The position numbers and the translations under genes are program-made. A stretch of DNA of 64,000 bases from Glomus cerebriforme (Eukaryota > Glomeromycota > Glomeromycetes > Glomerales > Glomeraceae): contig QKYT01000264.1 of the NCBI GenBank assembly GCA_003550305.1, positions 54,824-118,823 of the forward strand, in the 5' to 3' direction. The notes below the pieces were generated by a model, which was not told where the DNA came from, did no database searches, and saw only the letters and a list, made by a program, of their open reading frames with translations. Within the stretch, counting starts at the first letter, position 1. Each line of letters opens with the position of its first letter. Shown piece by piece: positions 1-64,000 of this stretch.

Positions 1-1060
1 CCTTAATTTTTCCAGCCGGATTTTCGTCTTCGCAAGATATCGGATTTTCTTTTTAAATAAATAAATAATTATATATCTATTTTTTTAATTTTATAACAAG
101 AACATTTGGAGATGATGCATCTTTAATACTTTATACTGTGAATATTTTATTGAAAAAATATTTTTTTTTTTAATAATCGGAAATTAAGCCCCGGATTTTC
201 AGTATGACTACCCCCCCCCCCCCCCCNNCATATGTTTCAAAGTTGAAGATCATTCTTTTTAATATCAAATAATTGTAGGATATTTTTTTTTTCTTTTGCA
301 GATCCGGGAGATAATCTAAATATTTATTTATTCAATGCTTAGATAACTTCTGTTAAAGAATTCTTTTTTACATTTTAAGTTAGAAATATTAATTTTTGAA
401 TTTTTAATCTTTTTTTTGTATTATATACATAAACGGAATATTCTTCGTGTTCTTTGAAAGAAAACTTTTGTTTCGTTTTTAAGTCTTTAATAAAATATTC
501 GGCTATTTTTAAACCAACTTTTCTATAAATGTTGTAAAAAAATAATTTAAATCGATTGCCCTATTTAACGATTTTACGTATAACAATAATCGTTTGTTTC
601 ATAAAATTATTTTGTTTACTTGGATATTCGGTATATTTAGAGTGACAAAAGTTGCGTAACAAAGTTAAAAATAATCTATCTAATTTTAAGTTGAGCTAAA
701 TTAAAGTTAGATAAACTAAAACATCCAAATAAGCAAAATAAGAAATACAGGGAATACAGGGGTAATCTCTTTTTATAAACGTGTGTGAACAGACGGTGTT
801 TTTTTTTGTTTCAAATTTAAGTTTATGATGTTTGTATTATTGACTATTTATAATTTTTTTTTAAAAAAAATTATTCCATAAAAGGAAATTCGGATAAAAA
901 TCACTGATTCACGGCTATTTGATAGCTTATTGCATTAAAGAAAATAATATTAGAGATACTCATTTTAGAAAATGTTCCTAAAATACTTGAAACTCCATAT
1001 ATTGGATGTACTACTGTACAGTACATATGCTGATCAACATTATATTGCTCAAACTCGACC
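1..1060. other. AT-rich intergenic DNA, no gene seen
   Basis: No convincing coding sequence on either strand. It contains a run of about sixteen C (211-226) followed by two undetermined bases (227-228), which marks an unresolved homopolymer in the assembly. The rest is A/T homopolymer-rich spacer. A short palindromic TACTGTACAGTA-like word lies near 1011-1023. Confidence 0.6.
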
Positions 1061-1500
1061 ATGTCCCAGATCAAACTAAATCGGAAGTTCGATTTCGGTC
1101 ATCCCAAACTGGAATTTGGGATGATCCATGTCCCAAACTTTAACCATGGCCCAAATCCAACTTGGGATATCCCAAATCAGATCTAGAACATGGTCAAGTT
1201 TGGGGCATCGAATGTTCCAAACTCGATCATATTCCAAATCCATCTAGGTTAGTTTTGAACATGTTTTGTATGCTCCAAATTCAATCATGTTCTAAATTAA
1301 CCTGGATGGATTTGGGGTATGGTCAGGTTTGGGGTATTGAATGTCCCAAACTTGTCCATATCCCATGGGATGTCCAGGTTAGATTTGGGTCTATGATCAT
1401 CCTAATCGAAGTTCCAGTTTGGGATGATCGAAATCGAAATTCCGATTTGGGATATCCCAAGTTTGATCTGGAGCATGGTCGAGTTTGGACTACAACAACT
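1060..1500. repeat. Degenerate repeat of CCCAAA/TTTGGG units
   Basis: The block is built from short variants of words such as CCCAAACTCGATCATG, GGTCAAGTTTGGGG, GATTTGGGATATCCCAA and CATGGTCGAGTTTGG, in both orientations. Many units are self-complementary around GGGATATCCC or CCCATGGG. An open frame of 125 codons (1162-1539) runs through it, but its protein simply repeats the DNA units (GQVWGIECxKLxHIP and similar). I treat it as repeat-derived and not as a gene. The word spacing is irregular, so this is an interleaved or palindromic repeat and not a clean tandem satellite. Confidence 0.75.
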
Positions 1501-1680
1501 GTTTACAATACTTTTCTTAGACCTTTTCCTACTATTTGACTGTATAATTTGCTTACGTTTTAAGGTACTGTGTTTTTTTAATTTGGGCATTAGTTAATAT
1601 GTAAATAATAATTTATTTATTAAATTAAAAGGTAATAATTAATCTTAATAATGATAAACATCTTTATGTAATCAATCTAC

Positions 1681-1915
1681 CTTGACGTTTATTGGACTGA
1701 ATATTACGAGCAATGAGACCTTTATTACGTCCCTTGTACTTTTGATGAACATTAATAGCAGTAAATCTTTCTTGTCCAATTTACGTCCCCTATAATAAAA
1801 AATAATTATTTTCTTCAAAAAAGAATAAAAGCTTTATTAAAAATTTACTTAACTGTAAAATAGCTGTTACTATTTTAAGATTTTTCCCACGACGATTACT
1901 TAATGCATGGGCGGA
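1681..1915 (-). pseudogene. Short remnant of a spliced coding sequence, unidentified
   Basis: Read on the minus strand, two adjoining segments look protein-coding. About 1858-1915 gives ESAHALSNRRGKNLKIVTA. About 1681-1775 gives GQERFTAINVHQKYKGRN and continues to RQGRLIT before a stop at 1668-1680. Between them is an intron-like stretch (GTTAAG near the 5' side, TATTATAG at the 3' side, near 1793). Joining at those sites does not keep one frame without a one- or two-base shift, so I call it a decayed fragment. I do not recognise the family. The basic, repeat-rich context suggests a mobile-element protein, but this is inference. Confidence 0.35.
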
Positions 1916-1919
1916 TTCT

Positions 1920-2260
1920 GCAGCATTAATATATATATATATAAAATAACAAATAAATTATCTCTAGGTCTTCCTCATATATAATATCAGTTTCAGTTTT
2001 TAAAAAGTTTAATATAAAAAATTTTAATATGTTTAATTATTATTTAACATGAAATGTCAGAACGCGAACGCGTAAGGAACAAAAAAAAATTCACCTAATG
2101 TTTCAGTTTTATATTTTTGTGATGTCACATTATAATTATATCATACACTCATACCAATATACAAATTAATAGCAACTGGTATCCGTATTACTCCAAAAAG
2201 TGATAATTTAACGCAAAACTTTCACAGGCTAGTAGCTAGTTCATTGATAAATCCTAATCG
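1920..2260. other. Intergenic, nothing recognised
   Basis: AT-rich spacer with a short (TA)n run at about 1928-1942. No supported gene, RNA or repeat family was recognised. Confidence 0.5.
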
Positions 2261-2269
2261 TTTTCTTTC

Positions 2270-2500
2270 CAATTAATTTCTTGACATTCCAAACATTTTT
2301 CTTGTGATTGTTGATTTGTTGCCACATCCTGAGCATATCTTCTTATTTATAATGTCTTGTGGTTCCCATTCATATTCATTTATGGTTGGTGATTATAGTT
2401 CTCCATGGGTTTTAAATTCTGTTGGCATGATAAAATAGCACACTTTAGGGTCTTGATCCTCCCATGATTGCCATCACTTTCTATAGAAGGAATCATTTTT
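2270..2500 (-). pseudogene. Decayed fragment with a CxxC...CxxC pattern
   Basis: On the minus strand the sequence gives MPTEFKTHGEL, then a stop, then SPTINEYEWEPQD and ICSGCGNKSTIT. A one-base shift near 2300 then gives SQEKCLECQEINWKE. Two CxxC pairs (CSGC and CLEC) suggest a former zinc-ribbon-like element. Internal stops and the shift show that it is broken. It lies just downstream of the hAT-like remnant on the same strand and could belong to the same or another element. No function is assigned. Confidence 0.35.
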
Positions 2501-2629
2501 ACATACAACATACATAAATTATATACTATATCGTAATATATAAACACAAGTAAACAATTTTATGAAAAAATCTGCAGTATACTTTAAAACAAGTTTATCA
2601 TATTATTATTTGTAAAGTCAAGCTTTGTC

Positions 2630-3790
2630 TATTTTGCATTAAGGAGGTTTAATCAAATAATTCTATCCTTTGTTTATAACATAATAAATTTTTCCAAATG
2701 CTTTTTGTTCAAAATGATTAAATATTATTTGTACAATATGAAGCCCACAACCAATTCGAAAAGCATTTATGCCAGATTTTTTATTAAAAAGAGAAACAGC
2801 ACCATTTTTGTCACTTGACATATATGCCGTATTATCAGTAACCCATAAAATATATTTAGTAATGTCAAGTCCATTTTCTTGTATTGATTGAATAACTACA
2901 TTAGAAACTGTCTCACTGTTACATTTTGGAATATCTTTAAGACTTGCTGTAAAAACAATTGGAGATTGTTTTTTATCACTCCATACTTAATAGCAAAGAA
3001 CAAAGTTTTTAATTTCTCCACGAGTAGATTCATCAACCATAATTTCAAAGGCTGGTGCATTCATGATTTGAGAAATGTGATTATTAATATATAATTGAGA
3101 GACATCTTTAAGTCACGTGCATAATGTTGAGGTTGACGTCCAATTTTGTGGAGATCTCCAGTTAAAAATCCATAAATTAATTTGGTGCATTCAATTGTAG
3201 AACGTATTGATATTTCTCCTGCTTGTGCAATGCTAGTTGCAAGCCAAACTGCATTGGAATTATATTTTCATTTATTGATCATAAAGTGAGATTTATTTTA
3301 TTTTTAAATATAGCAGCATCTGATATTGTTGAAGATTTTCGAACTAGAGAGCGAATTTCTGATATGTGCTGTGATTTTTGATTGCGCAAGTGCCCAACTT
3401 GCTCCAAGTGATTTTGTCCTTCTGATCAATTTTTTTGTTTGATTATGAAGCCTTTTATTTTTCAACTTTAGTTGATTCTTTTCATCCTCTAAAGATTCAT
3501 CTGATAGTTGGTGTTTATAATAACTATCAATAGAATTATAGTGATAGAAGTTTGCTCGCATTTAAACCTTTTGGATAACGCATAGTTTCAATAAGGTGAT
3601 TAGCTTCTGGGACCTCCTTATCAGATAATTGTTGAACTGCAGATATTAACTTATTTCGTTGCCAGTCCATTTGGTTGTCATATTATTACTTTTTTTCAAC
3701 TTTATCTTTTGTGCTCGTATTTCTTCTTTCAATTGACGAGCAGTGAAGACATTTTCCCGTTAAATAATCCGAAATCTTAAAATTTCGATA
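2630..3790 (-). pseudogene. Decayed hAT-like DNA transposase ORF
   Basis: Reading right to left on the minus strand, coding-like segments follow in order across frameshifts and stops. They are WQRNKLISAVQQLSDKEVPE (about 3590-3680), a basic coiled-coil stretch QLSDESLEDEKNQLKLKNKR (3304-3561 open frame), GEISIRSTIECTKLIYGFL (about 3130-3230), NAPAFEIMVDESTRGEIKNF (about 3003-3068), and VWSDKKQSPIVFTASLKD, ILWVTDNTAYMSSDKNG and LFNKKSGINAFRIGCGLHIV (about 2650-2990). MVDEST and WVTDNTAYM look like the acidic positions of an RNase-H-like transposase core. This protein type is abundant in Rhizophagus; assignment to hAT is by general resemblance. No terminal inverted repeats or target-site duplication were found by eye. 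The copy is non-functional. Confidence 0.6.
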
Positions 3791-3799
3791 ACTTTGCAT

Positions 3800-4480
3800 T
3801 TAATTGACATTCAAACAATGTAAAAAGTTAAATGAATACACAATGACCTTTAAAATAAAGTGACAGTTTTTTTTTGAAAACACTAAAGAAAAAATTTTTT
3901 TTCCTTATATAACTGAAATTATTACTTTATTATTTTTTGAAACGTGAACGGTCTTTTTTTGGAAAAATCAAATTGTTACACGAAATTTAGAACACTCTCG
4001 CGAAATTTGGAATATAAATAAAATAATAAGAAGAGTTTAAAGTTATCAAAAAAATAAAACTCACTGGTTTAATAAAAAATTTATTATAGACCTATAGTTT
4101 ATTATAGTTTATTATAGTTTAATACAAAAAAAAATTCAATAGTAAATTTTTATATGATACCAGTTGACAGCGCGTGACTTGATCAAATTATGGTCGGTTG
4201 ATATTTCATTATTGAATCAAATTTCTTTTGCACTTTAAATTTATACAGATAATATTTTGATAGAAATTATATATATTCAATAATCACTTTTTCAATATGA
4301 GGCGCAGGAATGCCATTTTTCCTTTCTTTTTGTTCAGCATATCAGCAAAAAATTAAATTTTGTAATTTTTTTATTGATGGGCATAAAGTGTTGTGAGGAC
4401 GTATACAATACTGAATTGAATATAAAGACAAGTGAATTATAACAAAGAGAAAGAAACTTTACTAATCATCATTGACGGTG
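3800..4480. other. Intergenic, nothing recognised
   Basis: AT-rich spacer. It includes a small tandem of TAGTTTATTA units at about 4093-4122. No supported coding sequence. Confidence 0.5.
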
Positions 4481-4489
4481 TTTATATAT

Positions 4490-4900
4490 GGAAGATTACC
4501 TTCTCTAAACACAGAGGACATACTTCAGTACTAGCTTCCATTCACCATACTTCTTCAAAAGACGCGCTTTATTTGGCTTATCAGGACCACTTCTAATATC
4601 AAAGAATAATCCTTCCATCATTATCTATAAGCTTTTTAGTCTAAATTCGGGTTTAAAATTTGAGACCAACTGAACTATGGCAACATTTTCCTCCTCTAAA
4701 ATATGAGCTCCTGCGAAATTATCAGAAAGAAGTTGTGGTAATTTAGGAGCTTTAATATTATTACTAATAATTCATAGTAGTGTCAAATGCTTGGTTACTT
4801 TTACTTTTGGTTATATTGATTACATTTAAGTTAAGTTGCTGAGTCCATTATAATGCATGTGTGCTTGCTGTTTCAATTTCAAAAAGCGAGAACGAGGCTT
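4490..4900 (-). pseudogene. Unidentified coding remnant, antisense
   Basis: The minus strand gives IKAPKLPQLLSDNFAGAHIL, then EEENVAIVQLVSNFKPEFRL, ending in a stop, and MMEGLFFDIRSGPDKPNKAR followed by LLKKYGEW. The composition is protein-like but the frame is broken by stops and a shift. I do not recognise the family. It lies in the same debris field as the hAT-like copy and may be part of another element. Confidence 0.35.
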
Positions 4901-5180
4901 TTTTAAGCTTTCCACCCCTGTTTTGAGACTTGTTATCTAAATTTTTTATTTCTTGTTTAATCTTATAAATAGATGGATTGTGACTTTATATCTATATTTT
5001 CTATATGATACTGTTGCGATTTTTTTTAAAGGGTAGATAACAGGAAGCTTTATTAAAATAATCAGAAATTATAACTCAATATTACTTCCTTTGGCGCTCT
5101 GTTATTTTAAAACTATTGAATTTCTTTCGAACCCCTCAAACTTTATAATCGTCATTTTGATGTTTCAGCCACACCATTGT
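4901..5180. other. Intergenic, nothing recognised
   Basis: AT-rich spacer between two antisense remnants. No coding sequence is supported. Confidence 0.4.
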
Positions 5181-5184
5181 GAGA

Positions 5185-5460
5185 TTCCTCCTAATACATT
5201 ATATGTTTATGCTGATAGCAATAGCAATTGATTCTTCTTGTTCTAATTGTGAATCAATAAATAATTTGTTTAAACAAGAAGTTTGGCTCATAAACAATTT
5301 AAGTATTGCCTGCAAAACTATATGTGTGTTATCATTTATTTTTGCAATCTCATTCAATACTGATGTGGCAATTTCTATATAATCTATCTATAACTTCATC
5401 AGTAGTTTTATTGAGTAAATTGAGAATTTTATTTAATAATACGTTGAAAAAAAATAAATT
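5185..5460 (-). pseudogene. Unidentified helical coding remnant, antisense
   Basis: The minus strand gives LNKILNLLNKTTDEVIDRLY (about 5385-5450) and, after a frame change, IEIATSVLNEIAKINDNTHI continuing to QAILKLFMSQTSCLNKLF and SQLEQEESIAIAIS before a stop near 5200. The even leucine/isoleucine pattern suggests an alpha-helical protein. The plus-strand open frame over the same bases (5179-5382) has weaker protein character. The family is not recognised. Confidence 0.35.
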
Positions 5461-8400
5461 CTTTTCTTGCGGTTAGGGTTAGGATTTTAGTTCTTTAGTA
5501 TTTTCTGAATGAAAATTGCAATAGAAATTTAGCTGTACTGCCAACATCGATAAGCCCATAATTTTAAACAATATAATTTAGGAAAAAATTTTTTCTCTGT
5601 TTTCTTTGGATTATCCTTTCAGATTTCAATTTTTTCATATTTTGAGAAGAATCATATCATTTGATGGAAGTATGGAACAGTTGAATTATCTTTTGGCTGA
5701 TTTAGCATTTAAAAATTTTGTCCAATTTTTGATTTGGTTTGATTTTTGCAATATATAGAATAAGGCTGTAATTGATGATCATGTGTGCAGATTTTGTTAA
5801 TTCTCAATGTTAGACCACTCAAAAAAAAAACGTATTGGTTCCCATGACGATTTATTTAACACTAAAATGATGAATTATGAGATTAAAAAAATTTATTGAA
5901 AATATAAAAAGTGGGAAGCGAATACGCACATAATTTATACCTCTTTTAATGTTTAGTGATAATTCCGCATGTTATTACGGTAAAAAGTTATAAACAAAAA
6001 AAAAATTGAAAACTAGTTTTTGTTTGCTTATCACAAAATCTAAACCATAATGCTTTTAATATTTTAATATTTATTACCTTTATTCTTGATCAAATTACAT
6101 TATAAAATAATAGACAAAGGTTTCAACTTTTAGAAAAATTTCTCAGCCCGATATTGCAATGTGCATAAAAAATAAGAAATAAAATAACAATTATTTTTTA
6201 TTAACTGATTTATTAATTATTATTATTAAAGAAAAATATTGTAATACTGTAAAGAAATATGTTTAATTTTTTTGCTTCTTGGATTGATCCTGATTTGATA
6301 ACTGGCTTGGCTTAGTAAACATAATGAATATGTTGGATCTAAGCCATTATTGTATTAGGTCAGGAATCTCCTTTGTTCAAATTCGAACAAGTTTTGTGCA
6401 GAAGCTGCATGAAATAAAATTAAATTATGTATGAAGATCAATTTGATAAAATGAAACAAAGAAAAAATCGAATCATGTGTTAAGGCGCAATTATGTTTGT
6501 TCTATAATTATATAATTGTCATTTTACCCCACATTCACCCGTAATTTCTCGATTATAAGCCCATTACAAGTTACAGTTACACCTAAAAAAAAGCGGGTAG
6601 CGGTTTTTATTCCGAAAAACTTGATAAAACACAATTTATAAAAAAAAAAAAAAAAAAAAAAAATTTAAAGCCCCCCCCCCAACAATTATTCTTTGTGAAG
6701 AATTATTCGATCAGAAGCGCCCAGACCATTTTTTATACTTAATTGTAAAAAAATCACCTTTATTAATAAATTTTAAATGATAATAATATGACCAAAGGTC
6801 GGAAATTTTATTACTTTTATTGATGAATAAACTAAATTTTCATTAATCCTGAAATTACTCTTTTTTTTCTAGCGATAAAAATGTTTTTCAGTATATATTT
6901 TTTATTTGGTTTTGTAAAATTTCAATGATTTTCAATTTCTCTAAAAAATTCGTATATATATGAGTTTCTATACATAAAATTATGACGTTATTATAAATTA
7001 TTAAAATATGCCATAATTAAATTTTTTCATTTTACATTCGATATCTAAGTCCGAAACCCCACTTTTATATGGGGTTGGTTAAGAATTCAGCAATCTACTG
7101 TAGCTTGGTATTACAACCATTTCCACAATTTCCATTATTTTCTATAAATAAGTATGATAATGGAAATCCGTCTTCCATATACTACATATAGTTCCAATGA
7201 AATTTGGTCCTTGTGATTTTGCCATATATAGGGAGTGCCATATTATGGTGCAGACGTCATTGAAATATCGACCTTCACATTCAATCAATATTATACCATA
7301 ATAGCTAGAATGTATTCCCTAATGAATGGTACGTTCTATTCTATACTAGATGATTGTTTGCGAATCTAAATTCATCGCTCAAATTTAGAGTTAGTTGTGT
7401 TGTGCCTTGATGTTCTATTTAAAGAAACCTCATTTTTTTGACCATTAACAAATTGTTATGATACAAGATTTAGATTTTGATTATTCACAAAATTATTTTT
7501 ATTGTTTTGTACTTTTAAAGTTTTTGATCAAACATTGAATATTTGGATGATTTTTATTAGAGAATAAAAGGAATGATTGAATACTTTTCAATCACAATTA
7601 ATTAGATTTTGTTATTGTATTATTGATAATATTTTTTTTTCAAATGTGTTAAACAAGTTAATGAAAAATCAATTAGGCGAAGTAAAGAATATGATTTCAT
7701 TTAATAAATAGAATGTTAGTATTATAAACAAAAGAAATATATCCTTTTTATAATAAAAATAAAGAATAAAGGAATAAAAGATTTAAGTTTTACATTATAT
7801 TTAGTGGCGAAGTTGAAGCCTACATCAGTAGCTCAGCCCGATAAAAACAATTCCACTAATCGATTTTTGTTCATAAATTTTAAGTAATAATATTTAGCGA
7901 AACAATTGTATCAATATTTATGATTTTAACAATCAATTGTAATATGTATTTATCAATTAATCAAAATAAAAAAAAAAATAATAATAATTTTTGCTAATTA
8001 TATTGTAATTTTTTTTTTAATTTCAGCAGTACAGTAATTCTCTACCGTAAGTTTGTAAGCAATTTGTTTAACAAAAAGACTACTGTGCATTGGCATGAGT
8101 TATTATTAAATTTGATGAAAACTTTCAAAACGTATCGGTACGGCCTTTAGATAATACAATAAATTTGATATAATTAATTGTCATTTAAAAATTATATTTC
8201 ACACCGTGGTGTTCAACACCACAGTCATATGTTTTATACTGATTGTATTAGTACAAAATTTATATTTTACAACGTAGTGTTTAATGTTGTATTATATACT
8301 TCATACATGTTTCCATATATTTCTATTTTTTTTTATTTTTGTAATAATATTTGCAATATAAATTAAGCTGAATTAATATAACAAAAAATAAACGTGCGGT

Positions 8401-9280
8401 ATCGGAATTTTTGGAGGTCCATTATTACTGGGTCACTTAACATGAATTTGTAGATATTACGTCGACAAAAATTTCGAAAGAATTCATGGTTTAAATTATA
8501 ACCGTTTTTTTTTTTTAAAAAAAAAAAATTATCATTATTAGATATACTGTATTCAAAATAGACTCACGCCAGATGCATAAATTAGCTGCATATATTAAAA
8601 GTTGTGCATAAATGATGTGTTTCTACATGTTGCCTATGAGATTTATGTACCGTTATTTTAACTATTCCAAAAAAGAAATAAAAAACTACAAAGAAATCTT
8701 TTTTATTGACAGTTAATCGATTTTTATTGTAGTACACTTGATCCTATTCACATAAACCTATTTTAGAACAAAGACTTTTCTGTGTTATCCAAACCTTAAA
8801 AATTATTTGGAAAATCTATCAAAAATATAAATATTGATCTGATATACTATACAATAATTTAAAGAGTATTATTTGTAATGAAACGCAATATATTCATAAG
8901 AATTAAAGTTACGATTTAATTTCCCACAGAACGTTTTTTGGCGGAACTTTGCAGAAAGCCACCAATAACCTTGCCAAAACTGGTCTGTTATCAGTTGATA
9001 ATCATCTTTGAAACTCGGGGGACTTCACAAAAATTGAATTATTTGAATAAAGTTATATCTAATTTTTAATTTTGTAATTTTGTGAGGAATAAAATTTTGG
9101 AAAAAAAATTAGATATGCGGAATTTGCGGATCGCTGATCAATACATATAGTATCTTCATATAAAGTCATATCGGCGGCGTATCTCACGCATATATATCAT
9201 TAACAAAATAATATACATGATAATTTACGGCTACTTTTATTGAAAAAAAGATGAAAAAAGAAACGCTTGACAGAGGATAA
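5461..9280. other. Long gene-poor AT-rich stretch
   Basis: No gene is supported over about 3.8 kb. Visible items are a short telomere-like GGTTAGGGTTAGG near 5472, an A run (about 6640-6662) next to a C run (about 6671-6680), a small CCCCAC...GTGGGG-type hairpin near 7058-7075, and a short inverted repeat CACCGTGGTGTTCAACACCA near 8202. Short open frames here look like chance frames. Confidence 0.55.
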
Positions 9281-9290
9281 TTGAAATCTC

Positions 9291-9299
9291 TATAAATAG
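9291..9299 (+). promoter_or_regulatory. Possible TATA box
   Basis: CTATAAATAG lies about 35-40 bases before the open frame starting at 9329. It has a good TATA consensus and sensible spacing, but the surrounding DNA is AT-rich, so a chance match is possible. Confidence 0.3.
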
Positions 9300-9328
9300 C
9301 GTTCGTTTTGACCTAACTTCTCTAATTT

Positions 9329-9745
9329 TTGCTTTATCTAAAAAAAAATCCATATTCAATTCAAATACAAATGAACTTTATGAACAAATTAACTAAAATA
9401 TATAACTCAACTCTCTCCAATTGTACTTCTCAAGATTCTCTAATAATAATTAATGAGTATATCTCTCTCAAGATCACCAGCGGAATCGCAATTACCACAG
9501 CAACTGCAACAACGATTGCAACGAAAACTTGTGGCATCACTAAAATCATTGACGAAATCAAGAATTTAATTTTAAATAAAAAGTTAATCCTTTTACAAAC
9601 ACAATTGGAATACTCCATAAAAGGATGGTTACGTTGTAGCCAGAGCAATAATCATTCATCCCGATTAGCTCAATCGCTTATGTTTCTGATACAATGGTTT
9701 TGTCATTTCAGTTATGGAGACGTCAATCCAATTGGTCTATCATGA
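9329..9745 (+). CDS. Possible small gene, hypothetical 138-aa protein
   Basis: An open frame of 138 codons begins soon after a TATA-like box and is followed about 200 bases later by an AATAAA-like polyadenylation word near 9941. An alternative in-frame start at the MNFMNKLTKIYN position (9371) would shorten the protein slightly. The middle is Ala/Thr-rich (ITTATATTIATKT, about residues 55-68); the rest has no recognisable domain. The minus strand also carries a 72-codon frame here with a very hydrophobic centre (VFVAIVVAVAVVIAIPLVIL), so the real coding strand is uncertain. I do not recognise either protein. Confidence 0.35.
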   Translation: MLYLKKNPYSIQIQMNFMNKLTKIYNSTLSNCTSQDSLIIINEYISLKITSGIAITTATATTIATKTCGITKIIDEIKNLILNKKLILLQTQLEYSIKGWLRCSQSNNHSSRLAQSLMFLIQWFCHFSYGDVNPIGLS

Positions 9746-10315
9746 TCTTGAGATATTAATGCAAGTCATTGTCCATGTTTAGTGAAGAAATTAACTTTGA
9801 AAGAACGATAAAAAATTATTTCAATTATTTCAATTTGTTAATTTACAATTATTTTAAGCACTTTTTTAAAAAAACCTTTATATTGTAATTTATTTTATTC
9901 TATTATTATTTTTAGTATTTTTATGTGATATATATTATAACAATAAAGTTCGTTTTTAACAAATATAAGTGTGAAATCCTATTTAACATTAATTGAAAGT
10001 GAATGAAAAAATGAACTCTCGATTTCATAAGCGAAGATGCCAGTTATTATTTGAATGAATACGACTAAAAATGAATTACATTAAATTATTATTAATGTTG
10101 ATCTATGTTCTAATATTCCATGTTTTTTCGATATGAAATGTAACGGAAATGTTCGGAAAATCGTTTAAATTGAAAATTGAAATGTCATAATGCTAATTTT
10201 TCTGTGTAAAGTAATCTTTGATAATACTAAACATAATGGGAATAAAATATATATGTAAAAAAAATCTCTGAAAAATCTTCGTATGAATGGGTGATCTCGG
10301 ATTCTGCAGGAATTC
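9746..10315. other. Intergenic, nothing recognised
   Basis: AT-rich spacer with no coding sequence or clear repeat apart from the polyadenylation-like word noted for the upstream frame. Confidence 0.45.
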
Positions 10316-10319
10316 GGGA

Positions 10320-10680
10320 ATTACACCATTACGTATTTCTACATTTGCCAAGTTGTAATGCCGTAATGCAATTTAGCACCGTAATTTAATTTAACGCCGT
10401 AATTATAAAATGTAACACCATAATTTAATAAACGTCGTACAACAAAAAAAATATGAAATCTAAAAGGGTGTAAAGATAGTAAAAATAACTTTTTGATTAA
10501 AATAATGGTGGAATTAAAAGACTTTAAATTCGCATTACGACGTCAAAGTTATATTGGTATTATGGTGTCAAAATTAATTACGGCGGCGTCAAATTACATT
10601 ACGGCATTACGGCATTACAGCTTTTAACGTTTTACTTACGGAGATTACAGCACGTGCCGTAACCGTAATTATAATTTCAC
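10320..10680. repeat. Imperfect inverted repeat made of GCCGTAAT words
   Basis: The left arm (about 10352-10440) reads TGTAATGCCGTAATGCAATT, then ACCGTAATTT and AACGCCGTAATT. The right arm (about 10530-10625) contains the complement: ATTACGACGTC, AATTACGGCGGCGTC, ACATTACGGCATTACGGCAT. The arms pair with gaps around a roughly 90-base AT-rich centre. Within each arm the word GCCGTAAT is repeated directly. Similar words recur at 12468-12490 (CGTAATTTTGGCCGGCA) and 25975-26000 (CGTAATTTTTGGCCGGCATT). This looks like a foldback or MITE-type element. Confidence 0.65.
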
Positions 10681-10689
10681 CAGAACCTA

Positions 10690-11070
10690 GTAATATTAAA
10701 CCAATTAAAATTTGATTTTTATTAACTCTCATCTAAATAAGGATAGTATGTTACTACGCCCTATTTTGTTAAGGCCTCAAACGTTCCTTTCTTTACATCT
10801 AAAATTTCCAGAAAATCTTGATTAATTAACCTATTGTTAAATATTCTAAATATTCTTATTTTCTATAATCAGCAACGATATAGTATAATAATCAAAATTA
10901 TAAGTTTTCATGCGAAATTATTTTTTATAATGATTGCTCGAATAAGTATTATTTTATTGCAATTTTGAAATTAAACATAACATGAAACAGGAATAATGAA
11001 TTAGTATGGATCTTGTGAATTCATCTAATGTCCTATGCTCAAGTACTGTACATTAATCTTTTCTTTAAAT
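10690..11070. other. Intergenic, nothing recognised
   Basis: AT-rich spacer. No coding sequence is supported on either strand. Confidence 0.45.
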
Positions 11071-11600
11071 CCCTGACCACTAAATTTATTGGAATTTTCG
11101 TACTTTGTTATTCTAATAAGCGTTCGTCCCTTTCAGCAAATTGAATATTATTTAGCATTGCTTTTAATTCCATCGTCTTACATTCTTTTTCTTTCAGTTC
11201 ATATTCTAATTTACATAATTCGTCGTCGTTAACTTGTTGGTCGGGTTGTCAATATTTTTATTCTTCTTTGTAGCCACTGATATATTTGTTAAATCAATTT
11301 CATTGATTTACCAATTATTAAAAAGTTCAATTTGTTTTTCTGTATATTATCTCATATATTCCACCATCAACTAATTTCTCATTAATCTTTCAATTGTTTC
11401 TTCTATAAATGAGATATATTAATGAGAGTGGTTTTGGTCAAAATCAATTCCTCTTTTTCAGTGAGTTGAATATTTGTTTTATAGAATTAAGATTATTTAT
11501 TGATCTCATACCTTTTATTTAAAGTTTTTATTTCATCAAATTGGACTTCTAAATCAGAAATTTTTATCCTAAGGATTTATTTTATTGGGATATAGTCTAT
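11070..11600 (-). pseudogene. Decayed coiled-coil protein gene
   Basis: The minus strand reads, from high to low coordinate, ISDLEVQFDEIKTLNKRYEI (about 11500-11560), then IQLTEKEELILTKTTLINIS (about 11400-11465), then DDELCKLEYELKEKECKTME followed by LKAMLNNIQFAERDERLLE and a stop (about 11115-11240). Charged heptad-like patterns indicate a former coiled coil. Stops and frameshifts separate the pieces. The shape resembles the coiled-coil tails found on Rhizophagus transposon-associated proteins, but the family cannot be named. Confidence 0.4.
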
Positions 11601-12955
11601 GACTATGTATTATAAATTATTCTTTATTAACACGTTGTATCTTTTTTTGTTTTTATTGGATTCCCTTATGCTCGTATACTCGAATTGATTCTTATGCGTG
11701 ATCACCACTTTTCGAAGTACGCTTATTCATTAGAACTATGTAAACAAGATCACGACCAAAGATTAAAACGTGTTATAGATAGTAAAATAAATTTACCCTT
11801 TCATTTAGTGTTGTTAAAAATCTGATTCAGTCAAAGTCATGCCAGACTGATGAAAATCAAGGGGACCAAATCGACTTGAAATCACAAGTCGACCAATAAT
11901 AGCTATGCTGGACTGGACTGTGAAGTTGACGGAGCTGATAATTTTAGACTAGCTAGCATGCGCCAGCATTACGGATCATTTTTTATTTATTATTAATTTT
12001 TTTTTAATAGGATATAATCAATTAATGTATTTTATTAAAGTCATGGCTTTGATTCTTACATAAAGTAAAAAGAAAATTTTTTTATTAGGGGTTGGTTAGG
12101 ATTAGAGTTAGGATTAGGATTAGGTGTTAGTTAAATAGACCCAAAGGACCAAAACGACGTGCCGGAGCACGCTAATGTTAATTTTTGCTAAGTCAAAATT
12201 GAGAACGAAAAGCGCAGACTTATCATAACACCGGTAATGATCATTCATAAATATCAAACTTCATAAAAAATGACTTTTTTTTCATTATGAATTTAAATAA
12301 ATAAAAATAAATAGAACACGAATTAAATCTATAAAAAAGATTGTAATTAACATTGCAATTTAACATTTTATCACTGATCCCCAACAAATTCTATATGATT
12401 ATTTAAATGTTAGAATGTTAAAAATTCTGGTAACTTGGACCAAATATGTAGTTCGGCCACATTACAGGAAATTTTCGTAATTTTGGCCGGCACGAAGTCA
12501 CGAACAGTAAAATTATAAATTACTTACTGATTTTTTACGTGTCAATTTTATTTATACATCGGCACTATAAATTTAGTCAGATTATCATCGATCGATAATA
12601 TTGATACAATATGAATAAGCTTAAAAAATCAAATTCGATGAGAACTTTTTGATTCTACGGTTCCAGAAAGATGGCATTGTAATTGTTGTCAAATGAAGAA
12701 AAGGAATATGTGGCGTTACTGGATATTGACAAATGCGAAGGTTAAATAAAATTTATAAAGATAATAGATAATTGAACACGTGATAAATATAAGTTTCAAT
12801 TTTACTTCTTTAAAGTGTCAACTTTATTCGGATTTTCTGGATTTTTATAGTCTTTAATATTCCTAGAGACCAACCTATAGAATAAAGTAAAAATATTAAT
12901 GACGCTTCAGAAGTTAAAGAATAAAATACCCTCCAAAATTACTTCAAACTAGTGT
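11601..12955. other. Intergenic; short telomere-like tract
   Basis: No gene is seen. At about 12088-12133 there is a short run of GGTTAGGATTAGAGTTAGG-type units, an interstitial telomere-like microsatellite. A CGTAATTTTGGCCGGCA segment near 12468 matches the repeat family described at 10320. The rest is AT-rich spacer. Confidence 0.5.
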
Positions 12956-13185
12956 TACGATCCGGATGGATATCCGAAATGGATCCACGGATTCATCCGG
13001 ATGTAGGATGTCATCCGAATGTATTGGATTTCAGATGTTCGATCCGGTTTTTTTTCAGGATTTTTTTTCAAAAATTTTTTTTATTTTTTTTTTTTTAAAT
13101 TTTTTCAATAAAAAAAAAAATAAAAAAAAAAAAAATAACGGATCATCCGTCATCCGTCCGTAATTCATCCGGATCGGATGAACCT
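12956..13185. repeat. ATCCGGATG-rich foldback with long T and A tracts
   Basis: Left flank words: GATCCGGATGGATATCCG, GGATTCATCCGGATG, GTCATCCGAATG. Right flank words: CGGATCATCCGTCATCCGTC, AATTCATCCGGATCGGATG. Between them a T-rich half (about 13047-13105) is followed by an A-rich half (about 13108-13136), so the centre can also fold. A 65-codon open frame runs through the block and encodes a phenylalanine then lysine/asparagine run; I regard it as a by-product of the repeat. Confidence 0.65.
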
Positions 13186-13904
13186 ATTTTCAAGTCTCCG
13201 AAATGACTTTTTGAAGCTTGTCCCTAGAAAAATGAAAAATGAATAAAAAAAAAATAGTATTTTTCTAATATTTATCATTGAAAAATCAACAATTACCTTT
13301 AAATGAATATACAGATATTTACATAAAATGTGCTGTTTTGATAATATGAGCAGATAGATTCCTTTGAAATTATAAAATTATAAAAAATTAATAAAATATG
13401 AGAAAAACAAATTGCGAATTGAAAATTTTGCATATAAATCATATAAACTTAGGCAATTTATTGTTATATTCACATAAATAAATAATTACATAAGAGCCAA
13501 ATAAAAGTAATATTACACAAAGGCCAAACAGAGAAACGCAAAAAAAATACAAATATCATATATTCGATTTTTTCATTCACTACATATAAGATCTGTCCAA
13601 TAAAATTAAACTCAAACCGAAAAATGCAACTTTCGATGCTCATTTTAGATGCTTGTATTAAAAGTTAAGTAATATAATTGGATTAGGGAAATCACATATA
13701 ATAATTATAATATGATTTGTAATTTTTTTTTTTTTAATTATTATTTCATTAGTTTACTACTACAAAAGGCAAATTAACCAAAAAAAAAAAAATATCCAAA
13801 AAAATATAGTATAATAACGTGTAACGATACCTGACATGATCGACAGTTTCATGTTTTAAATAAATCTATCTATTTTCGCAATAAGATTATATCTTAACTC
13901 AACG
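13186..13904. other. Upstream region of the kinase-Sel1 gene
   Basis: AT-rich with several A runs. No separate gene is seen. A TATA-type element is hard to single out because most of the stretch is A/T. Confidence 0.45.
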
Positions 13905-16900
13905 ATGTCTAATAATACTGAACCTAAAATTACTGGTAAATCAAATGAGTGGATTGATTGGATTGAAGAGGCTATTACGAAAAATTACTTTAAATATTAT
14001 GAATACTACCATTTTAGTAATATTCAAGAAATTGGTTCCGGAAGCTTTGGAAAAGTTTATCGTGCGAACTGGAAAAATTCTCATAAATATTTAGCACTGA
14101 AATCTTTTCCTAATCTCAACGAAGTCACGATTAAAGAAATTGTCAATGAAGTAATTATAATATAATAATTAATACCATATTACTGCCTTTAAAAATATAC
14201 TATGCTTCTAATACAAAATTTTACCAATTGTTTTAGCTTAAACTTCAGCGTGAAGTGGATTTTCACGAGAATATTATTCGTTTTTGCGGTATTACAACAG
14301 GTATTATGATTATACTAATAAATTTCATCTTTTTAAAAAACATTAGAAATCTAAAATAGTATGTTTTTATTAAAAGAAAATCCAAGTGATGATTCAAAAA
14401 AATATTTGTTAGTTATGGAATATGCAGATGGTGGTACTCTTCGAAACTATTTAAAAGAACGTTTTAATCATCTCACTTGGAATGATAAATTAAATTTGGC
14501 ACTTCAATTAGCTTACGCCGTATCATGCTTACATGACGAAGGAATTGTGCATCGTGATTTGGTAATTTTAATTACATTTTACATACTGTATATTACAATT
14601 TTGATTGATTATTTTATTTATCAAATCTATAATAGCATTCCAATAATATATTAATTCGTCAAGATACCATTAAATTATCTGATTTCGGATTGTCAAAAAG
14701 GATTGAAGAATCATCTAATCGTCAATCAAAAATATTTGGAATGGTTACTTATATTGATCCACAAATATTTAATCGAAAAAGAAATAGTAATAACCAATTA
14801 CAAACATACTCATTAGATAAAAAGAGTGATGTTTATAGTATTGGTATACTCTTATGGGAAATATCTAGTGGTCGACCACCTTTTTGTAATGAGCCATATG
14901 ATATTGGTTTAGCCATTGAAATTTTACAAGGACTTAGAGAGACTCCTGTTCCAAATACACCTGAAGATTATATGAAAATTTATACTGGTAATTATAATTT
15001 AAACAATATAACCTACATTCGGCCCTACATATAACGAAAACGAAATTTCGTCTGTCACTTAAATTTAATTAATCAAATACTTCAAATATCCCTCAAATTC
15101 TTCTAGAGGGTTCGTTATATTAAAGGCTGACTAGATTAATTATAATAATTAAATTATTATTCTATATTTTTTAGATTGTTGGAATATTGAACCAAATAAT
15201 CGACCAACTATCAACCAGGTTGTTGGTAAATTAAATGCAATTACACCATTCCAAAAAAAGAGTATAACTATAAAAGATCGATCATATGATTCTAATACAG
15301 ACAATCAATTGCCAAGTGAATGGCAACTTAATGTTGAAGATTCTAAAAACAATTCATTACATGGAGAATTATCTCAAATTATTCAAAATTTTAATATGAT
15401 GAACACAGAAGAAATAATATCTTCAATGTCATCATCAAATGATCATTTTAAGGTAATAGTTGATGAAATAATAAATATTTTTAATAAAGTAGAACAACAA
15501 AAACAAAATATTCTTAATTATTTTAATAATAATAATGTGACTTCACAAGAAATTTATAATTGGTTATTAAATAATCAAAATGATTCAAATTATATTATCT
15601 TGATTGGAAGATTTAATCAATTAGGAATCGGAACTAGTATTAATAAGCAAAATGCATTTAAATTATATCAAAAGGCAGCAGATTTAGGGAATGCATCAGG
15701 AATAAACAGTTTGGGATATTGTTATGAGCAAGGAGTTGGAACTGGTATTAATGAGCAAAAGGCATTCGAATTATATCAAAAGGCAGCAAATTTAGGTGAT
15801 GCATCTGGAATAAATAATTTGGGATATTGTTATGAGAATGGAATCGGAACCAATATTAATAAGAAAAAGGCATTTGAATTATATCAAAAAGCTGCAAATT
15901 TAGGAAATGCATCTGGAGTAAATAGTTTGGGATATTGTTATGAGAATGGAATTGGAACTAACATTAATAAGCAAAAGGCATTTGAATTATTTCAAAAGAC
16001 AGCAAATTTAGAAAACGCTTTTGGAATAAATAATTTGGGACATTGTTATGAGAAGGGAATTGGAACTGGTATTAACAAGCAAAAGGCATTTGAATTATTT
16101 CAAAAGGCAGCAAATTTAGGTAATCCATATGGAATAAATAATTTGGGAAATTGTTATAATAGTGGAATTGGAACCAGTATTTACAAACAAAAGGCGTTTA
16201 AATTATATCAAAGGGCAGCAAATTTGGGAAATGCCTCTGGAATAAATAGTTTGGGATATTGTTATGAGAAGGGAATTGGAACCAATATTAATAAGCAGAA
16301 GGCATTTGAATTATATCAGAAGGCAGCAAATTTAGGAAATCCATATGGAATAAATAATTTGGGAAATTGTTATCGATGTGGAATTGGAACTAGTGTTGAT
16401 GAACAAAAGGCAATTGAACTATATCAAAAGGCAGCAAATTTAGGAAATACCTCTGGGATTAATAATTTGGGATATTGTTATGAGAATGGAATTGGAACAA
16501 CATTGTCATATGATCGCAAATTACGAAAGCATACAACCAATACTAATAAGCAAAGGGCATTTAAATTATTTCAAAAGGCGGCAAATTTAGGAAATACCTT
16601 TGGAATTAATAATTTGGGATATTGTTATGAGAACGGAATTGGAACCAGTATTGACAAGCAAAAGGCATTTGAATTATATCAGAAGGCAGCAAATTTAGGA
16701 AATTCATATGGAATAAGTAATTTGGGAAATTGTTATCGATATGGAATTGGAACCAATGTTAATGAGCAAAAGGCATTTGAATTATATCAAAGGGCAGCAA
16801 ATTTAGGAAATAATATAGCTCAATATAATTTTGCTTTTATGTATGAAAATGGAGAAGGAACTGAGAAAAATATAGATCAAGCAATTTATTGGTATCGAAA

Positions 16901-16991
16901 ATCTGCTAAACAAAATCAGGATTCTCGGAAACGATTAAAAAATCTTTTAAAAATTAACAGTAAAAGGAGTAATTCATGTAAAATAAATTAA
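13905..16991 (+). CDS. Protein kinase with C-terminal Sel1 repeats
   Basis: Five exons splice to one frame of 887 aa: 13905-14150, 14237-14300, 14377-14561, 14636-14987 and 15175-16991. Introns are GT...AG; the second ends at ATTAAAAG (14376), which gives the junction ITT-E-NPSDDSKK. The kinase domain (about residues 37-310) keeps the Gly-rich loop GSGSFG (44-49), ALK lysine (66), HRDLHSNN (162-169) and DFG (181-183). A DP motif (YIDPQIF) replaces the usual APE, and the domain ends in CW...RPT. It is tyrosine-kinase-like in type and predicted cytosolic, with no signal peptide or membrane segment. From about residue 425, twelve Sel1/TPR-like repeats of mostly 36 residues (LGYCYENGIGT...KAFELYQKAANLGN) likely form a protein-binding scaffold. 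The ninth repeat carries a 13-residue insertion. Such fusions are an expanded family in Rhizophagus; substrates are unknown. Confidence 0.88.
14988..15174 (+). other. Long intron 4 of the kinase-Sel1 gene
   Basis: At 187 bases this intron is more than twice the length of the other three (86, 76 and 74). It starts GTAATTAT and ends ATTTTTTAG. Within it, CGAAAACGAAATTTCG (15038-15053) is a near-palindrome. The reading frame cannot continue through it, since a stop occurs at 15032-15034. Confidence 0.7.
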
Positions 16992-18555
16992 AAATTTATT
17001 TGAACATAAATTTTGTAATAATTATTTTGTTTGATCAATTGATATTCTAGCAAAAATAATTGAATATTTCTAGACAATAATACATATCGAGCCAAATTTT
17101 CCATTTCAAAATTCTTATAATTATTAATCGTTAATTTTGTGCTATAACTCAAAATTATTTCATGAACCTTTAATTTTTCAATATATATATATTTTTTTAA
17201 AAAAAGGCAGATGATCCAACAATCAGGACAATACGTTAGTTTCACGGCAAAGGAAGTTCCAATTTTCTCAGTATGCTGCGCCAGGTAATAAGTCAGATAA
17301 TTTAAAGTGTCGACATATGACTATAAAGTTAAGATTTAAAATGCGGAATTTGAGTTTTTAAAAATGATTTTTTTTTAAAAGAAAGTGACATTATTTTACA
17401 TTTAATATCGATGCGCTTTAGTTTTTTCGCTCGATTATAACAAAAAAAAATTAAGATATTAATAAAATATATAGCAATATATTGGCGATATCTTTAAAAA
17501 AAAAGTAATATGTTAAATTTTCCAAAATTTTAAAGTACTTGATGATTTGTTGTACACTTCTTTTGGATAGTCAAAGATAAAATTATATCATAAAATAATA
17601 TTATAAATAATTAATAATATGGTGGAATTTCTTATTCCATATATAATACAGTACAATTTAATATTATAACACTCAAATACGGTGTTAACATGATATATAT
17701 CACTGTATATGAACAAGATGCAAGTTGCTCTTCAGTAAAGTGGCAGTAAAGTGGCGATAAACTCTTGTTGGTAGAGATATTTTAATAGAATTACTGAAAG
17801 TAATTCCGTTGTTTGCAACGATGTTGCTTCGTAACTTTCAAGAATTGCCTATTATAATACATTGTATCTTTTTGTAATACTGTATTTGAAACAATTGTGC
17901 TGCATACAAAATAAATTCTTGTTGTATTCTATAGTTAACTTAAATATTGTAATTTTTTTTTTTGATATGGTTGTTTGATTCATCATTTTGATTAAATTTT
18001 AGTAACAGGATTTGCACAGATTTTAGAAATAAGATGAAATTGATTAATGCCCTATAATCTTGGTAAAATTATTTAGTAGTAAAGTGATTAATGACATTAA
18101 GAAATAAAGGTGGTTGAATTGTAATTCTTAATGTATTGTAGAGAAAAATACATGACCAAAATGAGAAACATTAAGTTGAATTACATGATTTCATTTTAAT
18201 CTGAATTCCTTGTTAATTTTTTAAATATAAATTATTAAGTAGGAATTTTTTGATTTTTTAGATAAAATAGTTTCATGAATACTTGCATATCACAGGTGCC
18301 AAAAAATTATGTAAATCTACAATTTTTAATACTATTTTAGGGAGCCGTAATTTGATAACTGGTACTAAGAAATTATTCATGTGACAAATAATAATCCTTT
18401 GCTATTATCACGTGATACCAATACGCCCCTTATTTTAGTGAGGCATGAAAAAATGTATAAAGCTAATAGGAAAAAAAAAACTCTTTCCCCTATTTTTTCA
18501 TTTTATTAAAAAGAATTTTTTATGCAAATAATTTGAATAAACATAGGAGTAACTA
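16992..18555. other. Intergenic, no gene supported
   Basis: AT-rich spacer downstream of the kinase-Sel1 gene. An 85-codon minus-strand frame at 16988-17245 has no recognisable features and is probably chance. A local direct repeat AGTAAAGTGGC occurs twice at about 17735-17755. The segment at 18368-18396 (TAAGAAATTATTCATGTGAC...) is shared with 26003-26031. Confidence 0.5.
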
Positions 18556-18559
18556 TTTA

Positions 18560-19810
18560 AATATACGCAGACAAACTTTTTAATGAATACATACAACCTA
18601 AAGGTTGTAGACATATTGTTGATAGAAATGTCGATGAAGTTACTGACTTCCTAAAAGCTTGTCATCTTTGGCATGACTTAAAGAAGAAAGATGGTTCAGT
18701 AAATGACCTAGGATGTTTCACAAAAGGAGTTTCCAACTACATACACATACCCCAACCTATGCTATTCCTTATCGGGGGAATAGTAAGTAAATTTTATGAA
18801 GACATTTTGGATGCTAATGTAAGAAGCTTAAATTCAGTATGAAATTACCATCGACGAACTCAAAGCCAAACTTGCTGGCAGATAATAGGACTTACAGCAT
18901 CCAATTCATCCTCAGCAAAAAAGGTACATGATTTAGAACAGCACTTTTAGCAACTTCCAGTGGTCAACATCAACAATAAATACCAATGACATCATATTGA
19001 TAACACCAATCGTAATAAACATAAATCATCATCACAAGAAATACTGCAACTAGAGAGTTAATTCTGTTAATTCTTCTAAGAATCAATCAAAATCAAACAA
19101 GAAAGCAGAGAAATCTGTACCTCCTAAGACTGATAAAAAAGCAAAAAAGGAAAGGCCTCCTCACATCATCACAGGATTTGCAAAAAAATTGCGTAATGTC
19201 ATTATTTATGATGCACCTGGAAAATGGGATGCAGAAAAAATTACTGAGGAAATAAATAAACACTTTGGTTCTCTTGTGAAAGTTACCCTATCAAAACAAG
19301 AAAAATACACCTGTGTAAGGGCCACAATAGTACTGAAGACTACAATACTTAACGTATTTGAAGAAGATAAATGATAAATATTATTAGTCAACACTTTAGT
19401 CAAATAGTTTCTAGCAGACTGTCTTTAGAAAAACATAAACAAAGATCTGTCTTCCAAGCCGTATTAACTGACTTTGGTGAAGGCTTTGAAGAATTACCTT
19501 ATTTTTCAGGATGAGAAATTTATGGAACATCGTCATCTAACCACAATAAAACTGGTAAAAAAATCCCAAATGCAATCAGAAATGTATAGGGTTTTTCTGA
19601 ACCTCAAATGATTTAAATTTGGTATGTCAAAACCAATTCAGATCCATGAAAAAGTTATACAATGGAGGATGGATAAGATTAGGAAGAAAAAGTCTGACCC
19701 AGCCTATCTATTAGCAAAGATTTTCTCTTCAAAGAAAAATAAAGATGGCAAGAAGAAGTCTAATAATATATACTTACAATTATCTCACAGTCCACTATTT
19801 TAATTTTTTT
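18560..19810 (+). pseudogene. Decayed retroelement-like (gag/ORF1-type) coding sequence
   Basis: Coding-like pieces follow on the plus strand across stops and shifts: FNEYIQPKGCRHIVDRNVDE, FLKACHLWHDLKKKDGSVND and CFTKGVSNYIHIPQPMLF (18570-18780); a basic linker rich in Lys/Ser (19060-19160); ITGFAKKLRNVIIYDAPGKW, AEKITEEINKHFGSLVKVTL and YTCVRATIVLKTTI (19170-19370), which resembles an RRM-like fold; then FSQIVSSRLSLEKHKQRSVF (19390-19450) and WRMDKIRKKKSDPAYLLAKI (19660-19730). Nucleic-acid-binding style, internal stops and no neighbouring genes fit a dead retroelement ORF1 or gag. No reverse transcriptase is visible nearby, so the class remains uncertain. Confidence 0.5.
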
Positions 19811-20230
19811 TTAAATTTATTATAATTCATTTTATACTTATTTAATAATAAAAAAAAAACAAAATAATTTTTTATTGTTTTGATTGATTACATTGTTAAT
19901 GTAATCATTAAAATTATATTTCTGATTAAATTGTAGTTGCTTTTTACTATTTTTTAAAAAAAGTCTTGTTTTTTGAATTTTAAAACTAAAAACAATGTAT
20001 TATTCTATTTAATTTATTTTACAAAAAAAAAAAAAAAAAATTAAAACTTTGATATTCAATTTATTTAAAAAAAGAAATTGCAGAAACATTTAACAATGAT
20101 CTTTTTAGTGCTTATTTTCGCCGCAATAATCATATGACGATTTGCTGATGTATAATTCAACTTTATTGTGCAATTCAATGTCGATATGTTTATTTTAAAT
20201 ATCTATTAATATAAATGGTGATAATAATTA
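19811..20230. other. Intergenic, nothing recognised
   Basis: Very AT-rich spacer with A runs (about 20022-20040). No coding sequence. Confidence 0.45.
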
Positions 20231-20320
20231 TCTATAAAAAATTTTCATCCCGTCTGGTTTTCTTGGAATAAAACTAGAAAAATGATCATTTATCGGAGTT
20301 GTTCAGATTTAATTTTTAAA
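20231..20320. mobile_element. MITE-like copy, CCCTATAAAAA family (diverged)
   Basis: Begins TCTATAAAAAATTTTCATCC and contains GGAATAAAACTAGAAAAATG followed by ATCATTTATCGGAGTTGTT. The same internal words appear in the copy at 20746. The right terminus is degraded, so the end is approximate. Confidence 0.6.
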
Positions 20321-20745
20321 AGAAAGATATTTTTAAAGTAATACAATTTTTCTTTGTTAAGTTTAATATATTAATAGGCGTATATAAATTTATAATTAAT
20401 AATTAAAATACTAGTGTAAAAAAAATTTTATATCACTCTACATTTTAGAAGTTCCGATTTGTGGCTGTGCAAATAATTATTAATGATAGGAAATTTCTTT
20501 TATATCACAATAATATAATATACAAGAACAAATATTTAATCAATTTCATAAATTTTATTTAATTTAAAATAAGGTATATAAATTTCTTGGGACCTTTGAT
20601 TCATCGAATTTTTCCATTAACATTAAATTCTATGCTATGATTAAGAAATTTGTCATGTTTAAGGAACAATATAAATGCATCCGATTGTTGATTTTCTTAC
20701 TGCAATCTTTAAAAGTATCGAATGCTCTAACAGCTGTAATATCCA

Positions 20746-20852
20746 CCCTATAAAAAATTTTTCAGAAAATTGATCACATGTCCGAGCTTTTTCGGAATAA
20801 AACTAGAAAAATGATTATTTATCGGAGTTGTTTCCATATATATTTTTATGGG
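20746..20852. mobile_element. MITE-like copy, CCCTATAAAAA family
   Basis: Ends are inverted: CCCTATAAAAAATTTTTC on the left and TATATTTTTATGGG on the right. The interior includes GAGCTTTTTCGGAATAAAAC and TTATCGGAGTTGTTTCC. It shares a stretch of more than 40 bases with few changes with the 20231 copy and is partly palindromic like the 43204 copy. Its size of about 107 bases and lack of coding fit a non-autonomous DNA element. Confidence 0.65.
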
Positions 20853-22505
20853 CTTTGACTTATATTATTCATAAAGTGATAACTTTTGTACGTTATCCGA
20901 TCAAATGATTACGTAAATATCAATATGCGACTATCGTGACCATAATAAAGCACGAATGCTAGTGATTACTTGTTTATTTACTAATGTAAATCTGATTTGT
21001 TCAAGAGTTCAAATGTTAGCTGGATCGTACATGACTTCGTGCAGTCGTAGAAATGTCAAAATGAACGTATCACAATTTTTGTTATTTGTCTTACTAAGCC
21101 ATCGATTTTATGTAACTCACATGTCTAACTAATATAGTTAGTAATTATTTTTTGAAATGATTATAATCTCAATTTGATTAAATTAATTGATTATTAAATA
21201 ATGATCATATGAAAATTATAGTATGCACGCAGTTTTTAAAATACTTAATTGATCTCATTTTTTTTAAAAAAAACTCGCTTCTCCAACTTGAAAGAATAGC
21301 AAATGTCCCCAGAATTCGACCCTTCTTTTTTTAATTTATCTATTAAAAAGTTTATACCAGTAAAATTATAACCGCTTTTTACAAATGATATTTCTTTAAA
21401 AGTTAATTTAATTTTCCCCTTTTGTTAAGGTTTAAATCTTAGAATCCATTTCATTAATAAGCAAAACTTGAAAGAAACTTTGTGACGCTCAAGGTTAAAC
21501 TTAATAGTAAAATAGTACAAAAAAAAAAACTTTGTTTCATTTATGTACTATGTTCGGATGTATTCCGAGATGACCAACATTTTTACTAAAATAATATATA
21601 TTGATTAAATGAATAACTGTTAGTGGTGTTTGTGATCGAAAACCTTTTTTAGAATCATTTTAATTTGTTATTGACTATTTTTTTCTATATATTATTATTA
21701 TTTTTTTTTAATTATAAGGAAATAGTGATTTGTCTAGAATCATTTTTGGAGATGAAACTTCAAAAGAATTTTTTTATTTAACAGTATTATTAAACAGAAC
21801 TAACCATTTTTGATTCTTTTTACGATTGTTCTAATAAGTTAATAACTAACTATTGGTGTGAAAAGTCCGAATAATACATATAAAAGTTACATAATTATAC
21901 ATTTACCATCGAGTTTTAACATATCATTCATGATTAGACTTTTCTCGTTTATGCATATATATGCAACGGTTGATATATAAATATCTATCTGCAATGTCTT
22001 TGTTTATACATTTACCTCCAATAATAAATAATCAATATTTCTTTATAACAAAAATAGATTACGGATGTTCAATTAACTTTTTCTCCGATAAATATTCTTT
22101 TCAATAAAATTTAATATTTTGTTAGTCTAAATGCATCAAATCATCATGTATCACTGCAATTGTGTTTTTTTTTTCTTTATAGAGTTAAATTCCAAATTAA
22201 TCGTGTGAATATTTTATTAAATAAAATTGGTTTTTAGCAAATTGATTCTGCAAGTTCAAGATAATTCAATTATAAATCATCTTTTTTAAAAGAAACTTAT
22301 TCGAAACAAAAGAGTAATAATCTTTTTTTATTTATTTAGAATTAGTAAAATTCCAGATGATCATCTCCCTGTGTTTCAGTTATTAAATAATTAAAATAAT
22401 GCTCTTTGATAGAAATAATAAAGTGCTTCATTTATTAGTTACAAAGAACATTATTATTATAATCGTAACAGATGTTATATTGATTTCTGTGTGACAAGCT
22501 TGATT
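20853..22505. other. Intergenic, nothing recognised
   Basis: About 1.6 kb of AT-rich spacer. No open frame with protein-like composition and no clear repeat were recognised. Confidence 0.5.
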
Positions 22506-22511
22506 GGAATA

Positions 22512-22586
22512 ATGTCAAATAGAAAACGCCAGTCAAGAGCAAGTAAATCTAAATTTATAAAAAATCGTGCAATATTCTCGAAATAG
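22512..22586 (+). CDS. Very short basic ORF, possible relic of the small-protein family
   Basis: ATG at 22512 opens MSNRKRQSRASKSKFIKNRA and stops after 24 residues. The basic start resembles the N-termini of the small proteins encoded at 22804, 30526, 44786 and 48873 (MPQRKHKPRKRR, MPRQRNHKRKRR). The conserved FFNGISF core is absent. It could be a truncated sixth-of-length relic or chance; I lean towards a relic only because it lies 220 bases upstream of an intact member. Confidence 0.2.
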   Translation: MSNRKRQSRASKSKFIKNRAIFSK

Positions 22587-22803
22587 ATTTATAAAAGCAA
22601 TTTATCTTTCAGAGATAAAACGCGTCCCTTTCATTAAATTAACTTAACTGTTTGTTAAATTGGTTCTAGATATCTAAATTTTGTGCAATTCGGTGAAACA
22701 TCTTTATTATATATAGCCTGAATTTCTTTTAAAAGGGGGGAAAAATATTGGATTTCTATCTATGTTTATTTCAAAATAAAATTTCATCAAAAAAAAAAAA
22801 ACA

Positions 22804-23022
22804 ATGACATCTAGAAATTATAACAAACTAAAAACACGTCGAACATTACGATTAATACGTATGTCAATACGTATTCATATAGTAAATCATAATACAAATA
22901 ATGCAAATAATAACCTTATGTCTAATACAATTAATCGAATCAATCAAATTCGTCCACAGCAAACAACAAATACTACAAATACTTTTGTGGATCAATTCTA
23001 TAATGGTTCTAAATTTCCTTAG
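22804..23022 (+). CDS. Small Asn-rich basic protein, family member A
   Basis: Codes for 72 residues starting MTSRNYNKLKTRRTLRLIRM. The N-terminus is basic, the middle is Asn-rich (NHNTNNANNNLMSNT), and the C-terminus INRINQ...NTFVDQFYNGSKFP matches the core of the paralogues at 30526, 44786 and 48873 (IDRIAR...FENxFFNGISF). It is the most diverged of the four and ends right after the core. No signal peptide or membrane segment is seen. The Arg/Lys start could be a nuclear localisation signal or nucleic-acid contact (inference). The ATG follows a 12-base A run. I do not recognise the family. Similarity to the paralogues makes a chance frame unlikely. Confidence 0.6.
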   Translation: MTSRNYNKLKTRRTLRLIRMSIRIHIVNHNTNNANNNLMSNTINRINQIRPQQTTNTTNTFVDQFYNGSKFP

Positions 23023-25955
23023 AATTTTGTTTTAAAATATATTCTTTAAGCTATTAAAGAATAATAAAAATCTTATATAAGTACGTCGGAAAAAATAACT
23101 TTAAAAATTATTTATGAAAAAATAATATAGTAATAAGATAAATCAAATTTTTGTTAATAAGTAGAATAACTTTATATGTGTTATAACATCTATGTTTAAA
23201 AACTTCGCTTCAATGCAAAATAATATAGTATTCAATAATTCAATTCGATTTATTATTATGACGAATTATGGGATAAAATAATTGATAAAAACGGCTTAAA
23301 ACGAGTCGAAATGTCAATTTCATATGTAGTATATAAAGATAGTGTTCATAATATATAAATACATAAGACAATCAATTAATAAGAAAATGTGAGAAATAAA
23401 AAAAAAAATAAGAGCCTCATTCATATTAGGGATAAAACGTTTAACATTCTATCCTTCAAATTCTATAATAAGACGATTGATTTACGAAATGAAATTTGCG
23501 ATATGAAATCAATGAAAAACCATGTAGATCTTCCCTTTTTTAGACAATTTTTGATAATGCAAGTCAGAATTTTTTATTAATCATTATAGTATCTGACTGA
23601 CACTATAATAATTCCGGCCCTGAAAAAATGCGTACGGCTAAGTAAAATTCGGTTGAACCCCCATATATATATTTCTGAGTTCTATGAAACCTCAAATCAC
23701 AAGAATTTCGTACAATAATTATTAATAAGATAGATGAAAGAAATCTATACCTAATTAACCATTATATGCTGAATTCTTACACGCTCTAAGGAAATTATTT
23801 GCGGGGTAATTAGCTATTCGGCCTAACTGATAATAATAAAATTACTTGTCTTTATTATGTATGACATATATAGTAATATATCTCTAAAATCGGAAATAAG
23901 ATCCTATTGATGATAATAGATCCGATTGATTATGATCAATAATACTATCGTTAAGAAATGACTATAATTTTCAGCTGATTTATATAAATTGTTTCAGAAT
24001 TTTCCGTAAGAGGTATAAAAAAAATCACCTATTTATATCTACTATATGTCCGAAAATTTCTATGATGCCGAAAGTGGTCGGTCATAAAGCATTTAAAGCA
24101 TTTTCACTGAATTTTCACGAGATTATTATATAAACATTATATTAAATTTCTTTTTCTGAAAATCCCTTCATAAAAAAAAGATAACAAGAATTCCTATGAG
24201 CAATGAATAGAATTAAACAAGTGAGACTTTCGAGAAATTATTGCTTTTTGAACATTTATTTCATTTTTATAATACTGTATATATGAAAAGTTACACGTAA
24301 GAAACTACAATTTTATTACTTTTATTCTTGCTATTATTAATTAAAGTAATTTATTTCATTGGGATAAACAGTGTTAATTTTGAAAATTTCACGATTTAAG
24401 GGTTTATTTCTTTTTTTTTTTTTGTATATCATATGACGTTTGCGTAATATTAAAATAAATAAAGATGAGGTATAAGTCATATCATCATATAGAATTGGTC
24501 AAAATTTTCAAAATTTAAGTGTATTATATTATTACATTATTTTATCTTGATGAATAGAAATAGAATGTTAAAAATCTATGCACCCGATGAATGCATTTTG
24601 TGTTACATTTAAATTTCAAATTTTTTTGTGAACAAGCCAAATACTGTACATTATTTACAAAATACTGTACAAAGAAAAAAGGAGTTAAAATAGTAAGAAT
24701 TCTTAGAACATATTATTATTCTGCTTCGCATGATCATCAACTGTGTACATTTGAAAATATACATAAAATAAAACTTCAAAAATCATATGTTTCTTGGTAT
24801 TTTTTTTTTTATTTTTTTTTTAGAAGGGATCTCTATACCATCATATTTTATTGTAAAGCCCCAGAAGATTCAAAATATATTTTATGCTAGGAACTACATA
24901 ATTAATAAAAGGTATTCCCGTTCACGTGATAAACCCATTATTATATGTATTATTTTATAATTTCACAATTAATCGAATTACGCTTTTAAAAAGATAATTC
25001 TTGAACGAATATTTTAAAAATTTATGTAGTAACTTTTTTTTTTTATTCCGATATCAAATCGTAGAGATAACAATAGTTGATAGATAACCTTTGCATGTTA
25101 TGAGTGCCAATCCAAATCAAACATTTCTGCAAGTTTCATGTTTCACAGACATAAATATCTACTTTAATAAGTTATGCTATGGCTAGCGGCTTAAACAATA
25201 AAGCATGGTACATTACCTGTTACTTCAGATGCATGTATTCATAATCAATCAGATCTCTAATAAATTTATATGTTTTTTCATTTATATGCAAAAAAGCGGT
25301 TTGGCAAGGTTGTTATTTCCGAATTTGGAATTTAGAAATACAGTAGTACGAATTTTCAGAAATACATCTAAAGCTTCGATATGACGGATAAGCACTTTTC
25401 GTTTTTGTTCTTAAACTTCCACATTTTTCGTAATATCGATATGTAATAAAATTTTGACAAATAACTTGCACTTTTAATTACGTACACCACATGATTTTAA
25501 TGGGGCGAAAATCTTTATAAATCATCTCCAGAGGAAGATGAATATCAATACCGCATTTTCCATCCAATGCGGAAATCAACAGAGAAATTTTCCATTTGGA
25601 TTGTTAAAATCACATTTTATAATTTAAAAAAAGAAATGTTATTTCTTAATCACTATTTACACATAATAATTCAAATAAATACTCTTGATACTATTTATTA
25701 TCTTTACAATTTACTTTAAACTCCATTTTTTTTTGACCTTTCATACTTTTAAAATTATATTCTTTATCAATGTGTTCAGATATATACTTTATTACATGCA
25801 TCTGATAGTTTGTTGGAGTTTATCACCAATTTCCACTTATTTTTGACCGGTCCTATAATTCTTTTTTTTTTTTTTTATTATCGATCATTTTATTTTGTGA
25901 TAATAAATTTTACAATTAATAGACTGATTAATATCATATCCTATTTCGGGGGTGT
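23023..25955. other. Long gene-poor stretch
   Basis: No gene is supported. Open frames at 23389-23580 (63 codons, Lys-rich start) and 24591-24890 (99 codons, with TACTGTACA words and a Phe run from a T tract) have no paralogue or domain and are likely chance. The rest is AT-rich spacer. Confidence 0.5.
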
Positions 25956-25959
25956 CTAA

Positions 25960-26060
25960 AGCCAGATTCGATACCGTAATTTTTGGCCGGCATTACAGCA
26001 TTAAGAAATTTACTATGTGACAAATAATAAGTGGCAAATAGGATTTTCATATCTAAGTTC
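25960..26060. repeat. Dispersed repeat fragment
   Basis: CGTAATTTTTGGCCGGCATT at about 25975 matches the word family of the inverted repeat at 10320-10680. Directly after it, TAAGAAATTTACTATGTGAC followed by AAATAATAA (26003-26031) matches 18368-18396 with few changes. Two repeat fragments therefore abut here. Confidence 0.5.
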
Positions 26061-27030
26061 TCATAGTAAAAAGAGGTGTGATGCGGGGTGACAAATTATA
26101 TAGTGTTTCCACGTGATCGAAATCGGCTTTCTATTTCGTCGAACAACCAGGTAATTAAAACCACCTTTTTTTCTTCAACGATTGAGAACGATCAATCATC
26201 CCTTTATTTTATTTATAATTCTTTTTTGGAGCATCATGACTGACATAACATCATTATTCAATCATATTAAGGGAAATTCTTTGAGAAAACAAATCAATTC
26301 TATGAATCCATGACAATAGTACATTTATGTAGCACGTATGGCATAGGGTTATTCATTTGTTAATAATTATTATTTTATAGAACTATAATATTGTAACTCT
26401 CCTTACGCAAAAAAATGTGGGTTTAATCACTTTATAAACTTCATAAACTTACGAATTAATTGCCAAAAAATTGTTTACAATTTTAAGACATATACCGTAA
26501 TTTTTATTAATCACATTGACAATACGATCATAATGATATACTGTATATAATCATTTTATTGTATTATCATTTATCTGTTATAGATTTATTGTTCTTTTAT
26601 AATCTTTTATAAATTTTTTTTTTTTTTTACGACATACTGTATGATAATTTCTATACATTTCTTGAAGCTAGCAATTTGGGTTGTACTATCTTAGAAATCG
26701 CGTGAATTTAATAACTTGGTGATGTGTGCTATAACCTTTTTTCATTATCTTTCACATATTTAGTATTCATATTTACAATTATACATAAAAGTAAAATACT
26801 CATATATTATCTAGAAAAAAAGCTTATATTATTATTGATTTGACCAGTGTTCGGAAATGACCTAGTCATTTGATCATTTAAAGGATTTGCCTAATCAATT
26901 ATCATTATTCATAAAGCTACGCTGATGGAGTATAGAATCAATAATTTTTCACATCATGGATTTAAAAAATCATTAAATTTTTATGTAAATTCGAAGGTAT
27001 AATAAAAAAGTTATTTTTATTTCTTCATAT
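26061..27030. other. Intergenic, nothing recognised
   Basis: AT-rich spacer with several ATACTGTAT-type words (about 26539, 26635). No coding sequence is supported. Confidence 0.45.
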
Positions 27031-27129
27031 TCAGTATTATTAGAAGGTTCATAAAAGAACTGTTCGGCTGTTGTTGCTTGAAAATTAGTAAATCCGTAAA
27101 GTGGGAATAGGAGCAATTGGAGTTGCTTG

Positions 27130-27480
27130 TGCCAAGTAATTCTACCGTTTGTTGAGTATGTTGAGTAGCTAATTATTTTTTATAATTATTTTTTTGAAGA
27201 CATGATATTCAATTAATGGTAAAATGATAGAAGAATGAAGAGAGATCACTCATGATCGTAAAGTTCGCGCAACATCTGATTTTGATTGGCTTATTTCTTA
27301 TCATGTGATTCTAATCTTCTTTATGATATATCCCATCATTCAAATTTTCGTGAATATGATGAAAACAAACGTGATAATACAGTATTAAACATTTGCTATT
27401 ATGAATTTGTTGTCATATTGTTCCAATCCGGATTGTTCTGAGTTTCATCGATGGATATTGTACCGCGAACAACTAAAAAA
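27130..27480 (+). pseudogene. Weak unidentified coding remnant
   Basis: Plus-strand pieces VRATSDFDWLISYHV (about 27268-27312), HHSNFREYDENKRDNTVLNI (about 27333-27395) and CYYEFVVILFQSGLF (about 27393-27440) look protein-like but sit in different frames with stops. The family is not recognised. The call rests only on amino-acid composition. Confidence 0.25.
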
Positions 27481-27699
27481 CTTTAAAATTCTGTAGTGAT
27501 AATAAATTTAAAGTTATTCCATTATCTGATTAACGCTCTTTAATTTTTCAAAGTCTATAATTAAATTTTGATGTAATAATTTATTTTTGATTTCGAATTA
27601 TGATAAATAATAAATATATTAAACTACTTAAAACTATTTAATATTGGAATGATTCATATCTATTAATACTTATATATTGGTATTATTCAACTAAAAATA

Positions 27700-28320
27700 T
27701 TTTTGAAATCAGTGTATCATGCTCAAGATGTTTGTGACAAGTTAATATACAAAAAAAATTCTAGCTATTTGAACGATAAATTATTTTTTAAGGAAACAGC
27801 AAAGATACGGTTTGTTATCATTCCACCATTTTCTATACATATGGTGGGACTAATACAAATACCTAATCCTAAATATACAGGAAAAGCACCTCTATTTGAG
27901 ATTTGCATACCTATTTAAAGTAGAAATTAAATTTTTTGATGAGAAGGAATTTAGTTTTTTGAGCAAATTTGTAGAACTTGAGGAACTTCATTTAGGAACC
28001 GTTGAAGCATCATGATCAAAATAAAGTAATTGTACAGTCCATACTGTACCTAATTAATGAACCTAATGGTTAATATGCAGTCACTGCATATTAAGAAACT
28101 GTTTCCCCTATACATGTATATATATTTTGTAATGTTAGTTGAAACACTTGTACAACATATGGATGTTTGGAATTTTCATCGAAAAGAAAAAAGTATCGAT
28201 CGATTTTTACACAGAAAAATGACAAGGAATCAACTACACTTACTACACTTTAAAATTAAGGTTATCTTTCCTTGTTGCATAATTCATCACAGGAAGTCAA
28301 CAATCAGTTGAAAACATTCT
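27700..28320 (+). pseudogene. Unidentified decayed coding sequence
   Basis: Frame pieces: QDVCDKLIYKKNSSYLNDKL and IQIPNPKYTGKAPLFEICIP (27703-27918); after the stop, KVEIKFFDEKEFSFLSKFVE followed by LEELHLGTVEAS (27918-28015), reminiscent of a leucine-rich-repeat segment; and LVETLVQHMDVWNFHRKEKS (about 28130-28200). The order and composition suggest one broken gene of the F-box/LRR sort, but the evidence is thin. Confidence 0.3.
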
Positions 28321-28359
28321 ATGTCCTTCATACACAAAGACAGAGTGATGAAAGCCCCG

Positions 28360-29679
28360 AAAATAATGGCTTGGGTGGCTCATGCATAGATTACTAAGAT
28401 AGTGTAACAATACACTTCAAACAAATTTTAAACCTTATTTTCTTTTTTTTTTTTTTTGAGAATGTTCTATCGTAAAATTTGGACGTGCTTCTAAAGTAAG
28501 TTTTGTAATTGTGTTTTTTGAGTTCCTTAATATCCTTTTTTCTTCTCTTTCTATTTTTTTAGGAATGTTTTACTGTGAAATTCAAGAGAGCTGCTCGAGT
28601 AAGTTTCGTAATGGGGTTTCTTTTTTTCTTTTCTTTTTTTTTTTATCTATTAAATATTTTTTTTTGTTAATTACGTTCCTTTTCTCTCTTCAAAAGGCGT
28701 TGTGTTTATTATGAACTACCTACATTAGTTTTTAAAAATTTTAAGGTATTCTATTGCGAAATTTAAAAAGGTTTCAGTTCTTTTTAATAAATTAATTTTT
28801 TCTTTTCTATTTTTTTTTAGGAATATTCAATGGTTTTGGGATTTTCTTTTCTTTCTTTTTTTTTGTTTGAATGATAGTATTTAAATAATTATTAGTATAG
28901 ATTTTAACAATTTTTTCGACAAAAAATCCAATTCGTATGAGCGATCATGAACTTAAATAATTGATTTTTTTTGGTCTTGGGAAATTTCTTTTAATAAATA
29001 ATATTTATATAAATCTAGCATATTAGTATAGATTTTATTTTCAAATAAATTTTTTTTTATTTTTTTTCTCCAAAAATCCAAATTTTTTGATTTCGTCAGT
29101 ATAATGTCTCTCTGAGTTGGTATTACGAGCCTAGGTGCGTAGGAGGATAATTATACTCATTTTTTTTCTTTATTAGCGGTAAAAAAAGAAATTTTGAATC
29201 AGAAAATTTAACTACACTATTAGAACTAGTAGTTGTTTCAATTTAACTGATCTTATTAATTTTTTTATTAAATAAAAATAATCTACTTTTTCATTAATTT
29301 GAATTCCTGTTTATACTCGCTGTAATATTTAATCAGAATTAAAAAGTAATATTAAAATCCGGAGTGAGGTATCAAAAAACCAACGTGAATGAAGCCAGTT
29401 CTGAGCTGTTTTCTTTAAAAAAAAAGAGTAAAACAATTAGTAAAATTGTCTAAGAATTTACAAACCGAATAATTCTACCTCAATATCTCCCAAAAATCTT
29501 TTACCTTTTCAGAACTGGAGAATTAAAAGAAGTACGAAATTAGCATGGATAAAACAAATAAGAAACGAAGAATAAAGAAAACAAGAAATGAAATAGAAGG
29601 ATAAAAAAATACCTTGTTACACTATCTTGGATAGAATGTATCATATGACAGCGAAATTTACAAAGAAAGCCATTATTTT
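28360..29679. mobile_element. 1.3-kb segment bounded by an imperfect inverted repeat
   Basis: Left end: AAAATAATGGCTT (28360-28372) and AAGATAGTGTAACA (28396-28409). Right end: the complements TGTTACACTATCTT (29615-29628) and AAGCCATTATTTT (29667-29679). The two matched words occur in mirrored order at each end (gap 23 on the left, 38 on the right), as expected for decayed terminal inverted repeats. The interior contains the exon-like tandem array at 28460-28845 and T-rich DNA with no intact ORF. The class is unknown. Confidence 0.5.
28460..28845 (+). repeat. Tandem array of exon-like units with splice-site flanks
   Basis: Four units can be aligned. Each begins after a long pyrimidine tract. 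Unit 1 (28460-28495) reads ECSIVKFGRASK and is followed by GTAAGTTT. Unit 2 (28563-28598) follows TTTTTTTAG, reads ECFTVKFKRAAR and is followed by GTAAGTTT. Unit 3 (about 28745-28777) reads RYSIAKFKKVS. Unit 4 (28821 on) follows TTTTTTTTAG and reads EYSMVLG. Units 1 and 2 are exactly 36 bases and phase 0, so they could be spliced in or skipped without a frame change. Unit 1 has lost the AG of its acceptor (GA instead of AG). No complete gene containing them is visible. Confidence 0.5.
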
Positions 29680-30525
29680 TGGCAATTTTTCACCATATGG
29701 CATTATGTAATTGCAATATGATCGGAAGATCAAAGAATATGAGCCCTTTATGGAATAAACATGGAACACAAAAACGGGTTAACTAAGGTTTACGTAATTT
29801 AATTTATTTTTAAAATGAATTATTTTATGCGATTGGTCAAAAATATCAATTCTAAGAATAATTTGTACTTTTTAATATATGCATTGCTGGTAATTAATCA
29901 CCAGATATACAAAATTTAAAATTAATAAAATGATTTAGCAAGAGTTTCGAGTCACCTACTTTAGAATATTCTTTAAACATCATACGTTATAATACTGTTT
30001 ACCTTTCAAATCTTGTATTTCATAAACTCTTATGCGTGAATTGTGCGTGGAATTTGTTGGAAAATCAATTTTCGCGTGAAATTTCTATTTATTATTTTAT
30101 TTACCCCTTGATTGACCACTCCGACTCAGAATGAAGAATGAAGTTTGATACTCATTTAGATTATCATTTTTCATTTCTCTGTATTTTTTAAGAATAATTA
30201 ATGATCTCTTATCCGAAAGGTGCCCAGATTGTACAGTACACATTCAAAAAATTTTCTTTTTTATGCAGAATATATACACCCGAATAAAGATTTTTTATAG
30301 AACAAAAAAATCTTTTCATTGTTTAAATAGTTATATGTTACACATATCATATTTTTGTGAGAAATAAATATTTATATAAAAACCTAGGAAAAATTTTTTA
30401 CTAACCGGTATAATTTGATTATTCCTTTATTCCTTTAATTTTTAGGCAATAAGCAGATTATCAAAAATAATAAAAATAATAATACTAAACAAATAATAAA
30501 AAAATAAATTATTTCCATTATAACA
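29680..30525. other. Intergenic; upstream of small-protein gene B
   Basis: No gene is seen. Just before member B, TTCCTTTAATTTTTAG at 30430-30445 looks like a 3' splice site, so the transcript of B may have an intron in its 5' untranslated region. Confidence 0.4.
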
Positions 30526-30813
30526 ATGCCACAAAGAAAACATAAACCAAGAAAACGCAGAACATTAAGAACGTTACAATTTACGAATATCGCAAATAAT
30601 GTAAATAACGTAAACCATAACCGCACTTTACGAATTCGTTCGATAAATAATTCTCATATCGTCGACCGAATCGCTCGAATTACCTTACCACAAATTACAA
30701 CAAGTTCATTCGAAAATGATTTCTTTAACGGAATAAGTTTTTCTGATAAAGAAAATCTCAAAATTGTAAGTAGTTCGCTAGAAAATGATATTTTTAACGG
30801 AATAAGTTTTTAG
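30526..30813 (+). CDS. Small basic protein, family member B, with duplicated core
   Basis: Codes for 95 residues starting MPQRKHKPRKRRTLRTLQ, a strong basic cluster that could be a nuclear localisation signal. An Asn/Ala-rich stretch IANNVNNVNHN follows, then the family core HIVDRIARITLPQITTSSFE and NDFFNGISF. Unlike its paralogues it then repeats the last part (SSSLENDIFNGISF) and stops, so the core C-terminus is duplicated in tandem. It ends about 1.4 kb upstream of the DDX60-like gene at 32196, on the same strand. No signal peptide or membrane segment. Function unknown; the conserved core, shared with proteins at 22804, 44786 and 48873, is the main evidence that it is a real gene. Confidence 0.7.
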   Translation: MPQRKHKPRKRRTLRTLQFTNIANNVNNVNHNRTLRIRSINNSHIVDRIARITLPQITTSSFENDFFNGISFSDKENLKIVSSSLENDIFNGISF

Positions 30814-32046
30814 TTTTTATGATTCAAATCTTTAATTTTTACCACTGAATTTTACATGTATTTTTACATTTTATTACGATAATAATTAAATTAGATTTTT
30901 TTTTATAGTTCAATAAGATATTAATAATTGATGATTTTAAGATTTATTATGTATTTTATAAGATTTATTAAAATTCCTGTAGTAAGGAAGCAATTTATTT
31001 AATATGAATATAATTATAATAAAAAAGTTGAGCGTTACATATTTCGATATATATTATTAATGTTCTCGACCTAACAGATAATATTCCGATAAGAGTAATG
31101 AAACGAAAGAATTTGTAATAACACGACTTATTTGGTATTTACCCCGGATTTCTTTCTGCAATTGCCATAATGGTCCTTTTGTAATAGGATTTAGTATGAG
31201 AGAACATTCTGTATTAAATATCTATTATGAATGTGTGCAATCGGTCACATTAATCTAAAACGCGTAATTAACAATGTAATAATTTTAAATTTGGTAATTT
31301 ATTTGTAAATACAGTATAAGATTAGACTGACTGTTATTACTAACCTAATACAGAACTCATAAAATAGTAAGAACACTAATACGGAATGTAATCAAAATGG
31401 GGGAAGTGGATTTATAATAATCGACAACCAACCAAATTTATGCATCATTAGTAATTCTTATGCACCCAAAAAAAAAAAATAAAGAATTTTTATATGTAAT
31501 TTCAATTGAGTTCATTGGATTAAGAGTAAAATTGCAGATCATATTAAAAATTACGTGAAATTCAGATGTAAATTACTAGCGCAATAAATCATGCATACAT
31601 ATACATGCAAACCTTTGACAACTGAGACTTGGTTTTGATTTTAGTTTTGATAGGTACGAAAATCAAATGACAAATTTTATTATGCTATTTATACAAGATC
31701 CTTTTAATAAATATTTATAAACGTGCTTTTATCTATTAATCTCTTATTCACAATGTCTCATTAAGCTTCGTGCTCATTTTTCAAAATGTAATAATGCATA
31801 CACTAACTAAAATTGGATGAATTTTGTAAATCATTACATAACGTGATGCAAAATGGCTTACATTGCAGAATAGTGTTGCATATGTCAAAAATATTATTTT
31901 GTTAGATATATATACTTTTATGGTTAAATAGCTGTCATTTATGATATTGTTTTTAATAAGGAAGAAAATTCTTGATGTAAACCTGTTTTAAAACAAGTGC
32001 CTTATCGAATTATCGATTTTCTTTTTTTATTCCATTTTTATTTTTT

Positions 32047-32126
<80 letters not shown>

Positions 32127-32195
32127 TAAAATGCAAATCGAATTCTACACATTTTTTTTAAAAAAAAATAATTATCGTTGTAAAATTCACTCATA
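30814..32195. other. Spacer upstream of DDX60-like gene 1, with a long T tract
   Basis: No gene is seen. From about 32050 to 32125 lies a run of about 75 T with a single A interruption, ending about 70 bases before the ATG of the helicase gene. Such a tract may exclude nucleosomes at the promoter (inference) or may be a retroelement tail. Confidence 0.5.
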
Positions 32196-35100
32196 ATGAA
32201 TGAAAATGATTATGAAGCTGAATGTTGGTTAAGTGAATGGTACAGCAAATGTCGTAATAAATATATTGACCTTGTCGGTGATTTTGGAGGTAATAACAAC
32301 GTGGTTTGTGAAATAATTAGTATTAATTTTGATTCAAATTTTAAAATACAATTAACATTAATTTATCTAATAAAATTATAGGTAGCGAATTATTCGTAAT
32401 AGATGGGGATAGTTTACTTTTTAAGTTTCTTTATGATCCTGAAACAGATTTTCTTGATTTTGGTCAATCTATTAGTGGAGGACAATTTTTAGCTCTGACT
32501 TTTTTGGTCGAAAATTTTCTTAAAAAACTTAAAGATCGTGAATGCGGTTTTCATATCGCTTTCTTTGATGTTCATAAATCTATATGGAATAACCGACCAA
32601 AATTACGAATTGCCAGAGAAATTATTATTAATCACTTAAAATTTAATACTAATATTCAAGTCTTTGAATTTAAGAATTGGTGGACTAAAGAATGGAGAGA
32701 ATATCTAGATGATAGACAACCCTTATTTATTTTAACTGGTGATGGCTCAACAGAACATTCAATTGATGATTCATCAACTTCTGGAATTGCAACAAAAAAT
32801 TCACTGAGTCTGGCTACTATCTCGTTACAAGCATTTATATTCTCTTCACTTCATTTAGATATGCCTGTCGCACTTTTACCTGGGATGGAATTTAGAGATT
32901 CACGTTCGTACGCTTTTGTATGTGAAAGAGGTGGTAATGTTGATCTAGAAACTCAAAACAAATCGGATGTTATTAAAAAATTGGCTATAAAAGCATTTAA
33001 AAAATACGATGAAAAATCAATGTGGTTCAAAAATTTCAAATTAACATCATCGGGCAGGGATTTGCTAAGTTCTCAAAAATATTTGAATGTATGGAGAAAT
33101 GGTGGGAAAAGGATCGCTCTTATTATATTATCCTTGACAGGAGTTTTGTGTAATAATAATGATAAACCAGTATTTAAATATCTAGCAAAAATATTTTTGT
33201 TTCATATTATTCTCCTAGACTATCTTCCTTTAAAGTTAAGGACCGCGCCACCATTAAGCAAAGATTTTGATGAAAGTACAATTGAATTATTCCTGCAAGA
33301 TTTTTATATTTATTGTATTAAATTTTACATGGGCGGCACTCTTCCAAGTAATTTTCAAAATTTAAAGAATAACCTTTATGATTTAGTAGATACGAGACTT
33401 TTTGTATCCTTAATTCAATGTCGTTACGACGGTACGCTAAATTTTAACGTTCTTCCTGAGATCAAACAACAGTTTGATGCATATTGGAATCTATTAAACA
33501 AATTTTGTGAATGCAATGGACTTAATTCTTTAGACGTCGATAATGAAGAAATCTTTAGGGAGATTTTCAAAATTAAAATTGATCCAAAATCACGTTATTT
33601 AGAATATAACGGAAAAGCGAATCTTCTTCCTTTTGAATATGAATTTTTTGAAGAGTATCTTGGAGATATGCATTTAGAACTTCCTGAAAATTCAAATGTA
33701 GAAATTGACGCGGGTCATTATGGATTAATTGGAGATGTTTATTATGATGATAATACACATTGGCACTCTACAAAACCGATCAAAGACGCAAATAAATCAG
33801 ATTATTATTATAACAAACATAAAACCTCTTGGGAACGAAAAGATTATCAAAAGTATGTGAGATTTCTAGAAAGATATGCGGCTTCATTAAATGGCACACA
33901 AGGATATTATACACAAGATATAATTGTTGACAAGTCAGCTAAAAAATCACCAGTTAAGGAATCTGCTGGTGCAATAAGGACAAGAGAGAAAATCGAACAA
34001 GAGAAATTACAAAAATCCCTAGATACCTCTGAGCGGAATCTTAACAATGTTTTGAAAGAAATTTCGAAAGATAAAAATATAATAAATCAAATTAAATTTT
34101 TGGATAACAAACTTGAAAAAAAAGACAAAATTGAACATCCATTTACTAAGTTTAGAGGACAATTCAAAAAGTTGGAACTCTTGTTGGAGCTTTGGGCCAA
34201 ACATTGTAAAACATCTAGCATGAAAAGTGACTGGATAATTCCTATAGACATATTGCATCAAGTGTTTTATATTGTGCAGAATTTTTCAAAATATTTGGAT
34301 GATGAGAGGAAGAGAAACTTAATTGAGGTTTTAAATAGACTTGATTTTATCAATTGTAAAAACCGTCTGGAAAACATTGATACAGTTTTAAATAAAAATC
34401 TTCCGTCGTTTAGTTTTAATTTACCTGAAAATTCTATTGATTTATCTATTGAAATATCTGACGCAAGATTTCAAATGTTATATGCGGGTCATTTAATGGA
34501 CCGAAATACAAATTCTGTAAAAGATCGAAGAGTCCCATTTAAGCCAGGTAATTTTTTTTATTAAAAAAAATTTCTCTTGATGTAAAATATTTTGATTAAT
34601 AAAATGTACTATTTTATTAGATGAATGGCAAGTCAAAGTATTAGATTTAATCGATAGAAACGAATCCGCATTAATTTGCTGTCCAACTTCTTCGGGAAAA
34701 ACTTTCATTTCATTCTATGCGATGGAAAAAGTTCTTCGGGAAAGTGATGATGGAATTTTGGTATATGTTGCTCCTACCAAAGCTTTGGTTAATCAAGTAA
34801 CAGCTGAAATTTATGGTCGTTTTCAAAAAAAATATAAATACGGTAATAAAACAACTTGGGGTATATATACTCGAGAATATCGTGAAAATCATGATAGATG
34901 TCAAATTCTTGTAACAGTCCCGCAAATGCTTGAAATATTAGTTTTATCTCCGCAACGTGCATCGTGGGCTAGAAATATAAAAAGGATCATTTTTGATGAG
35001 GTAAAAGATTATTCCCACAATTTTTTTTTATTGAAATTAAATAATTTAATTTAATATCTTAAAAAGGTTCACATGATCGGATTAGACGGGGGAGAATATT

Positions 35101-37670
35101 ATGATCATTTATTGTTATTGAACAAGTCCCTACCGATTTTAGCCCTTTCAGCTACTATCGGGAATCCAGAAACATTTCATAGGTGGATAGCTAAATCTAA
35201 AGAGGTTCATGGACGTCCAATGAGACTTATTAAAACAACAAAAAGATTTTCAGATTTACAACAATATGTGTATTTACCAAAGTTCCCATTCGATTCGCTC
35301 CTTAAAACAACAGTAAATCCAAGAGAAAAACATCGGCAAAGTAATAGTATAGTTCCTATTAATCCAATATTTTCTCTATCGATGGTCATTTTAAAAGAAC
35401 ATGGATTGCCTAGTGATATGAAACTTGTTCCATCTCAATGTGTTCAACTTTGGGACGTAATGAAAAGACACGTGGGTGATAATCCACCAAATGGATTTGA
35501 TAATTTAGATCCTGATGTTTATTTTAAAGACATTGGTTATATTGTCAAAGATAATGCTGACAAATATGAACAAGATCTCAAGCGAGCTTTTACAAATTAT
35601 GCAAGGGATGATTCTTCAAGTGAAATAGTAATATCGACTATTGAAGAATTAGGAACTGATATTAAAAATGGATTTAAAGGATTAGAATCAACAGCTAATG
35701 GATTAGATATTTATGGAGACGAATTTTTTGAAAAGGGAATTGTACCATTGTTATGTGAACTCTCAGCACAAGACAAACTTCCTGCCATTTTGTTTCATTT
35801 TGATAGAAAAGGATGTATCGAACTTGCACTTCATGTTTTGGAGCAATTAGAGTTAGCAGAGAACACGAAAAGAGCTGATGATCCGGAATATCAAGCCAAG
35901 AAGAAAGAAGCAATATCTCAGGAAAAGGCTCGTGAGAAAGAATCGAAGAGAAAACGAGATTTAAAGACAAAAGAAGATATTACCCAAAGTGAGACCCATC
36001 CGGAACTAGAAGAACCTATTCCGACAATTTTTGACTGGGAAGCACATGATCCTGATTTTACTTTTGTAAATCCAAAGCATAAAGTTTCTTCAGAAGAGTT
36101 TGAAAAAATAATCGAACATGCACGTCAAAAAATGGGAAGCAATTCCAGGTTATTAATAGCATTAGAAAGAGGTATTGGGGTACATCATTCTGGTCTTCCT
36201 AAAAAGTATTTAAGCGCAGTTGAAATTCTTTTCAGGCGACGTCATTTAGGAGTTATCATTGCAACTGGCTCTTTAGCTCTTGGTATAAATATGCCATGCA
36301 AAACAGTAGTATTCGTTGGAGATTCAATTTTCCTCACTGCTTTACAATACAGACAAATGTCTGGAAGATCAGGAAGAAGAGGCTTTGACCCTATTGGGCA
36401 TGTAATATTTTTTGGCATACCTCTTGCAAAGATCATAAGACTTCTTATGTCAGGGTTACCGAGTCTTTCAGGTCATTTTCCTTTAACAACAACACTTGTT
36501 TTACGTTCTTTCAATCTTCTTAATCAATGTAAAGCTAAAAATGCCCTTGATTATAATTATGCCAAAAATGCTATCGAAGGATTATTTAGCGAATCTTTTT
36601 TCTGTCTTGGCAAGGAATATTTATCTGAACAAATTAAACATCACTTAAGATTTTCTATAGAATATTTGATGCGCGAAAATCTTATAGATCAAAAAGGAAA
36701 CTTAATCAATTTATCTGCAATGGTCTCACATTTATATTATGCGGAACCGAGTAATTTCGCATTTTCTGTTTTATTTAAGCATGGAGTGTTTCATAAAATT
36801 TGTTCAAATTTAAGAAAAAACTCACTACATGAAGTAGTAAAGAATGAGTTAATTTTAATTCTTTCTCACCTATTTAATAGAGTTAAATTACGTAAATATT
36901 CCGGAGCTTTACGCAAAAACCCAAAATATCCTTCTAAAATAATCTTACCTCCTTTACCGAAAGATGTTAATGAAATTTTAACAAAGCATAATGAACGTAT
37001 ATTAAAGATATACACCGACTATGTTGTGACTTTCGCAGAAAACAATTATTCTAAGCTGGGAATTGATAATATCTTACCTTTATCAACAATCACAATCCCT
37101 CCTATTAAGTCTATGAATCAAAACTTATTAAGGGAAGATCCTATGATTCCTAAACTTGAATCTATTGCGATTTCGTTTGTTGCTCGATCTCCTTTTATTG
37201 CTATGTGTAGTTCTTTAGGTGATACTTTTGTTAATTTAGAAGATTTAACGAGTCACATTCATAGTAAAATATTTTTGGAACTTCGTAGTATACCTTTTAT
37301 TAAGACAGATGAAGTTATTAATGCATATATAAGTGATTTTTTTTCTCATGGTCAAGAGAAAGCACTTGTTGAAGCAAACGGATTAAAGCGTGGTGAAGTT
37401 TGGCAAGTATGTACTTATAATATTTGTTAAAATAATTTTAAATAATTTTGAAAATCCATGAATAATTATTTTCTCGTTGATTTTTAGGTTTTAAAAGATT
37501 TCCATTTGATTCTTTTGTCAATAGTTAGTTCTTTAACAATAAGAATTCAAGAAATACGTAAAAATGTAGAATTAGAAAAAAATTTAATGGAGGAAGAAGA
37601 ACTTGTTCTTAAAGGATTTGAAATGGTTCGAGCACACTTTGAAGAAAAATACAAACGTATTTGGGCCTAA
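32196..37670 (+). CDS. DDX60: DDX60-like DExH-box RNA helicase, copy 1
   Basis: Five exons (32196-32289, 32382-34547, 34621-35000, 35067-37406, 37488-37670) splice to 1720 aa, close to the roughly 1700-residue length of animal DDX60. The start is supported because copy 2 has a first exon of the same 94 bases with the same protein start. The N-terminal region carries FVIDGDSLL (36-44) and ILTGDGS, resembling the PIN-like N-terminal part of DDX60. The superfamily-2, Ski2-like core is complete: Walker A PTSSGKT (775-781), APTKAL, DEVH (879-882), SAT (908-910), HHSGLP (about 1253), ATGSLALGIN (about 1279) and QMSGRSGRRG (about 1310). A charged Lys/Glu insert lies between the two RecA lobes. The family binds and unwinds RNA; animal DDX60 has antiviral and translation-control roles. 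The fungal role is unknown. It is presumably cytosolic. Confidence 0.9.
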
Positions 37671-40190
37671 ATATGTTGTGAGTAGACATAGAATTCTATT
37701 AAATATAATTAAACATCTAATTACTGATTTAACGTACGACATTCTAACCCTCCACCCAATTTATGTTTTTTTTTCGTTACTGAATATCATATCTGATATG
37801 TTATCACAGCATTATGTGGTGTACCGTGTGCATGTGACTACGCTCATTATCATCACGTACAGTACATACGTAGTCATATAATAATGATCATATAGAAAAG
37901 ATTTTGTGGTTGTGCGACATGACAAACATACTATATAATGAATAATAAATATATTTTTCACTCCAAACTTTCATAAACATCATAAATAAGTTGCGAACCA
38001 CGCACTTTTTTTTATAATGATTTTATATGAAAAAAGTGCAATAATATAGTAAACTTTCATAATGGTTTATAATTCCATAAATTTGACATGTCATATGATT
38101 AAATTTTTTTTAAAATTAAAATTTTCGTGATGTTTTATTCTTTTACTCTTTCAAAAATTATTTGCTATTTTTACAATAAATCAAACAATTTTATATAATT
38201 TTGTTAATATATAAAAGATAAAATTTGAAGCATCACTGTAAATATTTTTTTTAGAATTAGGATCTTGTATTTATAATGGTACATTGTATAAGGCATATAG
38301 TATGGTATGACTCGTTAAATAGATTTGTATTAAAATATTCAAAGCTCTCCTTTGTATAAATATAATATTACATATAAAGTTATGATGAATAAAATAAATA
38401 TAAAATAACTAATATAACTATAATAATACTTTTTAATGCTTCAAATATCCAATAATGCTAATTAAAAGGGTGAAAGCCGTTGTTTCTTTATAATTAACAA
38501 CCTTTTACATGTGCAGCATCCATAGTTCAATTCTGTGGAATCAATCTTTTAAGTTCTCTTAGTTTAATAATAATGAATATAATCATTAAAATAGTAAAAT
38601 GAGAGTATCTGTATCTAATGGCGCAGCGCGCAGCAGAGTTTTTTAACGTAGTGTGGCGCAGAAATTGCGGCTGCGTGTGTACGTATTTTTATTTCGCTAC
38701 ATACATGCTACGTAAAATAATATAACTTCGTCGTGACTACATGACTACGTGATACAAAATTTGTAATCCAATCATTAATAAAAATTCTTGTCATGGCTAA
38801 TAATTACCTTTAAAAGTTAGTAAATATTTTTAGTTTGAATTAGCTATATAATCGTGTCAATATTATTGAAAATTTTGTTCCTAGTAAATTATTAGTAATA
38901 TAGATGAAATTTAGATTGTAGCAGCTTCACGAAAATTGGATCGGGAAATAATTTGCAGCAAAATTCTATGGAAATTACATGATAGATTTCATCACCGGTG
39001 TCACGTTTCATTTTTTTTTCTTACTTGTTAGTTATTATTTAGCTGCTGGCTCTAGTGCTTCGATCCGGATGAAAACTGTAGATCCATTCTTTGAGATTTT
39101 GCGGATTGAAGCACTAGCTGTCATTAATAAGGCTTTACTTTACTTTTTAATTAGCAATGCAAATAAAAATAAAATTTTTGTATGATTTTTATTTATAAAA
39201 GTGAAAATAGTTATCATTTAAATGTTTCCTAAAATACAAGTTTCTTAGTACAATCAGAAATCGATAACAAACCCTCCGGTTCACTGAAAAATCTTTAGAT
39301 CAAAATTTAAAAGTTGTATGTAACGATTTTTATACGTATATCAAAAGAAAAAAAATAAGTATTCTCTTATAATTGGTATATAGTGAGGATTATTTTTTTT
39401 TTTGGAGCCATAACTCGCTCACTACAGACCATGGCTTTGGAACCTGAAGAATTGGTCCTCCCTTATTATATCCAGAATCTTCTGTTCATAAGGATAATAT
39501 ATATTAATTGTAGATATAATAATGGAGATTTGCAATTAATCGATAAAATGTTTCCGTGTGTAGAAAATTTTTTCTTTTAATACCTTCCAATCCTATTCGC
39601 CGGAAAATAAAAAGATTTTTAACCTCAATTTCCTAGGTCTCAAATTTTTTGTAATTGTTAAAACTCTATAGATTTTAGAAAATGAATGTTTGAAGATGTA
39701 AATAGAATAATATTTTTTAATGTATGAAATATTTTTTTTCTCCTTTTAAAGATGACAGAATCAATGTATTGGATGACTAAAGTATTGTAGAGGCACACAC
39801 AAATATTCCAAATAATAAATGTTTCAATATGTGCCACAATCAGCTATAAACTTTTGAAACGCAAAAGGATAATTACCGAAAATAAAACATAAAATTCTAA
39901 AAGGGTATTTTTTATAAATGAATATAAATAAAAATAACCATATATTGGATCAAAGAATTCAAATAACTTTAAATAACTTTAAATATAATTTCGATTATTA
40001 AATAAATTTCAACAATTATGGGACTGAGAACTTTCGGCCCTATTTCGGCTTGGCCATATTTAGTCTAAGATAAAACGGCAATTTTATTTATTGTAAGGAA
40101 AAAGCGTATTTTGATATTAAAAAGTCAATTTTTAGTTTTAGTTAATTATATCGTCCACACTTTTTTGTTATAAATAAAAGAAAAATAATT
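37671..40190. other. Spacer with ACGTA-rich and hairpin segments
   Basis: No gene is supported. Near 37830-37880, TGACTACG and CGTAGTCA form a short inverted repeat. At 38620-38760 the local GC rises, with GGCGCAGCGCGCAGCAG, GTGGCGCAG and several CTACGT/ACGTAG words, probably a dispersed repeat. A hairpin at 39052-39117 is listed separately. The 39400-39480 stretch (GGAGCCATAACTCGCTCACT and following) looks more complex than the background and may be a repeat fragment. Confidence 0.45.
39052..39117. repeat. Strong hairpin (16-bp arms)
   Basis: CTAGTGCTTCGATCCG (39052-39067) pairs with CGGATTGAAGCACTAG (39102-39117) with one mismatch, around a 34-base loop. It lies inside a 68-codon open frame (38979-39185) that I do not accept as a gene. 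The compact symmetric form suggests a small foldback repeat or part of a structured RNA; no promoter or conserved partner is visible. Confidence 0.6.
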
Positions 40191-40549
40191 GATCTAAAAA
40201 CTTGTCAAGTTATCGGATTTGCTGCTATTATAGAACAAAAGTTAAGTGGAAATAAAGTCATTGTAGAATTTATTGCTGAAGGAGGATTTATAAAGCTATG
40301 GACCAATAACTAATTGACATACGTCAGGAAAATCTGCGCTGTGGTGAAAATATTTCAAAGAACTTAATAATTCTAAAAACATAAGTTTTAAGGAGTTAAA
40401 TGTAGAATTATTTATAATATTATGAAACAGGAGATTTACTGTAACACATTACATTTTTTAATCATGATTGGAATAGTAACTTTATATGATACAAATATTT
40501 TTGTTGAAAATAATAACAACGATTATAAATACTGTATACATTAAATATT
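40191..40549. other. Intergenic, possible short relic
   Basis: A plus-strand stretch at about 40190-40305 reads DLKTCQVIGFAAIIEQKLSG and NKVIVEFIAEGGFIKLW without a start or continuation. It may be the worn 5' part of the kinase relic that follows, but kinase motifs cannot be shown. Confidence 0.25.
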
Positions 40550-40965
40550 CTTCATTCAAGATTAGTAGCATCGGTAGTAACAAGTGCAACGGGTGATTTT
40601 GGAATAAGTAAATCCCATTAGATGATGATAATAATAAAAATCTCAGATATATAGTATATGGTTTCAGTATGTTTATGTGGGTAAAACCATGATACCGATC
40701 TTATCAAAATATGTGTTGATCTTGTTGTAAATGCACCTGAAGGTTATATTGAATTAATGAAAAGATGCTGGCATTTTGATCCCAATAAGAGACTAACAGT
40801 TAATGATATTTTTAATATCCTTGGATTTTATGCAAAATCTATCGAAATGAAACGTTAAATCAAACTAAAATCACAAAGCCAGATATTGATCCTATAATAA
40901 CGAACAATCCCGTTGCTAGACCTTTGAGTGCAATGATAAAATCTGCAAAATCTACAGAAGTTTAA
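40550..40965 (+). pseudogene. Protein kinase relic (C-terminal lobe)
   Basis: DFGISKSH is visible at about 40596, then a gap where the activation segment and helix F should be. HDTDLIKICVDLVVNAPEGY followed by IELMKRCWHFDPNKRLTVND (about 40690-40820) is a good match to the end of a tyrosine-kinase-like domain (CW...P.KR.T). A one-base shift near 40850 leads to TKPDIDPIITNNPVARPLSA, ending at a stop at 40963-40965. The catalytic loop and N-lobe are missing. It belongs to a different kinase subfamily from the Sel1 fusion at 13905 and is non-functional. Confidence 0.65.
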
Positions 40966-41224
40966 AAATTCAAAAGTATATAATCAAAATAGTTAACTTT
41001 TTTTTAAGATAAATAAAGTTTGATGATGATTATTTTAATGATTATTTAAAAAAACTTTAGATTGACACGAGAACTTGAATTCGATATCGACAATAATATT
41101 GATTCTAATATACTATACATTTATTACTTGATATAGTTGCTTTGCTTACACAGGCTTAACAATTTTCAACTAAAGATAAAATAAGAGTCTTACTATTACA
41201 TTATTAAATATTTGAATTAGTTGT

Positions 41225-41930
41225 CTATTCAAATTTTACACAACATTTCAGACATTTGACTATTCCTCTAATACAGTACTCGACAGCACGAATTTCATCG
41301 CCAAAATTTTTCCAAATCAATAGCCTATTAAAACTATTGAAAGTTTTTGAAGAATATAATATCATAAATATTAGTAAAATAGGACCTGCTGCTTTATCAC
41401 GTAATTTGGATGTTCGTCTATCCAAAACGACGTTTCAGCGACAATTAACATTTATTACTCAGAAATTATTTAAGAAAAGAAACCTCATTTATATGAATGT
41501 ACTGTTTTACAGTTATTCCTTTACATCACAAAAATGAACAAGTACTGAAATGTAATTTAAATTCTTTGGAATGCACGCTTACAATTCTGATCAATAATAT
41601 TATAAAAATATTTTCTTGTGCGTAAAGGGTGGTGGTCTTGTTATCGATAATTTTATTTTTTATTCAATACCAAATAACGTATAAAAAAGATCATTATAAA
41701 AATTATTTAGTATTATTGGAAGAACTTGTGTTTGTAGAAGACGCCGCAATAATGAGGGCTCCGATGTCATTAGGTACACGATATTCCATATTAGTAGTCA
41801 ATTAAAAAACCAACTTAAACGACATCCAGATTTTGAATGTATAACAAGCTTTTGCCCAGGATTCGGTTTCATTATTAAAACAATTTCTTTCGTCTACAAG
41901 ACAGTTAAAGAAAAGGGTTTTTGTTAGAAT
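41225..41930 (+). pseudogene. Unidentified coding-like stretch, probably decayed
   Basis: The open frame 41256-41537 (93 codons; KIGPAALSRNLDVRLSKTTF) has protein-like composition. Further pieces follow after stops: YLVLLEELVFVEDAAIMRAP (about 41703-41765), then in another frame LKRHPDFECITSFCPGFGFI (about 41812-41870). A 66-codon frame on the minus strand (41225-41425) overlaps the first piece, so the strand is not certain there. I do not recognise the protein. Confidence 0.3.
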
Positions 41931-42182
41931 TCATATTGTATTTATTTGTTTACAAAAATATTTAATAAATTATCAGCCTATAATTAAATCGCTAAAAAAA
42001 GCAGTTTGGAAAAATGACGAAATGACAAATGACAGTTTTATTTTCGATCGATTTGAATCACATGATAAGTTATCAGCCAATCAAATCAAATGACTGAAAT
42101 GACCAATGACAAATCTCACAAAAAGATTGATTATCCATGGCGCACCAGAACAGACAAAAATACGTTTATAAATTTTTTATTA

Positions 42183-42464
42183 TTATGGCACACCAAAACA
42201 GACTTGCTTAAACGTTTATTTAAACGCTTGCAAGTGTGCCACATTATGATAAATTTAGAGTTTCCATAAAAAATTTTCCGAACAAATTTGTTTATTTGTT
42301 TTTGTAGCACAAAATTTAAAAGCTAACTTTAATACTTATAAACGCTTTAACTGTTAATATTTTTTTAACGTTTATTAACCGTTTAAAATGTGAAAACAAT
42401 CGTTTAAATCTACATCTTAAGCATTTAAGCAAACGTTTAAGCAAAATATCTTGGCGTGCCATAA
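42183..42464. mobile_element. 282-bp non-autonomous element with long terminal inverted repeats
   Basis: The left end TTATGGCACACCAAAACAGA, then CTTGCTTAAACGTTTATTTA, is mirrored on the right by CAAACGTTTAAGCAAAATAT, then CTTGGCGTGCCATAA. The arms are roughly 45 bases with mismatches. Inside, words such as AAACGTTT and CGTTTAA recur. No coding capacity. A related partial end, CATGGCGCACCAGAACAGAC, occurs at about 42137. MITE-type element; superfamily not assigned. Confidence 0.7.
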
Positions 42465-43203
42465 GCCCAACCTTATTTAAATGTGTTTATTATATTAATA
42501 ACTATTCTGACATTAAGATGTTTAATAAATAGATGATATTGTCGCTAAATTTATCTTAAACGCCTTCCAGATTACAGTATTAAATATAAAAATACACGTT
42601 TTTTAATACAAAATCAAATCATTATAAATGATTATCATAATAAAACAATGTCAATTATATTTTTAATATTTCAAAATCTTTGTCATCAAAATGCTAACTT
42701 ATAAATTATTTCTCTTATCTTCAAGTTTGCAATAGATAATTTCTTCTTCTATGTTATTTCCATATAATATAGGATACTAGTAGATGTGGTGAACCTTTAG
42801 GCGGCATTAAGATGTGTAATAATGGATATAGTTACAGTAATATACTACAAAATAAAAATTCAAAAAGAAAAAAAAATCTGGAAAATAAAATAAACGAAAT
42901 TCAAAACCATCAGAAAACAAAACTAACACAACAAAACACAATGAAATATTGAAAATAAGCAGTTCCGCACTCGTCACTCACTGTCATCAAATTTGTCCTT
43001 CATTCTGCTATAAAGGGGTCGCCGCATCCGTGGATTTATGCAGTTTCTCTCGGCGTCACCTCTACACATACCCCAACAATTAACTGAAGGGCCTCATGAC
43101 CCTTAGGATATATATCCCGGGATATACACACAATTAGTCTACATAACATATCTTATTAAAAGATAAATACATCATTTTATTCCTTTTTCATGTGATATTG
43201 ATA
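42465..43203. other. Spacer with a GC-richer island and a 16-bp palindrome
   Basis: At 42960-43140 GC content is clearly above the surroundings (AAAGGGGTCGCCGCATCCGT, TCTCTCGGCGTCACCTC). The minus strand there reads GDAERNCINPRMRRPLYSRM, so it may be a fragment of a gene or repeat. TATATCCCGGGATATA at 43111-43126 is a perfect palindrome, and AAGGG...CCCTT just before it forms another small hairpin. No tRNA or rRNA match could be recognised. Confidence 0.45.
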
Positions 43204-43298
43204 CTCTATAAAAAAATTCTGGAAACAATTCCGAAAAATGATCATTTTCCTGGTTTTTATTCCGACAAAATCATTTTTCTGAAAAATTTTTTATAGAG
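43204..43298. mobile_element. MITE-like copy, CCCTATAAAAA family, nearly full palindrome
   Basis: CTCTATAAAAAAATTCTGG on the left is mirrored by AATTTTTTATAGAG on the right. The interior GATCATTTTCCTGGTTTTTA with TTCCGACAAAATCATTTTTC continues the foldback. At 95 bases it is the most symmetric of the four copies in the window. ATA flanks both ends and may be part of a target-site duplication. Confidence 0.7.
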
Positions 43299-44785
43299 AT
43301 ATGATGAACAAAGTTATTGGGTGGTGATTCTTATGAATCATGAGTCGGGATTTATCATAAATAAACTTAGGAGCTTAAGCAGCGAATATTTAGCCAATAT
43401 TCCAATAATTTATTATCTTCCCCACGGTAAAACTATAATACGAAAATTTTTAAATAATAATTTTCAAGGTCCAAATATTTTCTAACTTAAATGTATTACA
43501 CACAATAATTATAAATCGGGCTTCGATTTAATTCACGGAATATAAGCAAATAATTAACAAATTACAAATTTTATTTAGATATATTGAATTTAAAATAAAT
43601 TCGCGCGCGTTATGAATTAAAAATATCGGTGGTTATTAAAATGAACAATTGTTGGTATTTTTTTTTAAAAAAAAAATATCTAAAAAAGTAAATAATAAAT
43701 TGCCGAGTTGCCGAATCACGCAATTGATTAATTATTTAGATGCTTTTTAATTGTTTATTTTTTTTTCCTAAACCTTATGCTAAAATCATGCAAAAGCTCG
43801 CCCAATAATATTCTTATCGTTAAACGTAGATTTTTTTTTACGGAGTTTTTAAAAATTTAACTGAAATGGTTTAAACCGTAAGTGTCTAATTGGATAAAAT
43901 AATGTAGGATTTGTAAATACTATAAGTTCGGATTTAAGATAATAACTTAAGTACTTAAGCCCGCCGGAATATTCTTGAAATAGATTTTCAATTAAATTAA
44001 TATTATAAACAAATAAAAACTTTTTATTAAAACAAATCAAAATACCTTTAATAATACAGTATGTATTTAATATATATTGATCATCATAATAACCCCTCGG
44101 ATTTAAAATTTAACCGTGGCCCTAACTATTTTCTTTATTTTCTTATTTCATGAAAAATTTATAGAAAAAAAAAAATTATAAAAAACTAAACTGTATTTAA
44201 AATCTTGACTAATTTATAATTCAGTTATTCATTGATACTGTTCAACATATTTACTTGTTACATCGTAAATATATTGATTTTACAACTGAATGTATTTTTT
44301 ACATAAAAAATTTAATTAATTCGCAGAGGATATGGCGCGAGTGCGCGATAAATTGTGAACAAATTTGACACCTAACCGTTTGCATCCCTAGCTAAACTTA
44401 ACCAAAACTCCGCTTCTTAATGAATACCTGAAAAGTAATGGAAGAACGGAATGGGAATCATATGACATTCAACTGAAGAATATTTTTATTTATACTTATG
44501 GATTAAGAATACATGCCAAAATTAAGAGATAATTATATAACGTGATGTTTTGACAACACATAATAATGTGGATATTAGGAAATAAAACAATATTATATCT
44601 AATATCAAACGAAGAAAAAAAAACTTATTAAATTTACTTATTAAGTTAACTGCTTAAATTCTTAATTTAAATAGGATAATCTTAGAGGGTTTAGTTGTAA
44701 ATAACGTAAATATCAAAAAAGAAAAAAAAAAGGGAATTTTACATGAAAATATAGGAGTGAGGATGGAAAAAAAACACAATTTTAA
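43299..44785. other. Intergenic, nothing recognised
   Basis: AT-rich spacer. A 63-codon minus-strand frame (43849-44040) has no supporting features. No repeat family was recognised. Confidence 0.45.
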
Positions 44786-45028
44786 TTAAGGACATCCGGC
44801 AGGAAAAACTAAAGATTGAAAATCATTATTATCATTGAAGCTTATCCCATTAAATAAATTTTTTTCAAAAGAATTATTTGTAATTTGAATTATATCTATT
44901 CTAGCGATTCGGTCAATCGTATCCGAATTATCTATCGAAATAATTTGGATATTATTATTATTTGCATTATTTGCAATAGGTCTTGACGTTCCACGTCGTT
45001 TTCGTTTATGATTTCTTTGTCGAGGCAT
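44786..45028 (-). CDS. Small basic protein, family member C
   Basis: Codes for 80 residues starting MPRQRNHKRKRRGTSRPI (basic, possible nuclear localisation signal), then ANNANNNNIQI, the core TIDRIARIDIIQITNNSFEK and NLFNGISF, and a tail NDNNDFQSLVFPAGCP that is also present in member D. The start codon is the ATG that aligns with members B and D. No secretion signal or membrane segment. Minus strand, in the spacer between the two DDX60-like genes. The family is unrecognised; four related copies in one window argue that it is real. Molecular function unknown. Confidence 0.7.
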   Translation of the reverse strand: MPRQRNHKRKRRGTSRPIANNANNNNIQIISIDNSDTIDRIARIDIIQITNNSFEKNLFNGISFNDNNDFQSLVFPAGCP

Positions 45029-45921
45029 GATTATGTTTGTCGATATAATTTATTTATTTATTTTTTATTTTTTTTTTAAGAATTAAAAAAATGCTGAATT
45101 TTTAGAGCTTTTTTTTCTACGAAAAATTTTAATATGTTAAATGACTTAAATCATTTAAAGCTCGAAGATTGTTCTCATTTTATAGATTGATAAAACTTTG
45201 AATCATGTGTTAACACAAATGTTATTTTTTTATTGAATTATTCAGATCTAGAACTTGTCAAAGAACTGTGAAATTTGAACCATGAATTGTGAACGGTAGC
45301 CAGATATCAATCAATCTATCTAGCTAAAACAGGAAGAATTTCAAAGAAAGCAAAAATATTTCGTTTTTAACCCCGTGTTTACTCTATATTTATTATATGT
45401 ACGCCATTCCTTTGTTATGAAGACGCAATTATTAGATTTATATCATCCAATTACTTTACAATTAACTAATTAGGAATTATGAGATATTTTTTATAGAAGG
45501 TAATATTTTTATATAGCATAATATAGTAATATATAATATATGGTTTTTTTTAACTGACGGTAAGAATTTACAATGATTAAATACTAAACAATATTTTAAT
45601 GATTACTAGAATCAAATAAATCATAATTTCATTAGAATTTTACAATGATGATTCACTATTAATGCTATATTAATCTAAAAATTCGAATAATATTTCATGA
45701 TTATTCACTTTCCTCAAAATTATCAACAAATTAAAATGGGTAGATAGAATAACAAATAAGATTCGAATATCCACACGTTAATTAGGCACATTTTAATTTG
45801 GAAATCATCTGTGTAACTTTAGTCTTATATCAAGTAAATTTACTCAATTAAGTAAATAAAAAAAAGAATAGAATTATAATATAGTTTAATAGCTAAAAAT
45901 CAAACTAACTATTTTTGGTGT
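45029..45921. other. Intergenic; upstream region of member C
   Basis: Strongly AT-rich with T runs next to the start of member C. No gene is seen. Confidence 0.45.
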
Positions 45922-45989
45922 CCCTATTAAAATTTTCTGGTAACAACTCCGATAAGTAATCATCTCTTGGGAAATGTGATCATATAGGG
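45922..45989. mobile_element. Short MITE-like copy, CCCTATAAAAA family
   Basis: CCCTATTAAAATTTTCTGG on the left and GATCATATAGGG on the right form short inverted ends. The interior AACAACTCCGATAAGTAATC matches the complement of TTATCGGAGTTGTT in the 20231 and 20746 copies. At 68 bases it is internally deleted relative to those. Confidence 0.55.
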
Positions 45990-46860
45990 TAAACAGTATG
46001 TCAAAATGTTAGTTCCACATAAGTAATCTTTGATCATTATCCTTAAAAAACGCGTCTTTTGAACAAAAAAAAACGGGTAACCGTTAAAAAGAGCAAACAA
46101 ACGTCATAATGTAATATATGTAATAGGAAATCGTGAAAGACGGCGAAGTGATGGCTTTCTTTGTTTACAATTTTTTTTTGTTGTACAAAAAAAAAATCTA
46201 GAGACGTTGAATGTGATCATAAAACTATGAAATCTGCAAAAGGAAATAATCCGTAATCTGCCGCCTAAGCCATTAATTTAGTTTAATGTAATATTACCAT
46301 CTTTTTTTTTCGTGTAAAGATTTCTATACGCCTATACCAACAACGGTTAAAATGAGAAGTAATTTAGCTAGCCAAGATGCAAAAAAACGTTTATTCCCTT
46401 TATTGTGTGACATTGATGACGTTATTAATAAAGTATCTTTGTTTTTTTGTGTGCATTATTGTTTTATCATATTATTTATCAAATAAACAAAATCATTGTA
46501 CAAAAAAAAAGACAATATATATCATCTGAATATATATATTCATAAACTAAAAAAAAACCTAATGTCGCTTAAAGTAGCACTATGCAGTGTAATATGTAGC
46601 AAATGGTGTCTCTGTAAATTTGTAAGCTAATCAAAAATTGACTTATGTGCCTATTATTTCCTCACTTACTGTGAGCTAATTCTCTTTAACGATTTTTTGC
46701 AAAACAAATATAGCAATCAGTCAAGTCGCAGTCGTAATTTACCGGATCAAACATAATGCTGGTCCCGAATTATAAATCACGTGATATAGATGAGTTTGAC
46801 CACCCACGTGCTTTTAGGTTAGCGTATGGTATGTATGGTCGGTAAGACGAAAAGGAGTGG
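45990..46860. other. Intergenic, nothing recognised
   Basis: AT-rich spacer. A segment at 46140-46170 (GATGGCTTTCTTTGTTTAC) resembles the right end of the 28360-29679 element (AAGCCATTATTTTTGGC region) only weakly. No coding sequence. Confidence 0.4.
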
Positions 46861-47597
46861 TGTCGGATTAACCAAATAAGTATTGTATGGTGCTGTAATC
46901 ACTATTGAGTATGGTTTTTATAGTATACTATACTTAGCTGTATAAACAATCGAAATGAGTATTATATACTTATTAATTTAAAATTTATACTCAACTGCCA
47001 CATAAAGAAGATTAAGAATAGCAACCATTTATTATTATTATAAATTTAAAGTTTGTATATAGTGTTGAAATAGAAAATAAGAAAAATTTTAATTTTTAAA
47101 ACGAAATATTATACTGTATTTGAAATACTTTTATTTAATACTATTGTTAATTAACCAATTTTAATTGTCACGATTATATAATTCCATTTCACGAAATTTA
47201 GCTTCACATTCCCTTAATGCAATTTCTCGTTCTTTTAATGTATATCTTTTACTTATTTTTCGCGTAAAACAAGTAAAGATAATATTCTTTGTAAAATAAC
47301 TAACAAGTAAAAATCGTTCTGTTTATGTGAAAATNATATGTTTTTTCGTGTAAAATAAGCAGAAATAATATTTTTTCCGTATGAAATATTTATAAGTGAA
47401 GATATATTAAGAAGCGTGAAGATAATATTTCAGCCATGGCAGTGTGGGACAATAAGACTTTTGTCTTGATTGTATACTGGCGCAGAAGAGTATTATAAAT
47501 TATATAATAATTATTTACTACAGTAGTAGCTTTACAAATCATACAGCGGAGTATATTATTTCACATGACATACAATACTTATTTGGTTAACCCGACA
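46861..47597. mobile_element. 737-bp DNA transposon derivative with 29-bp terminal inverted repeats
   Basis: The terminal repeats (46861-46889 and 47569-47597) agree at 28 of 29 positions and start TGTCGGRTTAACCAAATAAG. The interior carries a minus-strand coding remnant (47161-47260) and a diverged internal direct repeat (TTTTTCGCGTAAAACAAG near 47258 and TTTTTTCGTGTAAAATAAG near 47341, followed in both by a ATAATATT word). This is an internally deleted, non-autonomous derivative of a larger element. An undetermined base lies at 47335. The superfamily is not assigned; a target-site duplication could not be identified with confidence. Confidence 0.75.
47161..47260 (-). pseudogene. C-terminal coiled-coil fragment inside the 737-bp element
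   Basis: The minus strand reads TRKISKRYTLKEREIALREC, then EAKFREMELYNRDN and a stop at 47161-47163. The regular Glu/Arg heptads indicate a coiled coil. Such tails occur on DNA-binding accessory proteins of DNA transposons, which suits its place between terminal inverted repeats. It is a fragment only: no start and no DNA-binding domain remain. Confidence 0.5.
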
Positions 47598-48872
47598 CTG
47601 TATTACTCATGTATGTTCCATACTCTTATTATTTATTATTTATCACATTGCATCACATGATCTATATTTCGTTTCTAATTATCACATCTATCACATATCA
47701 ATGTTTATATGATTTTGCATAATTCTGGCTAAGTTTAAATTTTGAAAATATTAAATCCATAGTAATTTTTGGCCAGGAAATTTTTTTTTAAAAAAATCAT
47801 TTTTTCACACTTTAAATTTTTCATGCTTATATCTAGATGTAAAAAATCGATTTATCTATTAATTTTTATGCTTAACTTTTTTGACATTGTATTTTAATAA
47901 TAATAAAAAGCATATTTATTTGTAATTTATGTTTGAAATATTTGACATGTATATAAAATAAAAAATTAAATTAAATGATGTTTTATATGTTTATTTATGT
48001 GTAAAAATTATTTTAAACACGTATAAACATCATTAAAAAAAATACCCACAATTCTGTGAATATTTAACATATTTTGATAAAAATTAATATCTGAATACTT
48101 CTATATCTGTTTAATAACTTTGCTTAGACTTTAAAAGAAAATTTACTTTAACCAAAATACTAAAGTTACGCTAATATTAATAAAATAATGACAATAGTTT
48201 TAAAATAAATTTCACACCTAAATAATTATTTAAGCCTAAATTTTTTATTCAGTCAGTTTTTATTAATATCTTTTTTTTTAAAAAAAAAAGAGAAAGATCG
48301 CGAAATTATTGTTATAACACGTGAACAGATTAATAAAGGGCTGATGCGCCACAAAATCACGTGAGGTGAAAGATACTAGTGTGAGCTCATTTATTGACTC
48401 ATTTATATTTTCTTTCTATATACTCGTTAGAATAATATTTATTGTTTGGTACTTAAATATACTATTTATATTTATAATAAATTATCTAATGTGAAATTAA
48501 TAATTATTATATTTTAGTTTTAAATAACAAATTTAAACAACAATCAATTTCACACATTAACGTTTTTTAAACTCTATTAGCATTATTAAGAATTTGTTGT
48601 CAATGTAAATTTCTATCAAGTGTAAGTTAAATATATGTTCATTCTAATATAAGTTAAATATATTAATCACTTAATCTCTATCAAATAAAAATTCTAATCA
48701 AATATTAGTTCTATCAATTATAGGTTCTATCAATTAAATATATTTGTGATAAAAAGTAAAAAAAAAATATCAATCATTAGTGTTTGTAATTTGGATTTAC
48801 TCATTTTGTATATTTCCGTGAATTCAACGAGTGAATTTTGCAAAATTAATTAATGATGAATTTACTGTATAT
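47598..48872. other. Intergenic, nothing recognised
   Basis: AT-rich spacer. A loose repetition of ATTCTAATATAAGTTAAATA and TTCTATCAATTATAGG words at 48600-48740 is visible. No gene. Confidence 0.45.
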
Positions 48873-49133
48873 TTAGGGAAATAACGAAGAAGGTGTAAAC
48901 CCAGCGGGTAAAATTAAAGACTCAAAATCGTTGTTATCATTAAAGTTTGTTCCATTAAAGAAATTATTTTCAAGAGGATTATTTGTAATTTGTCTTATAT
49001 TTATTCTAGAGATCAGGTCAATGGTATGAGCATTGCTTTTCAATCGATTTCTTGAAACGCGAGATTGTACCGTATTATACGCATTATTCGCAATAAATCG
49101 TGGTGAATTTCGTGTTCTTCGTTGTGATGGCAT
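48873..49133 (-). CDS. Small basic protein, family member D
   Basis: Codes for 86 residues from the ATG at 49133 (MPSQRRTRNSPRFIANNAYN). I prefer this to the upstream in-frame ATG at 49220 because it aligns with the starts of members B and C. The core reads TIDLISRINIRQITNNPLEN then NFFNGTNF, and the tail NDNNDFESLILPAGFTPSS matches member C. A TATATAAG element lies about 125 bases upstream of the start. It faces away from the second DDX60-like gene (ATG at 50648), about 1.5 kb apart, so the two could share an upstream region. No secretion signal is seen with this start. Function unknown. Confidence 0.68.
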   Translation of the reverse strand: MPSQRRTRNSPRFIANNAYNTVQSRVSRNRLKSNAHTIDLISRINIRQITNNPLENNFFNGTNFNDNNDFESLILPAGFTPSSLFP

Positions 49134-50647
49134 TTGGAATATTGAAATGAATGTTATTTTTAAGTAAAAGATCGATGAAAAAATTTTACTTAGATTGTAA
49201 ATAACCAAATTTTTTAACATACTACTATATCATTAGATTCCGAAAATTTCAACTTATATAAGAAAATTTATAATTCGACTAAACCTTATAAGGTAAACTT
49301 TATTATTTATTATATTATGAATGAAATCCTTAAACAATATAAAAATTTATATTAATTGAATATGTTTTGTACCAATCGCGATGCTACGCGTTCATATCTA
49401 ACTTTTTACAATAGTTCGTACTACTAATAAGATACAAAGATTCACATAACAAAGGATTGCTTTAACTACAAATCAAATATAACCGAATAAAACTAACAAA
49501 AAATAGTAAAGAAAGAACAATTTAGAATTAACTTTTTTGGCTATGCAAAGCCAATAGTAGGGAAATCCATTTTCATATAATAAATAATATTTGATATTCA
49601 ATATTTATTAAACTACAAATTAAATTCATTCTCCAAATTATAACTATAGTAAAATAGTCAGAATTTAATCTACGATTCACATACAGTATTAACTAAATGA
49701 ATATAATCCTTTTGTTTTACAAGTTTATATATTATCTTGAATGCTAAAAAAAGCTATACTAATATGCCGACTCCTTTAACAAACTCAAATTCTGTAATTT
49801 GATTTGACATACAATTAAAAATGTAACAAACAATCGTATAATATTTAGGGGTAATTTAAGAAATTTTTTGAATTAACTATAAAAAAAATTTTCAGTTTTT
49901 TGTATCACATAAGTGACATAACCCATAGTACAAATGCAAAAGGACTATGGAAAGATCGCATATTACACGTCAAAAATATACATAGTACAAATAGTACAAA
50001 CGTACAAAACACAAATTTTATATATATAGATATGTTAATTACGACTAACTTTTTTTTTTTATTTTTTTTATGCTTAAATTGTTTTTGTCGATCATCTATA
50101 GAATATTCTCCAAAATTCCAGCCATAAATCATCAACCTTTTTTCGTGCTATAATAACATTTACAAAAAAGGATTTTCGGAGTTTCGTTTCCGGTACGATT
50201 TTTTGACGCCTTTTTTTATATGATTGTTAAATAAGAAGGAAATCGGTTTCCGGTTTTCTGGGTGTTACGAACGTTGTTCAAACATCTCTTTTCACAGAAC
50301 ATATTTTTTTCTTATATAAAACTTAACTGTTAAACACCGAATTCGATTTCTTTGCTTTGAATGCTACCATGCTGCGACTGATCATCGGTTGATAGAGCGT
50401 CATTGACAACTATAAAAGGAAATCATAAAATGAAGTCATAAAAGGAAACCGCTAAAAGAAACAATTGAAAGAATTCATAAATGGCGAAAAAAACAAAAGA
50501 AAACCGGTCATTGTTAATCAATGTAGAAAGGTTCATATTCTGTTTTCTATATAAACTCGAATTATTTTATTTTTTATTTTTTTTTTCGGCGTTTCTTTTT
50601 ATAATAATTGTGAAAAAAAAAATTAATTAAAGAAAAAATCACTAACA
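49134..50647. other. Region between member D and DDX60-like gene 2
   Basis: No gene is accepted; overlapping frames of about 75 codons on both strands at 49900-50135 are probably chance. TATATAAA at 50548-50555 lies about 95 bases before the helicase ATG and is a good TATA-box candidate. Loose repeats of CATAAAAGGAAA and AATTGAAAGAATTCATAAA type occur at 50400-50490. Confidence 0.5.
50548..50555 (+). promoter_or_regulatory. Possible TATA box of DDX60-like gene 2
   Basis: TCTATATAAACTC sits about 95 bases upstream of the ATG. The match is good and the placement plausible. In AT-rich DNA such matches also arise by chance. Confidence 0.35.
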
Positions 50648-53600
50648 ATGAATAAAGAAGATAATAAAAACGAAAGTTGGTTAAATGAATGGTACAGAAA
50701 GTGTCCTAATAAATACATTGATCTTGTCGGAGATTTTGGAGGTAAATATATAATTCTAATTTTATTTCTTGTAATTTAAACTTATTAATATTTTATTGTT
50801 TCATTATTATAGGTAGCGAATTGTTCGTAATGGATGGTGATAGTTTGCTTTTTAAATTTCTTTATGATCCTGAAACAGATTTTCTTGATTTTGGTCAACC
50901 TATTAGTGGAGGTCCATTTTTAGCTCTAACTTTTTTGTTCGAAAATTTTTTAAAAAAACTTGAAGAACGTAAATGCGTTTTTCATGTCGTATTTTTTGAT
51001 GTTCATAAATCTTTATGGAATAATCGACCAAAATTACGAATTGCTAGAGAAGTTATCGTTGATCACTTAAAATCTAATACAGCTATTCAAGTCTTTGAAT
51101 TTAAGAATTGGTGGACTAATGAATGGAGAGAATATCTAGATGAAAGACAACCTTTATTTATTTTAACTGGTGATGGTTCAACAGAACATTTAGAAATTAA
51201 AGAAATCGATAATAATAATGAAGAAAAAGGCGTTAGATCAATTTCTGGAATTGCAACAGGAAACTCATTAAGAATGACCATCGTATTACGAGCATTTATG
51301 TTCTTTTCACTTCACAATATGGATATACCTATCGCACTTTTACCTGGAATGGAGTTTAGAGATTCACGTGCATACGCTTTTGTAGTTGAAAGGGGTGGTA
51401 ATTCTAATATCGAAGCTCAAGAAAAATTAGAAGATATTAAACTTTTAACTATAAAAGCATTTGAAGTATACGACGAAGAATCAAATTGGCTTAAAAGTTC
51501 TGTTGAAGATTTCAAATTATCATCATCAAGCGAGAATTTTCTAAATTCTCAAGAATGTTTGAATGTATGGTCAAATGGTGGGAAAAGGATTGCTCTTATT
51601 ATATTATCCTTGACAGGAGTCTTGTGCAATAATGATAAACCGGATTTTAAATACTTAGCAAAGTTATTTTTATTTCACGTTATTCTTTTGGAACATTTCC
51701 CTTTAAAATTAAGGAGTGCGCCACCATTAAGTAATGATTTTGATGGAAGTACAATTGAATTATTCCTGCAAAATTTTTATGCATATTGTGCTAAAGTTTA
51801 TGTTGACGGCATTCTTCCGAACAACTTTCAAGAATTAAATAGTAATCTTTACGATCTAATAGATACACGTCTTTTTGCATCCTTAATCCAATGTCGACAT
51901 GAAGGAGTATTAAATTTTAATGTCCATCTTAATGAAATCAAACAACAATTTGATGCGTGTTGGAAACTTTTAAACCAATTTTGTAAATGTAATGGACTTA
52001 TTTCTTTAAATATTGATAATGATGAAATTTTTAGAGAAAAATTTCAAATTAATATTGATTCACAATCATCATCAGTTCATAACAAAGCAGCAAAACTTCT
52101 TCCATTCAAACATGAGTTTTTTGAAGAATATTTTGGAGATTTGAATTTGAAAATTCCTGAAGATTCAAACATAAAGATTGACGAAGGTAATTATGGATTA
52201 ATTGGAAATGTTTATTATGATGATAATACACATTGGCATTCTACAAAACCGATCAAGTATTCAGATAAACTAGATATAGTCCATAACAATAAACATAAAA
52301 CCTCTTGGGAATTAAGAGGATATCAGAAACATGTGGGATACCTAGAAAGATATGCGGCTTCATTAAACGGCACACAAGGATATTCTGCACAGAGCATAAT
52401 TGTTGAAAAATCAAAAGCAAAGTCACCGGCTAAGAAAACATCTAATTGCGCAGCATTAAAAACAAGAAAGAAAATTGAACAAGAAAAGCAACGAAAATCC
52501 TTAGATGCTTCTGAACAATATCTTAATAATGTATTGAAAGAAATTTCAAAGAATAATATAAAAGATTCGATTAATTCTTTGGATATCAAACTTGATGAAA
52601 AAAAAGACAAAATCAAACATCCATTTACTAAATTTAGAGGACAATTTAAAAAACTGGAACTCTTGGTGGAACTTTGGGCCGAACATTCCAAACAATGTAA
52701 AACATCTAGCATGAGAAGTGACTGGATAATTCCTAAAGACATATTGCATCAAGTATTTTATATTGTGCATAATTTTTCAAAATATTTGGATGATGAGAGG
52801 AAGAGAAACTTAATTGAAGTTTTAAATCGACTTAATTTTATCAATTGTAAAAACCGTATAGAGAATATTAATACAGTTTCAAATGAAAACCTTCCATCGT
52901 TTAATTTTAATTTACCAAAAAATTCAATTGATTTATCTGTTGGAATATCTGACGCAAGGTTTCAAATGTTATATGCGGGTCATTTAATGGACCGAAATAC
53001 AAATTCTGTAGATGATCGAAGAGTCCAATTTAAACCAGGTAAATATTTTAATTCTTTTTTGAAACAAATGTAACTTTTTGATTTGAAATTATTTTTTGTT
53101 TTTTTTTTTATTAAAAAAAAATGTAATGTTCCATTTAGATGAATGGCAAGCTAAAGTATTAGATGTAATTGATAAAGATGAATCTGCATTGATTTGCTGC
53201 CCAACTTCTTCGGGGAAAACTTTCATTTCATTCTATGCGATGGAAAAAGTTCTTCGAGAAAGTGATGATGGAATTTTGGTATATGTTGCTCCTACCAAAG
53301 CGTTGGTTAATCAAGTAACAGCTGAAATTTATGGTCGTTTTCAAAAAAAATATAAACACGGTAATAAGACAACTTGGGGTATATATACTCGAGAATATCG
53401 TGAAAATCACGATAAATGTCAAATTCTTGTAACAGTCCCGCAAATACTTGAAATATTGGTTTTATCTCCGCAACGTGTATCGTGGGCTAGAAATATAAAA
53501 AGGATCATTTTTGATGAGGTAATTTAATTAAAGCATTATTCGTAACGGGTTTTTTTTTATTTTGCTAAAATTAACTAATTCATTTATCTCAAAAGGTTCA

Positions 53601-56202
53601 TATGATTGGATTAGATGGAGAAGAACATTATGATCGTTTATTATTATTGAGCAAATCCTCGCCAATTTTGGCTCTTTCAGCCACCATAGGGAATCCAGAA
53701 ACGTTTCATCAATGGATGGCTAAATCTAAAGAGGTTCATGGACGTCCAATGAGACTTATTAAAACAACAAAAAGATTTTCAGATTTACAACAATACGTTT
53801 ATTTGCCAAAGTTTCCATTCGATTCACTCCTTAAAACAACAGTAAATCCAAGAGAAGAACAACGACAAAGCAATAGTATAGTTCCTATTAATCCAATATT
53901 TTCTCTGTCAACGATCATTTTAAAAGAACATGGATTGCCTAGTGATATGAAACTTGTTCCATCTCAATGTGTTCAACTTTGGGACGTAATGAAAAGACAT
54001 GTGGGTGATAATCCACCAAATGGATTTGATAATTTAGATCCTGATGTTTATTTTAGAGATATTGGTTATATTGTCAAAGATGATGCTGACAGATATGAAC
54101 AAGAACTCAAGCAAGCTTTTACAAATTATGCAAGAGATAAATCTTTAAATGGGATAATAAAATCGACTATTGAAGAATTAGGAACTGATATTAAAAATGG
54201 ATTTAAAGGATTAGAATCAACAGCTAATGGATTAGATATTTATGGAGACGAATTTCTTAAAGAGGGCATTGTACCATTGTTATGTGAACTTTCAGCACAA
54301 GATAAACTTCCTGCCATTTTGTTTCATTTTAATAGAGAAAGATGTGTTGAACTTGCACTTCATGTTTTGGAGCAATTAGAGTTAGCAGAGAACAAGAAAA
54401 GAGCTGATGATCCGGAATATCAAGCCAAGAAGAAAGAAGCAATATCTCAGGAAAAGGCTCGTGAGAAAGAATTAAAAAGAAAACGAGATTCAAAGACTAA
54501 AGACGACATTTTCCAAAGTGAGTTCCACTCAGAATTAGAAGGATCAATTCCGAAAATTTTTGACTGGGAAGCACATGATCCTGATTTCACTTTTGTAAAT
54601 CCAAAGAATCAGGTTACTTCGGAAGATTTTAAAGAAATAACAGAACCAGCACGTCAAAAAATGGGAAGCAATTCCAAGTTATTAATAGCATTAGAAAGAG
54701 GTATTGGGGTACATCATTCTGGACTTCCTAAAAAATATTTAAGCGCAGTTGAAATTCTTTTCAGGCGACGTCATTTACGAGTTATTATTGCAACTGGCTC
54801 TTTAGCTCTTGGTATAAATATGCCATGCAAAACAGTAGTATTCGTTGGAGATTCAATTTTCCTCACTGCTTTACAATACAGACAAATGTCTGGAAGATCA
54901 GGAAGAAGAGGCTTTGACCCTATTGGTCATGTAATATTTTTTGGCATACCTCTTACAAAGATAAAAAGACTTCTCATGTCAGAATTACCAAGTCTTTCAG
55001 GTCATTTTCCTTTGACAACAACACTTGTTTTACGTTCTTTCAATCTTCTTAATCAATGTAAAGCTAAAAATGCCATTGATTATAATTATGCCAAAAATGC
55101 TATTAAAGGATTATTCGGTGAATCTTTTTTTTGTCTTGATAAAGAATATTTATCTGAACAAATTAAACATCACTTAAGATTTTCTATAGAATACTTGATG
55201 CGCGAAAATCTTATAGATCAAAAAGGAAACTTAATCAATTTATCTGCAATGGTCTCACATTTGTATTATGCGGAACCGAGCAATTTCGCATTTTCTGTTT
55301 TGTTTAAGCATGGAGTATTTCATAGAATTTGTTCAAAATTAAAGACCAACTTACATGAAGAAGTAATGAACGAATTAATTTTAATTCTTTCTTATCTATT
55401 TAATAGAGTTAGATTACGTAAGATTTCCAAAGAATTGTGTGAAAAAAATCTATGCGAAGATAAAAAATATCCTTCTAAAATAATCCTACCTCCTTTACCG
55501 AAAGATGTTAATGAAATTTTAACAAATCATAATGAACGTGTATTGAATATATATACCGACTACGTCATAACTTTCGCAAATAATAATTATTCTAAGTTGG
55601 GATCTGATAATATCTTACCTTTATCAGCAATCACAATCCCTCCTAAGCCTATAGATCAGGATTTGTTACATGAAGACCCCATAATTTCCAAACTTGAATC
55701 TATCGCGACTTCATTTGTTGCTCGATCTCCTTTTATCGCTATGTGTAGTTCGTTAGGCGATACTTTTGTCAATTTAGAAGATTTAACAAGTCACATTCAT
55801 AGCGGAATATTTTTGGATTTTCATAGCATACCTTTTATTAAAATAGATGAAAATATTAATGCATATATATTGGATTTTTTCACTCATGGTCAAGAAAAAG
55901 CTCTTGTTGAAGCAAATGGATTAAAGCGTGGTGAAGTTTGGCAAGTATGTATTATTAATTTTTTTTAAAAATAATTCCGTAATATTATAAACATTGAATA
56001 ACATTCTTCTTTTTTTTTTTAGGATTTAAGAGATTTTCGATTGATTCTTTTGTCAGTAGTTAGTTCTCTAAAAATTAGAGTTGAAGAATTAAGCAAAAAT
56101 TCAGAATTAGAAAAGCATTTAATAGATGAAGAACTGCTTGTTTATAAAGGATTTGAAATGGTCCTAGAACGTTTTAATGAAAAGTATAAACGGAGAAATT
56201 AA
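50648..56202 (+). CDS. DDX60: DDX60-like DExH-box RNA helicase, copy 2
   Basis: Five exons (50648-50741, 50813-53038, 53139-53518, 53596-55944, 56023-56202) splice to 1742 aa. Exon 1 (94 bases) and exon 3 (380 bases) have the same lengths as in copy 1 and all intron phases match. Exon 2 is 60 bases longer, partly through an acidic segment LEIKEIDNNNEEKG near the end of the N-terminal domain. All helicase motifs are intact: Walker A PTSSGKT (795-801), DEVH (899-902), SAT (928-930), ATGSLALGIN (about 1299) and QMSGRSGRRG (about 1330). The N-terminal FVMDGDSLL matches the PIN-like start of copy 1. The helicase core is nearly identical between copies, while the N-terminal domain, inter-lobe linker and C-terminus differ more. 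This is a recent duplicate about 18.5 kb from copy 1. Predicted to be an RNA helicase; no fungal role is known to me. Confidence 0.9.
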
Positions 56203-57722
56203 TTGAAAAAGGGAAAATTTGGAAAAGAAAAAAAAATAATATACAGTATTAGAGGGTAAAAATTTTAAAAATTTTGACATCAAATTATTTGAAATTGAAG
56301 GAACTTTTTTATAAAGGTTTTTTTTTTTTAGAAATGTATTATCAAAAAATAAATATAATTTTATTCTTACGATTAAATAATGAATGTCAATATTATCATC
56401 ACTAAGTAATTCTTTCATAATATTCCTACCACTTTCCCATTTTGATAACTATTAATAATCATATTTAGGAGCAAGATATGCCGAAAAGGAGTTTATTTCG
56501 ATTGTTATTTCCGTATATATATACTTGCTCCTCATTCTAAAAATTGGAAACGATTGTGTATTTATGATGGTCCAATGATCCGGATTCGCTCATGAACCGG
56601 CCTATATAGGTTAACAAAGTCCAATACTGTATTAAAAATAGATGGTTATCCTTAGAATTATGGACGAAAAAATTGAAATTAAAATAAGATTGAATACTTA
56701 CACGAACAAATTTATTTTATTAAATAAAGCTCAATATAAAATTTTGATTATTTCTTTAACCAACCAATAAAATAATAATATTGGAGTAGGAATAACGATA
56801 ATATCCAATAATATCCCAAAATGTCTCGTTCTTATTTAGGATGGGTTGAAAAAAAAATACGATTAACAAATCGAAGTTATTTTTGGATATTTTTTCTCAT
56901 TCAATAGTGTCCTTATTATTATAGTCCGGTATTTGTAAGACACACTAAACCTGTTTAATTGTTACTTTAACGTGTCAATTTTGGATGATGCAAACTCCCT
57001 TTCTTGTTTTATTAATATATTTCCTAGTCATAAACAGATTTTTTCGGTATTTATTACGAAAAAAAGGTTAAATTACCGTGTTCAGTAGCTTATGCTTTAT
57101 CAAGACATTTGTTTTAAAGTGAATGGTATACGAAAAATACTAGCTGGTTTCAGTGTTTCAACTTGCTAATATTCTATTCTGACTATACTATGAAACGCCA
57201 TTCTGATCAAAGATCTTGGATCCTTATATTTATTTTTTATGATCGTATACATAATAATCATAGTAATTATTTTATACATGGAGTACAATTCTGATTGGGA
57301 ATTTTATATATTTTTCACATTTTCAACATAATAATAATATTTTCGTGTAGGGAAACGGTAAATATATTAAGACAAATCATTTTACCCATTACACTTATAA
57401 TTCTTAGATGAAAATGTATCCTTTTACTGTTGTCAGCTATCTAAAACCTTGCGCTGCTCGTATACAATATAATATTTACACTTTATAAAACAAAGAAACA
57501 ATTTACAATATAAAGTGCTTCATTTTAAATTCAATTTCCTTTTTATATATGGAAACCTTTATTATAACAACAATTGTAAAAAACCATGACTTTGAAATCA
57601 TAAAATTCACATTCATCACCCCATCCAAATATATATATCTCTCTCATCCATGTAAAACTATTTTTCTAACATTTTATAACCAAATCTGAACTAAATTTGA
57701 TTATACAATTCTATAGAATACA
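56203..57722. other. Intergenic, small foldback only
   Basis: AGGAGCAAG at about 56467 and CTTGCTCCT at about 56526 form a 9-base inverted repeat bounding roughly 66 bases. Otherwise this is AT-rich spacer with no supported gene. Confidence 0.45.
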
Positions 57723-59198
57723 TTAATAATATGAACAATAAGGAAATTTTGTTTTACTGAATTTTTGATCCAGAGAAGATCGACAATATGCTGAATATCT
57801 TGCATCAATTGACAAAACTAAAACATAAACAAGTTTAGGGCAAGAATAAAGTATAGGTGTTAATTCAATTGTTTCAGGCATTACTAAATAAGTCAACGAA
57901 TGTAAGCAAAGTGGAATTTGTTTTGTTAATTGGATATTTTGATCGAACCCATAATCTAATACTAATTTAGTTAAAGTAACGGAAGAAGAACGAAATAATT
58001 GAACTAAAAATTCTTGGGGAATATCTAATTGAGATTCTCGAATGTTTGAATTGGTGATTGTAATTATTGCTGGTTTAAATTCAAACGTTTCCAATCTTGT
58101 TAAATTAACTGCCCAATAATGTAAACTAGACTTTTTGGCCTTTATGAAACTACAGTTAATTAACTTTAACTCCCTAAGATTTTCGAGTAAACTTAAAGAA
58201 TTTAACGCATTCGGATCCATATTTGCAAAACAAAAATTTCTAAATTCCAAGACTTGCAAATCAACTTTTCGATTAGGTGATGGCTTTAATGATTTAAATA
58301 TACTCTTTTCAATATTTTCGATATTCGGTAATGTAGGAAAATCCAATCTTTTTAAACTCTTTGATAATACTATACGTCGTAAATTTTCTTGTTTAGATAT
58401 TAAGTAAGACAAATAATTTGCCGTTTCAACAGTGTTAATGTCGTCATTATAAAGTGACTTTAAAGTAGAAGTATTGTTAGAAAGAATTGAATAAATTTGT
58501 TTTATTGTTTTGATAGGTTTGACGTTGGAGTAATTAGAATAATAAAATTCTTCTAAATCACTTATTTTGTTTTCTCCATTATTAGATTTAGTTAAAGAAT
58601 CCATAAGATCATCAAATAATTCATTACTTTTTATAAAATATGGAAATTCAAGTATCCTAAGTCTATCACAATTTTTAAACAAGAATTTTACAAACCGATT
58701 CATGATTTTAATCGCCGCTTCTGTTGATATTCTTTCGGGATGATGTTCGGACAACCATGTTTCTTTATAATATATACACACTTCTTGCGGTTCAAACATC
58801 AACTTATCAACGATTAAACCACGAATAAAAGAAATATGATTAAATGTTGGAGAGGGTAACGTTGTTTGTACGTGGTACGCATTGACTCCTTTCATTTCAT
58901 ATTGAAACATACAATTTAATAATGTACGAATTAATTTGTAGTAATTATAACACTTATAAGAAAAAGGGAAAAGTGGGTCATTTAAATTATAAGATAAACG
59001 ACGAAAATGATGAAATGGATAAGAATATAAAATTGGAGTTGACATTCTACACCAGTGTTTTGATACTAGTGTACAAGAGTATAAATTGGTTAAATCATAG
59101 TTTTTAGTCTTACATTCTTTACTTGATAATTCTTCTTCTTCTTCGAGAAGGTATGAAAATATCTTTTCTAAACAGTCTGAAAGTAAATATGATGCCAT
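57723..59198 (-). CDS. F-box protein with leucine-rich C-terminal region
   Basis: A single uninterrupted frame of 491 codons. The N-terminus (about 3-65) is an F-box: YLLSDCLEKIFSYL, an acidic insert EEEEEL, DLTNLYSCTLVSKHWCRMST and PILYSYP. F-box proteins link substrates to SKP1-cullin ubiquitin ligases. The remainder shows diverged leucine-rich-repeat-like patterns (NLRRIVLSKSLKRLDFPTLP; LLENLRELKLINCSF; LTKLVLDYGF; LVYVLVLSI), probably the substrate-binding part. The length of roughly 490 residues fits the large Rhizophagus F-box families. The start is supported by alignment to the F-box beginning and by a purine-rich GGAGGAGGAG-A-run leader directly upstream. There is no sign of disruption. 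The substrate is unknown. Confidence 0.82.
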   Translation of the reverse strand: MASYLLSDCLEKIFSYLLEEEEELSSKECKTKNYDLTNLYSCTLVSKHWCRMSTPILYSYPFHHFRRLSYNLNDPLFPFSYKCYNYYKLIRTLLNCMFQYEMKGVNAYHVQTTLPSPTFNHISFIRGLIVDKLMFEPQEVCIYYKETWLSEHHPERISTEAAIKIMNRFVKFLFKNCDRLRILEFPYFIKSNELFDDLMDSLTKSNNGENKISDLEEFYYSNYSNVKPIKTIKQIYSILSNNTSTLKSLYNDDINTVETANYLSYLISKQENLRRIVLSKSLKRLDFPTLPNIENIEKSIFKSLKPSPNRKVDLQVLEFRNFCFANMDPNALNSLSLLENLRELKLINCSFIKAKKSSLHYWAVNLTRLETFEFKPAIITITNSNIRESQLDIPQEFLVQLFRSSSVTLTKLVLDYGFDQNIQLTKQIPLCLHSLTYLVMPETIELTPILYSCPKLVYVLVLSIDARYSAYCRSSLDQKFSKTKFPYCSYY

Positions 59199-59896
59199 TT
59201 TTTTTTCTCCTCCTCCTTCTCCTTTTTTTTTTTTTTTTTTACAAAATAAGTTTCAAAACTCGCCCATTTTCATGTTATTGTTAATAAATATAGTAATTAT
59301 ATCGGCTAAACTTTTAGCCTTTCATTTGCAACAAGGAAAGGAGGCTGATCATATTTAATGTTAAACAGGCATTTTAAAGTTCATTCAATATACATATGTG
59401 TACATGAACACGATACTTTGGGAATACTTTCTTCATGCTGCGAAACAAATTTAAACGAATATATCCTTATAAATTCTAAAAATGGGTTAGTCATTTATTG
59501 ATTATGCTTGATAAGGACCTATTACGGATCCTTTGATAACAACAAGGCATTAAAACAACGATTATTTATAAATTTTTTATAAAATTCCATACAGTCGTCT
59601 CCCTCTATAAACGTCCCTGCCTATATAATCACATAGTTATAATCACACTTTTATTAGGTCAGCCTCTTCTATTATATCATCATAGTCACAAACCTTTATA
59701 ATTACTAAATTTGTTAATGTTTTACTATTTATAAAATCTGCCCGACCCTGTGATTATGAGATTGACAATGAAAATTATTTCAGGAAAACTACTTTTTTGT
59801 ATCGACTTTCCATATGTGGATCAATGTTACACAGTTTGATCGTTCAAATCGCCATAAAAAAAAAATTTTGAGATTTTCCCTCCACTTTTTTTTTCA
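59199..59896. other. Intergenic, nothing recognised
   Basis: Pyrimidine-rich leader of the F-box gene (59199-59240, T/C runs on the plus strand), then AT-rich spacer. No coding sequence is supported. Confidence 0.45.
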
Positions 59897-60572
59897 AAAA
59901 TATTCTTCATATCCCTTAAGAGTAAGCTCTTCACTTTTCTTCCGATTTTGAATTTTAACGAACGAACTGACTATTTACAAAAGTTTTTTAAAACGAAGTG
60001 TATTTATTCTATGAATTATATGAAAGGTATGTTATGAAAATCAAAAAGATTCTATTATGAATTTGGCTCGTTAAATCTTCTAAATTTTCAAAAGTATCAA
60101 GAACTATACATAGTGAGCGAGCAACAAATGAAGTCATAATAGATTCGAGTTTAAAAATTATAGCATATAGGATTCAAATATTTGATCCATAGACTTAGGA
60201 AGGATTTTGATTAATGTTAAAGGTGAGATATTATCTGATCCCATCTTTAATTATTTTTTGCAAAGTTACGACATGTATATATTCTTGAAATTTTCGATAA
60301 AGGAAGATGATTTTAGGAGGATTTTTGGATTTTTACATAAAATCTCTGGAATCTCATCAATTTAATCTTTTTAATTAGGCGAGAAAAAATCAAAATCAAA
60401 TTCGTCCGGCAAATCTTGTGAGTAAAATCAGAAATGACTGTTCGTATAATATAAACAAGAGACCATCACAACTTTACGCATCAAGTAAATTTTAAGTAAT
60501 TTTATAATTTGTTCAGGTAAATGTTTAACCAAGACAAAAAAAGATTTACGATATTCACATGAATCACGATTG
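59897..60572 (-). pseudogene. Third, decayed DDX60-like helicase fragment
   Basis: Read on the minus strand, the segment follows the last quarter of the two intact helicases in order, with deletions and shifts. 60572-60450 matches the region coding FCLDKEYLSEQIKHHLR and EYLMRE. 60440-60390 resembles the VSHLYYAEPSNFAFS region. 60350-60190 matches KYPSKIILPPLPKD then SDNILPLS. 60190-60018 matches SKLESIATSFVARSPF and DTFVNLEDLTSHIH (DNA level: AAACTCGAATCTATTATGAC, TTCATTTGTTGCTCGCTC, AATTTAGAAGATTTAACGAG). 59960-59897 matches the final exon EEELVLKGFEM (GAAGAGCTTACTCTTAAGGG). Many stops. The helicase motifs are not present in the surviving part. Confidence 0.75.
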
Positions 60573-60829
60573 TTATTTTTATTTTATTTTTTTTTTTATA
60601 ACTATATTAAGATAATTTATTAGACGAAATTATCGATGCTATAGCATCAATGTCATTATTTAGCCCAAGATATACGCTCAAAACATCGCGTTAGTAATTC
60701 TTAAGTTCGACGCTGTTATCTTGAGGCGTATCTGTTGTGTCATTGTGTCCATTTACAAGATTTATATCAACACACCTGTTAAAAATAACTTAGGACAATA
60801 GAAATAACAATTATTCTGTGATACTAAAA

Positions 60830-62340
60830 TTCGAACAAATGGATTGATCGAATCGAAGAAGCTATTTCTAAAAAAAAATATATTAAATAGTTAATATGAT
60901 CATTTTATAACATTGAAGAATTGGTTTCGTAAAGTTATCGTGCAAATTGGAAAAATACTCAGGTATTTAGCATTGAAATCTTTTTTTTTTTATCTCAATA
61001 ATGGTGCTATTAAAGAAATTGTTAACGAGGTTATTATAGTATAATAATGTTTTTCATTATACATTTTCTAATTTAAAATTTTCATTTAATTGTCTAGATT
61101 AAACTTCGGCGTGAAGTTGATTTTCATGAGAACATCGTTCGTTTTAATGGTATTATATCATCTAATAAATGTTTTGAACCTTTTGATATTATTTTAAAAA
61201 TTATATTGAAAATTTCAACAATGGCATTTTTTTTGTAAGAAAATCTTAATTCAAGGAAATATTGTTGGTAATAGAATGTGCTTATGGTGACACCCTTCGA
61301 AATATTTGAAAGTACATTTTGAAAATCTTACTTGGAATGATAACTTTAATCTTGCACTTCAATTAACTTACGCTGTATCATGTTTACATGATGAACGCAT
61401 CGTGCATCGTTATTTGTAATTCATTCACATTGTATTATGATATTATTGATTAGCGCATTAATAATTTAACAATTTAAATATTTTTTTATTGTATTTGATA
61501 ACAGATAACAGTCCTCCAGTAACGTTTTTGTCCATTAAAGTACCATCAAGTTGGCTGATTTTGGATTATCAAAAAGGATTGAAGAATCATCCAACCTTCA
61601 ATCAAAATTATTTGGAATAATTCCTTATACTGATCCAAAGAGTTTCATTAATACAACAAAAAAAAATTCATTAAATGAAAAAAGTGATGTCTATGGTGTT
61701 GCCGTATTATTGTGGGAAATATTTAGCGAGCAGCCTTGTAAAATACCCAAAGCCCAAAACAATATCATGTATGGTTTACTTAAAAGGTCTAAGAAAAACG
61801 CCTACTATCAATACACCCTACACCCGAGGATTATATAAAAATTTATACTGGTAAATATAATTTAACCTTAATCAAATAATACATGTACAGTAACAGTATA
61901 CATATAATTAATTAAAACATATTTTTAAATCTGTTTTTTGTTCAGAGTGTTGCCAGATAAATTACTATACAATGGATAATTATCAAATGGATAATTATGG
62001 ATTGAATCTTCAATTACGAGAATCTAATTTAAATGTTATTAATGTTATTCAAATTTTGATAAAATAAATACTAAGGAAATAAGATCTTCAATAACATCAG
62101 GTGGTGATTTTAGAATAATGGTCGATTGAAATGGTTGCTCTTCCTAATAATGCAAAAAGAAATAGAATGAATACCTTATTGATATTAATGTGACCATACA
62201 TGACATTTATAATTGGTTATTAAATAATCAAAATAATCAAAAACTATTTTTTTTTGATTATTCAGGAATTTGGAATTAGTGTTAATGAACAAAAGACAAA
62301 TTTAGGAAAAACATTTAGAATAGAATTTATTAGAGTTCGA
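60830..62340 (+). pseudogene. Decayed copy of the kinase-Sel1 gene
   Basis: It follows the gene at 13905 piece by piece. KWIDRIEEAISKKKYIK (60838), then YRANWKNTQ (60939) after loss of the Gly-rich loop; IKLRREVDFHENIVRF (61099-61146); the region coding LTWND and the LHDERIVHR segment (61330-61410), where HRDL has become HRYL; ADFGLSKRIEESSNLQSKLF (61552-61615); and SLNEKSDVYGVAVLLWEIFS (61668-61728). The Sel1 part is reduced to traces (EFGISVNEQKTNLGK near 62270). Old splice boundaries are still visible, for example a GT after TATACTG near 61851. Stops and frameshifts, the lost Gly-rich loop and the Asp-to-Tyr change show that it is not functional. Confidence 0.8.
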
Positions 62341-63170
62341 AAATATACTAATTTTTAGTCATCTCTATAAAATTAAAAATTTTACCTCCGTAATAAAACA
62401 ACACTAATAAATAATTAAATAATTTCTCCCGGGACGAAACAAAATAATTATTTAACCTGTTCAAATTTTTATAAATAAATTAATAATTAATTGATGATTC
62501 ATATTTTTTAAGCAATTATTTTTTTTATTTGAATTTTGAAGTGTATTTTTTCATTGATAAAAATGTTTTTTGCAATATACCGTATAGCACTGTAATATAC
62601 CGGATATAATATGTGGTTAAAAACTTTAATTCTGGTAGAATTAAGCTAATTCCGGCCAATTTTTCCATGTTCCATATAGGTAAATTGATTTGCTAGGAAT
62701 CAAATTTTAATTAATATTTCGAAATTTAAATTGATATGATACATCCACGTCAAGAAAAAATGTTATACACGACTCTATATCTATTAAACCTCTATTTGAA
62801 GGAAAGCCCGTAAAGAAAAACATTAGATGCCATCTTTTTATAAGATGCATTAGTACAATGATAACATTTATAAAAAAAAAGAGGAAATAAATTTATTATT
62901 GTTTGAATTTACTGAAAAAAAAAGATTATTGAATATTGAGAATATAGTAAAATTGTAAAAGGTTCAGTTTATCCTTATATAATTTCTATAATTTTATGCA
63001 TCTTTTAGGATTTTTATTTTTGCTAAAATTGTTTTTTGAACAGTTATGGACTACAGTAGATAGTTTGTATTTTAGAAAACTGGACCAAACTTAAAATTAA
63101 ATGTTTATATTAACATGTGAAAAAAATCAACTCAAGTGCATTCAAGATTACCAGTAAATTTTATAAAGGA
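62341..63170. other. Intergenic, nothing recognised
   Basis: AT-rich spacer with a small inverted repeat GATGCCATC...GATGCATTA-like near 62827-62850. No coding sequence is supported. Confidence 0.4.
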
Positions 63171-63173
63171 TAA

Positions 63174-63305
63174 AAGATTATGGATTCCTGAAATATTAAA
63201 AAGAGAAAAAAAATAATTATTAATACCATTAAAAGTATAAAGTAATAGAGTAATAAAATCATCAAATAAAGAAACAATTATTTTAAAGGGGTAAAAATCA
63301 TAACC
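63174..63305. repeat. Direct repeat, copy 1
   Basis: Contains TATGGATTCCTGAAATATTA, AATAATTATTAATACCATTA, AAGTAATAGAGTAATAAAAT and AAAGAAACAATTATTTTA. A second copy with the same order of words lies at 63565-63670. Confidence 0.65.
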
Positions 63306-63564
63306 ATTCTTCGACAAGATAAAGACATAGATAAAAGGTTAATAACCCGAGATAACTCTGTTGGCTTAACTTATGATCTTGAAGCGAGAGGAATCAATTA
63401 TGAAGTTTAAGAAATCTTAAACTTTCAACTTATATAAGGAAGAAGTATAACTAATCACTCCTCCAAGACTAATAGACCTTATAAAGGAAAAATCTTAAGA
63501 ACGACCAATTGTTTACAAAATTGGAATTTTTAAACTCAATATTACCTGAAACATGATAAAAGAT

Positions 63565-63670
63565 ATGGATTCCTAAAATATTAGAAAAAGAAAAAGTAAT
63601 TATTAATACCAAGTAATAGAGTAATAAAATTATCAATAAAGAAATAATTATTTTATATGAGAAGAATAAA
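63565..63670. repeat. Direct repeat, copy 2
   Basis: TATGGATTCCTAAAATATTA, GTAATTATTAATACC, AAGTAATAGAGTAATAAAAT and AAAGAAATAATTATTTTA follow in the same order as copy 1 at 63174, with small deletions. The copies are about 390 bases apart in direct orientation; between them is TTTCAACTTATATAAGG (about 63425). Confidence 0.65.
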
Positions 63671-64000
63671 TTTCAACTTACTTATATATAAAATAAATTC
63701 CATTATTGTTGTTATCAAGTTGTCATTGGGTTTATGTTATTGTTGAAATCCATAAAGTTTTTTTAAAGAAAGAGGAGTTAGATTTTTTTTTAAAAAAAAA
63801 GATGGTATAAAGAAGTAAAAAGAGAAAGTTTTGTTTAAGGGTAAAAAAACAAATGAACTAGGGTATATATATGTATGAGGATATTTGATTATTTAAAATG
63901 AAAGCAATGCCAGAGTGAAAGAAACAGTATAAACATATTAAAGTTTTGTCTAAAAAGGAAAGTTTAAAAGAATATATATCATCATTTACCATAATACATG
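63671..64000. other. Window end, nothing recognised
   Basis: AT- and purine-rich spacer. No gene or repeat is supported up to the end of the window. Confidence 0.4.

What the first reader, a model, noticed from the sequence alone, without database searches (positions are those of the whole stretch)
22804..49133. Unrecognised family of small basic proteins, four copies in one window
Proteins at 22804 (+), 30526 (+), 44786 (-) and 48873 (-) share a layout: a basic N-terminus (MPQRKHKPRKRR, MPRQRNHKRKRR, MPSQRRTRN), an Asn/Ala-rich linker, and a core of the form IDRIARI-x-QIT-x-SFE-x-FFNGISF. Two of them share the tail NDNNDF-x-SL-x-PAG. Conservation across scattered copies on both strands argues for selection on protein sequence. 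I know no family with this core.
Basis: seen in the sequence. Interest (0 to 1): 0.8.

Follow-up and report, generated by a model that had tools for sequence, protein, structure and literature searches.

The report
Small HMG-derived proteins in mycorrhizal fungus
Four short genes here belong to a family of tiny arginine-rich proteins seen so far only in one family of plant-symbiotic fungi; they look like the tail of a DNA-binding (HMG-box) protein that lost its DNA-binding domain, and may act as small regulators.

Summary
ORFs A (22804+), B (30526+), C (44786-) and D (48873-) are paralogues; a fifth copy ends at window base 56. One N-terminus was misassigned: A is MTSRNYNK..., the most divergent. 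The genome, matching Glomus cerebriforme, holds 40 related loci at E<=1e-3. A database search gave 98 proteins; all named sources are Glomeraceae, and none has a precomputed Pfam domain. DNA matches of the window copies lie in the coding part (59 of 61, at most 56 bases beyond), so they are not pieces of one repeat. dN/dS is below 1 in every pair computed, but only weakly so in recent pairs. The family is not of unknown origin: longer paralogues (134-179 aa here) carry the same C-terminal module behind a domain that aligns with HMG-box proteins of the same genome (hhalign 96%, E 3e-9; controls at most 1.3%) and is predicted to fold like one. Homology with the short proteins begins inside HMG helix 3: they lack the rest of the box and carry an Arg-rich head instead. 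Best reading: 'headless' HMG-derived microproteins, probably nuclear and regulatory. The ancestry is well supported; the function is inferred. The tail module matches no Pfam family and none of the five canonical HMG proteins compared.

The parts
22804..23022 (+). Copy A, 72 aa, short form, most divergent; Arg/Lys-rich head, core ending FYNGSKFP, no ESLILPAG tail
30526..30813 (+). Copy B, 95 aa, short form (MPQRKHKPRKRR...); core at 30625-30756 and a second partial core at 30763-30813; no ESLILPAG tail
44786..45028 (-). Copy C, 80 aa, short form (MPRQRNHKRKRR...), core plus NDNNDFQSLVFPAG tail
48873..49133 (-). Copy D, 86 aa, short form (MPSQRRTRN...), core plus NDNNDFESLILPAG tail; in-frame upstream ATG at 49220; closest relative P0006, from a source without a species name
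1..56 (+).

Best explanation
The four ORFs are genes for 'headless' HMG-derived microproteins. Ancestry (well supported): an HMG-box gene lineage in Glomeraceae let its box diverge beyond Pfam recognition and carries a private C-terminal module (core TIDRIARI..PQITNN.FE..FFNGT.F, then in most FESLILPAG). Members of that lineage lost helices 1 and 2 and the start of helix 3 of the box and now begin with an Arg-rich, acid-poor stretch of about 20 residues. Mechanism (inferred): the Arg-rich head keeps the protein in the nucleus or on nucleic acid. The retained module, predicted to be largely disordered with two short helices, binds the same partner as in the long forms. The small proteins would thus compete with, or bridge, the long HMG-like proteins and tune their output.
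Confidence: 0.5

Rival explanations
1. Independent nucleic-acid-binding proteins: the Arg-rich head binds RNA or DNA directly and the module does something unrelated to HMG regulation. The HMG link is ancestry only.
For: Strong Arg bias of the head and median pI 11.5 for short forms against 7.8 for long ones; the module is absent from the five canonical HMG proteins compared; the short protein is predicted mostly disordered.
Against: Core and tail, not the head, are the best conserved part, and they are the part shared with long forms.
Confidence: 0.22
2. Decaying leftovers: truncated HMG-family genes spread by duplication, under weak or no selection, some still open by chance.
For: Some loci are interrupted or partial (C186 with 2 in-frame stops, C2:308276 and C723:57291 with 1, C800:142540 a fragment), and the C622 copy lacks the usual start. 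Only 1 of 28 short ORFs, and none of the four window copies, is identical to a protein among the database hits. Six of seven recent pairs singly fit neutrality.
Against: dN/dS is 0.14-0.67 in the pairs (chosen and aligned by protein, which lowers it); pooled recent pairs have fewer amino-acid changes than expected; for C524 against C374_39 the coding part is 96% identical but the far flanks 75-80%; some short forms group across species. The head is a consistent Arg-rich feature.
Confidence: 0.16
3. Mitochondrial precursors: the Arg-rich, acid-poor N-terminus is a targeting presequence.
For: First 20 residues are 29% K or R and 2% D or E.
Against: The heads have few hydrophobic residues and no evident amphipathic helix (read by eye; no predictor was run); the relatives are HMG-like proteins.
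Confidence: 0.06
4. Secreted proteins acting on the plant host or as antimicrobial peptides.
For: Small, basic, multi-copy in a plant symbiont. If copy D started at its upstream ATG (49220) it would begin with a hydrophobic stretch.
Against: From the ATG shared with its relatives, no hydrophobic stretch opens the short forms (by eye; no predictor was run). No cysteine pattern: one position has Cys in 40 of 133 rows. The module is shared with HMG-like proteins.
Confidence: 0.04
5. Pieces of one dispersed repeat.
For: Many copies on both strands; 30 of the 245 pairs of copies with any DNA match also match in the flanks (a flank-only match or more than 100 bases beyond the coding part).
Against: 59 of 61 DNA matches of the window copies overlap the coding part and reach at most 56 bases beyond it; the other two are one separate stretch 3' of A. 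The long flank matches elsewhere are mostly among close duplicates.
Confidence: 0.02

Closest known systems
HMG-box transcription factors (PF00505), MATA_HMG-like family of arbuscular mycorrhizal fungi (Riley et al. 2014, seen only as a citation in PMC7490403 and PMC4771724)
   Same: Long paralogues align over the whole box and its N-terminal extension and are predicted to share the fold; one lies near PF00505 genes on contig C711
   Different: Long forms fail the Pfam model and lack the RPPN or SPN motif of the five proteins; short forms lack helices 1, 2 and the start of 3; both carry a C-terminal module not found in the five canonical proteins compared
microProteins (review PMC6003976, abstract and outline seen)
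   Same: Small proteins with one module of larger multi-domain proteins
   Different: No interference shown; the shared module is not a known interaction domain; they carry an extra Arg-rich head
Nrs1 of budding yeast (PMC8893695, abstract and outline seen)
   Same: A fungal nuclear microprotein acting on a transcription complex: precedent for the proposed mode of action
   Different: Single gene in a distant fungus; homology was not tested

Membership tests
HMG_box (PF00505), short forms | match to the Pfam model | tested here: not met
   0 of 4 window copies
HMG_box (PF00505), short forms | three-helix box present | tested here: not met
   N-terminal domain profile at most 5.1 bits in 28 of 28 short forms, against 53-146 in 11 long forms; model shows two short helices at low confidence
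HMG_box superfamily, long forms | match to the Pfam model | tested here: not met
   L010, L049, L072, L075, L076 and P0014, P0017, P0020, P0021: no HMG hit at E<=1
HMG_box superfamily, long forms | profile homology to confirmed HMG-box proteins | tested here: met
   hhalign 96.1%, E 3.4e-9, controls at most 1.3%
HMG_box superfamily, long forms | HMG fold | tested here: inconclusive
HMG_box superfamily, long forms | DNA binding or bending | not testable with these tools
   needs an assay
MATA_HMG subfamily | match to the subfamily model | not tested
   The label is recalled and from papers; no model of that subfamily was searched
microProtein | small protein holding one module of a larger protein | tested here: met
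microProtein | interferes with complexes of the larger protein | not testable with these tools
   needs interaction and overexpression tests

The most novel reading that the evidence does not exclude
Glomeraceae evolved a multi-gene layer of trans-acting, box-less HMG microproteins, stripped of the box perhaps several times and fitted with Arg-rich heads, that tunes an expanded mating-type-like HMG network in fungi long thought asexual.
Probability: 0.2. Interest if true: 0.8.

Novelty: new variant of a known kind. Interest (0 to 1): 0.52.

Why it matters
Arbuscular mycorrhizal fungi carry expanded HMG-box gene families (PMC4771724, passages read), and HMG-box genes were induced when two Rhizophagus isolates shared a root (PMC7490403, passages read). 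A conserved set of small genes derived from an HMG-like lineage, mostly missing from the annotated proteins found here, would add a testable regulatory layer to the open question of sex and nuclear control in these fungi. It would also be a clear case of microproteins arising from a transcription-factor family in early-diverging fungi.

Tried and rejected
Pfam and NCBIfam scans of short and long forms gave no credible family. Profile searches of solved structures with the short and long alignments gave only chance-level matches (E at least 0.17). Upstream decayed HMG remnants: one search joined copy D with upstream sequence through 3 stops, but a dedicated test over 28 loci found nothing above controls, and a six-frame scan of the window with the N-terminal profile peaked at 4.8 bits, so I found no hidden upstream exon. 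The two C440 copies may keep the very start of the long form (5.0 and 1.5 bits at the right place), not above controls, so left as a hint. One-repeat origin was rejected, whose output was cut, and its complete rerun with summary. Single origin of short forms: the tail tree (59 columns, poorly resolved) needs 15 changes of form, and well-supported branches force only 2, so the number of losses is not settled. Literature: searches for protein names, for truncated HMG-box gene families in these fungi and for small proteins with mating-type HMG in Rhizophagus found no paper in the held library; some searches listed 6, 1 and 7 papers, of which I read passages in two. Subscription papers are mostly not held, and I did not read Riley 2014. 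The microprotein searches showed no paper on this family in their listings (15 of 15 and 10 of 219 papers shown).

The pairs were selected for at least 58% protein identity over at least 50 codons (plus the six window pairs) and aligned by protein, which biases dN/dS downward; one search is less biased but uses only 7 pairs and an assumed mutation spectrum. Four ORFs had wrong starts or frames (C374_54, C400_41, C440_24, C2_327); their sequences were corrected before and the first two places, but one search used the old places; one search repeats it with all four corrected.

Full report
WHAT IS THERE. The window is G000:C374:54824-118823. Seven of the 39 family ORFs collected from this genome are identical to proteins labelled Glomus cerebriforme, so the source is that species or a very close one (Glomeraceae). 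The four ORFs exist as described, with the corrections given under the observation check, and a fifth copy ends at window base 56.

FAMILY SIZE. Merging the matches at E<=1e-3 of four protein queries (I left out the hits that match only the HMG domain) gives 40 distinct loci on 14 contigs, eight of them on this contig. The tool calls such counts lower bounds. Of the 40, 22 are short ORFs that I analysed, 11 are long ones, and 7 are interrupted, partial or not analysed. Six further short basic ORFs without the C-terminal tail (C440 twice, C2 three times, C318) match more weakly (E 0.0012 and above) and were added to the short set, making 28. Protein searches returned 23, 21 and 98 proteins; the last allowed E<=10 and its weakest was 4e-8. 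The organisms named are Rhizophagus (irregularis, clarus, diaphanus), Glomus cerebriforme and Funneliformis (mosseae, geosporum, caledonium); many hits carry no organism. No hit has a precomputed Pfam domain.

NOT A REPEAT, AND UNDER SOME SELECTION. DNA comparison of 39 copies with flanks of up to 1.5 kb: 59 of 61 matches of the window copies overlap the coding part and reach at most 56 bases beyond it; the other two are one stretch 3' of A. Over all copies, 30 of 245 matching pairs also match in flanks, mostly among close duplicates (a complete rerun). Pairwise dN/dS is 0.14-0.67 in the pairs listed; C/D is 0.42 (0.23-0.78) and B/C 0.38, but four of the six window pairs have intervals that reach 0.97 or more. 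Because those pairs were chosen and aligned by protein similarity, I also simulated neutral change on 7 recent non-overlapping pairs: 72 amino-acid changes against 87.5 expected, 1 of 500 simulations as low in total, but singly only C2_431/C2_422 (17 of 500) stands out. Selection is present but modest between recent copies.

FROM LONG TO SHORT. The short alignment (35 rows) matches the long one at 99.9%, E 6.5e-33, starting near residue 99 of the long form, inside helix 3; the junction can be read by eye as RFINNANN against RFTNLANNANN. Helices 1 and 2, with the invariant Trp, are gone. The N-terminal domain profile separates the two classes: at most 5.1 bits in 28 short, 53-146 in 11 long own-genome ORFs. 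Among database proteins a few match it only in part (such as P0008, P0041, P0065, P0068, P0088, P0096). No box remnant is seen within 600 bases upstream. On a tree of the module (133 rows; 15 of 148 left out because too little or none of the module was matched, copy A among them; 59 columns, poorly resolved) the short/long label needs 15 changes, about 44 when shuffled, and starred branches force 2. Some short forms of this genome group with short forms from R. irregularis and from unnamed sources (supports 82-91, none starred). This suggests that short forms predate these species and that the box may have been lost more than once.

WHAT IT MAY DO. The 28 short forms have median length 82.5 and pI 11.5 (11 long ones 149 and 7.8). 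The head is Arg-rich (150 R, 15 K in the first 20 residues of 28 copies) and nearly free of acid; NLS-like motifs exceed shuffles (7 of 28 against 0.8) but are in a minority. The rest is predicted mostly disordered, with short helices at 34-43 and 53-60 of copy C at low confidence. The conserved positions are the core (the Gly of FFNG in 133 of 133 rows) and, in most, FESLILPAG. I infer a nuclear or nucleic-acid-bound microprotein whose module engages a partner shared with the long forms. The acidic-hydrophobic end could be a co-regulator contact, which is speculation. Copies A and B lack that end, so the window holds two kinds.

PLACE AMONG KNOWN THINGS. Expansion of HMG-box genes in these fungi is known (PMC4771724, passages; Riley 2014 as cited there, not read), and HMG-box genes respond to co-existing isolates (PMC7490403, passages). 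I found no paper on the short forms or the module in the searches named under Tried and rejected. I rate the ancestry at about 0.9 and the regulatory role at about 0.5.

Noticed in passing
window 32345-37430 and 50746-55968, + strand: Two closely similar DDX60-like helicase genes in tandem (PIN-like_DDX60 and Helicase_C domains found in the first), each split by introns or frame breaks; copy B lies just before the first, C and D between the two.
   Followed up: partly
window 15153-16991 +: Sel1-repeat protein (10 matched stretches); the start of the open frame looks like the end of a protein kinase domain (recalled, not tested).
   Followed up: no
window 57723-59252 -: Protein with an F-box-like match below the Pfam cut-off.
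   Followed up: no
G000:C711, about 25-56 kb: Several HMG-box genes near a long-form member of this family (C711:33149); possible place of origin.
   Followed up: partly
L014 and P0036, P0039, P0040: One long-form subgroup has a Leu/Arg-rich insert of varying length between HMG helices 1 and 2 (repeats of the type RLQLYKTH).
   Followed up: no
window 23516-23685 +: A 170-base stretch 3' of copy A is 79% identical to a stretch in the flank of long form C723_48, and part of it matches a flank of long form C699_263; a separate repeat or an old shared 3' region.
   Followed up: no
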